A DNA stretch of 64,000 bases, taken from positions 40,563,683 to 40,627,682 of the forward strand of contig JASXTE010000002.1 in the NCBI GenBank assembly GCA_030280995.1, given 5' to 3'. Position 1 is the stretch's first letter, and the number at the start of each line of letters is the position of its first letter. Shown in pieces: positions 1-64,000 of this stretch. The stretch comes from Hemileia vastatrix (Eukaryota; Basidiomycota; Pucciniomycetes; Pucciniales; Zaghouaniaceae). A program made the translations under genes and the position numbers. The notes below the pieces were generated by a model. The model made no database searches. It was not told the DNA's origin and was given only the letters and a program-made list of their open reading frames with translations.

Positions 1-750
1 GACCTATTAACTCTATCTGATAGTTGTAGGGTCCATGAGGTGGTAACTTTTCGGCCTTGCGGATTGAGAAAACATCGAGGAAATCATAATAGATTTGTGG
101 TAGAGTTGATTTAATGGCTTCAACGTCAATTTGGTTGTCCTCATCATCTTCAAGAGAATCTGTCGAGGGAAGACCAGAATTGAGAGAGCATAATTTGATT
201 ACTTTGAGGCATTTTAAATCCTCTTCAAGTGAAGTCAACGAGCTGGAAGGGTTAGCCAATTACTCATTTAAAGAAGGATCAGATGCTTGAAAGTCATCTG
301 GCAGAGATTTGTCCTCTAGCAGGACATTTTCAGGTGGGTTGTTTAACTCCCTATTGACCTGCATTGAAGAATCAAAAATATACTTAGTACGTGGGGTGAT
401 CAATCCCCGTGTCCAATAAATTTCAGGATTCCAATGCGTTAAAATGTCATGGCTAAGAATGGTATCGTCCATCCTTGGGGCATCCAAGACTGCTAATTCC
501 CACTCGAAGGGGGGAAAGTTCGGAAAGTTTAAAACCCATAAAACTTTCTTACTTACCCAAAATTTGGGTTCCTCTGATTCAAAGAAGTAAATTGGAGTTC
601 GATTGGAAAACTGAAGGGGACATCCTCCGTATGAAGAATGAATCTCAAGAAATTTAAGGCAACTCCAGTCCTTAAGACATGGAGGTTCTGTGCACTGGGA
701 GAGATAAGATAGTATGCTTTGCACACAAGTAAACTATCTACTAGTTTTTT
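1..750 (-). pseudogene. pol: Gyp-1 Pol, protease part, decayed and truncated
   Basis: The block at 260-724 matches protease and linker residues of the complete copy (NRTPIYFFESEEPKFWVSKK and RMDDTILSHDILTHW against RMDDTILGHDFLTHW). The region carrying the catalytic Asp-Ser-Gly lies near 620-660 and is broken up by small changes. At the window edge the codon matching the TGA at 43514 of the complete copy is GGA, so the first pol stop there is not shared. The rest of pol lies outside the window. Confidence 0.8.
741..750 (-). promoter_or_regulatory. -1 frameshift slippery site and gag stop
   Basis: On the minus strand the sequence is A AAA AAC TAG in the gag frame, a canonical X XXY YYZ heptamer directly before the gag stop. 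It is conserved with the site at 42722-42731, although the surrounding sequence has diverged. Confidence 0.6.
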
Positions 751-1926
751 GACCTTGAACTAGAACCTTCTCTTTCCTTCAATTTTACACAATCTTCCAG
801 CTTGTGCTTACCCCCACAATACATACATAACCCATTATCTGCTCGCCTCTTCCTCTCAGCTTCTTTAAGTTCCCCTTTAGGATCCAGTACTTTACTGATA
901 TCTCCTGGGGTCGAGCTTTTCGGTCGAGTTTTGTCCTTTCCCTTATTGGGTTTGGATTGAGTCCAGAAGGATTAAATTGTCCGTGGGTGTGAAGAAGGTC
1001 CCAATTTAAAATTTAGGCCTTCAGATTTGTTGGCGTATCAACGATGTGGAATTCATCCTTGGTAAAAGCCGTTGAGTTCGAGGGTTTGATCCATTAAATC
1101 CATTAAAGTAGTCATCTTCTGACAGTGAAGATTTAACTGATCCAGAATCCTCGAAGGAAGTCCTTTTTGAAATGATACTTGAGGGCAGCATCATTCCAAC
1201 CTACTCCAGTTTGAAGTTCTCTGAATTTTGAGATATATTCAGAGGCTTTACCATTATCACTCATGCAAAGAAAATCAAGTTCAATTTCTGCGTTGTCAGT
1301 TTCATTAGGGTCACCAAAAAACATGAAGAGTTGGTCTTCAAACTTTTCCCAGTTATTAATAAGTAAGTGGGTTTTTGTCAAAGAGAGCATGAGAAGATAA
1401 GGTTTGAACCATCTTGATGCTTTTCTGGCTAGGAATGAAGAAGCATAAACAACCTTTGATTAATTGTCATTGAAGATTCGAGGGTCATTATGGAACAGGA
1501 GCTTGCAGGTTTGCAAGAAGGGCCGCAATCTGTCTGGATGTTCTCCATCAAATTTATCAGGAGATTTCATAGAAGGAGTTTTGAATTTAGATCCCTCTGA
1601 AGACCTTGAATTTGAAAGGGTCTTCATGAAAAGTCTCATGAAATCTTCCAGAGAATTAGATGGTCCAGGTTCTGAAGGTTGACCAGAAGGGTGATTAGCA
1701 GGGGCGGATGGTGCCTCATGCATTGTATCCTCTCCTTCTTCATCATCACTAGAATCATCAAAATCTTTTGAAATGTCTTCTACAGATTGGACTGAATGTT
1801 TCCGCTCCCTAAGGTCAAGGGCTCCAAGGTGTGGGTGCGAGAAACAGGCCGTGTGGCTGTTGGCCTGCCTCTGGTTCCAGCTCTAGTAGTAGCGCCCGTA
1901 GGAGGAGTGCGTTGAACAGGTGCCAT
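741..1926 (-). pseudogene. gag: Gyp-1 Gag, decayed copy
   Basis: Starts at the same MAPVQRTPPTG methionine as the complete copy (ATG at 1926). A one-base deletion near 1825 shifts the frame, after which two long blocks (1460-1723 and 1133-1390) match Gag of the complete copy closely, including the SLEDFMRLFMKTL and NNWEKFEDQLF stretches. In-frame stops lie near 1460, at 1053-1055 (shared with the complete copy) and at 1038-1040, where the complete copy has CGA. The zinc knuckle region (CMYCGGKHKLEDC-like) is near 800-840. Gag would form the particle and bind the RNA; this copy cannot make a full product. Confidence 0.85.
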
Positions 1927-1982
1927 TTAAAATTTTAGAAACACCTAAAAGGACGTAGTAGTGCAAAGAATGAGAACTACAG

Positions 1983-1996
1983 AGAATTAAATTATA
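1983..1996 (-). promoter_or_regulatory. Predicted self-priming primer-binding site
   Basis: On the minus strand this reads TATAATTTAATTCT, one base inside the LTR end. It is the exact reverse complement of the LTR block at 2323-2336. The same pairing at the same spacing exists in the complete copy (41474-41487 with 41133-41146). Confidence 0.65.
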
Positions 1997-1997
1997 C

Positions 1998-2804
1998 TGT
2001 CACCGGACGACCTACGCACAAGGTCGAGGATGTTCCTGTAGGTGAGATGAGGAGTTTAGAGACTTCTTCGAAGCACAGAGGAATGATTCAAGGAAGTGAT
2101 TCAAAGATGACTGGAAGGAAGAACTACTGCTTAGAATTATGTTCGAGAAGAATTCTAATAAAATTTAAAGGTAATATTAAAATTCTTAAGATCTCATGAA
2201 GGGTTGAAAACTCAATAATCAAAGGTTTTAGGATTTAGGAATGATTACTGAGAAAATAAGGAAAGATACAATAATAATGATTTGACTTAAAATTTTTACC
2301 ACTATTAGCTATAAATACGTTTTATAATTTAATTCTAAAGAATATCGAACCAAAAACCCAACCCCTTTTATATTCTTTACTCCTCCTCGCATTGACCTCA
2401 TACCCATCTACTATTCCGCACATCACAGACCATTAAAATACACCCGTTACACCTGGACCCTCCTCACTAAAATCCGTTAACCCCTTAGTCCTCCACTAAC
2501 CATTCCGTCCATGCTCACTACCCCTTTTAATAATCCACAGACATTTCATAAAACCTTTTTAATGTACTATTACATTGACTATTGCGCTGTGCCTCGCTTA
2601 TTGAGAAAAAGACTAAGACACACTATTGAGAGATTGAATAATTTAGATTTAGAGTTTAGACTAGCGCGGTTGAAGAGTGAGTACACAAAGGAAAGTGGCA
2701 GTTGCCATGGAGAATTGCTTTCTGCGCTTCAAGTATGGATTTAAAACCTCTTATTATTGATTTAATGAGCTGCTTTTGCCTCAAGTGTCACGTGGCGCGT
2801 GACA
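1998..2804 (-). repeat. 5' LTR of minus-strand Gyp-1 copy
   Basis: On the minus strand it begins TGTCACGCGCCACGTGACAC and ends GGTGACA, the same termini as the LTRs at 40697 and 48307. It is about 807 bp against 776 bp there. The AGAATTAAATTATA block assigned to the transcript start is kept (complement of 2323-2336), as is a TATA-like stretch upstream of it near 2364-2372. Confidence 0.88.
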
Positions 2805-3895
2805 GATGGGTTGTTTCTCCTCTTCAATTTCTAAAAAGAAGCGCCTGCCACTCTTATTTTTAAAGACAGCGCAATAATGTGTAACACTAATATTTGATTA
2901 AAAAATTTATAAGTTAAGAGATGAGTTTTAGAGATCAGGAAGAACAAGTATTACTATCTGGATATTTCTATTCTTAAAAAGCGCTAATATCCACAGATAC
3001 TCCCTCTTGAAGCGCTCTCTTTGAATATGCCTTATTATAGCAATAAAATAACTCTAGTAATAGTCAATCCTACTAAATCTATATATTCTTTCTATGTTGC
3101 ACTCTTTTCACTATACTATATGAAAATACACACACAGACACACGAATGATAAAAGATTTAGAAATATATCTCTAATTCACTTATTAGATTCTTCTTATAT
3201 TTTATTTACGAAAAAGTCTCTCTATCTCTATCAAATAGTCCTCTTTTTATATTTTTGCAGTACTCAAGACACAGTTCCCTAGTGGATCTTCAGCGCTGGT
3301 TCTAGAGCCACCTTAGTAGAAGGGTAACTAATCTATTAGTAAACTACGTACACTTCTTGTAGCAACTACAGAGCCTAAAACATATCCTATAATTACTAAC
3401 ACTAGTATTAACTTTTTTCACTCATACTCCACATATGCGCTTTTGACTATACCTTTGTTATGTTTCAGCGCTACTTTCAGGTTTGACCCATTCTAATGCT
3501 GATCCTAGTTGCCTTGACTCTTGGGTAGTTTTGTTATTGAGTCCCCACTCTTCTTTCATTAATACTAAGTTCATAGTTCTGATGATTCACTTAACTAGTT
3601 AGCCTCCTTTATTACCTGTTTCAGTAAGTTTACCCAACTAGCCGCAGTGCAGTATACTATGCACTTGAGTTGTCCTTAAGCCATAACTCCTTCCTTAATG
3701 CATAAGACACAATTATTGGAAAATCCAAATCCATATTATTTAGTGCTTTACAGTCCTAAATCAATAACACACTATTCCCCATTGTGCGGCATATCTTGCT
3801 GCAAAATCCGAGCGCACCAACCCTTAATCCTTTTCCGCGCTTCCATTTCCTTTGTTCTTTGAAACACACAAATACATATTATATTTTAGCACTAC

Positions 3896-4180
3896 CTACT
3901 GCGCTAACTCCCTTTGTCCTTCCTGGACTATGCCCGCTGATTGGTATAAAATTATGCTACCTGCGAGGCGTGTTCCACAGCGTACCACAGTGGGAGTAGG
4001 AGTTGTAGGAGAAGGGCACTTAAGGGACAGCTTGTTCATGAGGTTTGAAGTTGACACATTAGGATTGACAGTAGAATTGGTGGTTGATTTTTCAGAAATG
4101 GAAGGGGGACCATTTAGGCTGAATCTCTTCGTGTCAAAAAATTGATGTATAGCCTTGAAGATTTCTTGGTTGGTGTTCAT
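3896..4180 (-). CDS. Small hypothetical ORF in the inverted-end unit
   Basis: A 94-codon minus-strand ORF starting MNTNQEIFKAIHQFFDTKRF, rich in Ser, Thr and Pro in its middle. I do not recognise a domain. A good TATA box (complement of 4275-4282) lies about 95 nt upstream of the ATG, and a GTAGCA donor-like site near 3961 could begin an intron, so the reading frame may extend further. Its position resembles the antisense genes of the gypsy elements in this window, but no zinc-cluster motif is visible. It could be spurious. Confidence 0.3.
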   Translation of the reverse strand: MNTNQEIFKAIHQFFDTKRFSLNGPPSISEKSTTNSTVNPNVSTSNLMNKLSLKCPSPTTPTPTVVRCGTRLAGSIILYQSAGIVQEGQRELAQ

Positions 4181-4274
4181 GATAAAGTGAATTAAATTTA
4201 AGAAGAAGAAGAGAGACTAGAAGATGAGAGAAGAGAAGAAGAAAGAATGAGGAAAAAGTGCAAGATATGCACCT

Positions 4275-4282
4275 GGTTTTAT
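4275..4282 (-). promoter_or_regulatory. TATA box for minus-strand ORF 3896-4180
   Basis: The minus strand reads GGCACTATAAAACCAGG around this point, a strong TATA match 95 nt before the ATG at 4180. Confidence 0.35.
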
Positions 4283-5643
4283 AGTGCCTGGGGACAGTAG
4301 CCAGTAGAGGGAGACTGTGGTACATATCTTGCAGAAATTCAGCAATGTTTCAGCTTTCAGAAAGTGCAACAAAGGGTTTGTCAAATAGAGTGGCTAAATG
4401 AGCACAACAAAGGGATGTGATAGCGCAGAAAAGGAAGACTCTCTGCACACAGTTTTTTGTTTTTTGTTTTTTTTGTGTATTATGGAATTATAGACCACGG
4501 CGGGGAAAAGATTCATGTAAGTAAAAAACGGGCTAAAGAACAAGGAAATATGGTATGTACTTGCAAGAAGTTGTGGGCAGCGCTAGATGTATGATATGGA
4601 CTTATGAGGCAGTGATAGAGGTGGCATAGAAATTTATGCTAGCAGCAATGCTTTTAGGTGAAGCTGTGCCTGCCCATGAATATAGAAAACGTTTTAGGAA
4701 AAATAAGAAGAAGTGCTAGAAAATAAAAGGCTTTCTCATTAGCGCTCAAGAAATATAGGACTTGAGATAGGAAAGTCATTTTATGAAGTGAAAAGGGTTT
4801 CACAATTAGTGGATACTTGTGTCACCAGCATGGGTCATTGCAATAGGTATAAAAGGCAGTGCAGTACCTATTATTTAGTAAGGGATATTAAGAAGTGTAG
4901 GTGTCAGGTGTTATTGGAGCCAAAACCTATGATAATAAATGTACTTATATTATTGAGATATTTAGATACTGTTTGATATACTTGTATTAGCGCTGAACTT
5001 TTGTAGGAAAACCTGTAGGGCAAGGAAACATAGGAAAGGGGTGCTGAACATACAAATGTATATAAGTACTCACTTACTAATAGTAGAGGTGTGTGTGTGT
5101 GTGGTAGATTAGTAATTAATAGAACAATAGATATATTTTATTTTTTTGTACATATTGGGTGTGCATACCAGAAGTAGCACTTTAGAGTTATTTTATTGCT
5201 ACAGTAAGGATAGTATTAGAAAGAGTGCTACAAGAGGGAGTGACTGAGAATAGATATAGCCAACAGTTTGATTGCTTATATTAAAATATATTCACATTTT
5301 ATTTCTTTTATTTATTGCCATCCCATCTCCATACCCAGAATAAATAACCAGACTTAAAATATGTGCTTTCACTGTCTTTAAATATTAGAGTGGCAGGCGC
5401 TTCTTTTTAGAGTTTCATTTAAGAAGGAGAACCAACCCATCTCTGAATTGTGTCTATAGCTTAGTATAATAGAGCTCTTTCTTGTCTACAGCATCTGCCA
5501 GGGTGGCACCAATCTTTCCGCTAGGGGCTGAAATTATAGGTATTACTATCTCTTAGAGTAAGAGGAACACAGATAGGGATCTTTCAGTCCAAGAAGGGAT
5601 ATGTAAAGTGGGGCTTCATAGGTGTCTTGGTAATACTAATATA

Positions 5644-5844
5644 AGGGGGTATCAATGTTGGAAATTTGTAATTCTTTAAAAGGTATTTCACAACATAAGA
5701 AGAAAGCCACAAACTTGACATTATTTATCAGTAAAAAGGTATTTTTGGGGCACAATATGGCATACTTTAAAAAAATAGTCATGGTTCATTTGGTGAAGAA
5801 AAGAGGTATTTTGAAATTGAAGATTTCCAACTTTGATACCCCCT
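5644..5844. mobile_element. MITE-1, 201 bp, PIF-Harbinger type
   Basis: It starts AGGGGGTATCAATGTTGG and ends CCAACTTTGATACCCCCT, giving terminal inverted repeats of about 20 bp. It is flanked by ATA on both sides (5641-5643 and 5845-5847), a 3-bp target duplication. Copy B lacks this insertion at the matching place (about 13505). A second copy is at 29175-29374. Confidence 0.85.
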
Positions 5845-5859
5845 ATAGAGTGTATTGTG

Positions 5860-8800
5860 CTTGGACTTTTTAATTTCTTTGGTTTTGGGTATTGTTATGC
5901 TTATGTTAAAAAGAAAAGACAAAAAAATTATGTAGGTACAACTCAGAGTTATATTAGAAAAGGTCTAATATACAGTAATGAAGGCAGCAGTTGGCGCTGT
6001 CTAAAATCAAAGTATAAACCAGTAAATGTACCAATACCAAATTCAAACCCTGCTTTTCAGAGGCCTGTCCTATCAAGAAATCCGTATGAAACACTGTTAA
6101 AAAGGTCTCTTCCATAATTTCCACCTACAATTATGATAACCTTAGAAAGAATTCAGATGTTTAATTTTGGACCAGAGGATTACTTGTGGCAGGAATAAAA
6201 GAATTTATTAATGCATTTTATGCTACTTAGGTAAAAAGCTATTGCTTTTGCAAAAGAAGAAAGATTCTTATCAAACCAGTCTTATGGAAAACCTTTAATT
6301 GCTCCAGTTATACCTCATGCTCCATGGAAAAAGAAAGCTTTTCCAATACCAGTGGCAATAATAACTAATTAGGGAAAGATAGAGGTCTGGCTTGTATGAA
6401 AAATCAATGTCTAGCTACTCAAGTCCAGTAATTTGTGTTTTCAAGCACAATCTAAAGTTAGGTGTTGTTCATGATTTGAGAGAGATGAACAAGGTTACAT
6501 TTAAGGATGCAGTATTACCACCAACTCCAGAGGAATTTGTGGAATCTTTTTCAGGAAGAGCATGTTATGGATTAGAGGATATAATTTAAGGATCCAATGA
6601 GCACAAGTTGGAAATTTCCTCAAGACCCATGACTATGTTTGAAACTCCTTTGCGGCGCTTTAGGTTAACAATGTTACTGAAGGGTGCTACAAACTCAGTG
6701 GCAGTGTATCAGGCTCAGATAATGTGGGTATTATAGGATGAAATTCCAGAACATGTAGGAATTTTTTTCAACAATGGTGTTATAAAAGGGCCAATAACTG
6801 ATTATGACGGGGAGGTTCTAGAGGAGAACCCATACATTAGGAGGTTTATTTAGGAATATGCTATTACTCTTGAAAGGGTACTATTAAGGATAGAAGAGGC
6901 TGCTTTAACGTTCTCAGGGACAAAATTTTCTTGTTGCATACCAACGCTAGATATTGTTGGTCATGTTGTACATAGGAAGGGAAGATTAATAACAGAAAAT
7001 CAGAAAAACAAGGTGCTCACATGGCCAAGACCAAGAAACACCACAGAAGTTAGGTGGTTTTTAGGTATTTGTACCTATGTGAGAATTCTTATTCTTGACT
7101 GTGCCTTGTTATTTTCACCATTAAGGCATTTGGTAAGGAATGATTTTGTATGGTATTTGACAGAGGAATTTTAGGAATAATTTAAGTTGTTAATAAGTAT
7201 TGTAGGAAAAGACATTCTCTTGAAGAAACTAGAATATTGGCAAGGTGCTGAAAAGATTACTCTATTAGTAGATTCAAGTGTGTTGTTTTGATGAAAAAAG
7301 ACAAGAAAGTAAGTGATAGGCCTGTCCTTTATGAGTCAAAGATTTTTACCAAGGTGGAATTAAGGTAATCTCAATCTAAGTTGGAGTTGTGTGGGGTTGC
7401 AAAGATCTTGAAAAGTTGCAATGGATGCTTTGGTGCAAAATTTTGAGTTACAGGTTGATATGCTATATTTAGTTCAAATGATCAGTAGTCCAAGTTTAAC
7501 AGACACGCCAATGACTATGTGGGTGGTGCACATTAATTTGGTCTCTTTTGATTTAGTCCAAAAGCCAGGAAAATCTTTCACAATGCCAGATTCTTGTCAA
7601 GAAGACTGTTGTGTGAAGAAGATTTGGGGTGGAATAATTTGAAGAAGATAAAAAGTGGATAAAAGGTATAGGCTATAGTTATCAAAGGTTTAGAAATAAC
7701 AATGTTAGAAAAGACGTAAAACTAATAGAAAACGTCTGTGAAGATGTAAAACTAGTGACTAGTATATGGAAATATGTCAAACTGTCATTTTTGTCTAGGA
7801 GTGTTTTAAATGAAATAAAGCAGAAAAGTCTTAAGGGTGATGTTCTTTATAGGAAAGATCATGAGGAGAAAAATGTAAAAGGGTTAGATGGTAAAGCTAA
7901 CATAGTGACAAGGACAGCACCAGATGAAATGGCTCAAGATTCAGATGAAAATAACTCAATAAGCAGTCAAGAAGATGATTCTCTATTTGAAAATGGAGGA
8001 TTAATTGAGCACTCAGCTGACCAAGTGGATTGGTTAAAGGAGTATCTAGAAGGAAATAATAAACCAGAAAATTTTGATAAAGACACATGGTGAAAAATAG
8101 GGAAGTGCACTAAAGACTACTTTATTAAGGATGGAAGGGTATGTAAGTAACACTTTTCTACGCCGCAATTGGTTATAATGGATAGAGGCAGGAAAGAAAA
8201 GATTCTCAGAGAATTACATAAGAATCTAGGACATAGGGGTCAAGAAGAAACCTATAGAAAGGTTAAAGAAAGGTTCTGGTGGCCTTATATGAGAGCAGTG
8301 GTCAAGAATTGGGTTCAATCTTGTCCAGAATGTCAGCCTAGGAGTTACAGAAAGCCTAAAGAAAAAGGGAAAGCAACAGGTGAAGACACTTTTTTTGGCA
8401 GAATTAGCTTAGATTAATTTCACATTAAAGAAGGACACTTTAAGTACTTGGTAGTAGCCAGGAATGATCTGTCAGGATGGGTTGAGGCAGAGCCATTGTT
8501 AAAACTTAAAGCAATTAATGTAGCTGTATTTTTAAAGAAGGAATGGGTGTATAGATATGTTGTGATGAAAATGGTAAATGTGGATTGGGGCGCTGAATTT
8601 TCTGGTTAATTCCAAGAAATTGTTAAAGGGATTGGTGCTAAGATTCAAGTTGCAACACCGTATTATTCAGAGGCAGAAGAAATGATTGAGAGAGGGCATC
8701 AAGTAGTTAAAGATGCACCTGTTAAGCTATGTGGAACAAATGGGGCTAAATGGAAGATTTATTTGCCTTTAGTATTATTTAAAGATAGGATTTCAGTAAA

Positions 8801-9290
8801 AAGGAGGACAGGTTTTTCACCTTATGAACTCATGTTTGGTCAAAGGGCAGTATTACCTATTGATCTGGAAGCTGGATCTTTTCTAGGATGCAATTGGGAT
8901 CAAGTGCACTAAACAGAAGACTTAATTTTAGCAAGAGTAGTGCAGATTCAATAGAAGGATGAGTTCTTGGAAAAGGAATCTAAAAGAATGATGCAGATTA
9001 GGAACAAATCAGTGAAATATTGGGATGACCACTTAGTGCACAGATTAAGGGAACTATTAAAACCAGGGGATTTGGTATTGGTATAAAATAGAAGTCTTGA
9101 AAGTAAATGGGGAAAATGTTTGCAGAAAGATTGAATGGTCCTTATAGGATCAGGAAACAGATAACTGGACGGTTTTACTTACTGCAAGAATTCAATGGTA
9201 CTGAATAAAAATGCCAGGTAGCGGCCAATTAGATCAAAAGATTCTACCCAAGAGGGATATAAGTAACACAAAAATTACCTCTGGGGTGAG
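5860..9290 (+). pseudogene. pol: Gyp-2 copy A Pol (RT, RNase H, integrase), decayed
   Basis: Blocks at 5833-6117, 6392-6589, 7421-7642, 7755-8093, 8169-8417 and 8682-8912 align with copy B pol, with stops and shifts between them. The SMSSYSSPV and VVHDLRXMNKVT stretches of the RT are clear. The catalytic Phe-Ile-Asp-Asp of copy B has become Phe-Phe-Asn-Asn near 6770, so even a repaired frame would be inactive. Integrase blocks keep the HKNLGHRG...CPEC zinc-binding region and the RISVKRRTGFSPYELMFGQ segment. Several stops are TAA or TAG where copy B has Gln. Confidence 0.85.
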
Positions 9291-9299
9291 GATAAACTA

Positions 9300-9831
9300 A
9301 CAACAAAGTTTGAAACTTTATATGCTCTGGAAAGAGTATAAACTATCATGATTTTTTGTTTGGGAAAACTATGTGAGACTATAATGCAGCTGTGACAGGT
9401 AGGGTGCAAGCATTGGCAATGAGACTATGGCTGAATAAAAAGTTGGAATTAGCTCCAATATAGATATATGAATGGTAGAATTATTGTTGTCAGAAGAGAA
9501 ATGAAGAAAGGAGTGAAATAGATAAAGGAACAGCTGTCTGGGCAAATCAGAAAGCTACTGTATGCTTAGCAGAAGGTAGTAAATTTAGCTAAAGAAGATT
9601 GGCAGATGGAGTGCCCAAAAATTTAGGCAAATTTTTCATGAAAGGTCTCAATGATGAAGTTAAACCTTGGGGTTTAACATTGTTTAAAAATAGTAGAGGT
9701 AGCAAGAACAATTACTCTCTATGTATAGTTTTTGGGGATAAAAGGCAAGTACGTTGCAAAGCGCTATGTGCTTGCTCATGATTTTTTGGGAAAATTTACG
9801 ACTTTATGATATTTATAAATGTTAACAGAAT
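9300..9831 (+). other. Gyp-2 copy A 3' region without clear genes
   Basis: Follows integrase and corresponds loosely to 17030-17625 of copy B (both contain a GTGACAGRTAG and an ACTATGGCTGAA motif). I see no supported coding sequence; the short plus-strand ORF at 9599-9781 matches nothing in copy B. Confidence 0.4.
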
Positions 9832-10712
9832 TCATAGTTTAAAGAGGGAACAATATACAAGTGCTAAAGTAATGGCGGTAATAAGAAAGGAAAGTGAAGA
9901 AGAGAATCTAAGACTAATTGGAGTCTGCTCTGAAACTACTGGGGAATCCTTTTCACTCTTCTGGCATAATAAAATTGTTGGTATCCGCTGAAAAACAGGA
10001 ATAGAAGTGGAACTAATTTCATTCATCAACTGAATGATCATTTCTATATGATTATAAAAGATGTTCAATTTTTTATCTGAGAAAGCAGGAGCAGGATTAA
10101 AGGAGAATGACATAGCATTGTAAATGAGAAAAAGGTGTGAGAAGATTTGCATGGAATGGACAAAGGGAAGGGGTTAAAGAACCCATCCTAAAAAATGGAT
10201 TCCTTAAAAGATTAGGATAGAGTAATATCAGGTATAGTTAATTAAGAAAAATATTATAATGAACTTACTTGCTAGTTAATTTGAATGCCATGTGGAAGGA
10301 GAAGGCACTCTTACAGTATTGGGCAAAAATGTAGAGGAAGATTGCATGGCAAATCTTGTTTGGAGGATGAAGATGATTCAGCCTTGAGTTGAATGGAAAT
10401 TTCTCATTGAGATTATGCAGGAAGAGACATGCTATTGATGGGTAAAGTTTCATTAGAATGTAAAGTAGTGCTAGTAAGTCAAGCTAGTACAGTAGGAGTG
10501 CTGGATGTATTTCCAGGAGGAAACTGACCAAATTCATTAGGCAATGAAGGATAAGTGTAGGAAAAGATACAAGTTTTATGGAATCTGAAGCATCTATCAC
10601 AGGCAAGTCTGAAGTTGGAATAACCAAAAGGCTTAGAGAAATTACTGTTAAAATTACGGTGGCATAAAAATCTGAAAGCTTTATCTCTAGGTAAGGTACA
10701 ATATTGGGTCAT
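9832..10712 (-). pseudogene. Antisense two-exon zinc-cluster gene of Gyp-2 copy A
   Basis: Starts MTQYCTLPRD (ATG at 10712) and aligns with copy B over the N-terminus: RNFN..FS.P.GY..FR, then CDRCFRFHKTC, a complete CX2CX6C half of a Zn2Cys6-like cluster. The first half is degraded (Phe and Leu where Cys is expected). A stop lies at 10479. A GTAAGT donor starts at 10268, at the same point of the protein as in copy B, and an acceptor ends at 10203, giving a 66-nt intron. Exon 2 aligns with copy B over LIYNAMSFSFNPAPAFSD and YNHIEMIIQLMNEISSTSI, then loses the frame. A DNA-binding or regulatory role is inferred only from the zinc-cluster pattern. Confidence 0.55.
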
Positions 10713-10735
10713 GTCTAATTATATTTGTGAGAGCG

Positions 10736-11076
10736 CTGGGTTTGGATAAGGAGTGAGCAAGGAATAAAAAGGAGAACCAACCCATCTTGCATTGTGTCTA
10801 CTGCTTAGTACTTTAGAACAGTCTAAAATTGGTGTCCCAACAGTGGCATAATTGTAACTAGTATTTTTGATTAGATTGTTTGGTTTTTTTTTAGGTTTTT
10901 GTCAAGAGGACGTAATCAAGCCGGCACTTCAGCGGAAGAGTCGTAGGGTCTACAACAAGTGGATCAATAGCCGTTATCAGAGGATAGCGTAGGGCTGTAT
11001 CGTTAAAACAGTCAGGTTTAATTACCAAGTGTGTGTTTTTTCTTTGTGATCTTTGTTTTGATTTGATATTTCGGGA
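10736..11076 (+). other. Gyp-2 copy B 5' end and leader
   Basis: Holds AACCAACCCATCTTGCATTG, shared with 5440-5460, then an LTR-like end near 10820 (TTTAGAACA) and a TGGTGTCCC stretch at 10830-10838 that could be a tRNA-type primer-binding site. No paired LTR was found, so the LTR border is a guess. Confidence 0.35.
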
Positions 11077-12310
11077 ATGGAACCTACTGCGACTACATCT
11101 AAGGGATGTCAGGAGAGGGTTAAATCGCCCAATTCTTTGGCATTGTTGCCAAAAATGGTAACCACAATTATTAGGTGTAAAGACGAAAGCTTGCGCTTTG
11201 CGTCATTAATACCAAAAAGTTTTTACGCAGGTTTGAACAAGCAGCGGAAGTTCATGGAGCAACCGAATATGATATGGTATGACAAGTACTATTCTTTGTA
11301 TCTGATGAGTGCAAAGAAGATTTAGAGGATCTGAAAGGGCATGAGGAGCAAAATTGGTCAGCGCTAAAAGAACAAATGCTCAAGAGATGGCCAAAGGTTA
11401 GCAAGGAAACTAGGTATACAATGAAGGACCTGGATATTTTGGTAAATAGGGTCAAAGCTACAGGAGGTGTTCGGGACCCCAAAGAATTTAAAAGTTTTAG
11501 GGAAGATTTTAATCGGATAGTAGAATATTTAGTTAGTAACGAAGATTTTGGTGATGTTAATGCGTTGTTACCCTGGTTTTGTGAAGCGTTAATGCCAGAA
11601 GTTGAATACTGGGCAAAAAGGCGCTTGGATAACGAAGGAAAGTTGGCTGAAAAGAGGGACGGAAATTATAAGTACCCCGGATTAGAAGAAGTAGAAATGG
11701 AAGTGCAAGCTGAAATGAAGTTGCGTCGAGTTGAGCGACCTGCAGCAAGGGTGGCTCTGGATAATGAGGATATGGGGGAAGATGCGCCAGGCGTACGATC
11801 GCCTTCTCAGATCTTGTCTCCTAAAGATAAAATTCTCTCTAAGGATCCATATTCAGTCATGGCAAGAATCGATGAGTTGGAGAAGAAGATAGTTGAAGCG
11901 GAAAAGCAAAAGAATAGTTTAGGCCCAAGAGTTCTCCTCAAACTTTGCGTTTTTCTGCTATGGTGTGCTATTATTGTAATAAAGAGGGGCATACAAGGAT
12001 GAGGTGTAATGCGCTTCAAAAGGATAAAGAGGAAAATGTAGTTTACGAGGATGGGACTACGCTTATGTTGGAAGATGTTACCAAGTTGATTAAAGAAAAA
12101 GATTGAGGGATGCGAGCCATGGTCATTGATCATATTAATAAAAAGTTTATGGAAAGCAGGTCAAGAAAGGGTAAAGAGCCGGAAAAAAAGGAGAAAAGCA
12201 AGGATGCGAAGCCAGTTAATTTTGCAGTTACTTGCGCGGTGTTAGATTTTAAAGTAAAAGAAGGAGGGGTTGCAGCACCACTTACCGCAGCACAATTGGA
12301 GATGTTCGCG
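11077..12310 (+). pseudogene. gag: Gyp-2 copy B Gag, frameshifted
   Basis: ATG at 11077 opens MEPTATTSKGCQERVKSP. The frame shifts at the A/T run near 11215-11225 into a frame reading RRFEQAAEVHGATEYDMV, a TGA, then QVLFFVSDECKEDLEDLKGH and the long block 11376-11999. A second shift near 11930 leads to the frame with a canonical CX2CX4HX4C zinc knuckle (CYYCNKEGHTRMRC, starting at 11966). Stops after the knuckle (TGA near 12104, TAA near 12311, TAA near 12416) all sit where CGA or CAA would keep the frame. Gag packages the RNA. The capsid part has a charged, helical composition typical of basidiomycete gypsy Gag. Confidence 0.75.
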
Positions 12311-12448
12311 TAAAAGCATAAGAAAATGGCCCCACCTACAATTACTAGGCCAAGAAGGGCTGGCGCAAGGTATGCAAATCCAGAGGATATGGAGGAAGTA
12401 GGGTATACTACTAGATAAAATACACCTGCGCCTATCGAGGATGTTGAA

Positions 12449-13280
12449 ATGGACGGTATGGACTCTGGAGGCTATAATGTGGATCACCAGGAAGTAGAAC
12501 AGACAGCAATGTTGGAGGAGCCAGTGGTAGTACAGCAAAGAGCGGTACCTGCTGAAGGAATGCCAGGAGCAAAGCATAATACTCCAAAGAACCCACTTGG
12601 AAGAGCAAAAGCTGGTGCCAAGGCAACTCAGCCTAAATGGAGAATGCAGCTCCCAGTTCATTCTGATTTTCCTAAAGCTGCCAAGGATTTAGTTGTGGAA
12701 TGTTTGAAGAATAAAGTTTCTGTTCCATTGGGGATGCTGACTGCAGTAGCGCCAGATGTAGCAAATGGAATCGTGGAAAAGTGCAGAAAGAAAAGGATTG
12801 CTAATTGCGCTGAGTTTGATATGGCGGAACAGTCATTTCAGCTAGTTTTTGAATTACCTAGGGCGCCACATTACGCAGGACCCTTAGGGTATTTAACTAT
12901 TACGGTAAATGGTAAGCAAATTAAAGCGTTAGTGGATACGGGTTCACAAATCAATGTGGTATTAGTGGATGAGGCAGTTGAATTATGCCTTCCTGTAAAA
13001 GATGGCGAAGGCACTGTTGCAGGAATTGGGGGAGGTAGGTTACCTGTTATAGGTGTAGCAGAGTATGTACGCACTAGAGTTGAGGGAGCAACAAGCAATA
13101 TACATTTTTATGTTCCAATAAGTGTAGTTAAACCAGTTTTAGGCACACCATTATAAATCGATTATTCGGCGACTATAGATTATTGTTTAAATAAGACTAT
13201 AGGAATAAGGATTATGGGTGATGATTGTGTTCCAGTAACAGCAGTCTTAGTAGCGCCCAAGGATGGTGGCTGGGAAACTT
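12449..13280 (+). pseudogene. Gyp-2 copy B aspartic protease
   Basis: The open block 12449-13156 carries LVDTGSQINVV, the Asp-Thr-Gly of retropepsins, followed by the hydrophobic-glycine pair GIGGGRLPVIGVAEY and KPVLGTPL, the usual second half. It is in the same frame as the end of gag, from which it is separated only by TAA codons. A TAA at 13154 interrupts it, and the frame resumes with IDYSATIDYC until 13280. The protease would cut the Gag-Pol polyprotein. Confidence 0.75.
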
Positions 13281-13897
13281 AGTACTCTGGAGCTGCGTGG
13301 TTAGAGAAAGAAAGAGAGTTTTATGAGGAAGTCTCAGATGAGGAGATAGGGCGACCGCCAAGAAGGCACCAACATTTTCATTAGGGACTGGCATTTTAGG
13401 TTTTACTATCTCCCAGGATGAGAGGAACCCGGATAGTGACCAGTCAGTCCAACAAGGAGGGATACGTAAAGTGGTACTTCATAGGTGTCTTGGGAATACT
13501 ACTGTAGAATGTATTATACCTAAGATTTTTAATTTCTTAAATTTTGGATATTGTTAGACTTATATTAAAAAAAAAGACAAAAACAGGATTTAGGTGAAAC
13601 CTGTAGTTATACTAGAAAGGGTTTTATTTTAATTAATGAAGGAAGCAGTAAGGACTGTTTTGCATCTAAGTCTAAACCAGTAGCTGTTAAGGTTAAACCA
13701 GTGAATATAGCAATGCCTGCTTTTAATCCTCTTTGCAGAGGCCGGCGCTATCTAGAAATCCTTATGATACACCTTTAACAAAGTTTCCGCCTAATTTTGC
13801 GTTCACTAGTAAGATTATGATGGAAAGGCTTCAGATGGTAGATTTTGGACCAGAGGGCTGGTAATTGTAGGAAGAAAAGAAGTTATTATTACATGTT
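13280..13897 (+). other. Gyp-2 copy B linker between protease and RT
   Basis: Decayed coding sequence. SRNPYDTPLTKFPPNF and MVDFGPEGW can be read near 13750-13860 just before RT, followed by TAA and TAG exactly where Gln codons would continue into QEEKK. No independent gene is supported here. Confidence 0.5.
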
Positions 13898-15463
13898 ATG
13901 GTTCTTAGGGAAAAGGCTATTGCATTTTTAGAAGAGGAAAGAGATTTGTTAAAACACTCTTATGGTAAACCTTATATTGTTCCAGTTATACCTCATGCGC
14001 CGTGGCAAAAGAAGGCTTTTCCAATACCGGCGGCTATAAGAGAAAAGTATATGGAATTAATTAGGGGAAGGTTAAAGTCCGGCTTATATGAACAGTCTAT
14101 GTCTAGTTATTCAAGTCCAGTGTTTTGTGTGGTCAAACATAATGGTAAATTAAGGGTTGTTCATGATCTTAGGGTGATGAACAAGGTTACAGTAAAGGAT
14201 GCAGGGATGCCACCAATGCCAGAAGAATTTGTGGAATCTTTTGCGGGGCGTGCATGTTACGGATTAGGTGATATTATAGGAGGATACAATGAGCGTGAGT
14301 TGGACAAATCGTCCAGACCCATGACGACGTTTGAAACACCACTGGGGCACTTTAGGTTGACAAGGTTACCGCAAGGTGCAACAAATTCTGTGGCAGTATA
14401 TCAAGCACAGAATATGTGGATATTGCAGGATGAAATTCCAGAACATGTGGGAATTTTCATTGATGATGGCGGTATAAAAGGACCAGCCAGTGATTATGAA
14501 CGGGAAGTGTTAAAAGAAAATCCGTATATTAGAAAGTTTATTTGGGAATATGCAATTACCCTGGAAAGAGTGCTATTTAGGATAGAGGAGGCAGGATTAA
14601 CGATTTCTGGGTCTAAATTTGCCTGTTGTGTTCCAGCGCTAGATATAGTGGGACAAGTGGTATGCAAGGAAGGGAGAATCTTTGCTGAAAAAAAGAGGAA
14701 TAAGGTACTTACATGGCCAAGACCAAGAAATACTAAGGAAGTTAGAGGGTTTTTAGGCATTTGTACATATGTAAGAATGTTTATTCAAGATTTTTCTTTG
14801 TTGTCTTCGCCTTTACGGCACTTAACAAGAAAGGATGTTGTATGGGATTGGACGGAGGAATGTGAGGAGTCATTTGAGTTATTAAAGAGGATTGTAGGAA
14901 AAGATATTCTTTTGAAGAAATTGGAGTATAGACCAGGCGCTGGAAAAATTTCTCTAGTGGTGGATTCTAGTGTGTCCGCGGTGGGCGCAGTTTTGATGCA
15001 GGAGGACGAAGAATGTAATGATAGACCTGTCCTTTACAAGTCCAAGACTTTTACCAAAGTGGAGTCTAAGTACTCCCAGTCTAAGCTGGAGTTATGTGGA
15101 GTAGCGAAGATTCTTAAAAAGCTACAATGGATGCTTTGGGGGCAGCATTTCAAGCTGCAGGGTGATGCGCTATTGTTGGTGCAAATGATTAGTAGCCCGA
15201 GTTTACCAGATGCGCCCATGACAAGGTGGGTAGCGCAGCTTAATTTGTTCTCTTTTGATTTAGTCCATAAGCCAGCGAAATCTTTCACTATGCCAGATGC
15301 GCTGTGGAGAAGACCGTTGTGTGAAGAAGACTTGGAAGCGGAAGAATTTGAAGAAGATAAGAGATGGGTAAACGGGATAGATTATTGTTATACAAAATTT
15401 GGCAAGAACGTCCGTAACGACGATAACTATCAGGCAAGAATGTCCGTGAAGACCATAAACTAG
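13898..15463 (+). CDS. pol: Gyp-2 copy B reverse transcriptase and RNase H
   Basis: An uninterrupted 521-codon block, the best preserved coding part of Gyp-2. RT landmarks: YSSPVFCVVKHNGKLRVVHD (about residues 67-88), RLPQGATNS, and the active site F-I-D-D at residues 187-190 followed by GGIKGP. This FIDD...KGP form belongs to a gypsy branch common in basidiomycetes and differs from the YLDD of Gyp-1. RNase H follows with VVDSSVSAVGAVLMQ and the SKLELCGVAK region. It would copy element RNA into DNA and degrade the template. The ATG is only the first one after upstream stops; in the intact element this is an internal part of a polyprotein. Confidence 0.88.
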   Translation: MVLREKAIAFLEEERDLLKHSYGKPYIVPVIPHAPWQKKAFPIPAAIREKYMELIRGRLKSGLYEQSMSSYSSPVFCVVKHNGKLRVVHDLRVMNKVTVKDAGMPPMPEEFVESFAGRACYGLGDIIGGYNERELDKSSRPMTTFETPLGHFRLTRLPQGATNSVAVYQAQNMWILQDEIPEHVGIFIDDGGIKGPASDYEREVLKENPYIRKFIWEYAITLERVLFRIEEAGLTISGSKFACCVPALDIVGQVVCKEGRIFAEKKRNKVLTWPRPRNTKEVRGFLGICTYVRMFIQDFSLLSSPLRHLTRKDVVWDWTEECEESFELLKRIVGKDILLKKLEYRPGAGKISLVVDSSVSAVGAVLMQEDEECNDRPVLYKSKTFTKVESKYSQSKLELCGVAKILKKLQWMLWGQHFKLQGDALLLVQMISSPSLPDAPMTRWVAQLNLFSFDLVHKPAKSFTMPDALWRRPLCEEDLEAEEFEEDKRWVNGIDYCYTKFGKNVRNDDNYQARMSVKTIN

Positions 15464-15850
15464 TAGGTAGTATTGTCCGTAATGACAATAAACTAGTAAT
15501 GTGGAATGTCCGAAAAGACATAAAATTAAATGCTGACAATGTAAAGGATGTTTGTAGCAAGGTGAACTGCAACTGGATTTAGGGAACACTGAAGCTAATG
15601 TAGCGACAAGGAGTGCGCAAGGCAAGGAAGTGGAGGAGTCAGATGATGAAGATACTTTAAAGGGAATTCAGGATAGTAGTACTCAACTCGAAGTGGGGGA
15701 GTATTTAGAAGACAACACATCTACAGATGAGGGAGTAGAATTGTTAAAGTTATATTTGGAAGGTAATAGTCGACCGGATTTTTGCGATAAAAAGGTTTGG
15801 TGCAATATTAAAAAGCGCGCTAAAGGCTATTTTATTAAAAATGGGAAGTT
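15464..15850 (+). other. Gyp-2 copy B tether between RNase H and integrase
   Basis: The block 15630-15881 encodes an acidic stretch (EESDDEDTLKG) ending in WCNIKKRAKGYFIKNGKLWK, the usual lead-in to gypsy integrases. Upstream, 15410-15540 holds four imperfect repeats of a TGTCCGTRAAGAC-like motif with ATAAACTAG. The frame shifts to the integrase frame near 15850. Confidence 0.5.
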
Positions 15851-17017
15851 ATGGAAAATCAAGCTTTGTCTCCTCAGTTAGTTATTCAAACTAGGGAAGG
15901 GAAGGAGAAGATACTCAGGGAGTTACACAAGAATTTAGGAAATAGAGGTCAAGATGAGACTCATCGCAGAGTTAGGGAAATATTCTGTTGGACCAACATG
16001 AAAAATGAAGTAAGAGATTGGGTTAAATCTTGTCCTGAATGCCAGCGCAGAAGTTACAGAAAGCCAAAAGAAAAAGGGAGAGCGACGGGCGAGGATACTG
16101 TTTTTGGTAGGGTCAGTTTAGATGCAGTCCATATAAAAGAAGGATGCTTTAAATACTTGGTAGTAGCCAGGGATGATCTATGAGGATGGGTTGAAGCAGC
16201 CCCGTTGATAAACCTCAAGGCAAGTAATGTGGCTGAGTTTTTGAAGAAAGAATGGATTTATAGGTATGGGGTAATGAAGATGGTAACCATAGATGGTGGC
16301 TCTGAATTTGTGGGAGAATTCCAAGAAGTAGTAAAAGGTATTGGTGCAAATTTACGAGTTGCAACACCATATTATCCTGAAGCAGAGGGAATGGTAGAAA
16401 GAGGGCATCAAGTTATAAAAGATGCGCTTGTTAAGTTATGTGGAAATAATGGGGCAAAGTGGAAGAGCTACTTGCCATTAGTTTTGTTTGTGGACAGGAT
16501 TTCAGTTAAAAGGACAACAGGGTTTTCGCCATTCAAGCTTATGTTTGGTCAAAGGGCGGTATTACCTATTGATCTGGAGGATGGATCTTTCCTAGGATGT
16601 GATTGGGATCAAGTGCACTCAACTGAAGATCTAATTCTAGCAAGGGTAGCACAACTTGAAGGAAAAGACGAGTTTGTTGAACAAGCTTATGAAAGAATGA
16701 TGCAGATCTGGGACAAGTCAGTTAAATATTGGGATGAGCGCTTAGGGCATAGGTTAAGAAAGCCATTGAACCCAGGAGATTTGGTTTTGGTTTATAATAG
16801 AAGTTTAGAAAGCCAATTGGGGAAGATGTTTTCTGACAGATGGAATGGTCCTTATAGGATAAGAAAGCAGATAACTGGAGGGTCTTACTTACTGGAAGAA
16901 TTAGATGGTACTGAGTGGAAGCGGCGTGTGGCAGCTGACCAGATCAAAAGATTCTACCCACGGGGTGTTCCAGTGATACAAGATAACCTCTGGAATGAGG
17001 AAAAACTACCAGAATAA
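15851..17017 (+). pseudogene. Gyp-2 copy B integrase, one stop
   Basis: Two blocks in the same frame (15851-16183 and 16205-17017) split by a TGA where copy A has TCA (Ser). The HHCC zinc-binding region reads HKNLGNRG...CPEC. Catalytic residues are visible: Asp in SLDAVHI, Asp in TIDGGSEF and Glu in GMVERGHQ. The GPY/F module appears as DRWNGPYRIRKQITGG. The C-terminus (DQIKRFYPRGVPVIQ) has no chromodomain, unlike Gyp-1. It inserts the element cDNA into the genome; this copy is broken only by the single stop and the upstream shift. Confidence 0.85.
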
Positions 17018-17625
17018 TACCTCCGGGAAGAGGTTAAACTAACAAGTTATGTTGAGTTTTGTTTTTATAAGAGGACTCACAGGAGGCTTTGACACAGTTG
17101 TGACAGATAGAGGGCACTAACTGGAAGTTAGGCGGACTATGGCTGAACAGGCAACTGGCATAAGGGCTTAGATGAGGGCATAGAGGAAAATGAAATCTTA
17201 TATATTTTCATCGTTAGAGGGGACATGACCAAATAGGTAATTGGATTAAAGGAGATGTGTACCATGTAAACGCAAAAGACGCTGGGAATTTAGCCAATGG
17301 GTTAACTAAACAGGAGTGGAATAGCGATTTATAGATGGGGCGCTCTACAGTTCAATTTCTTATTCTACATGGTATATCGCTGTATCACAGTAGAGGTGGT
17401 AAAGTTTTATGATATAAAGTTAATTTGGGATTTTTTTGAGGGGTTTACAGTTTTTTAAAGAAAGTAGAGGGAGAAAAGTTAGGCGCTCTAAAAGTATGGA
17501 AGAAAGGTGTAATAAAATAGCGCCATGTCTAAAAAGATTATTTGATGGCATAGCATGAAAAATATATGAAGACTATGTACATGGAGAATGGACAGAGGAG
17601 GCTCATAAGGAGAAGCGCTAGTGGT
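17018..17625 (+). other. Gyp-2 copy B region between integrase and antisense gene
   Basis: No supported gene on either strand. It contains several GGCGCTCTA/TAGCGCC motifs. It would be the 3' non-coding part of both the sense pol transcript and the antisense gene. Confidence 0.4.
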
Positions 17626-18425
17626 CTATTCAGTATCAGGATGAAAGCTAATAGGATATCCTTTCCAGTCTTCAGGAATGATGAAGTGACGGGTATCGGC
17701 GGGGAATCCAAGAATAGTTGTTGAGCTGATTTTGTTCATTAGTTGACCTATCATTTCTATATGAGTATAGTGAGCTTCAAGTTCAGCGTCAGAAAAAGCT
17801 GGTGCGTTATTGTAGGATAGGGACATAGCGTCATATATAAGACGAAGTCTGGAAAACATTCGCATGGAATGGACAAAGGGTAAAGGAATGTGAACCAATC
17901 CCAAGAAGATGGATTCATTGAAGCCTGACAGGAAGTTACTAAGCAAGAAGAGCATAAGTATTGTGAAGGATACTTACTTGCTAATAAGTTTTGTGGACGC
18001 GCTGACCGTGAAGTAACGGTAACCGCATCAGGAGCAGCTGTAGGGGAGCCTGAGCGCATGGAAGCACTGGAACTCAGAGGGGAAGAAAGTGTAGCGCTAG
18101 GCTGTATGGATATTTCGCGCCTGGGAAAACTAGGAAGTGATGGCGACTCATAAGGAACATTTTTATTATTAGTGGAAATAGTGGGACTAGTGGTGGTAAT
18201 TATGGGAGCGCTACTAGTAGAGCTAGGTGGAAAGCGAATATAACCAGTAGGCTGAAGAGTATTCTGGTTAAGGGAGGTATTGAAAGTTTTGTGGTATCTA
18301 AAGCAACTATTACAGGCAGGTCTAAAAGAGGCATACCCCGGAGGTCTAGAAAATGTACAGTTAAAGTTACGGCGTTTTCAAAATGAGCAAGCTTGATCTC
18401 TGGGAACTGTGCGATATTGAGTCAT
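17626..18425 (-). CDS. Antisense two-exon Zn2Cys6-like gene of Gyp-2 copy B
   Basis: Exon 1 runs 18425 to 17978 and exon 2 from 17924 to 17626. The 53-nt intron (17925-17977) has a GTAAGT donor and a CTGTCAG acceptor, and splicing keeps the frame through a split Ser codon, giving 248 residues. The N-terminus MTQYRTVPRDQACSF is followed by a TGA at the place of a cluster Cys, then RRNFNC, a 14-residue loop with Pro-Pro-Gly, and CNSCFRYHKT, where copy A has the last Cys. Together the copies imply CX2CX6C-X14-CX2CX6C, a Gal4-like zinc cluster. The middle is Ser/Thr/Pro rich. Exon 2 (SDAELEAHYTHIEMIGQLMN) is conserved with copy A. A TATA box lies 40 nt upstream. The single TGA makes this copy probably null. 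Nuclear DNA binding is inferred. Confidence 0.6.
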
Positions 18426-18462
18426 GATGTTAGGATAGAAGAAATTAAGGTTATTAGAAGGG

Positions 18463-18473
18463 CTATTTATAGG
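18463..18473 (-). promoter_or_regulatory. TATA box of the Gyp-2 antisense gene
   Basis: The minus strand reads CCTATAAATAGCCC, about 40 nt upstream of the ATG at 18425, and the interval to the ATG is pyrimidine-rich as in short fungal 5' leaders. Confidence 0.5.
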
Positions 18474-18586
18474 TTAACAATAGCATTATAAAGAAGTCAT
18501 CAGTTGAGCCACGTCTGACTTGAGCGCTGGATGGTTTCTAAGAAGCTAGTAAGAAGCGTTTCTCATAATGAAGAACCCAAGGATTT

Positions 18587-19165
18587 AAAGTAATGACAAT
18601 TCCTTAAGCCAAAATGCAGATCAAGTCTAGAAACTAGGTTTGGGACTTTCCACAAGTATAGGCTAGAGGAACCCCATGAAACAAATTAATGTTATCATGA
18701 TACCATTTATACAACACAAGGTCGTGGGCCCATTACTTTAATTTCATAAATTGAAATATCATATTTATTTATTAAAAATTTATGGAAGAATATTAAATAT
18801 TTGGTGACTCTACAAATCCCCATACTTTTTAGATATACCTAAATAATGTTTAAATTTATTACCTTTTTCTTCTTTTTTTAACTTGTTTATTTGTTGGATT
18901 AACTTTTGACTGATCTGGAAAGAGCAACTGAAATTCTTGAAGTCTTGACAAGATTCCAAACCTGGAGGAGCCTTTGTGGTTTGGTGATTATCGTAAGAAG
19001 AATTCAAAAATGTTTCGATGATTCTATTTCCTAATCCAAAATCGATTATACATCTATGATCCGGGAAATATAATCCATGTCCTTTAATTTTTGCAGGTGA
19101 CGGAATAGGTTGTCCAGTGATAGGATTAATATATGTGAAAATTCAGGTACACCTCTACAAATTTC
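18587..19165 (-). pseudogene. C-terminal remnant of a Tet-like 2OG-Fe(II) oxygenase gene
   Basis: Minus-strand blocks read FSHILILSLDNLF...MDYISRIID and SSYDNHQTTKAPPGLESCQDFKNFSCSFQISQ (18810-19007), in different frames. They align with the remnant at 24300-25380, where the same part reads ILSPAKIKGHGLYFPDHSC and IIDFGLG. From family knowledge this pattern, with the His of HQTTK and the CSFQ tail, resembles Tet-like 2OG-Fe(II) oxygenase domain proteins found in many copies in rust genomes. That assignment is from memory and not certain. The non-coding tail (18587-18810) is the same repeat as 23925-24170. Confidence 0.45.
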
Positions 19166-19500
19166 ATAAACATTTTGAATTGAAGCAAAAATACACATGT
19201 TTACGCTGATATTTGCTTTTAGATCAAGGTACACCTTTTCAATTTTTAAGAACAATGTGTTGAAAGGAAACAATATAGTGGTAAACCCAATCATGTGTAC
19301 CCTGATCTTTGTGCAAAGATCAGGGTACACTTCTCAAAATCTCTGATACATTTTTATCAAGACCAATATACAATGGTGGACTCTGATGTTCAGCCAAAGA
19401 TGAAGGTCCACCTCTTCAAATATCACTGAACACATGGTTGCAGGCAAAAATAGCATGGTGTACCCTGATCTTTGGCCAAAGATCAGGGTACACGTCTTCA
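19145..19500. repeat. Tandem array of palindromic units, ~80-95 bp
   Basis: About four to five units, each ending in a CTGATCTTTG...CAAAGATCAG palindrome followed by GGTACACNTCTTCAAATTTC. Two palindromes are near perfect: 19458-19493 is a perfect 36-bp palindrome and 19295-19330 has 17-bp arms around a 2-nt centre. The array starts inside the Tet-like remnant and stretches its reading frame on the minus strand (19046-19330). Confidence 0.75.
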
Positions 19501-19792
19501 AATTTCAAGAAATATTTGAATAGGAGAAAAAACATATGTAAAAGGGTTTTGTTAACAATGTACATTGATGTATTGAGACTGAAGGAGAGGGGATGTATCC
19601 ATTCCAAGGAGAGGGTAAAGGTGGGAAAAAGCCCAGGCCAAGGGGGATAAAGAATAGGATAAATGAGAGAAAAGAGGGGAGAGAGAGAGAGAGAAGAAAA
19701 AAAGTTAATTTTACCTATAAACTTAAAAAACACCACTTAAAAAAAAACCCCCCAAAAAACCATAAAAAAAAAAATTAGCAAAAAATTAAGTA
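19500..19792. other. Purine-rich low-complexity stretch
   Basis: A GA-rich run near 19670-19705, then A-rich sequence with C runs. No gene is supported. Confidence 0.5.
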
Positions 19793-21673
19793 AAAAAGAT
19801 AAAATGACTTACCTGGAGAGATGAGTTGAGAAAAAAGAAATATAAGCAAAATTGTTTGAGTGATGTAGGAAGAGAGGAGAAAACGGATATGAGTGAATAA
19901 AAAAAAGAGATTGACTGAAAAAATACGCGTTTGCTGAAAATATGTGATTTCATGTTGAACTGATGAAAGAAGACACAGAGAGATAAAAAAAATAAGACTT
20001 TAACAGCAAATTCAAAAACAAAAAAAATATGCAAAAAAATTCACCATTATCAGTGAATAACACATGCAAATTGATCATTTGAAGAGAATGAAAATTAAAA
20101 ATTAAAATTGCGTTGAAAAATGTTGGAGTGTTATTGGAAGAATTTTTGCCCTTATACTAGTTGATTGAGAAATAAAAGTGTTGGATATAGTCGGAGGTGA
20201 ATCAACTTGTTCATCTTCATACAGCTCTAACCATTGATCTTTGAGGTCAGCAAGTAGGTTATGAAGTATAGTGCAACACAGAATCCAGTTGATCACCGCC
20301 TCCATTTCAGATTTATTTCTAAAAGGACTTCTTAATTCCCTTAAACTATAAAAACGGCCTTTCAAGATTCCAATAGAATGTTCAATACGGACTCTTGACT
20401 TTGCCAAATGATTTTTGAACTTGGCATTTTGACTGTCTTCTGAAACTGCTCCCCAAGAAGCAGGAAGTACATACTTTCCATTCACATAAGCAGAATCTGC
20501 AAGAAGATACTGATTTTCATCAAAGAATTTTTCAGGTTCATTTGAAATATGCATTCTTTGGAAGACGTAGGAGTCATGACATGAGCCAGGATAGCCAGCT
20601 AATAATGATATAAATTTTTTGTTTACCTCACATATAAGCTGAACAGAAATTGAATATCTATAAAGAAGACATATTTGTTTGTGTTAGTTTCAAAGAGAAT
20701 GAAAGGAGTTAAAAATAATCTACCTCTTTTTACGGTCAAAGTAATTTTTTCCACCTTGAGCAGGTTTCTGGCTCAAAGGAATAGTAGTACCATCAACAAA
20801 ACCAATACATCCTGGGAAGCCCTCTGCTTACATAACCTGAGATGATTTAAGTTTCTCTTCTTTTGTTGGCCAGGTGAGAAGTTGAGATTCCAAGGAGTTG
20901 ATGGAAGTGATACATTGTTTGGTATAAGTGTTAACTGAACCATACCCTAAATCAAAGACACTTTCTAAACGTTTCAAAGCGGCTCCATTACAATTTGAAC
21001 CCAAATGACATAGTGTGATGGCCAATTGAATTGAAGGATGTTGTTGTTCTTTTTGAGAATTATTGTGAAATATGGGATGATCCTGAATAATCTCAAGCAA
21101 TTTAAGGAAACATTCCTGAGAAGTCCTGAACAGATGTCTAAAACTGGGTGTAGATAGGTTAAGAAGTGTTTGGATGGTGTACTTGGGGGTATGAAGTACT
21201 TGAGGCTTTCTGGGAAGAAGGTAACGTTTCGTGGCCATTTTTGATAAAAAGACAAAATCTTCTTCTAGATCAGAATCAGAATTGGAATCAGAGTCCAAGA
21301 GCAGTTCAAGAGCCATGAAAGTCATTGCTTTATGTAATTTATCACGATTTGAAGGTGAGGAAGGCATAACTCTTATATGATATGATATGAAGATGTAAAT
21401 GATGTACGATGTTTTGAGTTATGAAGTGTTATGCTGCGGAGTGCTGCATATGAATAGGATGATGCTGACAAATCAGTGAAATGGGACTTGATGGTGAAAT
21501 CAGCACTTTTTGTTGAGAAAGTGCGGATTTGAGTGAAATAAGTGACTTTTTTAACTTTTGAAATCCACCAGTATTCGGGCTAGTGTGTTTTAGAAATCCG
21601 CACTTAGATAAGTGCCGATTTGGTCAAATTTAAGTGCGGATTTGTAAGTGTGGATTTGCCAGAACTGACACCC
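19793..21673 (-). mobile_element. PIF-Harbinger element, copy 1, 5'-truncated
   Basis: The right terminus matches the complete copy at 56263-60183: subterminal AAATCCGCACTT repeats and an end reading GCCAGAACTGACACCCCCT at 21673. Immediately outside, sequence resumes in the Gyp-3 integrase (AATGACAGATTCACTC). The left side (19793-20100) retains the splice-donor-containing segment seen in copy 2 in the opposite orientation, but no left TIR is visible, so the left end was lost or rearranged. Confidence 0.75.
20102..21367 (-). pseudogene. PIF-Harbinger DDE transposase, one nonsense codon
   Basis: Exon 1 runs 21367-20724 and exon 2 runs 20657-20102, with a 66-nt intron at the same place as in copy 2. 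The protein is nearly identical to the intact copy at 58638-59897 (MPSS.SNRDKLHKAMTFMAL start, HFSTQF end). One TAA near 20828 replaces the Gln codon of VMQAEGFPG. DDE landmarks remain: GFVDGT, LLADSAY and RIEHSIGILKGRF. Exon 1 carries two extra residues in its acidic Ser/Asp run. Confidence 0.85.
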
Positions 21674-22402
21674 CCTAATGACAGATTCACTCATAATTGG
21701 GTTACCTTACTGCCTGGGTTGGAATTTACTTATAAAAGCACTGTTCATTCTGTTACTCAAAGAAAGCCTTTTGAGCTCTGGCTTGAATATTTTCCAAATA
21801 CTCCTGCCCAAATTCTCAATAATAAAATACCTAAATTGGATTTACATCTTGGTGTAAAATCTTTTCTTTAAATGCAACAACATTGCAGAAGTCATGCTCA
21901 AAAATGTATTGAAAAATCCTTTGAATATGAGAAGAAGAGATGGGACAAATCCCATAAGAAATACACCTTTAAAAAGGGTGATGAAGTGTTTGATTTCTGA
22001 AGTCCACTTCAATTTACAAGGTAATAACAAATTGAAAGACCCATTGCTTGGTCCATTTTTTGTCAGAAGAATGGTTGGTGGTAATGCAGTTGAAGTTATT
22101 TTTTATTCTCCATATGACAGAAAACATCCTGTTTTTCCAATATCTCTCTTGAAACCTTACACATCCAATAGTGATTTATTTCCCAAAAGGAGGGGAAGAC
22201 CAAAAAAGACCCCTAATGAAATCACTGAGACAGAAGAAATTGATAAGATTCTAAATGACAGAATAATTACAGCTGAAAAAGGTACAGAATACTTATAGAG
22301 ATTCAAAAATAAATCTTCTGAATATGATACTCAGATACCTGGGAAGGAGATATCTAATCTTCCTACTCTTCTAAAAAAATATAAAAAGAAAAAATCTTAG
22401 CA
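21674..22402 (+). pseudogene. Gyp-3 integrase C-terminus and chromodomain-like tail
   Basis: Directly after the Harbinger end it reads NDRFTHNWVTLLPG, KPFELWLEYFPNTP and LGPFFVRRMVGGNAVEV, matching 36240-36830 of the complete Gyp-3. PYDRKHPVFPISLLKPY follows, then RRGRPKKTP and IDKILNDRIITAEKGTEYL, a TAG and RFKNKSSEYDTQIPG. The last part is the usual chromodomain-like end of such integrases. The upstream part of the gene is absent from the window. Confidence 0.75.
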
Positions 22403-22428
22403 TTTTTTTTGTTTTTTTAGAGTGAGGG

Positions 22429-23110
22429 AGTGTCAGCCAGTCTGCTAGACTTACCCAGTAAAATAATTGATTATTTACTGGATGAAGCCACACCTTATTA
22501 TTTTAATTTTATTAATTATAAATTATTTACATTAAATTTACCTATAAAAAATTAACTAATTACAAAATGGTAAAGTTACTGAATAATTAAAATTAATTTA
22601 AAATGTCCCTTATATTTCTATCTTCTAACACTGTGCTCAATGACAGGTTATAAGAAATATAAATTAATATTAAAATAAATTAAAATAAAAATTTAATATT
22701 CAAATAAAATTAACTACCTACAAAAAATTCAAATTACTTATTTAAAATTGACATTTACAGTAAATTTTAAATACATTAATTTATTTCTGTCATATACAGT
22801 AAATACACTTTTGAAGCCTTCTTTTTAGAACAACTTTATTATTTGAGAATATTCCTTCTGGAATATTCCTTTTCCTCTCTCTGATACTACTGTTTTTAGA
22901 ATTTATTACCTTGCTCTGTCTCTCCTTTGCCTATATAAAGGCCTATCTTTTGGTTGTTTTAAATTCATTCCTTACTTATTATTTTATTAAACCAATTTAT
23001 TACACTCAACATATTTATTACTATTTATTGTTTTTAGTATTTATTTACAGAAATTCTAAATCATTAATTATAATATTTATTAAAATTTTTACCTCTTTAA
23101 CTTGAGTAAA
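22429..23110 (+). repeat. Gyp-3-related 3' LTR, partial border
   Basis: A purine tract (AGAGTGAGGGAG) ends at 22428 and TGTCAGCCAG starts the LTR, matching the TGTCAGCC start of the Gyp-3 LTR at 28890. The remainder is AT-rich with a TATA-like CTATATAAAGGCC near 22932. The 3' border is not clear. No gene is supported in this interval. Confidence 0.5.
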
Positions 23111-23228
23111 GCAAGTAAAAGATAAACATATGTACCTAAACTTTGAAATCCCAAAATTCCCCTATCACAACCATTGGACCTCCAATTAAAACCTTCTAGA
23201 CATAAAAGTCCCCTGGACAGCACATGAG

Positions 23229-23417
23229 TTGGAGGTGAAGAAATTAAAGATAAAGAAAGTGAAGAAGGCTCTAGAGTACAATTTCCTATTGGATCAAATG
23301 AAACTCAAGTATAAACTTGAAGATGGTTCAAAAAAGAAAGATTTCTTGATAGAATGTGTTGAAGCTAATATATTTATTGAGGAAATTGAATGCTTAATGA
23401 TGATGTTTGATAACTAG
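23229..23417 (+). pseudogene. C-terminal fragment of Myb/SANT-like gene
   Basis: Reads EVKKLKIKK, ALEYNFLLDQMKLKYKLEDG and KKKDFLIECVEANIFIEEIE, a charged helical tail identical in layout to the tail of the minus-strand remnant 26941-28260. Only the tail is present in this arm. Confidence 0.5.
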
Positions 23418-23747
23418 TTTTTTTTATTTTGTTTAGAAAGTTTTCTTGATTGAATGCATTAAAGCTAATGATAAATTCTTGGCACACACTCCTTACTGAA
23501 ATGTGAAAAAGTTTATTTCAACATTTTAGATTATTTGATTTTTTGGTTAAATTAATTTTGTTTTATTTCTTTTTGGTGATAATTTCATATGTGCTGACTT
23601 TTTAAAGGTCTTTATTCTAGAAGATTTTTTTTTGCAAAAATTTTAAAATTTCATACATTTTTTCTTCTTTAAATTCTAATCATTAAATTTACTTTTCTAA
23701 ATACTGATAAGTCAAAAAAACTCTATATCTGTTTTAAAAAATTGGAA

Positions 23748-23787
23748 ATACCCTCCCCTGCATTTTATTAAAGCAAGGGGTGGGTAT
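23748..23787. repeat. Small hairpin ATACCC...GGGTAT
   Basis: ATACCCTCCCCTGC and GCAAGGGGTGGGTAT face each other over an 11-nt spacer. A degenerate second copy lies near 23842-23875, and the mirror copies are at about 26540-26660 in the right arm. Confidence 0.5.
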
Positions 23788-24299
23788 CACCAAAATTTTT
23801 ATAAGTCATCAATTTCAAATGTCAGATTTGACAATTTCGCAGTACCCTCCACTGCATTTTATTTAAGTAAAGGGTTAAAAAGTATATAAACAACTATTAT
23901 ATATTAATTTCCTTAGCTTTAAATTAATGACAATTCCACTAGCCAAAATGTGGATACATCTAGAAAAAAATGTTTGGGACTTTCCACAAGTGTAGGCCAA
24001 TGAACCTCATGAAAAAAAAAATGTTGTCATGATTTCCATTTATACAACACAGGGTTCTTGACCCATTACTTTATTTTAGGAATTTTTAATATAAGAGTTA
24101 TTTATAAAAGATTTATGAAAAAATAAAAAATATTTGATTACTCTACTCATCCCCATACATTTTTGAGCTACATAAAGTTTTTTTATATCTGTTTAAGTTA
24201 CCTTATTTTTTTACCTTATTGATTTGTTGGATTAGTTTTTGACTAATTGAAAGGAGCATCCAAAATGAGTAAAGTCGTGACAAGATTCTAAACCAGGTA

Positions 24300-25380
24300 G
24301 AGCTTTTGTTGTTTGTTGATTATCCTTTGAAGAGCTCCAAATAGTTTTGATGATTCAAGTTCCCAATCCAAAATCTATTATACAGCTGTGATCTGGAAAG
24401 TATAACCCATGACCTTTTATTTTAGCTGGGGAAAGAATAGGTGGTCCAGTTATCAGATTGATATATGAGAAAATTCCAAAAGTAAGAATATTGGCATCAT
24501 TCCTATTGATATGAATCCTATTGTTGAATCCTCAATGAGTAATAATAACATTTGAAAATAAAAAATGTTTTTTGCTAATTTCTACCTATTAGAAGTCACT
24601 CCAATTTGGTATTCCAACTTTGGTAGCAAGTTGATGATTATTTCAAAAGCTTTATTACTAAATTTTTGAGGAGAAGAGAAAGAAAATTATTGAAAGAATG
24701 TAAGGTGTCCCACAAGCAAAAATCAACATCTTTTTCAGCTTTTGATAAATTTTTAAGTAAAGAATAGATGCCTATGGAAATAAAACTGGTGCCATGATTT
24801 TAAGAAAGAATCATATATTTTCAGACATACCAAGAGAATAGCTTTTAACAAATCCTGGTCTCCAACTAAATCCAATTATAATACCACCCAACAAATTTGT
24901 ATTCCTTAATTGTAAACAAACCAAAGCCATTTTATATAGTGTTCCTATGAGATTGGATAGTTGATTAAATGTTTAATCTTTTGAACCTTTAAAAAATAAT
25001 TTTCTTAAATAAATTGAGGCTTAAAAGAATTTCTGATAACTGCTTTAAATTCATTGTCTCCTGATTTAATTAAATATATTTAATCTTCTGGTAACTCATT
25101 TGGATGAGAATTTTTTTGATCAACTCTAGTTTTATAGTACTTGATATTTGATATATGGCCAAATAAGCAATCCAAATGAGCTTTTTTTTAAATTTCTTTT
25201 ATTCTGCTGACTTCTAACATCATTGTTTTTTTTGATATTTTTGATGATGATTGAAATAAAATTGAATTTGAAAAAGATGATAAAGATGATAAAGAGGATG
25301 ATGATAGAGAAGTAAGAGGTGATTCTGACAAAATAGAAATTTTTTTCTCTGAACAAAAAAAAATTGTGTCAAAAACCAAA
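24300..25380 (-). pseudogene. Tet-like 2OG-Fe(II) oxygenase gene remnant
   Basis: Minus-strand reading through several stops gives LIKSGDNEFKAVIRNSFKPQ, LSNLIGTLYKMALVCLQLRN, NLLGGIIIGFSWRPGFVKS, FFLKIMAPVLFP, then ITGPPILSPAKIKGHGLYFP and CIIDFGLG, with DNQQTTKALPGLESC as the tail. The LRNTNLLGG...GF.WRPG signature and the HQTTK-like tail are those I associate with the Tet-like oxygenase proteins abundant in rust fungi. The upstream 25190-25380 is a Ser-rich leader. Multiple stops and AT-rich decay show it is dead. The identity is recalled, not searched. Confidence 0.45.
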
Positions 25381-25849
25381 AAAATAAAATGGAAAAAAAA
25401 TAAAACTCACAAAATTTAATATTTTTATTGAACCTTAAGAATTTTCTTGATAAAACTTAATCCAAATAATTTTTTTGAAAAGAAATCAATTACTAAAACT
25501 TTCCTTGAAAAAAAATTGAAACAAAAATAAAATAAAATAAAATAAAAATAAACATCAGTAAAATTAGTTCCAAAAAATTGAACTTCAAAGTTATTTGGTG
25601 TTAAATATACCAACTAAAGTCCTTGAAAAAAATGATAAAAATAAATTATAATCAAAGATGTAAGCCAAAAAAAATTGTATCCAAAAAATTATTCCCAAAA
25701 ATAAAAGTAAAAATTATAAACACAGCAAATTTATTATTTGGACAGCTTGAACCATAAAAAAAATTTTTTTTTATAATATTCTGTAAAAAAACAAAAAAAA
25801 ATACAAAATAATGTTAATAAAAAAAATAAAAATTATCTTTTACAAATTC
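25381..25849. other. A/T-rich spacer, no gene
   Basis: Long A runs and an AATAA/ATAAA simple repeat near 25525-25550. Nothing coding is supported. Confidence 0.5.
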
Positions 25850-27184
25850 TGCTCTTCCAAATTAGTCAAAAACTAATTTAACAAATCAATAAGGTAAAAA
25901 AAAGAAGGTAAATATAACAGATATAAAAAAACTTTATGTAGATCAAAAATGTATGGGGATGATTAGAGTCATCAAATATTTTTTATTTTTTCATAAATCT
26001 TTTATAAATAACTCTTATTTTAAAAATTCCTAAAATAAAGTAATGGGCCAACAGCCCTGTGTTGTATAAATGGGAATCATGACAACATTTATTTTTTTCA
26101 TGAGGCTCCTTGGCCTACACTTGTGGAAAGTGCCAAACATTTTTTTCTAGATGTATCTACATTTTGGCAAGAAGAATCTTCATTACTTTAAAGCTAAGGA
26201 AATTGATATATGTTAGTCACCACACAATATCGGGGGCAGACTTGCTAGCGAGTACGCAACCTTGGACCCAAAATCACCACAGATTGAACACACATTGAGC
26301 TATTGATAAAGGAACCATACAATCAAGGATGAACCCCACTTAGCAGAGCAGTTTTAGGTGGCTGTTCAAGTAGAGCACAGTATGGGTTCAGTATGAGTTC
26401 AGTCTGAGTTCCATCTGAGCTCCATCTGAGTTCAGGTTGAGGACTTGCTGGCAAGTCCACCCCCTATATTGTGTAGTGAGTTGTTTATATATTAATTTAT
26501 GTAATTATATTAAATTTTGGTGATTTTCACTCCTTACTTCAATAAAATTCAGGGGAGGTTATTGCCAAATTTTCAAATCTGACATTTGAAATTGTTGACT
26601 TAGAAAAATTTTGGTGATACCCACCCCTTGCTTCAATAAAATGCAGGGGAGGGTGTTTCAAATTTTTTTAAACAGATATAGAGTTTTGTTGATTTAGCTG
26701 TATTTAGAAAAGTAAATTTAATTATTTGAATGTAAAGAAGAAAAAATGTATGAGTTTTTCAAATTTTCACAAAAAAAAATCATATATAATTAAGACATTT
26801 AAAAATTCAGCACATATGAACTTATCACCAAAAAGAAATAAAAAAAATTTATTTAAACAAACAAACAAATAATCTAAAATGTTGAAATATAATTTTTCAC
26901 ATTTCAGTGAGGAGTGTGTGCCAAGGATTTATTATTAGCCTTAATGCATTCTATCAAGAAAACTTTCTAAACAAAATAAAAAAAACTGGTTATCAAAAAT
27001 TTTCATAAAGCATTCAATTTCCTCAATAAATTTATTAGCTTTAACACATTCTATCATGAAATCTTTCTTTTTTGAACCATCTTCAAGTTTATACTTGAGT
27101 TTCATTTGATCCAATAGGAAATTGTACTCTAGAGCCTTCCACCCTTTCTTTATCTTAAATTTTTTCACCTCCAAGTCATGTGCC
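25850..27184. repeat. Right arm of large inverted duplication
   Basis: Reverse-complement match to 23218-24268, interrupted by the MITE at 26218-26478. With the MITE and its duplicated AGT removed, the arm lengths agree to within about 20 bp. Confidence 0.75.
26218..26478. mobile_element. MITE-2, 261 bp, with 11-bp internal repeats
   Basis: Terminal inverted repeats of about 36 bp: CACCACACAATATCGGGGG at the left against CACTACACAATATAGGGGG read from the right, each followed by GACTTGC(T/C)AGC(G/A)AGT. It is flanked by AGT on both sides (26215-26217 and 26479-26481). The other arm of the inverted duplication has the uninterrupted site near 23890, so the insertion limits are confirmed. Six 11-bp units of the type CAGTATGAGTT run from 26378 to 26443. 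No coding capacity. Confidence 0.85.
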
Positions 27185-28260
27185 CTCTCACCCCAATTTA
27201 AAGAAAGATCAAATTTCTTCTCCTCCAAGTCTTGTACCCTCCAATCCCTCAGTAAAGAAAGCTTGAATTTATTCTCCTCCTAGTCTTTTGCCCTATCATA
27301 TCTTTTTAAAGAGAGCTTTTATTGTTTTTTTTTTTTGAAACTTGAGAGTATCTCTTGCACCTTCAACTTTACCTAGAGTGAAAAGGAATATTAACAAAAG
27401 AAAAGAAAAGCTCACTTAATTATTAAGAGGTATACTATCACTTACAAGATTCATGTTTCTCCAGAAAATCATCAATAGAAGAAAAAGGGGTTTGGTAAAA
27501 ACTATCTCTGTTTTTCTTTCTATTACTGTTTAAATTCAAAGTATTTGATGGTCTTTGCTTTTCTTTGGAGTTAAAGTTTTCCTCTTCATCATTGATTCTA
27601 GCTTCAAACTCACTTGCTTGAGGATCCTGGGTTCATTCATTAGCCTTTTTAGAAATAAAAAAATAAAACAACTAGACAAGAATTAAAAAATTACTGGAGT
27701 GGGATCAAGTTGGTTTATATCACCATAAGAATCTATTGGAAAGCTATCTAGATTCTTTGAATTTAGAACAGGAATGATTGAGTTGAGGAAGAGGATGGGA
27801 AAAGATTTCTTTCAACATCATATTTGCAGATAGTATCTTCACCATCCAACATGTTGGCAGTATTTAAATCAGCTCGCTCTCCAAAAATAGCATCCATCTC
27901 TTTAAAGTATGGACATAGAGATTCAAGTTTATCATCTATGGATTATATGCCCTTACTGATATCAATGTCAGTAATACCAAAACCAGTAGAACATAAAAGA
28001 GTCTTTGCCTTCTTGTATTGGGCTCAGTAATTCTTGAAACGTTCAGAAATATGTTCAGGAAAAAGATTAATCCTTCCCTTGGTCTTATTTTGTAATTCAT
28101 TGTCCATTAGAAGATAGTCATTGACTTTTGATGCAGGGTGCTGTCCTTTTTTAGTTGAATTCTCAGTAACAAAACAAGAATAATAATTTGTTTTTATTCT
28201 CAGCCAGTTGATAAGTATGGGTTTATCATATTTTTTTAGTTGAAAGTCTTTGATTTCTCA
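26941..28260 (-). pseudogene. Myb/SANT-like transposon-associated gene remnant
   Basis: Minus-strand reading from about 28245 gives KYDKPILINWLRIKTNYYS, KGQHPASKVNDYLLMDNELQ, then FKNY-stop-AQYKKAKTLLC, STGFGITDIDISKGI and DDKLESLCPYFKEMDAIFGE, with one TGA and one TAA inside. It ends in a charged tail (26941-27228: FKIKKGWKALEYNFLLDQMK). The CP.F..MD.IFG.R pattern with a lysine-rich helical tail resembles the Myb/SANT-like companion proteins of PIF-Harbinger-type elements in rusts. A PIF-like terminus at 28646 supports that. Short non-coding gaps (27300-27580) may include introns. Confidence 0.45.
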
Positions 28261-28889
28261 GCTGAGCGGGGGAGAGAGTGAGTAATGGGATTCGAAGGAC
28301 AACTGAGGGAAGGCTGCCTCTGAGAAGATCTATGATGACTGGGAATGTTGAGATATTTCAAGATGAAAAGGAGAAAAAAAACAGATTATATGGGAAGGGG
28401 TTTTTAATGGAAATGAATAGACAGGATAGGAGTTATCAAAAAGGTAGGGAGGCTGGAACATCCAGAAAGTTGTCCAAGATGTGGTTATGAAAAATTGAGG
28501 ATAAAAATGACAGATAGAGGTGAAATTTGACACGTAAAAAGTCTAATAACCCAATTTTTAGCAAAAATAATTGCGGAAGATAATTGGGGTATAATGACTT
28601 TTATCCGCAATTAAGTTAATTGTGGATGGTCAAAATTGATACCCCTTAATATAAATCTAATTTGGCTTTCCTCAAACTTAAAAATCTCCAAATATCTTCC
28701 TTAAATAAATTTAAGTGCTGAAATAATTTTTAGGTTGCCACATCCTATCTCCAATGAAGAATTCCCTATTTTTACAATTTTTGTAATTAATTGAACACTT
28801 ATTAATCCTCTCTTCATTCTCCTCAACTACAACTAAAAACTTTTCAATTGATCTTATAATCAATATCTTCTTCAACATTTCATCAAAAG
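28261..28889. other. Non-coding flank with a PIF-like terminus at 28646
   Basis: Contains TATCCGCAATTAAG and TTAATTGTGGAT motifs followed by CAAAATTGATACCCCT ending at 28646 and then TAA. This resembles the right end of a PIF-Harbinger-type element related to MITE-1. From 28650 the sequence looks like an AT-rich upstream region leading into the zinc-cluster gene interrupted by Gyp-3. Confidence 0.45.
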
Positions 28890-30581
28890 TGTCAGCCTGG
28901 ATATCCCAAGTACTGAATTAAAAAGTACTTATAAATTGTTTTAAACACATGGACTTTAAATGGAAACAATAAATAAAGTACAAAAGCTATATACATGAGT
29001 GAAATTTATGATGAAATACAATAAAAGCCATTATAACACCTTATATACATGCATATATACACCTTTTTTAAGTTTTACTTACTTAATATTTATTTCGAAT
29101 ATGTTAGGGTAACCTTAAAACCTTAATATAAGGCTACAAAATTTTTAAGTAGACTTAAAGCTGTTGTTTTCATTAGGGGGTATCAAAGTTAGAAATTTGT
29201 AATTCTTTAAAAGGTATTTTACAACACAAAAAGAAAGCCACAAACTTAACACTAATTCTTAGAAAAAAGGTATTTTGGGGGCACAATATGGCATATTTTA
29301 AAAAATAATCATGGTTGATTTGGTGGAGAAAAGAGGTATTTTGAAAAGAAAGATTTCTAACTTTGATACCCCCTATTGTTTTATGTGAAAAACAAGAAAT
29401 GCGCCATAAATCACTTAAAAGTTGAATATATGCACTGTAGATTTAATAATATTAAAAATGAGCCTTGACAGATAAATTTTTCTTGATTAGGACTATTTAT
29501 TTGGTTACTCAAATGCATAAAAATAACACTTTTAAAATATGGTGTTTTCTATGCCAGAAATGGCTTCTGTGTACTGGCCAAATACTGCCTGCACTTTTCC
29601 CATGTGAATAGCTTCATTTTTAGCAAAGTTTGATTTTTCACACTATATTTACCCCACATTCTATGTTCACTGTGGGGAAACACACTAAAATAGGCAACAT
29701 GCGCTTATTTAGTGTCATACTTTAATTATAGGTGAATTGACCTTATTATATGCACTAATTTCATTAATACCCTCAATTTTGGCACCTTTACTTCACTAAA
29801 ACACATAAATTTCCCTAAATTATTCAAGTATTTACCTGTGCAAGAGCCTTCCAAGGAATTTATGTAGTTACCCCATATCTCATGTCCTTTTTTGGGTTTC
29901 TCAGTGGTTTCTCAGTCAACATTGGTTATTTTTGGATGGGGATTTCATTTATTATGTTGTCATAATTAGCTCCATAACTTCTACTTTTGATCCTCCTTAA
30001 TATTGTACAATATTTAGTTTTATTATTTCTTTCTTTAGTCTTTTATTATAAGATATTACAAGCATATACTCTCTTTTTTGCTTATTCTTTATTTTGATGG
30101 ATTATCGCTATTACTCCAGGAATTCATGGGTGATATCATTTTAATTATGTTCTTGGTCAGTATTTATGTTGCTGGAAAGTTTTATTAGCTAGAATGAGGC
30201 TTTATTAGCCTTTTATAGGACTGGTAAATTAAAGGGGTACATTAGAGAATTGTTGGGTATAAAAGGAGGGGGTTTTTGATCTTGTTTTCTACATTATTTA
30301 TCATTACAATTAAAATATATAACCAATAAAATTACAATAAATATCAAAAGTACTTAGAAGGTCTTTGAATAGTATCTGAATTATTACATCTATTTTATAT
30401 CAACTACAAGATTGTACCCCATTTATAATTAGTGATATTAAAGTTACTGAGACCCTCATATTGAGTTAAATTTTAATGCTGATTGGATTTGTACTAAATT
30501 ATTCATATAGGACCATTAAAATATTCTATAAAACTGACTAATCAAGCTATTCATGTCTCTGTACTTAACCTCAGCCTGACA
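28890..30581 (+). repeat. Gyp-3 5' LTR, carrying MITE-1
   Basis: Starts TGTCAGCCTGGATATCC, ends CAGCCTGACA. It is 1692 bp including a 200-bp MITE; without it the length matches the 3' LTR. A TATA-like GGGTATAAAAGGAGGG near 30255-30272 fits a promoter about 300 bp from the LTR end. Confidence 0.88.
29175..29374. mobile_element. MITE-1, 200 bp, inside the Gyp-3 5' LTR
   Basis: AGGGGGTATCAAAGTTAG...CTAACTTTGATACCCCCT with ATT on both sides (29172-29174 and 29375-29377). The 3' LTR has the uninterrupted TTTTCATTGTTTTATG at 37410-37425, so the MITE landed after the retroelement integrated. Confidence 0.92.
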
Positions 30582-31174
30582 ATTAGGGACCTTTCCTCAA
30601 GAATTCTGTTGGTTATCTCCCAGTAAGTAAAAATTCAAAAAGAGGCTACAAAAAATAAAATCCCTATAGAAATATTTGTATAATTACAAGAGGCTGGGGT
30701 CACTTATATAGTTATTTCAGAAAAATAAGCCCTGTTATATAATAAAGTAGTGACATTGAATCAACAATTTTACCACTCCTTTAACGTAAAAATTGTTATT
30801 AGTGAGAGTCTGTCAATAGACAAATTAATTTTGTGATCTTTGCAGATGATAAACTAGATAAATAATAATTGTTTATTTTACAATGGACTCTTAATCCCTT
30901 CTTATTGACCAGCTATATAAAGTGGCCACATTAAATTATATTGGACTTTTGGAACTTATAAATTCACTTAATTCCTACAAGTAATCAATTAATTTTTCTT
31001 CAGTGGTGTTACATAATACTGATAAAACTCCTTTTTGAAGTTTTAAATAACTCATATTTCAATTCTTTGATTTAAATTCCACATAAAAATGTGACAACAT
31101 AGAAAATGTGAGTAACAAGGTAAAACCTTATAATCTATGACCTAGAGCTGACAAAAACATTTCAGGACACTGAA
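30582..31174 (+). other. Gyp-3 leader
   Basis: Non-coding sequence between the 5' LTR and the first gag codons. No TGG-type tRNA primer site is visible next to the LTR end. Confidence 0.5.
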
Positions 31175-33370
31175 ATGGAGGATGCCTCTCCTAAAAAAAT
31201 CAACTTCCAACAGATGTTTCTGGAAGAAAAGGAATGGATTTTAAAACAAGTATCAATAAAGAAAACAAAAAATACCTTACAAGATCATATTCACTCCCTC
31301 TCAACCCTTCTAAATACCCTAAGAATAAAATTGAACAACATATTTGACCAACTGAACAATTTGGAATAAAGAGAAGAGCAGGATTTCATAGAAATGAATA
31401 AAACTCTAGTAGTATTAAAAGCTCAACCAACCACAGTTGTATCAAACCCTTCCACAGTGGCCACAGCAGCACCTCCAGCCCAAGAGATGGATTAAAAGAT
31501 CACATTCAGAAAATAGAAATGGGATTTGTATGCCCAATACTAAAATAAACTTTCACAGAAGGGTTGCAGAAGTCACCCTTAAAAGGGAAAGACAAGGAGA
31601 GGCAGGGGAAATGGAGAAAGACTTTGGTAAGTCATCCATCTTCTCATGATCAGCTATATGACACTAACAATGAATTAATCAAAGGTAATGAGATTGATAA
31701 GGATCTACTGAATATAATTTATAAGGATTTAAAAGATTATTCATTTGAAAATATTATTTTAAATTAGTCTCTACATGATGAAAATGTACATAGTTCTATT
31801 GATCACAAAGATAATACTAGTAATATTAAATCAGAACCAAATGAAGTAAATCTTGAGCATGATGATGAGTTGTCTGAGTTGGAAACAGAAAAGATTGAAT
31901 TTTTTTCAAAAGAAAATCCAATGGAATCAAAAATGATTAGCAACTTGTTATTAAGAGTTGAAAAATTTGAAGAACTCTCTAGAGAGTCAAACAATAATAC
32001 AGAAACTGTATTATTAAACCTTACACAATCATTGAGTACTACAGACAATAAATTAAAGGTAATTAAAATTTCAAATAATGAATAAATAAATTAAAATAAA
32101 ATATTAATCTCTGATATTAAGGATTTACAAGATAGATTAGAACATTCTCAAAACATTGTGGCTACAATAGAAGGATGTGTAAAATCATCTTTTTAAAATA
32201 TAAATGATACTTTAACTCATGTACCTGTAATAAAGTATATGTTACAAAGGGTGGAAATTGAAGTAGAAAATATTTTAAAAAATATTGGAAAAATAAATGA
32301 GAGCATCTCTTATATGGGAAAAATACCACTTCATATGGAAAATTCATATGAAAAACAAATGATTGAAAAATAAATCAGTGTCATGGGCTCTGAGAGTAAA
32401 AGATCAGTAAAAGATGAAATACATGACCATCTATCAAAAGTAAGTGAATTACTTAATATTCCTCAGGTTAAATAAGTAAAAATTAACCAAAAGAACTGGC
32501 CAAGTTAGATTAGTACCCTTCTTTTGATGTGGACTCAAAATCTGATTGGCAACAATTCATTCGGAGAATTGATAACTTAAAATTTTCATACAAATTACCT
32601 GATGAAGAAATTACATCAAAATGAATATCTTTATTTAAAGATGTGGCCTTATTATGGTTTGAATTTGTATTGATTGAGGGAATTAACTACTCCTGGATTT
32701 GATGGAAGGCAATTATTGAAAGGCAATTTGGTGGTCCAAAATTTAGAATCTCTCAACCATGATTGTATGAAAAAACCAGATATAATACAAATTCTGGGGA
32801 TAAACCAATAGTATTCTTAATGAATTTAATAAAAATTATGAAAGCCATGGACCCAAAAATGGATTATGATGAGTGGAAATAAAAAATAATATATAAATTG
32901 CCTATATCAGTCAGAGACATTATTGTAGCTAGAACTGAAACCATCAGAGATACTTCTGGGTTTATAGATATATGCAATGAAATATTATTGAACTACAAAT
33001 ATGAAACTAGGTATAATCATTATAAGCCAAATGTTGAGGTAGTAAAACCTACTACAAATAAGTTACCAGTGGAGAAGAAAAAACCTTCAGCTCCCCTTGT
33101 CCCTAAGAGACAAAAAAGTAACACTTGCTAAAAATGTAATGAGCCTTGGGTTAAAGGTCATACCTGTAAGAAGAGAATAAATTTTATTGAACACTCACAA
33201 AATTCTGCACCAAGTAATCATGAAGATGAAAAGGAAGACTCTAGTGAGGATTGTAAAAGTAAAATTTATTACCATGATGATGAAAATTATGTATATGTAT
33301 TAGAACAAGATATTATGTTCCTGAATAATGCAATACCTCAAACAGATACATCTTTAGCTTCCATTGAGGA
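31175..33370 (+). pseudogene. gag: Gyp-3 Gag, decayed
   Basis: Starts MEDASPKKINFQQMFLEEKE. After several stops it reads DNLKFSYKLPDEEITSK, VALLWFEFVL and IIERQFGGPKF (32570-32750), the conserved retrotransposon Gag core. A late open block (32898-33131) ends NTC, then TAA, KCNEPWVKGHTCKK, a CX2C...GHXC zinc knuckle of the type common in fungal gypsy Gag. Two of the stops sit where CAA would restore Gln. Charged low-complexity sequence fills 31600-32480. Confidence 0.75.
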
Positions 33371-33990
33371 AGCTTAAAAAATTAAAGATAAAAATCATGA
33401 TACTTACAAAATCACACCTATTAGAGTGCCTGTTATTATATGTGGTAAAGAAATTAATTCCATTCTTGACAATGGGGATGCAGGTAGTGTAGTTTCTACT
33501 AATACATAAATGAAACTGGATAGTAAGTATAAAGAAAAAGTGGAACCTGCACAGACAAAGAACTGGAGGGTTTTGTTTCAGTATTACATCTAACTGGAAA
33601 ATACAAAGCTGCCTTATTCTTTAAATATAATCATGGATATGTAAGAGCAGTATGTGAATTTTTAGTAGTGTATGATAATAATTGTTGTGATTAGTTTATT
33701 ATTGGCAATGACCTATTGACCAAATTTGCATCAAACTGGATCCTGAAAATATTTGCTTCACTATAGGCGTGAATGGAAAAATAATATTCAAGATTTTCTC
33801 TGAAAATTCAGTTTATTCCATTTCCCCTAAAGAAGAATAACTCAAAGGTGGAAGAACCACCTCTGAAGTGGTAGAAATGGAAAATGAAATCCAAAAAGCC
33901 TCTTTCAGTCCTCAAATCTCAAAAATTGAAGAAAGCAATATTTTGAGTTTGATAAAATCTTATCCTATGGCATTTGCTCATGGTTAAAAT
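33371..33990 (+). pseudogene. Gyp-3 protease, decayed
   Basis: INSILDNGDAGSVVSTN (about 33450-33510) is the retropepsin active-site region with the usual Asp-Ser/Thr-Gly changed to Asp-Asn-Gly. CDxFIIGNDLLTKF follows near 33690-33730. Stops and a shift disrupt it. Confidence 0.65.
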
Positions 33991-33999
33991 GAACTAGGA

Positions 34000-35553
34000 T
34001 TGGTCAAAGTGCATGAGATGAAAATCTCTTTAAGCTGTGATTTGGATAATATTCATGGAAGCTTGAAAAAGAAACCTTACCCAGCTTCTTCTGAAAAAAG
34101 GAAAGAAATTGAAGAGAACATGAAGATTTTTTTAGAAATGGTTATTGTAGAAAAATTAGACACAACTCCTAAGTATTGTGTTATCTCACCAGTTTTAGTC
34201 TCTTATGAGAAAGATGATGCAAGATTATGTGGTGATTACAAGAATCTGAATTCATTCACTGTAGATGATGTTTACCCTATACCAAGGATAGCTTCTATCT
34301 ATGCTACCTTACAAGGTGAAAAATATATTTCCTGTCTGGATGGGAACAAAGGTTACCATCAGATTCCTGTGGAAAAGAATTTTCAGAATTTCCTACTCAT
34401 AACCACACACATGGGGATATATATGTGTGTGAGAATACATTTTGTCTAAAAGAATGCCCCTTCAGTCTTCCAAAAATTAATGGATAGTTTTTTTCATCAG
34501 GAAATGGTTGAAAGATGTCTTATATTCTACATTGATGAAATCATAGTGTTCCTAAAAATATATGATGATCATATAAATTACCTGAGTAGAGTACTTAAAC
34601 AATTGGATGAAATTAATATGACAATTGCATTAAAGAAATATAAGTTTGGGCTTCAATCCTTGAAAGTACTTTGAAATGTTGTATCTGGATTAAAAATTTG
34701 TTTTGACCAAAGTAAAGTGGTAGCAATTAAAATTATTAGTATACCTAACAATGTGAAATATGTTCAAAGGTTTCTATGTATGTGTGGATATCATAAGCAG
34801 TATATAAAAAACTACCAATCCATTGCAGCTCCTTTAACAGCATTAATCAGGAAAAATGAGGCTTTCATTTACAATAATGAAAGACTTCATGCCTTTGATA
34901 AATAAAAGGAATTTTTAATGTCAGCTCCAATATTGGGACTGCCAGATTTTAACATCCCTTTTATCTTGTATACTGATTCAATCTTTACAGGGTTAGGTGG
35001 TTCTTTACAGCAGAAACAGATAATAAATGGTAAATTATCTGAAGCAGTTATCTGTTACATCTCCAGAACCTTGATAAATACTGAATTAAGGTATGGTGCC
35101 ACCAAACTGGAATGTTTAGCCATTGTATGGGCCCTGGAAAAACTTCATTACTCTCTGTAAAACCACAAGTTTGAATTAATAACAGATTGTAGCGCAGTAA
35201 AATAATTACTAAACATGAAAACACCAAATAGGCACATGCTTAGATGGAAACTAGCTGTACAAGAGTACAGAGGCAGAATGATAATCACTCAAAGAGAAGT
35301 AAAATTGCATTCTAATGTGGATTTTTTGTCCAGAAGTCCTTTGCTAAATGAAACTGACAGCTCAGCTTATGTGCCTGAAAATGAGGTAATAAATATTTTT
35401 GGGATTTATATAGTGGATTTTGAGGAAGAATTCATGCAAACTATATTAGAAAATTATTCATCTGATAAAGTTTTGTCTAAATTATGTACCATCTTAAATG
35501 ATCCAACAAATGCCTCTATGAGTGTTTTAATTAAAACCTTACCTCAAACTTAA
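34000..35553 (+). pseudogene. pol: Gyp-3 reverse transcriptase and RNase H, decayed
   Basis: Blocks 34000-34449, 34480-34674, 34717-34905, 34918-35160 and 35215-35553 form one RT-RNase H: RLCGDYKNLNSFTVDDVYPI, SCLDGNKGYHQIPVE, KNAPSVFQKLMDSF and the active site Y-I-D-E (Y-I-D-D expected) near 34532. RNase H reads LYTDSIFTGLGGSLQQ, then the TELRYGATKLECLAIVWALE region and MLRWKLAVQEY. Stops at block ends are TAA or TGA. The Asp-to-Glu change at the catalytic pair and the stops mean it is inactive. Confidence 0.85.
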
Positions 35554-35562
35554 AACAATGCA

Positions 35563-36970
35563 TTGGAAGAAAGTAAATGGTCAATTGAAGATGGATACAT
35601 ATATTACAGAAAAAAGCTAAGTAATGTGATAGTTATACTAACATCTATGAAAGAGTTGATGTTTAGTACCTTTCATGATAACATCTTAGCTAGTCAATTT
35701 AACTTTAACAAAACATTAACTAAAGTTAAAAATAAAGCCTGGTGGATAAAAGTGAAAGAATATGTACAAAAATACATTGACACATGTGACTCTTGTCAAA
35801 AATCCAAAAGATTGACTGGGAAGAGAGCTGGGTTGTTACAAAAAATAGAGCAGCCAAAAGCTCCATGGGAAATCGTAAACATGGACTTTGTCACTGTCTT
35901 TCTATTAGCAGGAAAAGAAAGTTTCAATTCTTGCTGGGTAATTGTGGATAGACTAACAAAAATGTGTAAATTTATCGATACCCATAAAGAGGTATCTGAA
36001 AAATATTTGGAATTGACATGTGGGACTCAAATGATGAATACTGCTGGTCTCCCCAAAGCCATAATCTCTGACAGAGACCCTAAATTTACTTTAGAGTTCT
36101 GGAAATCTTTGATGGAAGTATCAGCTGGTCAACTGAAATTGTACACAGCACACCATCCACAAACTGATGGGCTGTCTGAGAGAATGTTACAGACTCTGGA
36201 AGATATGACTGGAAGATATTGTGCCTTTGTATTAGAATACAATGACAATGAAAAATTCACACATGACTGGGTAACATTAATTCCTGGACCTGAATTTCCT
36301 TATAATAGCACAACTCATTCTGTAGCAGAGAAAAAACCAGTTGAACTCTGGCTGGGATATGTACAAAATACCCCAGTAAATCATTTAAACAAATCACCAA
36401 GGCTAGATATACACCCTGGAACTAAATCTTTTATTCATATGCAACAAATTTGTCAAAAGCATGCAGAGGAATGCATACAAAGAGCATTTTAATATGAAAA
36501 GAAAAGTTAGGATAAATCGCAAAAGAATTTGAATTCAAAAAAGGAGATGAAGTCCTAATTCCAACACTACTTTTTATCTTAGAAGTTAATGTTAAATTAA
36601 AGGATCCTTTTGTAGGACCTTTTTTAGTCAACAAAATTGCTGGTAATAATTATTTGTATATCATATTATATGCCCCATATGATAGAAAACATCCTCTTTT
36701 CCTTATCTCATTATTAAAACCTTACCATGCAATTGATCCAGACTTATTTCCAAAATAAAGAGGAAGGTGTAAAAAGCAACCTGAAGAAATTGTTGAAAAA
36801 TCAGAGATAAAAAAAACTCAATAAAAGAATCATTACAAAAGAGAAAGGAACTAAGTATTTATTAAGATATAAGGGAAAATCAAATGAATTTGTTAAATGG
36901 ATACCTCTAAAAAGAAATTTAAAATCTATCCTCCCTTCTTAAAAAATTTAAACAGAAATAAAACTCTATT
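35563..36970 (+). pseudogene. Gyp-3 integrase with degraded chromodomain-like tail
   Basis: The 309-residue open block (35563-36492) includes a zinc-binding region (HDNILASQF with the first His kept, CDSCQKSKR), catalytic Asp in NMDFVTV, Asp in ISDRDPKF and Glu in LSERMLQ. After a TAA at 36490 the tail reads ILEVNVKLKDPFVGPFLV (the GPF module) and YDRKHPLFLISLLKPYH. RYKGKSNEFVKWIP near 36870-36910 is a chromodomain-like end matching the fragment at 22298-22330. This is the best kept part of Gyp-3. Confidence 0.85.
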
Positions 36971-37130
36971 AAACCAGCTGAGGGGTTAGAAACAATACTC
37001 ATAATATTTTATTTTTTTTTATTTCTTTAAAGAATTAATCTTTAATGCTACATAATTTTCTGAATACCTGAAAAATAAAATAAACAAATGTATAAATTAT
37101 CATTTTTTATTATTTTTTTGGGTGGGAAAT

Positions 37131-38620
37131 TTTCAGCCTGGATATCCCCATGACTGAATAAAATGTACTTATAAACTATGTTAAACACATGGACTATAAA
37201 TGGGAATAATAAATAAAGGTACACAAGTGGTATACATAAGTGAAATTTATGATGAAAACAATAAATGCCATTATAACACCTTATATACATGCATCTATCC
37301 ACCTTTTATAAGTCTTGTGTTCCTAATATTTTTTTGAAATATGTTAGAGTAGCCTTAAGAACCTTAATTATAAGGCTACATAATCTTTAAGTTGACTTAA
37401 AGCTGTTGTTTTCATTGTTTTATGTGAAAAACAAGAAATGCACTATATATCACTTAAAAGTTGAATATATGCGCTATAGATTTAAAAATATTAAAAATGT
37501 GCCTTGGAAGATCAATTTTTCTTAATTAGGACTATTGATCTGGCTACTCAAATGCATAAAAATAACTCTTTTCACATTTGGTGTTTTTTATGCCAGAAAC
37601 GGCTACTGTGTACTGGCCACATACCGCCTGCATTTTTCCCATGTGAATAGCTTCATTTTTAACAAATTTAGATTTTTCACACTATAATTACCCCACATTC
37701 TATTCCCACTGTGGGGAAACACACTAAAATAGGCAGCAGGTGCTTATTTAGTGTCCTAATTTAATTATAGGTGCATTGACCTTATTATATGCACTAATTT
37801 CATATACTGACTTAACCTTGAACCTTTAATTAACTACCAAACTTAAATTTTCCTGAATTAGCCAAGGATTTACCTGTGAAAGCGCCTTCCAAGTACTGCA
37901 TGTAGTTACCCCATATTTCACGTCCTTTTTTGGGTTTCTTAGTGATTTCTCAGTCAATATTGGTTATTTTTGGATGGGGATTTCATGTAGTATATTGTCA
38001 TAATTAGCCCCATCACTTCTACTGTTAATCCCCCTTAATGATTTGTAATATTTATTGTTATTTTTTCTTTTTTTAGTCTTTTATTTTAAGATATTACACA
38101 CATATACATTTTTTTTACTTATTTTCTTGTTTTGATGGATTATCAGTATTACTCCAGGATTTTGGTCAGTTATATCATTATAAGTATGTTATTGGTAATT
38201 TGTTATGTTGTTAGAAAGCGTTATTAGCTAGAATGAGGCATCATTAGCCATGTAAAGGACTGGTAAATTAAAGGGTTACATTGGAGAATTACTGGGTATA
38301 AAATAAGGGGGTTTTCAGTCTCGTTTTCTATATTCTTTATCATTACAATCAAAATAAATAACCAATAAAATTACAATATATATTAAAATTAATTCTAAAG
38401 TCTTTGAATATTATCTGATTTATTACATCTATTTTTTACCAACTATAAGATTTTAACCCATTTATAATTAGTGATATTAAAATTACTGAGACCCTTATAT
38501 TGAGTTATATTATAATACTGATTGGATTTGTACTACAGTATTCATGAATGACCTTTAAAATATTCTAGACAACTGACTGATCAAGCTATTCATGTCTCTG
38601 TACTTAAAATCAGCCTGAAA
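37131..38620 (+). repeat. Gyp-3 3' LTR
   Basis: Preceded by a GGGTGGGAAAT purine tract. It starts TTTCAGCCTGG (TGTCAGCC in the 5' LTR) and ends CAGCCTGAAA. 1490 bp, matching the 5' LTR minus its MITE. Numerous point differences from the 5' LTR indicate an old insertion. Confidence 0.88.
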
Positions 38621-39283
38621 AAAGACCTTGCTGTCCCATTTGAACTTTGTACCAAATATCAGGTACCTTGTCTGATTTCTAACCCTGGTCTTCCTGTAAG
38701 AACTGCCTGTGATCTATGCAGTTTTAAGAAAATTAAGTGTAACTGTCCAATTATGCCTTCCAGAACTATTTTCTATAATATAACTGCTTCCCTTTGTGAA
38801 CCAACAATACCTAAAAAGAGACTATCCATAACTCCCTTCTTCTTTCAAAAAATAAAGGTCAAAACAGATTCTTCTTCTAAAAAATCTCATCCTAAGATTT
38901 CTTCTCCTTCTCAAGATCCTACTTCTATATTGCCAGCACCAAACTTTGGATTTTCTGAAACTTTATATCCTGGCTCAAAAAGTTAGTCCTTTATTTTAAT
39001 TTTATTAATCCTCCTACTAATTCCACATCCATCTACAAATTCTCTTAAAGCCCCTAAATTCTTCTCCTAAGCTATTGAAAACACCAACACCAATGACATA
39101 AGCAAGGTGAAGAATGGTTACATTAATCACTAACAAAAATTTCATAGATATCTCTTTTTTGATTTTTGTGATGATATGAAGCATAAATTTTTAACATATT
39201 TTCACAAAACCCATGCTAACAATATTGAAGATTTAATGAGGATAATAATCTTAATGCAAAGCTTTGATAGAAATGTTGAATGA
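38621..39283 (+). pseudogene. Zn2Cys6-like small gene split by Gyp-3
   Basis: Reads DLAVPFELCTKYQVPC, a 12-residue loop with Pro-Gly, and CDLCSFKKIKCNC, then PIMPSRTIFYNITAS and a Ser/Pro-rich part to a stop at 38986. The cysteine spacing is CX2CX6C-X12-CX2CX6C with the first Cys changed to Phe. A likely second exon at about 39160-39283 reads FCDDMKHKFLTYFHKTH and IEDLMRIIILMQSFDRNVE. Upstream of the retroelement the frame continues as FNISSK, where ATT may replace the start ATG (28877-28879). The architecture matches the antisense genes of Gyp-2. Probably a dead copy of an element-borne or host zinc-cluster gene. Confidence 0.55.
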
Positions 39284-39741
39284 TTTTTAAAAGATTATTC
39301 TTTTGATTGTCTTCTCTTCTTTCAAAGTTAATAATTTAATTCTTTTTGGTGCTGATAAATTTTTGTTTTCTGGTTGATCAATTTCTTTCTATTTTTCTTT
39401 TAATCAATATATTTTGAAATAAAATTTTTAATATAACGTATTTGCCTTGTAATAATTCAATTACCAAGAGAAAGGTTCGAATCCCTTCAGACTCCACTCT
39501 ACCAATCTCTAATTTCATTCACAGCATGAGAGAGTGGCCCTATATAATGAGCTAAATACTTTTAATTCCATTCTCATTGGACTTCTACCTGAGCAAATTA
39601 CTCTGATTTCATTCTTGCCCTAAGGTCCTCCAAGCTTCCACCTAAATATTTTACTAGAGAGACCCTCTAAATTATAACTCCTATCCATCTTCAATGATTC
39701 AGCATCACAAAATTCAAATAAATTTACAACCCTTTTAAATA

Positions 39742-39780
39742 CACCACACAATATGGGGGGCAAACATGCTAGAAAGTCCA
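39742..39780. repeat. MITE-2-like terminus
   Basis: CACCACACAATATGGGGGG followed by CAAACATGCTAGAAAGT resembles the left terminal repeat of MITE-2 at 26218. A matching right end was not found. Confidence 0.5.
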
Positions 39781-40691
39781 CAACCTCGAACCTAAATTCA
39801 TATAAAATTGACTAAAAATTGAGGTAGTGATGAAAAAATAAGGATGAAATAGTGAGTTTACTTTGAAACCACTTTGAAGCTATTTTGAACATTTATTGAA
39901 GCACAGGAAATCATTGGTAACAGTAATATTGAGGCTTGAACTACAGGAATTTTTGAAGGAATATTGAAAAAATTGAACCCCACTACCAAACCAGGCTGTC
40001 ACATGCAAAATATTTAAAAAATAATTCTAATAACATAATATAATTCTCATATGGATTGAACTAAGAAACATTTTGAAAATTTTTATAATATTTTTTAGCT
40101 ATAATTATATTTATAAATTATCCAATATTATAAAAAATTATTCAACAAAAAAAACATTGAATTGATGATGTTAATCAAATTTTTATCAGTAAAAGTTTTC
40201 AAAAATACATATTTGTTCTTATTGTATGAATAGATATTCTTGAATATTTTTCAAGCTTTAAAATATTTGTGGGAGATGCAGAGCTCTTTAATATGAATTT
40301 AAAACAGATTTGGTTAAATTTATAAGTTATAAAACTTACCATTATTTTCATTATATGAAACAAGTAAGTGTCAAAAATTAATTGGAATAAAAAATATGGC
40401 TATTAGAAAGTGTGAAACACTTCTAGTATTCTTTTTTGTATTCACACCATTTCAATTTCCATTCCTTATAATTTAGTATATATATATATTATTTTATCTT
40501 TTAAGATTATTCTGCTCTTGTTCATTCCATGCTCCTACCCTCTAGAACCCCCTCCCTCTTTAAAATTTATATTTATTCTCCTCATTACTCTCCCCTCCCC
40601 TACACTTGAGCTCCTTTCTCCACCCCTCTACATCCTAACTCACCCCACATTGTGTTTTTCACCCCCATTCCACCCATTTTGATACCCTCTA

Positions 40692-40696
40692 CTCCC
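40692..40696. repeat. Gyp-1 target-site duplication, left
   Basis: CTCCC, repeated at 49083-49087 directly after the 3' LTR. Confidence 0.85.
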
Positions 40697-41472
40697 TGTC
40701 ACGCGCCACGTGACACTTGAGGCGAAATTAACTCAATAAATCAATAATATCGAGTCCTAAATCTATACTCGAAGCGCAGAAAGCAATTCTCCATAGCAAC
40801 TGCGATTTTCCTTTGTGTACTTACTATTTAACTGCGCTAGCCTAAACTCTAAATCTAAATTAGCCAATCTCCCAATAGGGTACCTTAGTCCTTTTCAATA
40901 AGCAACGCACAGCGCTAGGATCAACGAAATAGTATAGTAGTAGTTTTTTTTCATTAAAGTTTTGTTAATTAATTAAAAGGGGTAAATTGAGCATAGACGG
41001 ATATTTAGTGGAGAGGGTCTAAGTGTATGTTAGTAATGGTCAATGGAATGGGAATGCTGCGATGGAAGGGAGGTCAATGCGAGGAGGAACAAAGGATATA
41101 AAAGGAGTTGGGTATTTGGTTCGATATTCCTTAGAATTAAATTATAATATTGTATTTACATTAATAGTGGTAAATCCTTAAAAAGTTAAATCATTGTTAT
41201 TGTATCTTTCTTTTACCTTCTCAATATTCATTTCTAAATCCTAAATCTTTGATTATTGAGTTTCCAACCCTTTGTGAGATTTTAAGAATTATTATTACCT
41301 TGGAACTAGTTTATAATTCTTCTCGATCGAACCTCGAACCTATAGCTATTACTTCGAGTGACCTTCGAATCATTTCCTCGAATCATTCCTCTGTGCTTTG
41401 AAGAAGTTTCTAAAATCCCTCATCTCACTTAGAGGAACATCCTCGACCTTGTGCATAGGTCGTCCGGTGACA
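40697..41472 (+). repeat. Gyp-1 5' LTR
   Basis: Begins TGTCACGCGCCACGTGACAC, itself containing the inverted GTCACGCG/CACGTGAC palindromes, and ends GGTCGTCCGGTGACA. It holds the TATA box at 41097 and the predicted transcript start. 776 bp, same as the 3' LTR. Confidence 0.95.
41097..41104 (+). promoter_or_regulatory. TATA box of Gyp-1
   Basis: TATAAAAG within GGATATAAAAGGAG. A start about 30-36 nt downstream falls at or just before the AGAATTAAATTATA block at 41133, which fits the self-priming model. Confidence 0.65.
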
Positions 41473-41473
41473 G

Positions 41474-41487
41474 TATAATTTAATTCT
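41474..41487 (+). promoter_or_regulatory. Self-priming primer-binding site of Gyp-1
   Basis: TATAATTTAATTCT, starting two bases after the LTR end, is the exact reverse complement of 41133-41146 in the LTR. No TGG, as needed for a tRNA 3' CCA, is present. Known Tf1/sushi elements prime reverse transcription with the folded 5' end of their own RNA, and the position and length fit that. Confidence 0.7.
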
Positions 41488-41543
41488 CCGTAGCTCTCAT
41501 TCTTTGCACTACTACGTCCTTTTAGGTGTTTCTAAAATTTTAA

Positions 41544-42731
41544 ATGGCACCTGTTCAACGCACTCCTCCTACGGGCGCTACTACTAGAGCTCGCGCTAGA
41601 GGCAGGCCAACAGCCACAAGGTCTGTTTCTCGCACTCACTCTTTGGAACCACTCGACCTTAGGGAACGGCAACATTCAGTTCAATCTGTAGAAGACATTC
41701 CAAAAGATTTTGAGGACTCTAGTGATGAAGAAGAAGGAGAGGATACAATGCATGAGGCACCATCCGCCCCTGCCAATCACCCTTCTGGCCAATCCTCAGA
41801 ACTGGGGCCATCTAACTCTCTGGAAGATTTCATGAGACTTTTTATGAAAACCCTTTCAAATCCAACGTCTTCAGAGGGATCTAAGTTCAAAATTCCTTCT
41901 ATGAAATCTCCTGACAAATTCGACGGAGATCACCCCGACAGATTGCAACCCTTTTTGCAAACCTGCAAGCTACTGTTCCATAATGATCCTCGAACCTTTA
42001 ACAGCGACCGATCAAAGGTTGTTTACGCTTCTTCATTCCTAGCTGGAAAAGCAGCAAGATGGTTCGAACCTTATCTACTCATGCTTTCTTCGACAGAAAC
42101 CCACTTACTTATCAATAATTGGGAAAAATTTGAGGACCAACTTTTTACGTTGTTTGGGGACCCTAATGAAACGGACAACGCGGAAATTGAACTTGATTTT
42201 CTTCACATGAGTAATAATGGTAAAGCTTCTGAATATATCTCGAACTTCAGAGCACTTCAAACTCGAGTAGGTTGGAATGATGCTGCCCTTAAGTATCATT
42301 TCAAGAAAGGACTTCCTTCGAGGATTCTAGATCAATTAAATCTTCACGGTCAGAAGATGACTACCTTAACGGACTTAATGGATCGAACCCTCGAACTTGA
42401 CGGCGTTTATCAAGGATGACTTCAACATCGTCGATATGCCAACAAATCTCAAGGCCTAAATTTTAAATCGGGACCTTCTTCACACCCACGACCAAATCAA
42501 TCCTCCTCGACTCAATCCAAACCCAATAAGGGAAAGGATAAACCTCGACCAAAAGGCTCGACCTCAGGCAATATCAGCAAAGTACTGGATCCTAAAGGGG
42601 AACTTAAAGAAGCTGAGAGGAAGAGACGAGCAGATAATGGGTTATGTATGTATTGTGGGGGTAAGCACAAGTTGGAATACTGTGTAAAGTTGAAGGAAAG
42701 AGAAGGTACTAGTTCGAAGTCAAAAAACTAG
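41544..42731 (+). CDS. gag: Gyp-1 Gag, with one in-frame TGA
   Basis: ATG at 41544 opens MAPVQRTPPTGATTRARARG, an Arg-rich N-terminus, then an acidic stretch (EDSSDEEEGED). The Gag core reads FQTCKLLFHNDP..., AARWFEPYL, NNWEKFEDQLF and KASEYISNFRALQTRVGW. A TGA lies at 42417-42419. The same frame continues to a short zinc knuckle CX2CX3HX4C (CMYCGGKHKLEYC, from 42645) and ends at TAG 42729-42731. The full frame is 395 codons. The same TGA occurs at the same position in the minus-strand copy (1053-1055), so it may be old or tolerated. Gag assembles the particle; the knuckle should bind element RNA. Confidence 0.88.
42722..42731 (+). promoter_or_regulatory. -1 frameshift site between gag and pol
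   Basis: A AAA AAC in the gag frame followed at once by TAG. A slip of -1 enters the frame reading KKLVDRLLVCK and then the protease. The same site is kept at 741-750. Confidence 0.65.
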
Positions 42732-45700
42732 TAGATCGTTTACTTGTGTGCAAAGCAAACTATCTTATCTCTCCCAGTGCACAGAACCTCCATGTCTTAA
42801 GGACTGGAGTTGCTTTAAACCGCTTGAGATTCATTCTTTTTAAGGAGGATATCCCCTTCAGTTGTCTTATAGACTCTGGAGCTTCAATTTCTTTTGTTAG
42901 TTTATCTTTTGCCGAGAAGCTTCAACTAACATTTACAGATATCAATCGAACTCCCATCTATTTGGTCGAATCAGAGGAACCCAAATATTGGGTAAGTAAG
43001 AAAGTTTTATGGGTTTTCAACTTTCTGAATTTTCCCCCCTTCGAGTGGGAATTATCAGTCTTGGACGCCCCAAGGATGGACGATACCATTCTTGGCCATG
43101 ACTTTTTAACGCATTGGAATTCCGAAATTGATTGGACTAGGGGATGGATCACCCCACGCTCTAAGTATATTTCTGATTCTTCAATGCAGGTCAATAGGGA
43201 GTTAAACAACCCGCCTGACAACGTCCTGCTAGAGGACAAATCTCTGCCAGATGACTTTCAAGAATCTGTACCTTCTTTAAATGAGCAATTGGCTAACCCT
43301 TCTAGCTCGATGACTTCACTCGAAGAGGATTTAAATTGCCTCGAAGTAATCAAATTTTGCTCTCTCAATACAGGTATCCCCTCCACAGATTCTCTCGAAG
43401 ATGAAGAGGACGACCAAATAAACGTTGAAGCCATCAAATCAACTCTACCAGAAATCTACCACAATTTCCTCGATGTTTTCTCAATCCGCAAGGCCAATAA
43501 GTTACCACCTCATTGACCCTACGACCATCAAATAGAGTTAATAGGCCCAGTACCTCCGGCAGGTCCTGTCTATTCTTTATCGAAGGACGAATCTCAAGTT
43601 CTTCGAGACTACATTGCAGAGAATGTAGCCAAAGGTTTCATCAGAGCCAGTAAATCTCCAACCGGCTCCCCTGTCCTCTTTGTAAAAAAGAAGGACGGTA
43701 GTCTTAGGTTGTGTGTTGACTATAGAAAGCTCAACACAGTCACGAAGAAGAATGCATATCCTGTTCCTCCTATGTCATTACTTCTTACCCTTTTCAATGG
43801 TGCTAATTTCTTTTCTAAAATTGATCTTAGAGGCGCTTACAATCTTATTCGCATTGCGGAAGGTCATGAACCACTGACTGCAATGCGCACTAGATTTGGT
43901 AGTTTTGAATATTTAGTTATGCCTTTTGGATTATGTAACCCACCTTCAACTTTTCAAACTTTTGTTAATGATATCTTTCAGGATGTTGTTGAACAATTTG
44001 TAGTCGTCTATTTAGATGATATTTTAATATTCTCGAAAAAACTGGATGAACATATTCATCATGTTCGACAGGTCCTTAATCGTCTTCGAGATCATGGTCT
44101 CTACGCCAAGCATAATAAATGCGAATTCCACCTCAAATCAATTGATTTTTTGGGTTTTACGTTGTCCACTGACGGTTTAGTCATGGATGATAAAAAAGTC
44201 CAGAAAATCCTGGAATGGCCTGAGCCCAAAAACATTAAATCACTCCAAGGATTTTTGGGTTTTGCAAACTTCTATAGAAGATTTATTAAAGATTACTCTA
44301 AAACTATTTCCAATCTTACTTCTCTTCTTAGAAAAGATATTCCTTTTGTTTTTACTTCTACAGCACGAAAGGAATTCAAAGCACTAAAAACGGTGTTCAC
44401 CACAGCCCCAATTCTTCGGCATTTTGATCCTTCTGCCTCGACAATAGTTGAGACAGATGCTAGCGATTATGCTATTGCAGGGGTCACTTCTCAATTAGAT
44501 CCTGAAACAAAATTTTTTCATCCTGTTGCTTTTGAGTCACGCAAACTCATAGCCGCGGAATTAAATTATGAAATTCATGACAAAGAGCTTTTAGCTATTA
44601 TCCATTGTCTTAAAAAATGGTGTTCTTTTCTTCTCAGCCTAGATAGTCCTTTTCAAATTTTAAAACATCATAATGCTTTGAAATACTTCATGTCTTCTAA
44701 AGTGTTAACCAGGCGTCAAGCCAGGTGGGCTGAATTTTTGACTGAATTTTCTTTCTCTATTTCCTATTGCCCAGGAAAAAACTGCATTGTCCCAGATATC
44801 TTGTCACGTTGGGACGACGTTTACCCACAGCGGGGGGACACATTTGCTGACAAGAACCCAGCAAATGTGCAATCAATCTTCAACAAATCAATGTTAACGA
44901 CTCATCAACTTAATTCGATGACAATTCAATCTTTTCGAAATCCACTATCCAACATCCTTGAAGCTCAGTCGAAGGACGATTATTGTTTAGGGTTAAAAGA
45001 CAAAATACTCTCGAAGCAAGGGGCCAAAAGATTTAGTATTGAATCAGGTCTATTAGTCTTCGAAGGTAGAGTAGTCATACCCGACAACAATGAGATAAAA
45101 TTATGGATTTTCAACAGTCGACATGATTCTCCGTTAGCTGGTCATTTTGGGGTTGATAAAACCTACCAGTTAATAGCGAGGGATTTCTTCTGGCCAGGTA
45201 TGACCAAGGAAATCAAGGCCTATATAAAAGCTTGTTACGAATGTAATAGGAATAAGGCTCCCCGTCACCGGAAGCATGGGTTGCTTCAACCACTTCCTAT
45301 TCCCTCTAAACCTTGGGAATCTTTATCGATGGATTTCATTTCTCAACTTCCTATTTCTAATGATTTTGATGCTATATTAGTAATAGTAGATAGATTCTCA
45401 AAAATGTCTATTTTTATTAAAACCACTACTACTGCTACAGCAGAAGATTTGTCAAAATTGTTTCTAGAATATGTATTTTCTAAACACGGCTTACCAAATG
45501 ATATTATTTCAGATAGAGGCTCATTGTTTGTATCCACATTCTGGACCCAACTGTGTTGACAACTCAATATCACGAGGAATCTCTCCACGGCCTATCACCC
45601 TGAAACCGATGGTCAAACAGAAAGAGTTAACCAAATCCTCAAACAATATCTTTGAATGTATGTCAGTTACCAACAAGACAATTGGACCACATGGCTACCA

Positions 45701-46378
45701 TTGGCCGAATTTTCTTATAATAACTCGACTCATTCTTCGACACGACAATCTCCCTTCGAAACCATTTATGGACGACATCCTCGATTCAACTCAATTCATG
45801 TAGGAACTAATCATCCTGCGGAACATTATCTTCGAACTATATCACGACTCCAAGAAGAACTTAAAACAAATTTGGAATCAGCAATTCAAAGATACAAGGA
45901 ACAGGCCGACAAACATCGACAATCTGCTCCTTCCTTTAAACCAGGCGACAAAGTATGGCTCGATGCACGAAACATCCGAACAACAAGACCATCAAAGAAA
46001 CTGGCTGAAAAGCGCTTGGGACCATTCGAAATCGACTCTGAAGTCTCTAAAACTGCATTTCGACTCAAGTTACCTCCTAAATGGCAGGCAATTCACCCTG
46101 TTTTCCATGTATCTCTCCTGGAACTGGCTCGAGAAATATACCCGGGCAAGAACCAAACCCCTCCGGAACCGGTCGAAGTAGAAGACCATCTAGAGTGGGA
46201 AGTAAGTCGTATCCTTGATTCAAGAATACGCAAGGGGAAACTTCAATACCTCGTGGAATGGGAAGGCTTCCTCAATGACTCAGACAAAACATCTTGGGAA
46301 CCAGCCATCAATGTTTCTAACGCTCCTGAACTCCTAAAATCTTTTCATTCGAAATATCCTTTAAAACCAAAACCTTAA
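42722..46378 (+). pseudogene. pol: Gyp-1 Pol polyprotein: protease, RT, RNase H, integrase, chromodomain
   Basis: One frame throughout, broken by TGA at 43514, 45557 and 45653. Protease: CLIDSGASISFVS. RT: GSLRLCVDYRKLNTVTKKNA, MPFGLCNPPSTFQ and Y-L-D-D at 44009-44020. RNase H: ETDASDYAIAGV and LNYEIHDKELLAI. Integrase: H...H and CYECNRNK zinc region, catalytic Asp in SMDFISQ, Asp in IISDRGS, and Glu in DGQTERVNQ, the last inside the segment between two stops. The GPF module reads KRLGPFEIDSEVSKTAFRLK. The chromodomain (about 46178-46340) has WEVSRILDSRIRKG, YLVEWEGF and SWEPA, and would steer insertion to modified chromatin. Each stop stands where the family has Arg (PPHRPYDH, LCRxLNI, QYLRxY). 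Confidence 0.92.
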
Positions 46379-47272
46379 AATTTCTTTATTTAAAATTTTC
46401 TTTTCTTTTCTTTCTTTCTTTGAAATCTAAAACATCTCTTAAATTTCTTAGCCTTGTTTTCTTTTTTCTCTCTTCTTTTTCTTTCTTCTCCTTCTATAAA
46501 ATTTCCTCCAAAACCAACTAAAATTAAAATCAAAATTAAAATTAAATAAAATTAAATTAAATAAAATAAAATAAAATAAAATAAAATAGAATAAACATAA
46601 ATAATAAAATAAAAAAACTCATAAATCTCTCTAAATATTTTCCTTCTTTTCTTTTTCAATTCTTTAAATACATTCTTTTCTTAAATTTAAAATTCTCTTC
46701 AAAAAACTTCTCTTCCAAAAAATTTTTATTCTCTCTTTTAAAAACTTTCTTTCCTTCAAATCATCAAATCTTGTACGACACGACCATTTCCTGGAACTTA
46801 ACATACAACCTCTAAAATCTCCCTATAATAATTCTTCTTTCAAACTCTCTTAAATTCTAAATTCTGTTTTTTTTTCTTTTCTTTCTTCTTACTCTCTTTT
46901 CAACTAAAATTTCTTAAAAAAAAAAAAATTTCAAAATGCTCAATTTAACAAATTCATCTCAATCACAAAACCGTTTCTTTTTTTTTCTCCCTCTTTTCTT
47001 ACATAAAAATTTTCCTTTTTAAAACACTAAAACCTCCTTCAATTAAAACAACCTTTCTTTTTCTTTCTTTAAAATTCCTCTTTCAAATTCTATAAATTTT
47101 TTTATTTAAAACTTCTTTTTTCTTTTTTTCTTTTTCTCTCTCTCTCAAATCTTATAAAATTAACAACATTCACCTACAAAAAAAAAATAATACTAATAAT
47201 AAATAAAATTAAAATAAAATAAAATTAAAATACAATTTTTTTTTCTCTACTTCTTTACATCTCCTTTTCTTT
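46379..47272 (+). other. T/C-rich and (TAAAA)n low-complexity spacer
   Basis: Between the convergent ends of pol (plus) and the antisense gene (minus). It includes AAATTAAAAT and TAAAA simple repeats at 46510-46620 and 47190-47235 and long pyrimidine runs. No gene is supported. Confidence 0.65.
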
Positions 47273-48127
47273 TCAAATCTTTTCTTTTAACTTCTCTCGA
47301 ACCAATCTTTTCATTTTCTCCAAAACTACACTTATTTCCTTCCTGCATTTCTCAAATACCTCCTCCTCTCCCATCTCCAATAGCTCCTCTGCCACGTCGA
47401 AGGAAGCAGCATCAATAATAGCGTCGACCTCCCCACATAGTTCTTCCGCGAACCTTACTCGTCGACCTTTACGAGGTTTCTTCGACCACACCTGGTCCAG
47501 GGTGTCTTCGGGCTCTTCAACTACTTCCGTGGCTGGAGGGTTTGCCTCAGTTGGTATAACCGGCGCAGGCTCCGCAATCGGCTCTTCAAGGTTATTCAAT
47601 GTCTAAAACAAAAAAAATCTCATCAGTAACTTCATCCTTAAAATAAAACAATTAAAACTTACCTCAAAGATGGGGTCAGGCTCTAGAAATAACCTGGGCG
47701 CCACTTCGACCTCTACCTCTCTCTCTTCCTCATCGTCCTCAATGACCACCCGTCGTTTCTTGGGTGCCCGCCCTGGAACAGGGACTTCATCTTCATCCTC
47801 CTCCACCAATTCGTCGACCTCTTCCTCAACACCTCGCTTCGAACTCATGGCCTGGGTTACCCAGGTTGAGATCTTGTTGTTCAACTCCTTATCATTTTCC
47901 CCCACCAATTGTTCATCTTCGATCGAGACATCCCAAATGTCTTCGACCACCTCTTTGGTCTTCGGAACTACCCAAAACTTAGTTTTTGTAAATCGTTTTT
48001 CGATTTCCGCGTTCTTCATCAACGCATTGCATGCCACTCGCCGCCAACGGCAAAACTCGCATTTCTGGCGAGGGCCTCGAGTCGCCGTACTTTCGACACA
48101 GAAATATTCCATGCTTTCAGAAGCCAT
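47273..48127 (-). CDS. Antisense two-exon gene of Gyp-1 with CX2CX6C motif
   Basis: Exon 1 runs 48127-47663 (155 codons) and exon 2 runs 47602-47273. The 60-nt intron 47603-47662 has a GTAAGT donor and a TTTTAG acceptor and ends in a stop if not removed; splicing gives a 264-residue protein. The N-terminus MASESMEYFCVESTATRG is followed by QKCEFCRWRRVACNAL, a CX2CX6C motif. The centre is acidic (VDELVEEDEDEVPVPG) with a basic APKKRRV stretch that could be a nuclear localisation signal. The C-terminus has KGRRVRF and a long charged helix. It lies between pol and the 3' LTR on the opposite strand and has its own TATA box. I know no named family; a nuclear or DNA-binding role is inferred. Confidence 0.7.
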
Positions 48128-48287
48128 GCAAGTCTGTGAAAACTGTCGTGTGATTATTCCCCCATCTGCTTTAGGGTGTGGGAGTAGGGCAGTTCATTAT
48201 AAAATAAATAATTAAGAGGTGAGGGAAAAAAGTATTAGACAAGGGAAATTAGTGTGGGAAGATGGCTCAAGCTCAACGGAGTTCGCA

Positions 48288-48296
48288 TTTTTTATA
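48288..48296 (-). promoter_or_regulatory. TATA box of the Gyp-1 antisense gene
   Basis: The minus strand reads GGATATAAAAAATG here, 10-18 bp inside the internal border of the 3' LTR and about 160 nt before the ATG at 48127. A second AT-rich candidate is at 48197-48203. Confidence 0.45.
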
Positions 48297-48306
48297 TCCG
48301 AGCATC

Positions 48307-49082
48307 TGTCACGCGCCACGTGACACTCGAGGCGAAATTAACTCAATAAATTAATAATATCGAGTCCTAAATCTATACTCAAAGCGCAGAAAGCAATTCT
48401 CCATAGCAACTGCGATTTTCCTTTGTGTACTTACTATTTAACTGCGCTAGCCTAAACTCTAAATCTAAATTAGTCAATCTCCCAATAGGGTACCTTAGTC
48501 CTTTTCAATAAGCAACGCAAAGCGCTAGGATCAACGAAATAGTATAGTAGTAGTTTTTTTTCATTAAAGTTTTGTTAATTAATTAAAAGGGGTAAATTGA
48601 GCATGGACGGATATTTAGTGGAGAGGGTCTAAGTGTATGTTAGTAATGGTCAATGGAATGGGAATGCTGCAATCGAAGGGAGGTCAATGCGAGGAGGAAC
48701 AAAGGATATAAAAGGAGTTGGGTATTTGGTTCGATATTCCTTAGAATTAAATTATAATATCGTATTTACATTAATAGTGGTAAATCCTTAAAAAGTTAAA
48801 TCATTGTTATTGTATCTTTCTTTTACCTTCTCAATATTCATTTCTAAATCCTAAATCTTTGATTATTGAGTTTCCAACCCTTTGTGAGATTTTAAGAATT
48901 ATTATTACCTTGGAACTAGTTTATAATTCTTCACGATCGAACCTCGAACCTATAGCTATTACTTCGAGTGACCTTCGAATCATTTCCTCGAATCATTCCT
49001 CTGTGCTTCGAAGAAGTTTCTAAAATCGCTCATCTCACTTAGAGGAACATCCTCGACCTTGTGCGTAGGTCGTCCGGTGACA
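48307..49082 (+). repeat. Gyp-1 3' LTR
   Basis: 776 bp, same ends as the 5' LTR. Differences include several C/T and G/A changes in CpG or former CpG, for example CTCGAAG against CTCAAAG and GCTTTGAAG against GCTTCGAAG. The AGAATTAAATTATA block is kept at 48743-48756. Confidence 0.95.
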
Positions 49083-49087
49083 CTCCC
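49083..49087. repeat. Gyp-1 target-site duplication, right
   Basis: CTCCC, matching 40692-40696. Confidence 0.85.
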
Positions 49088-52000
49088 CTCTCTATCCCAT
49101 CTCACTAAACCTCACTTTTTTATCTCTCCTTTCCATCTGTTTTACTCTGTAGGGAGAAAAAATAGTTATTTGTAAAGCAAATGGGGTGAGGTCAGACTAA
49201 AAAAGGCTTGATTGGGGTGGGGAAGAAATGGTTTGGTTGTGGAGTATAAAAAGTGTATATGCAAGTTAGAGGAATGATATGGGATACAAAAGGGTATTAT
49301 GTGGTAAAGGAGTTAATAAAAGGATGAGAAACAAGGAAATCGGGATGTTTTGGGGTGGCAAGGCATTTGAAAGGGTTTAGGAAGGATGAGGAGGAAAGAA
49401 AAAGGGGTTAAGTGGGTTGAAAAGTGAATGGGGAGGATAGGGGAGGGTTTTGAAGCATTATAAAATAGTGTGGGAGGGGTGGAGAGTGCAGCAAGATTAT
49501 AAAAATAGTTTTTGAAAGTGAAGGGGTGTGATTAAAATTCAGAGGGATGAAAAAGCAGGGAAAGGTGAGGAAAGGTAAAAAGTGTGTCAAAGGAGGCAGA
49601 AAAAAAATGAAGGTGGACTCTATTCATTGCCCAGGGAGCAGAGCCCACCCTGTCAGTTCTCAGAACTTTTGTTCTATCTTATAAAATAATCAATACCTCT
49701 ACTGTCTTGCTATATGTACACCTCCATCCACAAACAATATAGCTTTATTGGATGATGGAATTAAAGGCTTCACTTTATGACAGAATATTTATTAATATAC
49801 ATATATTATCCATACAATACTTTTTCACTTTCTTAGAAATTATTTTACAAAATGCTTCTGATAACTAAAAATTAGATAGAAGAAAAATTATTACCATTTT
49901 TATAAAAATTTTGAAAAAATGAACACAACCTATGTTAAAATTTTCAATTAATGCTCTTATTGATTTCATGAGATGAATGTATTTGAATTTAAACTTAATT
50001 ATTAATTATTTTGATGAGACTACAAAAATAATTGAATTAAATTATTGTATCCAAATAAAGATTTAACACAAAATACATTTAAATGTTTCAACTTTTTGCT
50101 TGATATTTTTTTATATTTACTATACATAAATAAATAAGTAGCTGTAACAACTATTAATTTAAGAAAATAAAATAAGTAAGATTTCTTAAAATATGTACCA
50201 TTATCAATTCAGTAAAATAATAAACCACTTGAGTCCTTTATTTTACTACACTATTTTAACTCCAATGACTATACAAGTTTTTGCATTAATATATTACTTA
50301 TTATTTATTGAAATTAGATTGAAATACCAATGAGATCTGTTGTAAAACTGTGTTTAAAAAAATTTAAACTATGAGAAAAACTTTAATTAGATTTTCTAAT
50401 TTAAAAATTAAGTGTATTTTTATATCAAAAATTTATAAATTAAATAATTTTCAGTTCCAAAAATAAATAGAGGTGATTCATCATTTTGAAAAAAATATTA
50501 TATAAAATTGATTTCAATTCTATTTTCTATTATTATTATATGACCTTTTTTTCTGTATTATATTTTAATAAAATTAATTCACAAATGATAACATTTATAA
50601 AAGGTAGCCGATCTTCTGTTTTATTTAAAAAAACATAAAGAAGGAATTTTTTATTAAATACAAATTGTTTAGGTGCTTCTTATTATCTTCTTTGTTTGGA
50701 TTTAAATATATAAGCTCAATTGAATCCTAAAAACATAACCTGGGTATTTTTTTGTAAAAGGGAATAAATATTGTTACATAAATCAATATTTTTATACAAT
50801 AAAAGTATAAAACTAATTTCTGTTGAAATATTTACTGAAGAGATGAAATATTCTTTTTTTAAATGAGTTATCATAAAAATAAATTAATACTGTTTATATT
50901 TTCCATAATGCAATTACTATAAATATTAATATTGTATTTTTTCTAATAAAATTTCATATTGATTTTATATCATATACTTTTACATGGGATAGCACCATAA
51001 TATAATGTTGACCTATTAATGTAAGTATCATATTTCTAATAAATGATTGATAAATCCTTAAGCCATATACCTTTACTTGTGAAAAAATTTTTGATTTTGA
51101 GTAGTGAATTAATTCTTATAATTCATTTTTCTAGAAATTATAAGTGTATACCTGAGCCAGCTTATTTATTTATATTTGAACACCATGAAATGGATGAATT
51201 AATATGAAGTAAGTGTTATATTAACCAAAATTTAATCTTTTTAATGCTATTCTTTTCCCATAGAGATATTTAAAAATAGCTATTGTATCTCTTGTATGAA
51301 ATAAACATCATATAGTAGATCTTCAATGAGAAACTGATAGAATAATATAAAAACACCACTTCCACCTACTATATAGAGTGCTTGAAAAATATTAAAGTCT
51401 AAAATTAAATTTTAAACAACTCTTTTCACACCAGAAATTTTTTTTTAATGTGTGGCTTTTATTTCCTGGTGAGCACTTTAATTATCCCAAAAAATAATAT
51501 TTAAGAACACTTTAGATTTAAGATTACATTTTGAAGAATTTTATATTTTTATATTTATTTTATTTTTAATATTTATTTTAGTTTATATGTCTTTTTGTCA
51601 CATTAAAAATTTGCTTAGTAGTGATTAATTTTTCACTTCATTAAATAACTCTACCAACTCATAATATCTATGTGAAATGGTGATAAAATATATCACAGAA
51701 AATTTTATAATCTCAGCTATGTATTTATTTTAATAAGGTTATCATATGTAATTCTTAGTATTTAAGGAATATATAGAACTCTAAAAGGCAGAAATTAATT
51801 TTATTTTACTGTTAATCATCCTTTTGAATTTGAAAATCTCAAAAACTAGATTAAACTATACTATCATAAGAATTGGACCTCCTTCAAGAAATACATACAA
51901 ATAATATTTAAAATAATAGTTCTTAGTATAAATAAGGTTTGAGACACCTATATTGAGTCAGAAATCAGGAAAAAAACACATTCCTATATTTGAACTCTTT

Positions 52001-52480
52001 AGCTGTTTCTGTTTTCCACTGAATTCTAGGATATAAAATTTAAGAATTTTGATGGCTCAGTGGGTTTTTTAGATAACTTATGTTAACTGAAAATAATTAT
52101 AATGCATAATAAAAAATTATAAATTTAAATCAAAGAAAATATAAGTTCATACAGTTCAAACTTAAAAATAATGGTTTCAAATTCTGATTTGGCAGGAATT
52201 TTCAAAAAAATCAGTCACTGATTGTGTTTTGTATGTTTTCTAAAAAAATTATTGAAATAATTAAGTAGGTTAAAAGTGTTATGTTTGTAATTAATAATAC
52301 AGTTTTCCAGCCTTTAATTCATAAATTTCAATTCATAATTAACATTGAATTATGTTTCATTAAAAAATACTGTGAATTAATCTGATTCTTAAGCTCTCCT
52401 TATTTAATTTCTATTAATTGTGCATTAAAATCTCAATATCCTTTCAGTAAAGATCCATCCATCCTTAGAAAAGAGCGCAA
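49088..52480. other. Gene-free AT-rich interval
   Basis: First a pyrimidine-rich then a strongly purine-rich stretch (49150-49640), followed by about 2.8 kb of A/T-rich DNA with no open frame above 60 codons that I would support and no recognisable element ends. Confidence 0.6.
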
Positions 52481-52500
52481 GATAAGTTCAAATTAAAGCT

Positions 52501-52599
52501 CAGTATGGGTTCAGTATGGGTTCAGTATGAGTTCCATCTGAGTTCCATATGATTTTGAATCACTTGCTAGCAAGTCCCCCCAAAATATTGCATGATGAT
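52501..52599. repeat. MITE-2 right-end remnant
   Basis: Five 11-bp units (CAGTATGGGTT, CAGTATGGGTT, CAGTATGAGTT, CCATCTGAGTT, CCATATGATTT), then ACTTGCTAGCAAGT and CCCCCCAAAATATTGCATG, which match the right part of MITE-2 at 26378-26478. Confidence 0.65.
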
Positions 52600-52910
52600 C
52601 ATTCTTAAAAATTTATCAGAATTCATAATTTCTGCAAGACTTGCTTAGCACCTTTATTTTCAGCTTTAAACAATCTCCACAAATAAACTTTAAAATCTCC
52701 ATCTTTCTTTAACCAAAATAAATCCATTTAATGACATCTTCATTTCCTAAAGTTATTTTCACTGTTTCCATCAATGACTGAGTTGTCCAAATGATTGAGT
52801 ACCAGTATGATTACTGATGAAGCAGTGATAAATTTAAAATGACTGAATTGAATATCCAACTAGACTAACATTCCCTTCCTAAAACCTTGAAAAACCAAAC
52901 TTCCAATTTA

Positions 52911-53368
52911 TTTCCAGCTTATGGCTCTGGTGGAACACCCTTCTGCACATTCCTACATAAACTATCCATGAAATGATTGAATTTCCAGTTTAATGTCTTG
53001 GTGGACCAAAGAGAAATTAATTTTTCAGTTTGAGGTCATGGGGGACCAAAGATTGATATTTTGCTGTTTGCTTCCATTTTAGGGTCATGGAGGACTAAAT
53101 ACCTACAGTTCATTCAAGTTTTAGGTCATGGAGGACCAAACAGAATAACCATAAAAAAATTCTTGCCTAATTAAATATTCATAACATTTTGAAAAATTTT
53201 GTTGAAGCTCATTTTTAAGTCTTGATGGACTAACAGATCCCAAAGAATTAGAAAATCTTCATAAGTATTCATTTTAAAGTCATGAAGGACTAAAAGATCC
53301 AAAAGAATAAATCCAAAATCTTGAAAATTCTTGAAAACTAGTCATTTTAAAGTCTTGGAGGACTAACC
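52911..53368. repeat. Irregular array of a GTCATGGAGGACYAAA motif
   Basis: Eight imperfect copies on the plus strand, near 52915, 52990, 53030, 53080, 53122, 53213, 53273 and 53347, each preceded by a T-rich TTTTARG. Spacing is irregular (about 40-90 bp). It is not coding and not a simple tandem repeat. Confidence 0.6.
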
Positions 53369-54117
53369 AAATCTCTTAAAATATAATTCCATATTTGACA
53401 AGCATTGGTAACCACATCTATGTTTCAAAATATAAGAGAAAAATGAAATAATTAAAATAAAAAAAATATGAGAAAAAGAAAATTTAATATTATATATTGT
53501 AAAATTTAGTAATATTAATTTATATTATTATTATTATTTAAACACAAAAATAAAGTTTGTATAGAAAAATTTAGAAATAGAAGATATATATATGTTATAA
53601 ATTCAAAATTATTATTATTAAAATGAAAGATTTATTATTTAAAAGATGTCCCTACAATTTGAAAATTAACATTAAATATATAAAAGATGCACCCAGTCAT
53701 TTGATGAACCATACCCCTGACATCATACCCACATCCAATTGCACCTTGATGTGGGATACACAAGAAAGAAATTGAAAATAAACTTAAATAATCTTTTTCA
53801 TAAATTTTAAAAAAATAAAATAAACAAAAATAGAACATGATCACTGGGTGGGCTCCCTCGAAATTTTAAATATGATTGGAGACCACCAGTGATCATTATC
53901 ACTGAAAAAATTAATTTATAATAAATTTGAAAATTAAATTTAAATTAAATTAAAACATATAACATAGAAAACATAAAAAAATTCTTTAATTAAAAATAAA
54001 CATGAAAATTCTTGAATCTTGCTTTGAATGAGTGTAATCATAGTGATGTTATAGTAATCCAGTTTATAGTCTTATAGGAATGAATATATGAAAAAAAGCC
54101 AGTATTCAACTGGATAC
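53369..54117. other. AT-rich interval with one hairpin
   Basis: No supported gene. 53837-53856 and 53878-53896 are near-perfect inverted copies (ATGATCACTGG...CCAGTGATCAT) around a 21-nt loop. Confidence 0.5.
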
Positions 54118-54728
54118 ACTTAAAAAATTGAAGCAGTACAGTACCTGATTAATGAGATAATAGATTAGTAACAATGAAAAATAGTAGAGGAGAAAGCAGA
54201 GAGGATAATGGAGAAAGTCAAGCAGAAATAGAGATGTAGCAGAAAATACAGTTCCTTATTAATGAGACAATAGATTAGTAACAATGGAAAATAGTAGAGG
54301 AGTTAGTGGAGAAAAAACTAGAGATGAAACTATGAGATTGAATAAGTCAATGGTTGGTTTGATTACTAGGCAGTTGAGAGCATAAATACATACAGTACCT
54401 GATTAATGAGATAATAGATTAGTAAATATGGAAAATAGTAGAGGAGCAAGCGGAGATAGAATGGAGTAAGTGGAGAAGAAATGGAGATGGAGCAGAAACT
54501 AGAAATAAAAATTTGAGATTTAATAAGTAAATGGTTGATTTGATGGAGTCACAAGTAAATCCATTGACTTATATATACAAAGTAAAAGTCAAAGAGTGAG
54601 AAAAGAGAAAAGGAAACAAAATATAGAAAAATGAAGAATACTGTGCATATGTATAATTCACAATAGGCATTAGCCCTTTTAGATGAAAACAACTACATAT
54701 TACTAATTAACTACTATGTATTCTAACA
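54118..54728 (-). repeat. Copia 3' LTR with internal triplication
   Basis: About 611 bp against 361 bp for the other LTR. The excess comes from three copies of a unit starting GTACCTGATTAATGAGATAA, at about 54141, 54250 and 54395, where the right LTR has one (62766). The AAAAGGGCTAATGCC and TGTTAGAATAC ends are shared. Confidence 0.75.
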
Positions 54729-54739
54729 GCCCCTATTCT

Positions 54740-56259
54740 AAATGCTGCCAAGTCAATAATGTTTAATAAATCTGAGAAGAAGTTATTTTTGATTCTACTT
54801 AGTGATTTTGTAAAGATATTGGCTATCATATCTTTGGTAGGAATATATTGTAAGATAAAGTCTTTATTTTTGATTTTCTCCCTAAGCCAATCAACTTTTA
54901 TCTCAAGGTGGCCAGTTCAATGTTAATAAAGAGGGTTCTTGAGAATATATTGAGCCCTTTGACTGTTGTTTCATAAGATAGGTGTGTTGAGATTAATATT
55001 CAAACTGAGGGAAAGTTGTTGAAACCACATAATATCTTGAGCTACATCAATAATGGCACTGTATTTTGACTCAGAGGTAGATAAAGCCATGAAATTTTAT
55101 TTGGAGGATTTCCACCCTACTAGACTGTTAAAGAAGATAGCACATCCAGAAGTGGATTTGAAAATAGGAAATTTCTCATATTCAGCATCAGCATAGCCAA
55201 TTAATTGAGTAGGAATCTTAGGTCCTCCAAGTTTCAGAGCAAAGGTTTGAGTTTTTTTGAGATAACAAAGGATGTGGTAAAAGTGGTTTATATGTTCTTG
55301 ATTGAACATGTTCAAGAATTGAGACAGAGAGTTGACTGAAAATGGTAGGTCAGGGCTAGTGTTGGTAGATAAATAATTCAAAAAGCCAATGACCCTTCTG
55401 TAATTGAAGTTGTGGTTGTTTGGAAGACTGGATTTGGATGTCAAGTCAATCTTGATATTGGGAGCAAGGGGAGTGGAAACAGGTCTACAATCTGTCATAT
55501 TAGATTTATTGAGTAAGTTTTTGATGTAGAGGGGTTGAAAAAGATTAATTTCTTTGTTTGATCTATTGCAAGTGATTTTCATTCCAAGGACCCATTTGGC
55601 CTCTCCTTGGTCATCCATAGTGAAGACTGTTTTTACTTCCTTTTTAAAATAATTGACAGATGGGCCACACACAATGATGTTGTCTACATGGAGTTATACA
55701 TAGCAGGGATTAATATTACTGTCATTGTAGAATAAACAAGGGCCTGCACCAGAGGGTTTGAATTTAATACCTAAGAAGAACTCTTTGATTTTCTGGTACC
55801 AACAGCAATGAATTTTCTGAGACTGTACAGGGCTTTCTTTACTTTTAAACAATGATTTGGATTCTTCTTATCTGGATATCCATCAGGGTAGAAAATAAAG
55901 ATATCCCCTTCAGGAATACCATGAAGAAAGACAGTTTTGACATCCATTTGATGAATCTCCCAGTCTACAGTAGCACTGAGATTAAAAATAAATCTTAGTG
56001 AAGAGATCCTTCCAGTTGGAGAAAAGGTATAATTGTATTCAATTCCTTCAATTTAAGAATAGCCTTGAATGCATAATTGTACTTTGAACCTTGAGAGATT
56101 TCCTTTGGAATAAGTTTTCTTCTTGAAGGTCAAAGTGTTCTCTAGGAGCTGCTTATTAGGTACTGTTACTTCCTTCCATATTTTGTGAGATATAATACTA
56201 TTCTACTCATCATTTATGGCATCTGATCACAAAGCTGAATCTTTACTATTGATGGACTC
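54740..56259 (-). pseudogene. pol: Copia reverse transcriptase and RNase H, decayed
   Basis: From right to left: KIWKEVTVPNKQLLENTLTF, IEGIEYNYTFSPTGRISSLR and DWEIHQMDVKTVFLHGIPEG, the start of a copia RT. The catalytic motif near 55690 reads HVDN where YVDD is expected. The open block 55097-55672 carries AKWVLGMKITCNRSN, LLNKSNMTDCRPVSTPLAPN, RRVIGFLNYLSTNTSPDLPF and YADAEYEKFPIFKSTSG. RNase H ends with DMIANIFTKSLSRIKNNFF near 54770. Interrupted at 56260 by the Harbinger element. Confidence 0.85.
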
Positions 56260-56262
56260 ATT

Positions 56263-56350
56263 AGGGGGTGTCAGTTCTGGCAAATCCGCACTTAAATTAA
56301 GTGCGGATTTCAAACAAAATCAGCACTTACAAATCAGCACTTAAATTTTG
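56263..56350. repeat. Left TIR and subterminal repeats of Harbinger
   Basis: A TIR of about 31 bp, then an inverted pair AAATCCGCACTT/AAGTGCGGATTT and two AAATCAGCACTT variants within 80 bp. The right end (60045-60183) has the same motifs. Confidence 0.75.
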
Positions 56351-56633
56351 CAAAAAAGTCACTTATTTCAAAAAAGGGTGTCAGTTATGACCTCAAATCA
56401 GCACTTTTTTCCCGTTTTTTTTCACAACCACATTTTGGCCACAAAACATCCCTTCCTTTCTTACCCCATCCCTGTCACATGTGACACACTGACCTTCCTC
56501 GCTACCTACCCATCAATCCTCGGCACACACCCCTTCCTGACATTTTCAATATTTTGACCAGGCATGTTTACATTCTTTTTTACTTATTTCTTCTACTTTT
56601 TAATCTTTTTTCTTGTTATGTGCCAGTTTCATA

Positions 56634-56735
56634 ATGCCTCCCAGACATTCCAAATCTCAAAAGGTAACTCAAAAATCTGCTTCGTCACAAAAGTCTCCTC
56701 GTAAAGCAAGGATTACATATAAAAAAAATCAGTGA
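56634..56735 (+). pseudogene. Possible start of second Harbinger gene, truncated
   Basis: MPPRHSKSQKVTQKSASSQ then SPRKARITYKKNQ and TGA. It is a basic, short plus-strand frame on the opposite strand to the transposase, in the place where Harbinger elements carry a Myb/SANT accessory gene. Splice-like sites (GGTAACT at 56663, TTTTTACAG at 56767) are near. The rest has been replaced by repeated sequence, so the function cannot be shown. Confidence 0.3.
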
Positions 56736-57263
56736 CTTTTTCTATTACTTACAACTGTTTTTACAGAATTGAAAACTATGTTTCAGCTAATATTTTATGG
56801 AAGTGAACTCTGTTCTTCGCCCGAAGAACAGAGTTCATCCTCCTATTTTCACATTCTGTTTGCACCAATCTCCATCCCTTTCAATTCTATCAACACATGC
56901 TTGTCTTCCCTCCCCATGCCTTTCGCTATCCTCCCAGCCCCATTGTATGCCATCCTCTTTTAAAGGTAATTCAAAAATCTGCTTTGTCACAAAAGTCTCC
57001 TCGTAAAGCAAGGATTACATATAAAAAAAATCAGTGACTTTTTCTATTACTTACAACTGTTTTTACAGAATTGAAAACTATGTTTCAGCTAATTTTTTAT
57101 GGAAGTGAACTCTGTTCTTCGCCCGAAGAACAGAGTTTATCCTCCTATTTTCACATTCTGTTTGCACCAATCTCCATCCCTTTCAATTCTATCAACACAT
57201 GCTTGTCTTCCCTCCCCATGCCTTTCGCTATCCTCCCAGCCCCATTGTATGCCATCCTCTTTT
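56663..57263. repeat. Two tandem copies of a 302-bp unit
   Basis: Units start GGTAACTCAAAAATCTGC (56663) and GGTAATTCAAAAATCTGC (56965), nearly identical over their length. Each holds one GAACTCTGTTCTTCG/CGAAGAACAGAGTT palindrome. The first half of the unit reappears inverted at 58000-58130. Confidence 0.85.
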
Positions 57264-57410
57264 GATCCCCATTTCACCCCTCTCAACCTCTCCCAGACCC
57301 TTTTCTTCATTTAAAATGCCTCGGAACCCTTAATCTTCCCTTCCAACTCTTTCCCAACCTTTTCGCTACCCCATACACCCTTCCTCACCCCTCTCTCCAG
57401 CCTTAGTCCC

Positions 57411-58048
57411 AAACCAAACAGAGTTCACTTCCATTCACTTATATTTCTTTTTTCTCAACTCATCTCTCCAGGTAAGTCATTTTATTCTTTTTAAACAGAG
57501 TGTGAAAATAGGAGGATGAACTCTGTTCTTCGGGCGAAGAAAAGAGTTCACTTCCATTCACTTATATTTCTTTTTTCTCAACTCATCTCTCCAGGTAAGT
57601 CATTTTATTCTTTTTAAACAGAGTGTGAAAATAGGAGGATGAACTCTGTTCTTCGGGCGAAGAACAGAGTTCACTTCCATTCACTTATATTTCTTTTTTC
57701 TCAACTCATCTCTCCAGGTAAGTCATTTTATTCTTTTTAAACAGAGTGTGAAAATAGGAGGATGAACTCTGTTCTTCGGGCGAAGAAAAGAGTTCACTTC
57801 CATTCACTTATATTTCTTTTTTCTCAACTCATCTCTCCAGGTAAGTCATTTTATTCTTTTTAAACAGAGTGTGAAAATAGGAGGATGAACTCTGTTCTTC
57901 GGGCGAAGAACAGAGTTCACTTCCATTCACTTATATTTCTTTTTTCTCAACTCATCTCTCCAGGTAAGTCATTTTATTCTTTTTAAACAGAGTGTGAAAA
58001 TAGGAGGATGAACTCTGTTCTTCGGGCGAAGAACAGAGTTCACTTCCA
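57411..58048. repeat. Five tandem ~123-bp units each with a 32-bp palindrome
   Basis: The marker TTCCATTCAC recurs at 57429, 57553, 57675, 57798 and 57921, with a partial unit at 58044. Each unit contains CTCTCCAGGTAAGTCATTTT, which looks like a splice donor, and a junction palindrome with 15-bp arms GAACTCTGTTCTTCG and CGAAGAACAGAGTTC around a 2-nt centre. Copies differ at single bases (GAACAG or GAAAAG). Confidence 0.9.
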
Positions 58049-58135
58049 TAAAATATTAGCTGAAACATAGTTTTCAATTCTGTAAAAACAGTTGTAAGTA
58101 ATAGAAAAAGTCACTGATTTTTTTATATGTAATCT

Positions 58136-58378
58136 GAAATTTTTTAATAAAATTATTGTATTTAAGAATTGCAATATTGTCAATCAATTTTTATTGATCA
58201 AATTAATTTAATAAAGTATTATTTAAAGTATTATTTCAATAAGCTGTTTCAAAAAATACTTTGCATTGAGTAGACTCATGGAATGATTTTTTCTGGCTTC
58301 CATTCAGTTATCCTCACACTTTCACTATGTTTTCAATATAGATCCATTGTTATTTGTGTGATACTTCAAGTGAAAGTT
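58136..58378. other. Spacer in Harbinger without genes
   Basis: AT-rich sequence between the inverted satellite end and the MITE-2 remnant. Confidence 0.4.
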
Positions 58379-58468
58379 CAGTATTACTTCAGTCTGAGTT
58401 CCATCTGATTTCCATCTGACTTCAAGTTGCGGACTTGCTAGCAAGTCCTCCCCCTATATTGCGTGGTG
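58379..58468. repeat. MITE-2 right-end remnant inside Harbinger
   Basis: Five 11-bp units (CAGTATTACTT, CAGTCTGAGTT, CCATCTGATTT, CCATCTGACTT, CAAGTTGCGGA), then ACTTGCTAGCAAGT, CCTCCCCCTATATTGCG and TGGTG. It matches the right end of MITE-2; Harbinger copy 1 lacks it at the corresponding point (near 19925). Confidence 0.65.
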
Positions 58469-58637
58469 TTTGCTGAAAATATACGATTTCATGTTGAGTT
58501 GATGAAAGAAAACACAGAGAGAAAAAAAAATAAGACTTTAACAGCAAATTCAAAAACCAAAAAAATATGCAAAAAAATTTACCATTCTCAGTGAATAATA
58601 CATGCAAATTGATAATTTGAAGAGAAAGAGAAAAAAA

Positions 58638-59897
58638 TTAAAATTGCGTTGAAAAATGTTGGAGTGTTATTGGAAGGATTTTCGCCCTTATACTAGTTGA
58701 TTGAGAAATAGAAGTGTTGGATATAGTCGGAGGTGAATCAACTTGTTCATCTTCATACAGCTCTAACCATTGATCTTTGAGGTCAGCAAGTAGGTTATGA
58801 AGTATAGTGCAACACAGAATCCAGTTGATCACCGCCTCCATTTCAGATTTATTTCTAAGAGGACTTCTTAATTCCCTTAAACTAGAAAAACGGCCTTTCA
58901 AGATTCCAATAGAATGTTCAATACGGACTCTTGACTTTGCCAAATGATTGTTGAATTTGGCATTTTGACTGTCTTCTGAAGCTGCTCCCCGAAAAGCAGG
59001 AAGTACATACTTTCCATTCACATAAGCAGAATCTGCAAGAAGATACTGATTTTCATCAAAGAATTTTTCAGGTTCATTTGAAATATGCATTCTTTGGAAG
59101 ACGTAGGAGTCATGACATGAGCCAGGATAGCCAGCAAAGAATGATATAAATTTTTTGTTTACGTCACATATAAGCTGAACTTTAATTGAATATCTATAAA
59201 GAAGATATATTTGTTTGTGTTAGTTTCAAGGAGGATGAAAGGAGTTAAAAATAATCTACCTCTTTTTACGGTCAAAGTAATTGTTTCCACCTTGACCAGG
59301 TTTCTGGCTCAAAGGAATAGTAGTACCATCAACAAAACCAATACATCCTGGAAAGCCCTCTGCTTGCATAACCTGAGATGATTCAAGTCGCTCTTCTTTT
59401 GTTGGCCAGGTGAGAAGTTGAGATTCCAAGGAGTTGATGGCAGTGATACATCGTTTGGTATAAGTGTTAACTGAACCATACCCTAAATCAAAGACATTTT
59501 CTAAACGTTTCAAAGCGGCTCCATTACCATTTGAACCCAAACGACATAGTGTGATGGCCAATTGAATTGAAGGATGTCGTTGTTCTTTTTGAGAATTATT
59601 GTGAAATATGGGATGATCCTGAATAAGCTCAAGCAATTTAAGGAAACATTCCTGAGAAGTCCTGAACAGCTGTCTAAAACTGGGTGTAGATAGGTTAAGA
59701 AGTGTTTGGATGGTGTACTTGGGGGTATGAAGTACTTGAGGCTTTCTGGGAAGAAGGTAACGTTTCCTGGCCATTTTTGATAAAACGACAAAATCTTCTT
59801 CTAGATCAGAATCGGAATCAGAGTCCAAGAGCAGTTCAAGCGCCATGAAAGTCATTGCTTTATGTAATTTATCACGATTTGAAAGTGAGGAAGGCAT
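58638..59897 (-). CDS. PIF-Harbinger DDE transposase, apparently intact
   Basis: Exon 1 is 59897-59260 and exon 2 is 59193-58638. The 66-nt intron has a GTAGAT donor and TTTATAG acceptor and is conserved in copy 1. Splicing gives 397 residues. Exon 1: MPSSLSNRDKLHKAMTFMAL, an acidic Ser/Asp run, then a helical region (LLNLSTPSFRQLFRTSQECF) likely to bind DNA. The catalytic DDE triad is visible as Asp in GFVDGT, Asp in LLADSAY and Glu in RIEHSIGILKGRF; GYPGSCHDSYVF lies at the start of exon 2. The protein cuts and pastes the element at 3-bp targets. With matching TIRs and target duplication this is the only gene in the window that looks functional on paper. Confidence 0.92.
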
Positions 59898-60186
59898 GAC
59901 TCTTATATGATATGATATGAAGATGTAAGTGATGTACGATGTTTTGAGTTATGAAGTGTTATTCTGCGGAGTGCTGCGTATGAATGGGATGATGCTGACA
60001 AATCAGTGAAATGGGACTTGATGGTGAAATCAGCACTTTTGGTTGAGAAAGTGCGGATTTGAGTGAAATAAGTGACTTATTTCATTTTGAAATCCACCAG
60101 TATTGGGGCTAGTGTGTCTTGGAAATCCGCACTTATTTAAGTGCGGATTTGTAAGTGCAGATTTGCCAGAACTGACACCCCCTATT

Positions 60187-61660
60187 GTATCTTTTGGGAG
60201 TATTGTCTAGAGTGACAGTGAGGTTGATTTTTCTGGAGAATAATGAGTTTTGGTTGGTGGAGATTGTTTTTTCAGGTTTAATGTTGCTTGATATTTTGTT
60301 TTTAGGTTTGTTATCAGTGACCCATTTTTAGCATTTATGCTGAGGAATATTGACTGAGGTATTGATTGGGAGAGAGGTGGGAGATGACTCATTGATGATA
60401 GATTCTTCTTCTTCAACTATCTCTGTAATGGTTGAGGTGGGTAGGACATTTGATGTGGAGGAAATGGAGGGACGATGATTTTGGACCAGAGTTACTGATT
60501 ATAGTATCATGTAGATAGATGTTGTGAAAGATTAGGAGTTGAAATTTTTTATGTGACATTTGCCTTTCTACCTTGAAGAATTTAGCTTTGAAATTGACAT
60601 TTTGAGTTATTATGAAGCTGTTGGTTTTTAGAGAGAGTATTTTGTAGCTTTTGAGGCAAAAACAGTAGCCCATAAGGATTCTAAGCTCCCCAAAATCACT
60701 CAACTTCCTTTTTTGTTTAATTTTAGGGATTTTGTAAATTAAATCACACCCAAAAGGAACATTTTTTTTATTTTTGAGTGGCTCATTGTTTTTCCTAATA
60801 GTATTTGGAGAAACGCCAAGAATAGAATCATTTGGAGTGATATTTAGCAAGAAACAGGCTGTATCAACAGCTTTGGCCCACCAAGTAGAATTCTGACCAC
60901 AGGTCAGTAGTAATGCTCTTGATTATTTGACCAAAGTTCTGTTTCTTCTTTCTGCTACAGGAATTTGTTTGGGAGTGTAAGGAGCGGTACTTAGATGTTT
61001 GATTCCTATTAAATAGATGAATTGTTTGAAATTATCATTAATTAATTTGCATTCATTGTCTGAAACAATAGCCTTCACATGCTTACCTGTTTGTTTTTAA
61101 GCAAACAGCACAAAATCCTTTAGATTCATAGTGGAATGAATTTTTGTGCTTTGGAAGTACACCTTTTGATATTAAGAGTATCCTTCAATAATTTGCAAGA
61201 AATATCAGCTTCCTCCAATAGATGAAGGATCAATTGGCCCACAGATGTCAATATGTATGACATTGAGCACATATTTAGGAGTGGGAATATCCGGGGAAAG
61301 TTAAGCAATGTGATTTTGATAACTTGCAGGTTTTTCAGTTGAGATTCTTGAAGTCAATGTTAGGTTGCATCTGTTTGGCTATTTTTTTATTTGTATGACC
61401 CAGAGATTGATTTATGGTTTCTTTTTAGTCTGATACTTTGAATACAGATTGACTAGACAGCTTGATTTCTGCTTCAAGGATTTTGTTTCATAATGAAAAA
61501 TAGCAGATGATTTTGTTATCTGTATTTTTTAGAGTAGTTTGAGACTCACTTATAATAGAGTGTTTGTTTTTGGGAAAGTGTGAATCAAAAATCATATTTA
61601 CTTTCACTTGAAGAATGTATAGTGAATTAGGTATTTTGAACAAAACATTATTGTTGGTAA
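60187..61660 (-). pseudogene. Copia integrase, decayed
   Basis: Minus-strand blocks: TACFLLNITPNDSILGVSP, then GCDLIYKIPKIKQKRKLSD and GELRILMGYCFCLKSYKI (60413-60850). This is the C-terminal integrase pattern of copia elements, where the host-range loop ends in GYxxxSKxYRI. Upstream pieces at 60900-61310 read as broken integrase core. The catalytic residues cannot be placed reliably because of stops and shifts. The end at 60187 adjoins the Harbinger element and continues at 56259. Confidence 0.7.
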
Positions 61661-61960
61661 TAAAACATGCTGTTCCTATTCCTTTAGAAGTGATGGTTTT
61701 TCAATTGGCCATGAATATTGTTTTGATGCAGGTTCAATGTGTGTGAAAAAGTTCCTACTTTTGAACATTGTGTTTGACACTCCACTGTCAACCACATAAA
61801 AGTTATATTTGACTGTGTTAATTAACAAGTAGGCATTGTTTTCTCTCTCTTGTTTCTTTCTTAGAAATTCTTCCTTTTTCTCAGGATGATTAGCCACGGG
61901 ATTGCGGCATCCATTAGAAAAAAAGGGTCTACTTCTGGTGAATTTGAGAGTATGGATGGA
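61661..61960 (-). pseudogene. Copia protease, decayed
   Basis: NTVKYNFYVVDSGVSNTMFK followed by RNFF has the Asp-Ser-Gly and the downstream M..R..F of copia proteases. Upstream KKEEFLRKKQERENN is a basic linker that normally follows the Gag zinc knuckle. It ends in decayed sequence. Confidence 0.7.
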
Positions 61961-62740
61961 TGAGGAAGGCTTGAAATTCCTTCATTGTAGCTCCAACTCT
62001 ATTTCCTCCAAGACTTCTTCTAAGGTATGCATCTCTTTAGTGACTTTGGTAGTGTGCAGTATAATTCAAGATATGTTTTGAAATGCTTTGGGTAGGGTCT
62101 TGAGTAAATAACAAGCCAGTACATTTGATAGTATGTTTTCTGAAAAACGTTTGGGTGCAACCTCCTCCAAAAGGTTGATAGGCAATCTAAAGATGTTAAT
62201 TGCTCCATTTAAATCATTCTCAAGGAATTGAATTTAGAAGATTTTAGTGATAATTTTAGCACAGTTTTTTGAAGATGTTGACATTTAATGTTTGTTAACC
62301 TTGGTCTATAGGGCAAGAGGAATGATTTATTCAGGTTTTTTGACAAAGCGAGTAAGGTTCTTTTTGTCTTAGTGCATTCCAATGATAAATTCTGCTTGTT
62401 TTTGTTTAAAATTGAATTTCTCCGCTTCACTTGAGTCAGTTGGTTTTAAAAGACCAGGCTTAAGAAGTTTTTTGAGATTTTGAATTCCCAAGGCATGATA
62501 CACATCATTCTTCCAGGTAGAGTGATTTTTTGCTGAGAGTTTTTATATTCCTTCTATTTGCATTACATGTAGAGTGTCCTCCATGTTTTCAAGATATATG
62601 GGTTGAAGTGAGGTAGGTACAAAGTTGGAAGTGTCAGAGGAGGAACTGGAAGAAATATCTTATTCTTAGAGAGAGATTATATTGGAGAAGCCATTTTGAT
62701 GATGTTTTTTAGGCTTTAGTGGAGCACTGGGCCCATAAAA
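61961..62740 (-). pseudogene. gag: Copia Gag, decayed
   Basis: Short minus-strand pieces in several frames (62020-62208 and 62209-62430) include LLVIYSRPYPKHFKTYLELY-like sequence that fits a copia Gag helix region by position only. No zinc knuckle was found. The region next to the LTR (62701-62740) contains GGGCCCAGTGCTCC, a possible primer-binding segment. Confidence 0.45.
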
Positions 62741-63101
62741 ACTTAAACAATTGAGGCAGTAAAGTACCTGATTAATGAGATAATAGATTAGTAACTATGG
62801 AGAATCGTAGAGGAGCAAGCAAAGAGGAGAATTGAGCTAGTGGATCAGAAATGGAGATGGAGCAGAAAATAGAGATAAAAATATGAGATTGAATAAGCAA
62901 ATGGTTGATTTGATGGAGACACAAGTAAGTAAAACCATTTACTTATATATAAGAAGTAAAATTGAAAGAGTGAGAAAAGAGAAATAGAAAAAAATATAGA
63001 ATAATGAAGAGTACTTTGTATAGGTTTAATCCATAATAGGGATTAGCCCTTTTAGATGAAAACAACTATGTATTACTGATTAACTACTATGTATTCTAAC
63101 A
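62741..63101 (-). repeat. Copia 5' LTR
   Basis: Starts on the minus strand TGTTAGAATACATAGTAG and runs 361 bp to ...CAATTGTTTAAGT. It matches the left LTR except for that copy's triplicated part. Confidence 0.75.
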
Positions 63102-63470
63102 GAAACATGGAAAAATTGGTAAAAAACATTATGGGGTGATTGTGTATAGAGAATCCAGCCCATCATTAACCCCCAAACTTGCCAATATTTAATTTAGAAG
63201 GTTCCCCTGACGGTGTTTTTGTTGGTACACTGGATTCTCTAAAAATTCAGTGGAAAGAGAAGGATGTGCCCAAATTTTAATATTGGTGTCCTGGATTGGT
63301 GGATTAACTGGCCCATGGGCATACTGGTGATTCTGATGACAGGTTTGTGCCCTTCAATGTTATTTTGTTAGATTTTGAAGATTAGACCTGGGGTCATTCT
63401 GGGTTTAATTTTTTATGGTGGAATATCTGTTGACCTTGGAGAGGCCAGATAGTTGTGATGATAATACTTA
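63102..63470. other. Flank between copia and Gyp-2-like integrase
   Basis: No supported frame; probably decayed Gyp-2-like sequence upstream of the integrase. Confidence 0.35.
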
Positions 63471-64000
63471 GTTAGCAATCAAGAAGAAGAAGAGTCCTGG
63501 CTTTTATGTGTCAGGGAGAAGGTTAATGAGGAGGCATCCAAATCTGCAAGTTGTGGAGACTCAGAAGAAGGGTCAAGAGGTAGTTTTTAATTCTTTACAT
63601 GAATACCTTGGTCATAGGGGCTTTGTGGAGGCTTATATAAGAGTAGCAGAAAGATTTCGGTGGCCTGGTATGAAGTTGGCTGCTCAAATTCAGGTCCAAT
63701 CTTTCAAAGAGTGTCAGAGAAGAAGTCACTTGAAACCAAAAGAGGTTTTCTATGCTACTTTAGAATCAACTGTGTTTGAAAAAGTCAGTTTGAATGTGGT
63801 TCACATAAAGAAGGGAAGTTATAAATATTTGATTGTGGCCAGGGATGATTTAAATGGTTGGGTTAAGGAAGTGCCTCTGGTTAGCTTGACTTCCAAGAAT
63901 GCGGCAGAGTTTTTGAAGAAGGAGTGGATTTATAGGTATGGGCTTATGAAATTGGTCACTGTTGATGGAGGACCAGAGTTCGGAGCTGAATTCAAGGAAG
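63471..64000 (+). pseudogene. Gyp-2-like integrase, copy C, truncated by window
   Basis: Reads GFYVSGRRLMRRHPNLQVVE, NSLHEYLGHRGFVEAYIRVA and RFRWPGMKLAAQIQ, then SFKECQRRSHLKPKE, with one Cys of the HHCC pair changed to Phe. The first catalytic Asp is Asn (VSLNVVHI against VSLDAVHI of copy B), while the second (TVDGGPEF) is kept. KYLIVARDDLNGWVKEVPL and AAEFLKKEWIYRYG match copy B closely. The frame from about 63500 to the window end appears open. It may be a separate subfamily. Confidence 0.8.

What the first reader, a model, noticed from the sequence alone, without database searches (positions are those of the whole stretch)
17626..48127. Two unrelated gypsy families each carry an antisense, spliced gene with a CX2CX6C zinc-cluster motif
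Seen: in Gyp-1 (minus strand 48127-47273, 264 residues after removing a 60-nt intron) and Gyp-2 copy B (minus strand 18425-17626, 248 residues after removing a 53-nt intron) a gene lies opposite to pol, between pol and the 3' end. Both have a TATA box upstream, one GTAAGT intron and an N-terminal CX2CX6C. In Gyp-2 the two copies together imply a Gal4-type CX2CX6C-X14-CX2CX6C. Known: antisense accessory ORFs exist in some plant gypsy elements, and Zn2Cys6 factors are fungal regulators. Inference: rust retroelements acquired or share a zinc-cluster regulatory gene, possibly controlling element or host transcription, and this occurred in lineages with different RT types (YLDD against FIDD).
Basis: partly seen in the sequence, partly recalled or inferred. 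Interest (0 to 1): 0.85.

Follow-up and report, generated by a model that had tools for sequence, protein, structure and literature searches.

The report
Antisense zinc-cluster genes in fungal retrotransposons
Two families of fungal jumping genes each carry, on the opposite strand from their other genes, a small spliced gene for a probably zinc-binding protein that selection has preserved; its arrangement suggests that the element brings its own gene regulator.

Summary
Gyp-1 (a chromovirus) and Gyp-2 (a different gypsy element) each carry a one-intron gene antisense to pol, between pol and the 3' LTR. GT-AG splice sites are kept in 41 of 41 Gyp-1 and 39 of 40 Gyp-2 copies examined. Purifying selection is clear in Gyp-1 (dN/dS 0.12 and 0.22; 0.40 and 0.18 in eight copies picked by another gene) and between diverged elements (pS 0.74-0.87, pN 0.16-0.23); within the Gyp-2 B subfamily copies look near neutral. 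Pfam's only hit for intact Gyp-2 exon 1 is Zn_clus, just under its cut-off; Gyp-1 has no convincing hit. A third multicopy zinc-cluster gene lies at 38600-38983, host element unknown. In one pair of relatives the Gyp-1 gene-plus-LTR end has a different history from gag-pol. Best guess: an element-encoded LTR regulator, analogous to HTLV-1 HBZ; expression and function are untested. Antisense accessory genes are known (plant aORF-3R, Botrytis brtn); I found none described with a zinc cluster.

The parts
40696..41472 (+). Gyp-1 5' LTR
   Evidence: 98.3% identical to 48306-49082 over 777 bp; CTCCC on both outer flanks
41544..42419 (+). Gyp-1 gag
   Evidence: Pfam Retrotrans_gag, Ty3_capsid
43709..45559 (+). 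Gyp-1 pol: RT, RNase H, integrase
   Evidence: Pfam RVT_1, RT_RNaseH, Integrase_H2C2, rve
45656..46378 (+). Gyp-1 pol end with chromodomain
   Evidence: Pfam Chromo 2.3e-13, SH3_Tf2-1 4.5e-19
47663..48127 (-).
48128..48197 (-). 5' part of Gyp-1 exon 1, out of frame in the window copy; in relatives it is coding and holds the start of the first CX2CX6C
47603..47662 (-). intron of the Gyp-1 antisense gene
   Evidence: GTAAGT and AG in 41 of 41 copies, length 53-75 nt
47273..47602 (-). Gyp-1 antisense gene, exon 2
48288..48296 (-). TATA box of the Gyp-1 antisense gene, just inside the 3' LTR border
   Evidence: TATA-like in 40 of 41 copies
48307..48325 (.). inverted repeat at the LTR edge beside the antisense TATA box
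   Evidence: exact TGTCACG-N5-CGTGACA in 34 of 41 copies
48306..49082 (+). Gyp-1 3' LTR
11376..17017 (+). Gyp-2 copy B gag-pol region (the gag call is by position only)
   Evidence: Pfam RVT_1 and RNase H on 13898-15463; no Pfam match on 11376-12002 or 16205-17017
17978..18425 (-). Gyp-2 B antisense gene, exon 1 (in-frame stop inside)
17925..17977 (-). intron of the Gyp-2 B antisense gene
   Evidence: GT in 40 of 40, AG in 39 of 40
17626..17924 (-). Gyp-2 B antisense gene, exon 2
18464..18471 (-). TATA box of the Gyp-2 antisense gene
   Evidence: TATAAATA in 36 of 40 copies
9900..10712 (-). decayed antisense gene of Gyp-2 copy A
   Evidence: tblastn 47.9% identity to exon 1 of B; alignment
38600..38983 (+). 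third zinc-cluster coding piece, at the outer edge of another element's LTR; host element and orientation unresolved

Best explanation
Each element carries its own transcription unit, read from a promoter at its 3' end back towards pol, that makes a nuclear zinc-cluster protein. The N-terminus folds around two zinc ions held by six cysteines and binds DNA, probably in or near the element's own LTR; the middle (acidic with a KKRR stretch in Gyp-1, Ser/Thr/Pro-rich and fast-changing in Gyp-2) and the conserved second exon serve for activation or repression and partner contact. The element thereby sets its own expression, as HTLV-1 does with HBZ. Shown: the gene, its intron, six cysteines, and constraint on the protein. 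Inferred: transcription, nuclear location, zinc and DNA binding, the LTR target, and the direction of regulation.
For: Full double CX2CX6C in relatives of both elements, with the six Gyp-1 cysteines kept in 38, 40, 41, 41, 41 and 41 of 41. Constraint: Gyp-1 dN/dS 0.117 (exon 1) and 0.219 (exon 2), third codon positions 2.6-4.9 times as variable as the others; eight copies picked by the chromodomain ORF 0.398 and 0.175; diverged copy pS 0.87/0.74 against pN 0.16/0.20; Gyp-2 A against B exon 2 pS 0.87, pN 0.23. Zn_clus is the only Pfam family listed for Gyp-2 exon 1 in 3 of 3 copies given (15.9-17.9 bits; 20.4 for a 49-residue piece; cut-off 21), and all four solved chains listed for a 61-residue Gyp-2 piece are Gal4 (two), Lac9 and the ethanol regulator, E 1.8-4.2 (that the last is a zinc-cluster factor is recalled). 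TATA boxes kept. In one pair of Gyp-1 relatives the gene diverges together with the LTR and not with gag-pol.
Against: No RNA evidence was available. Gyp-1 has no convincing Pfam match: in two copies Zn_clus is at E 1.3-2.6, behind Death_3 at 0.056-0.060 (also under its cut-off), and L049 has no Zn_clus match; its separate halves match nothing and its PDB search of a 51-residue piece found nothing. The window's own Gyp-2 pieces match no Pfam family. A profile search of the Gyp-2 exon 1 alignment in the PDB found only PHD fingers at E about 1. AlphaFold models are useless (mean pLDDT 39.3 and 29.4). Raw divergence among Gyp-1 copies is no lower in exons (0.066, 0.062) than in intron (0.070) or LTR part (0.048); the signal lies in codon positions. 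In the eight chromodomain-picked copies exon 1 contrasts only modestly with other frames (0.40 against 0.69-0.76). Within the Gyp-2 B subfamily there is no frame-specific constraint. The LTR link rests on one pair of elements.
Confidence: 0.55

Rival explanations
1. The protein is an accessory nucleic-acid-binding or assembly factor (a nucleocapsid-like helper) rather than a transcription regulator.
For: Cysteine-rich basic N-terminus; no significant match of Gyp-1 to any DNA-binding family.
Against: Six cysteines in CX2CX6C pairs are the spacing of zinc clusters, not of retroviral CCHC knuckles (recalled); Zn_clus is the only Pfam family near its cut-off for Gyp-2 exon 1 and for the third gene.
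Confidence: 0.15
2. The protein antagonises host silencing or defence, for example by occupying chromatin of silenced copies.
For: Very many places (first-look candidates: 6,428,053; candidates are not confirmed copies); faster amino-acid change than pol (69% against 88% identity in one pair), which the mosaic history explains equally well.
Against: No direct evidence; a defence antagonist need not keep a zinc-cluster spacing.
Confidence: 0.15
3. The antisense RNA itself is the functional product (dsRNA or interference) and the protein is incidental.
For: Antisense regulatory RNAs are discussed for other retroelements (PMC7264820, passages seen).
Against: Codon-level constraint, and intron boundaries and reading frame preserved while the intron varies in length.
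Confidence: 0.04
4. A chance open frame opposite non-coding sequence.
For: The pol-strand frame opposite Gyp-1 exon 1 is also open in 31 of 41 copies and has low dN/dS (0.19 in exon 1, 0.26 in exon 2), because third positions coincide.
Against: That mirror frame is closed in exon 2 (open in 1 of 41); the gene frame continues across a conserved intron, holds six cysteines and has the lower dN/dS.
Confidence: 0.01
5. Each family captured a host zinc-cluster gene separately, and copies now serve the host (domesticated) rather than the element.
For: No convincing homology between the two proteins.
Against: The gene sits in 8 of 8 Gyp-1 copies picked by chromodomain, hits lie on many contigs, and damaged copies are common.
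Confidence: 0.05

Closest known systems
Antisense accessory genes of plant gypsy elements (aORF-3R: maize Grande, rice RIRE2, Silene Retand, PvRetro13)
   Same: Antisense gene between pol and 3' LTR, present in most copies of a family, conserved (PMC7264820: passages and section 5 read)
   Different: Fungal-type host; one intron; double CX2CX6C pattern. In the main text of PMC7264820 'zinc' and 'intron' occur 0 times
brtn of Boty / BcGypsy1 in Botrytis cinerea (Zhao et al. 2011)
   Same: Additional antisense gene in a fungal gypsy element
   Different: Ascomycete; I did not see the original paper, only passages citing it in PMC7264820, PMC8365987 and PMC4227169; its sequence could not be compared
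HTLV-1 HBZ
   Same: Antisense transcript from the 3' LTR coding for a transcription regulator (starts of abstracts; that the main form is spliced is recalled)
   Different: bZIP, not zinc cluster; retrovirus; no common ancestry claimed
Zn2Cys6 (Gal4-type) fungal regulators, PF00172
   Same: Six cysteines as two CX2CX6C units; weak Pfam and PDB matches
   Different: Gap of 12 and 14 between the units; encoded by retroelements; short proteins; in Gyp-1 and the third gene the basic unit is second

Membership tests
aORF-3R class of antisense accessory genes | Lies between pol and 3' LTR, antisense | tested here: met
   Gyp-1: gene between 46378 and LTR 48306. Gyp-2: in the one copy whose LTRs I delimited (C34) the ATG lies 1.66 kb before the 3' LTR
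aORF-3R class of antisense accessory genes | Present in most copies, conserved as protein | tested here: met
   Gyp-1: 8 of 8 copies picked by the chromodomain ORF, out of 149 listed; dN/dS. For Gyp-2 the share of copies with the gene was not tested
aORF-3R class of antisense accessory genes | Own antisense transcript | not testable with these tools
   No RNA data; only TATA boxes
Zn2Cys6 / PF00172 | Two CX2CX6C units, six cysteines | tested here: met
Zn2Cys6 / PF00172 | Score above Pfam's gathering cut-off (21 bits) | tested here: not met
   Gyp-2 exon 1 17.9, 17.9 and 15.9 bits in 3 copies, 20.4 for a 49-residue piece, window pieces no match; Gyp-1 8.6 and 9.6 bits in 2 copies, L049 no match; the third gene 18.3 bits, and 22.5 (passes) for a 46-residue piece
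Zn2Cys6 / PF00172 | Zinc and DNA binding | not testable with these tools
   Sequence data only
Zn2Cys6 / PF00172 | Fold of the Gal4 cluster | tested here: inconclusive
   AlphaFold mean pLDDT 39.3 and 29.4; no fold search made
brtn of Boty | Sequence homology to brtn | not tested
   Sequence not available here
HBZ | bZIP domain | tested here: not met
   No bZIP family among the Pfam matches up to E 10

The most novel reading that the evidence does not exclude
Fungal LTR elements of separate lineages carry zinc-cluster regulators that recognise their own LTR, and this gene plus its LTR forms an exchangeable module: a relative next to the window shares gag-pol with Gyp-1 (86.7-94.7% identity in 300-base tiles) but has a different gene region (66-72%) and LTR (78-84%), with the break at the end of pol. 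In Gyp-1 and the third family the two halves of the zinc cluster stand in reversed order relative to Gal4 and PPR1. Element-encoded zinc clusters may outnumber the host's own (against 119).
Probability: 0.3. Interest if true: 0.85.

Novelty: new variant of a known kind. Interest (0 to 1): 0.72.

Why it matters
Antisense accessory genes of retrotransposons have long been known without a function (PMC7264820 says their function is not known). These encode a protein whose cysteine pattern points to one, in an abundant family under strong selection, and the gene-with-LTR mosaic gives a test by sequence alone: if the protein recognises the LTR, the two should covary across subfamilies. It would also mean that TE-encoded zinc-cluster proteins need to be separated from host regulators when such genomes are annotated.

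Tried and rejected
Chance frame: rejected for Gyp-1. Homologs elsewhere: three searches of the large protein collection, with exon 1 of Gyp-1 and with alignments A2 and A1, found nothing at E <= 0.001; I do not know how many fungal proteins that collection holds, so this says little. NCBIfam and PDB for Gyp-1: only matches I take as chance (SidJ) or none. Structure prediction failed, so no fold search was made. Locating the host element of the third zinc-cluster gene by searching a copia RT and the Gyp-3 integrase: I compared the lists by eye only, not exhaustively, and saw no convincing neighbourhood. That Gyp-3 itself carries the third gene: rejected, the piece starts at the outer edge of its right LTR. 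Common descent of the Gyp-1 and Gyp-2 proteins: not supported. Mosaic history for Gyp-2 A against B: not supported (integrase pS 0.61 against 0.51-0.87 in the gene). Literature: searches; no paper listed there appears to describe a zinc-cluster gene in a retroelement, judged from listed titles and abstract starts only; subscription papers are mostly not held.
Full report
Where the window lies.

Gyp-1. A chromovirus with LTRs 40696-41472 and 48306-49082 (98.3% identical, flanked by CTCCC), gag, RT, RNase H, integrase and chromodomain on the + strand. Exon 1 was searched in the genome: 150 places scored out of 6,428 first-look candidates, 137 of 150 without a stop (these are the best-scoring 150 and so biased). 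I fetched 40 of the 149 other places, deliberately including 8 of the 13 with stops, and aligned them with the window copy.

The start. From there exon 1 reads MNCPTPTP..., and the cysteines at 28, 31, 38, 51, 54 and 61 make CX2CX6C-X12-CX2CX6C, kept in 38, 40, 41, 41, 41 and 41 of 41. With the upstream start, exon 1 is open in 30 of 41 and exon 2 in 27 of 41.

Selection on Gyp-1. Pooled pairwise dN/dS (Nei-Gojobori) in the gene frame is 0.117 for exon 1 and 0.219 for exon 2; the two other frames of the same strand give 1.1-1.7. The mirror frame on the pol strand gives 0.19 and 0.26 because third positions coincide; it is open in exon 1 (31 of 41) but not in exon 2 (1 of 41). Raw divergence is similar in exons (0.066, 0.062), intron (0.070), LTR part (0.048) and leader (0.086), so the signal is in codon positions, not in overall level. 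All 8 carry the gene; exon 1 from codon 22 is open in 7 of 8, exon 2 in 5 of 8, both in 4 of 8; all six cysteines in 6 of 8; dN/dS 0.398 (other frames 0.69-0.76) and 0.175 (other frames 0.94-1.11). Against a diverged relative just left of the window (L049), a fetched Gyp-1 copy (L009) has exon 1 pS 0.87 and pN 0.16, exon 2 pS 0.74 and pN 0.20; L049's six cysteines and GTAAGT-AG intron are kept.

A mosaic. Between window Gyp-1 and that relative, 300-base tiles are 86.7-94.7% identical from 41296 to 46395, 66-72% from 46396 to 48195 and 78-84% in the tiles of the LTR and leader. Some low tiles are A+T-rich spacer, matched only in part and one out of order. Pol pS is 0.19 and gag 0.32 against 0.74-0.87 in the gene. 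Equal ages would not give such different synonymous divergence in neighbouring genes, so the 3' part (spacer, antisense gene, LTR) has another history, most simply by recombination. This is one pair.

Gyp-2. Copy B's gene has an in-frame stop in the first cysteine cluster; copy A is further decayed. In the genome 150 places were scored of 2,053 candidates. In 39 of the 149 other places plus the window: exon 1 has 448 nt in 39 of 40; GT in 40 of 40, AG in 39 of 40; cysteines 13, 16, 23, 38 and 41 in 39, 29, 40, 40 and 39 of 40, and the sixth (48) in 30 of 40 by my count of the rows. So the double motif with X14 is real. Within this subfamily dN/dS is 0.73 and 0.60, not distinct from other frames (0.68-0.81 in exon 1, 0.51-1.2 in exon 2): these copies mostly carry changes made since insertion. 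Between A and B the constraint shows: first 47 codons 0.284 (other frames 0.43-1.39), the Ser/Thr/Pro-rich middle 0.56 (no contrast), exon 2 pS 0.87 against pN 0.23 with identity by codon position 0.72, 0.79, 0.39. One copy, on C34, has 1,339-bp LTRs at 11551312-11552650 and 11561915-11563253 and the gene's ATG at 11560253, so there the gene is inside the element, 1.66 kb from the 3' LTR.

What the protein looks like. The only Pfam match to Gyp-2 exon 1 in the three copies given is Zn_clus, E 0.0033-0.014, below the cut-off; a 49-residue piece gives 20.4 bits; the window's own two pieces match nothing. Four solved chains are listed for a 61-residue piece: Gal4 (two), Lac9 and the ethanol regulator, E 1.8-4.2, while the profile of five sequences found only PHD fingers at E about 1. 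Gyp-1 matches Zn_clus only at E 1.3-2.6 in two copies, behind Death_3 at 0.06, and not in L049. In Gyp-1 and in the third gene it is the second half that matches the first half of the model, and the third gene's two halves align to PPR1 in swapped order (E 0.12-5.3); for Gyp-2 the order is unclear. That the Gal4 spacing is CX2CX6CX5-12CX2CX6-8C is recalled.

A third gene. At 38600-38983 (+) lies a frame with ELCTKYQVPCLISNPGLPVRTACDLCSFKKIKC: five of six cysteines, with X12. It starts at the outer edge of the right LTR of a third element (LTRs about 28889-30581 and 37131-38620, about 86% identical; ends placed by eye). 150 places were scored of 5,951 candidates; apart from the window's own they are 55-69% identical. 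Its host element and strand are unresolved. Its 46-residue cysteine piece passes the Zn_clus cut-off (22.5 against 21 bits); the whole frame does not (18.3).

Host background. Zn_clus itself has 13 matches at E <= 0.001 in the whole genome, all over the cut-off (150 scored of 3,253 candidates); the tool's control over 14 named genomes rang in 0. The search reads single exons and will miss split domains, so the count of host genes is a lower bound.

Mechanism. Shown: gene, intron, TATA boxes, cysteine pattern, protein constraint. Inferred: expression, nuclear location, zinc and DNA binding, LTR target. The arrangement resembles HTLV-1 HBZ (starts of abstracts). Kinship to HBZ is not supported, as no bZIP is found; kinship to Botrytis brtn could not be tested. 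Filing: an antisense accessory gene of the aORF-3R type, with a zinc-cluster-like protein that does not formally pass PF00172 in Gyp-1 or Gyp-2.

Noticed in passing
38600-38983 (+): Third multicopy zinc-cluster coding family (150 places scored of 5,951 first-look candidates), cut at its 5' side by a third gypsy element; host element unknown.
   Followed up: partly
28889-38620: Third gypsy element (integrase ORF 35563-36492) with LTRs of about 1.5-1.7 kb, about 86% identical; related integrases elsewhere in the genome have open frames up to 1,978 aa.
   Followed up: partly
48307-48325: 19-bp inverted repeat at the LTR edge, 10 bp from the antisense TATA box, exact in 34 of 41 copies: a candidate binding site.
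   Followed up: partly
G000 contigs C472, C511, C313, C446, C632, C698, C520, C89, C696, C738, C104: 12 of the 13 whole-genome Zn_clus matches lie within the first 111 kb of contigs other than the chromosome-sized C34; these may be small unplaced or contaminating contigs (lengths not checked).
   Followed up: no
19929-21622 and 58468-60151 (-): Two copies (95.6% identical) of a repeat with two ORFs each; from recall they resemble a PIF/Harbinger-type transposase.
   Followed up: no
18584-19144: Repeat at which Gyp-2 copy B breaks off (38 of 39 fetched copies match the window only up to 18582 or 18583, one to 18584); 78% identical to 23918-24476.
   Followed up: no
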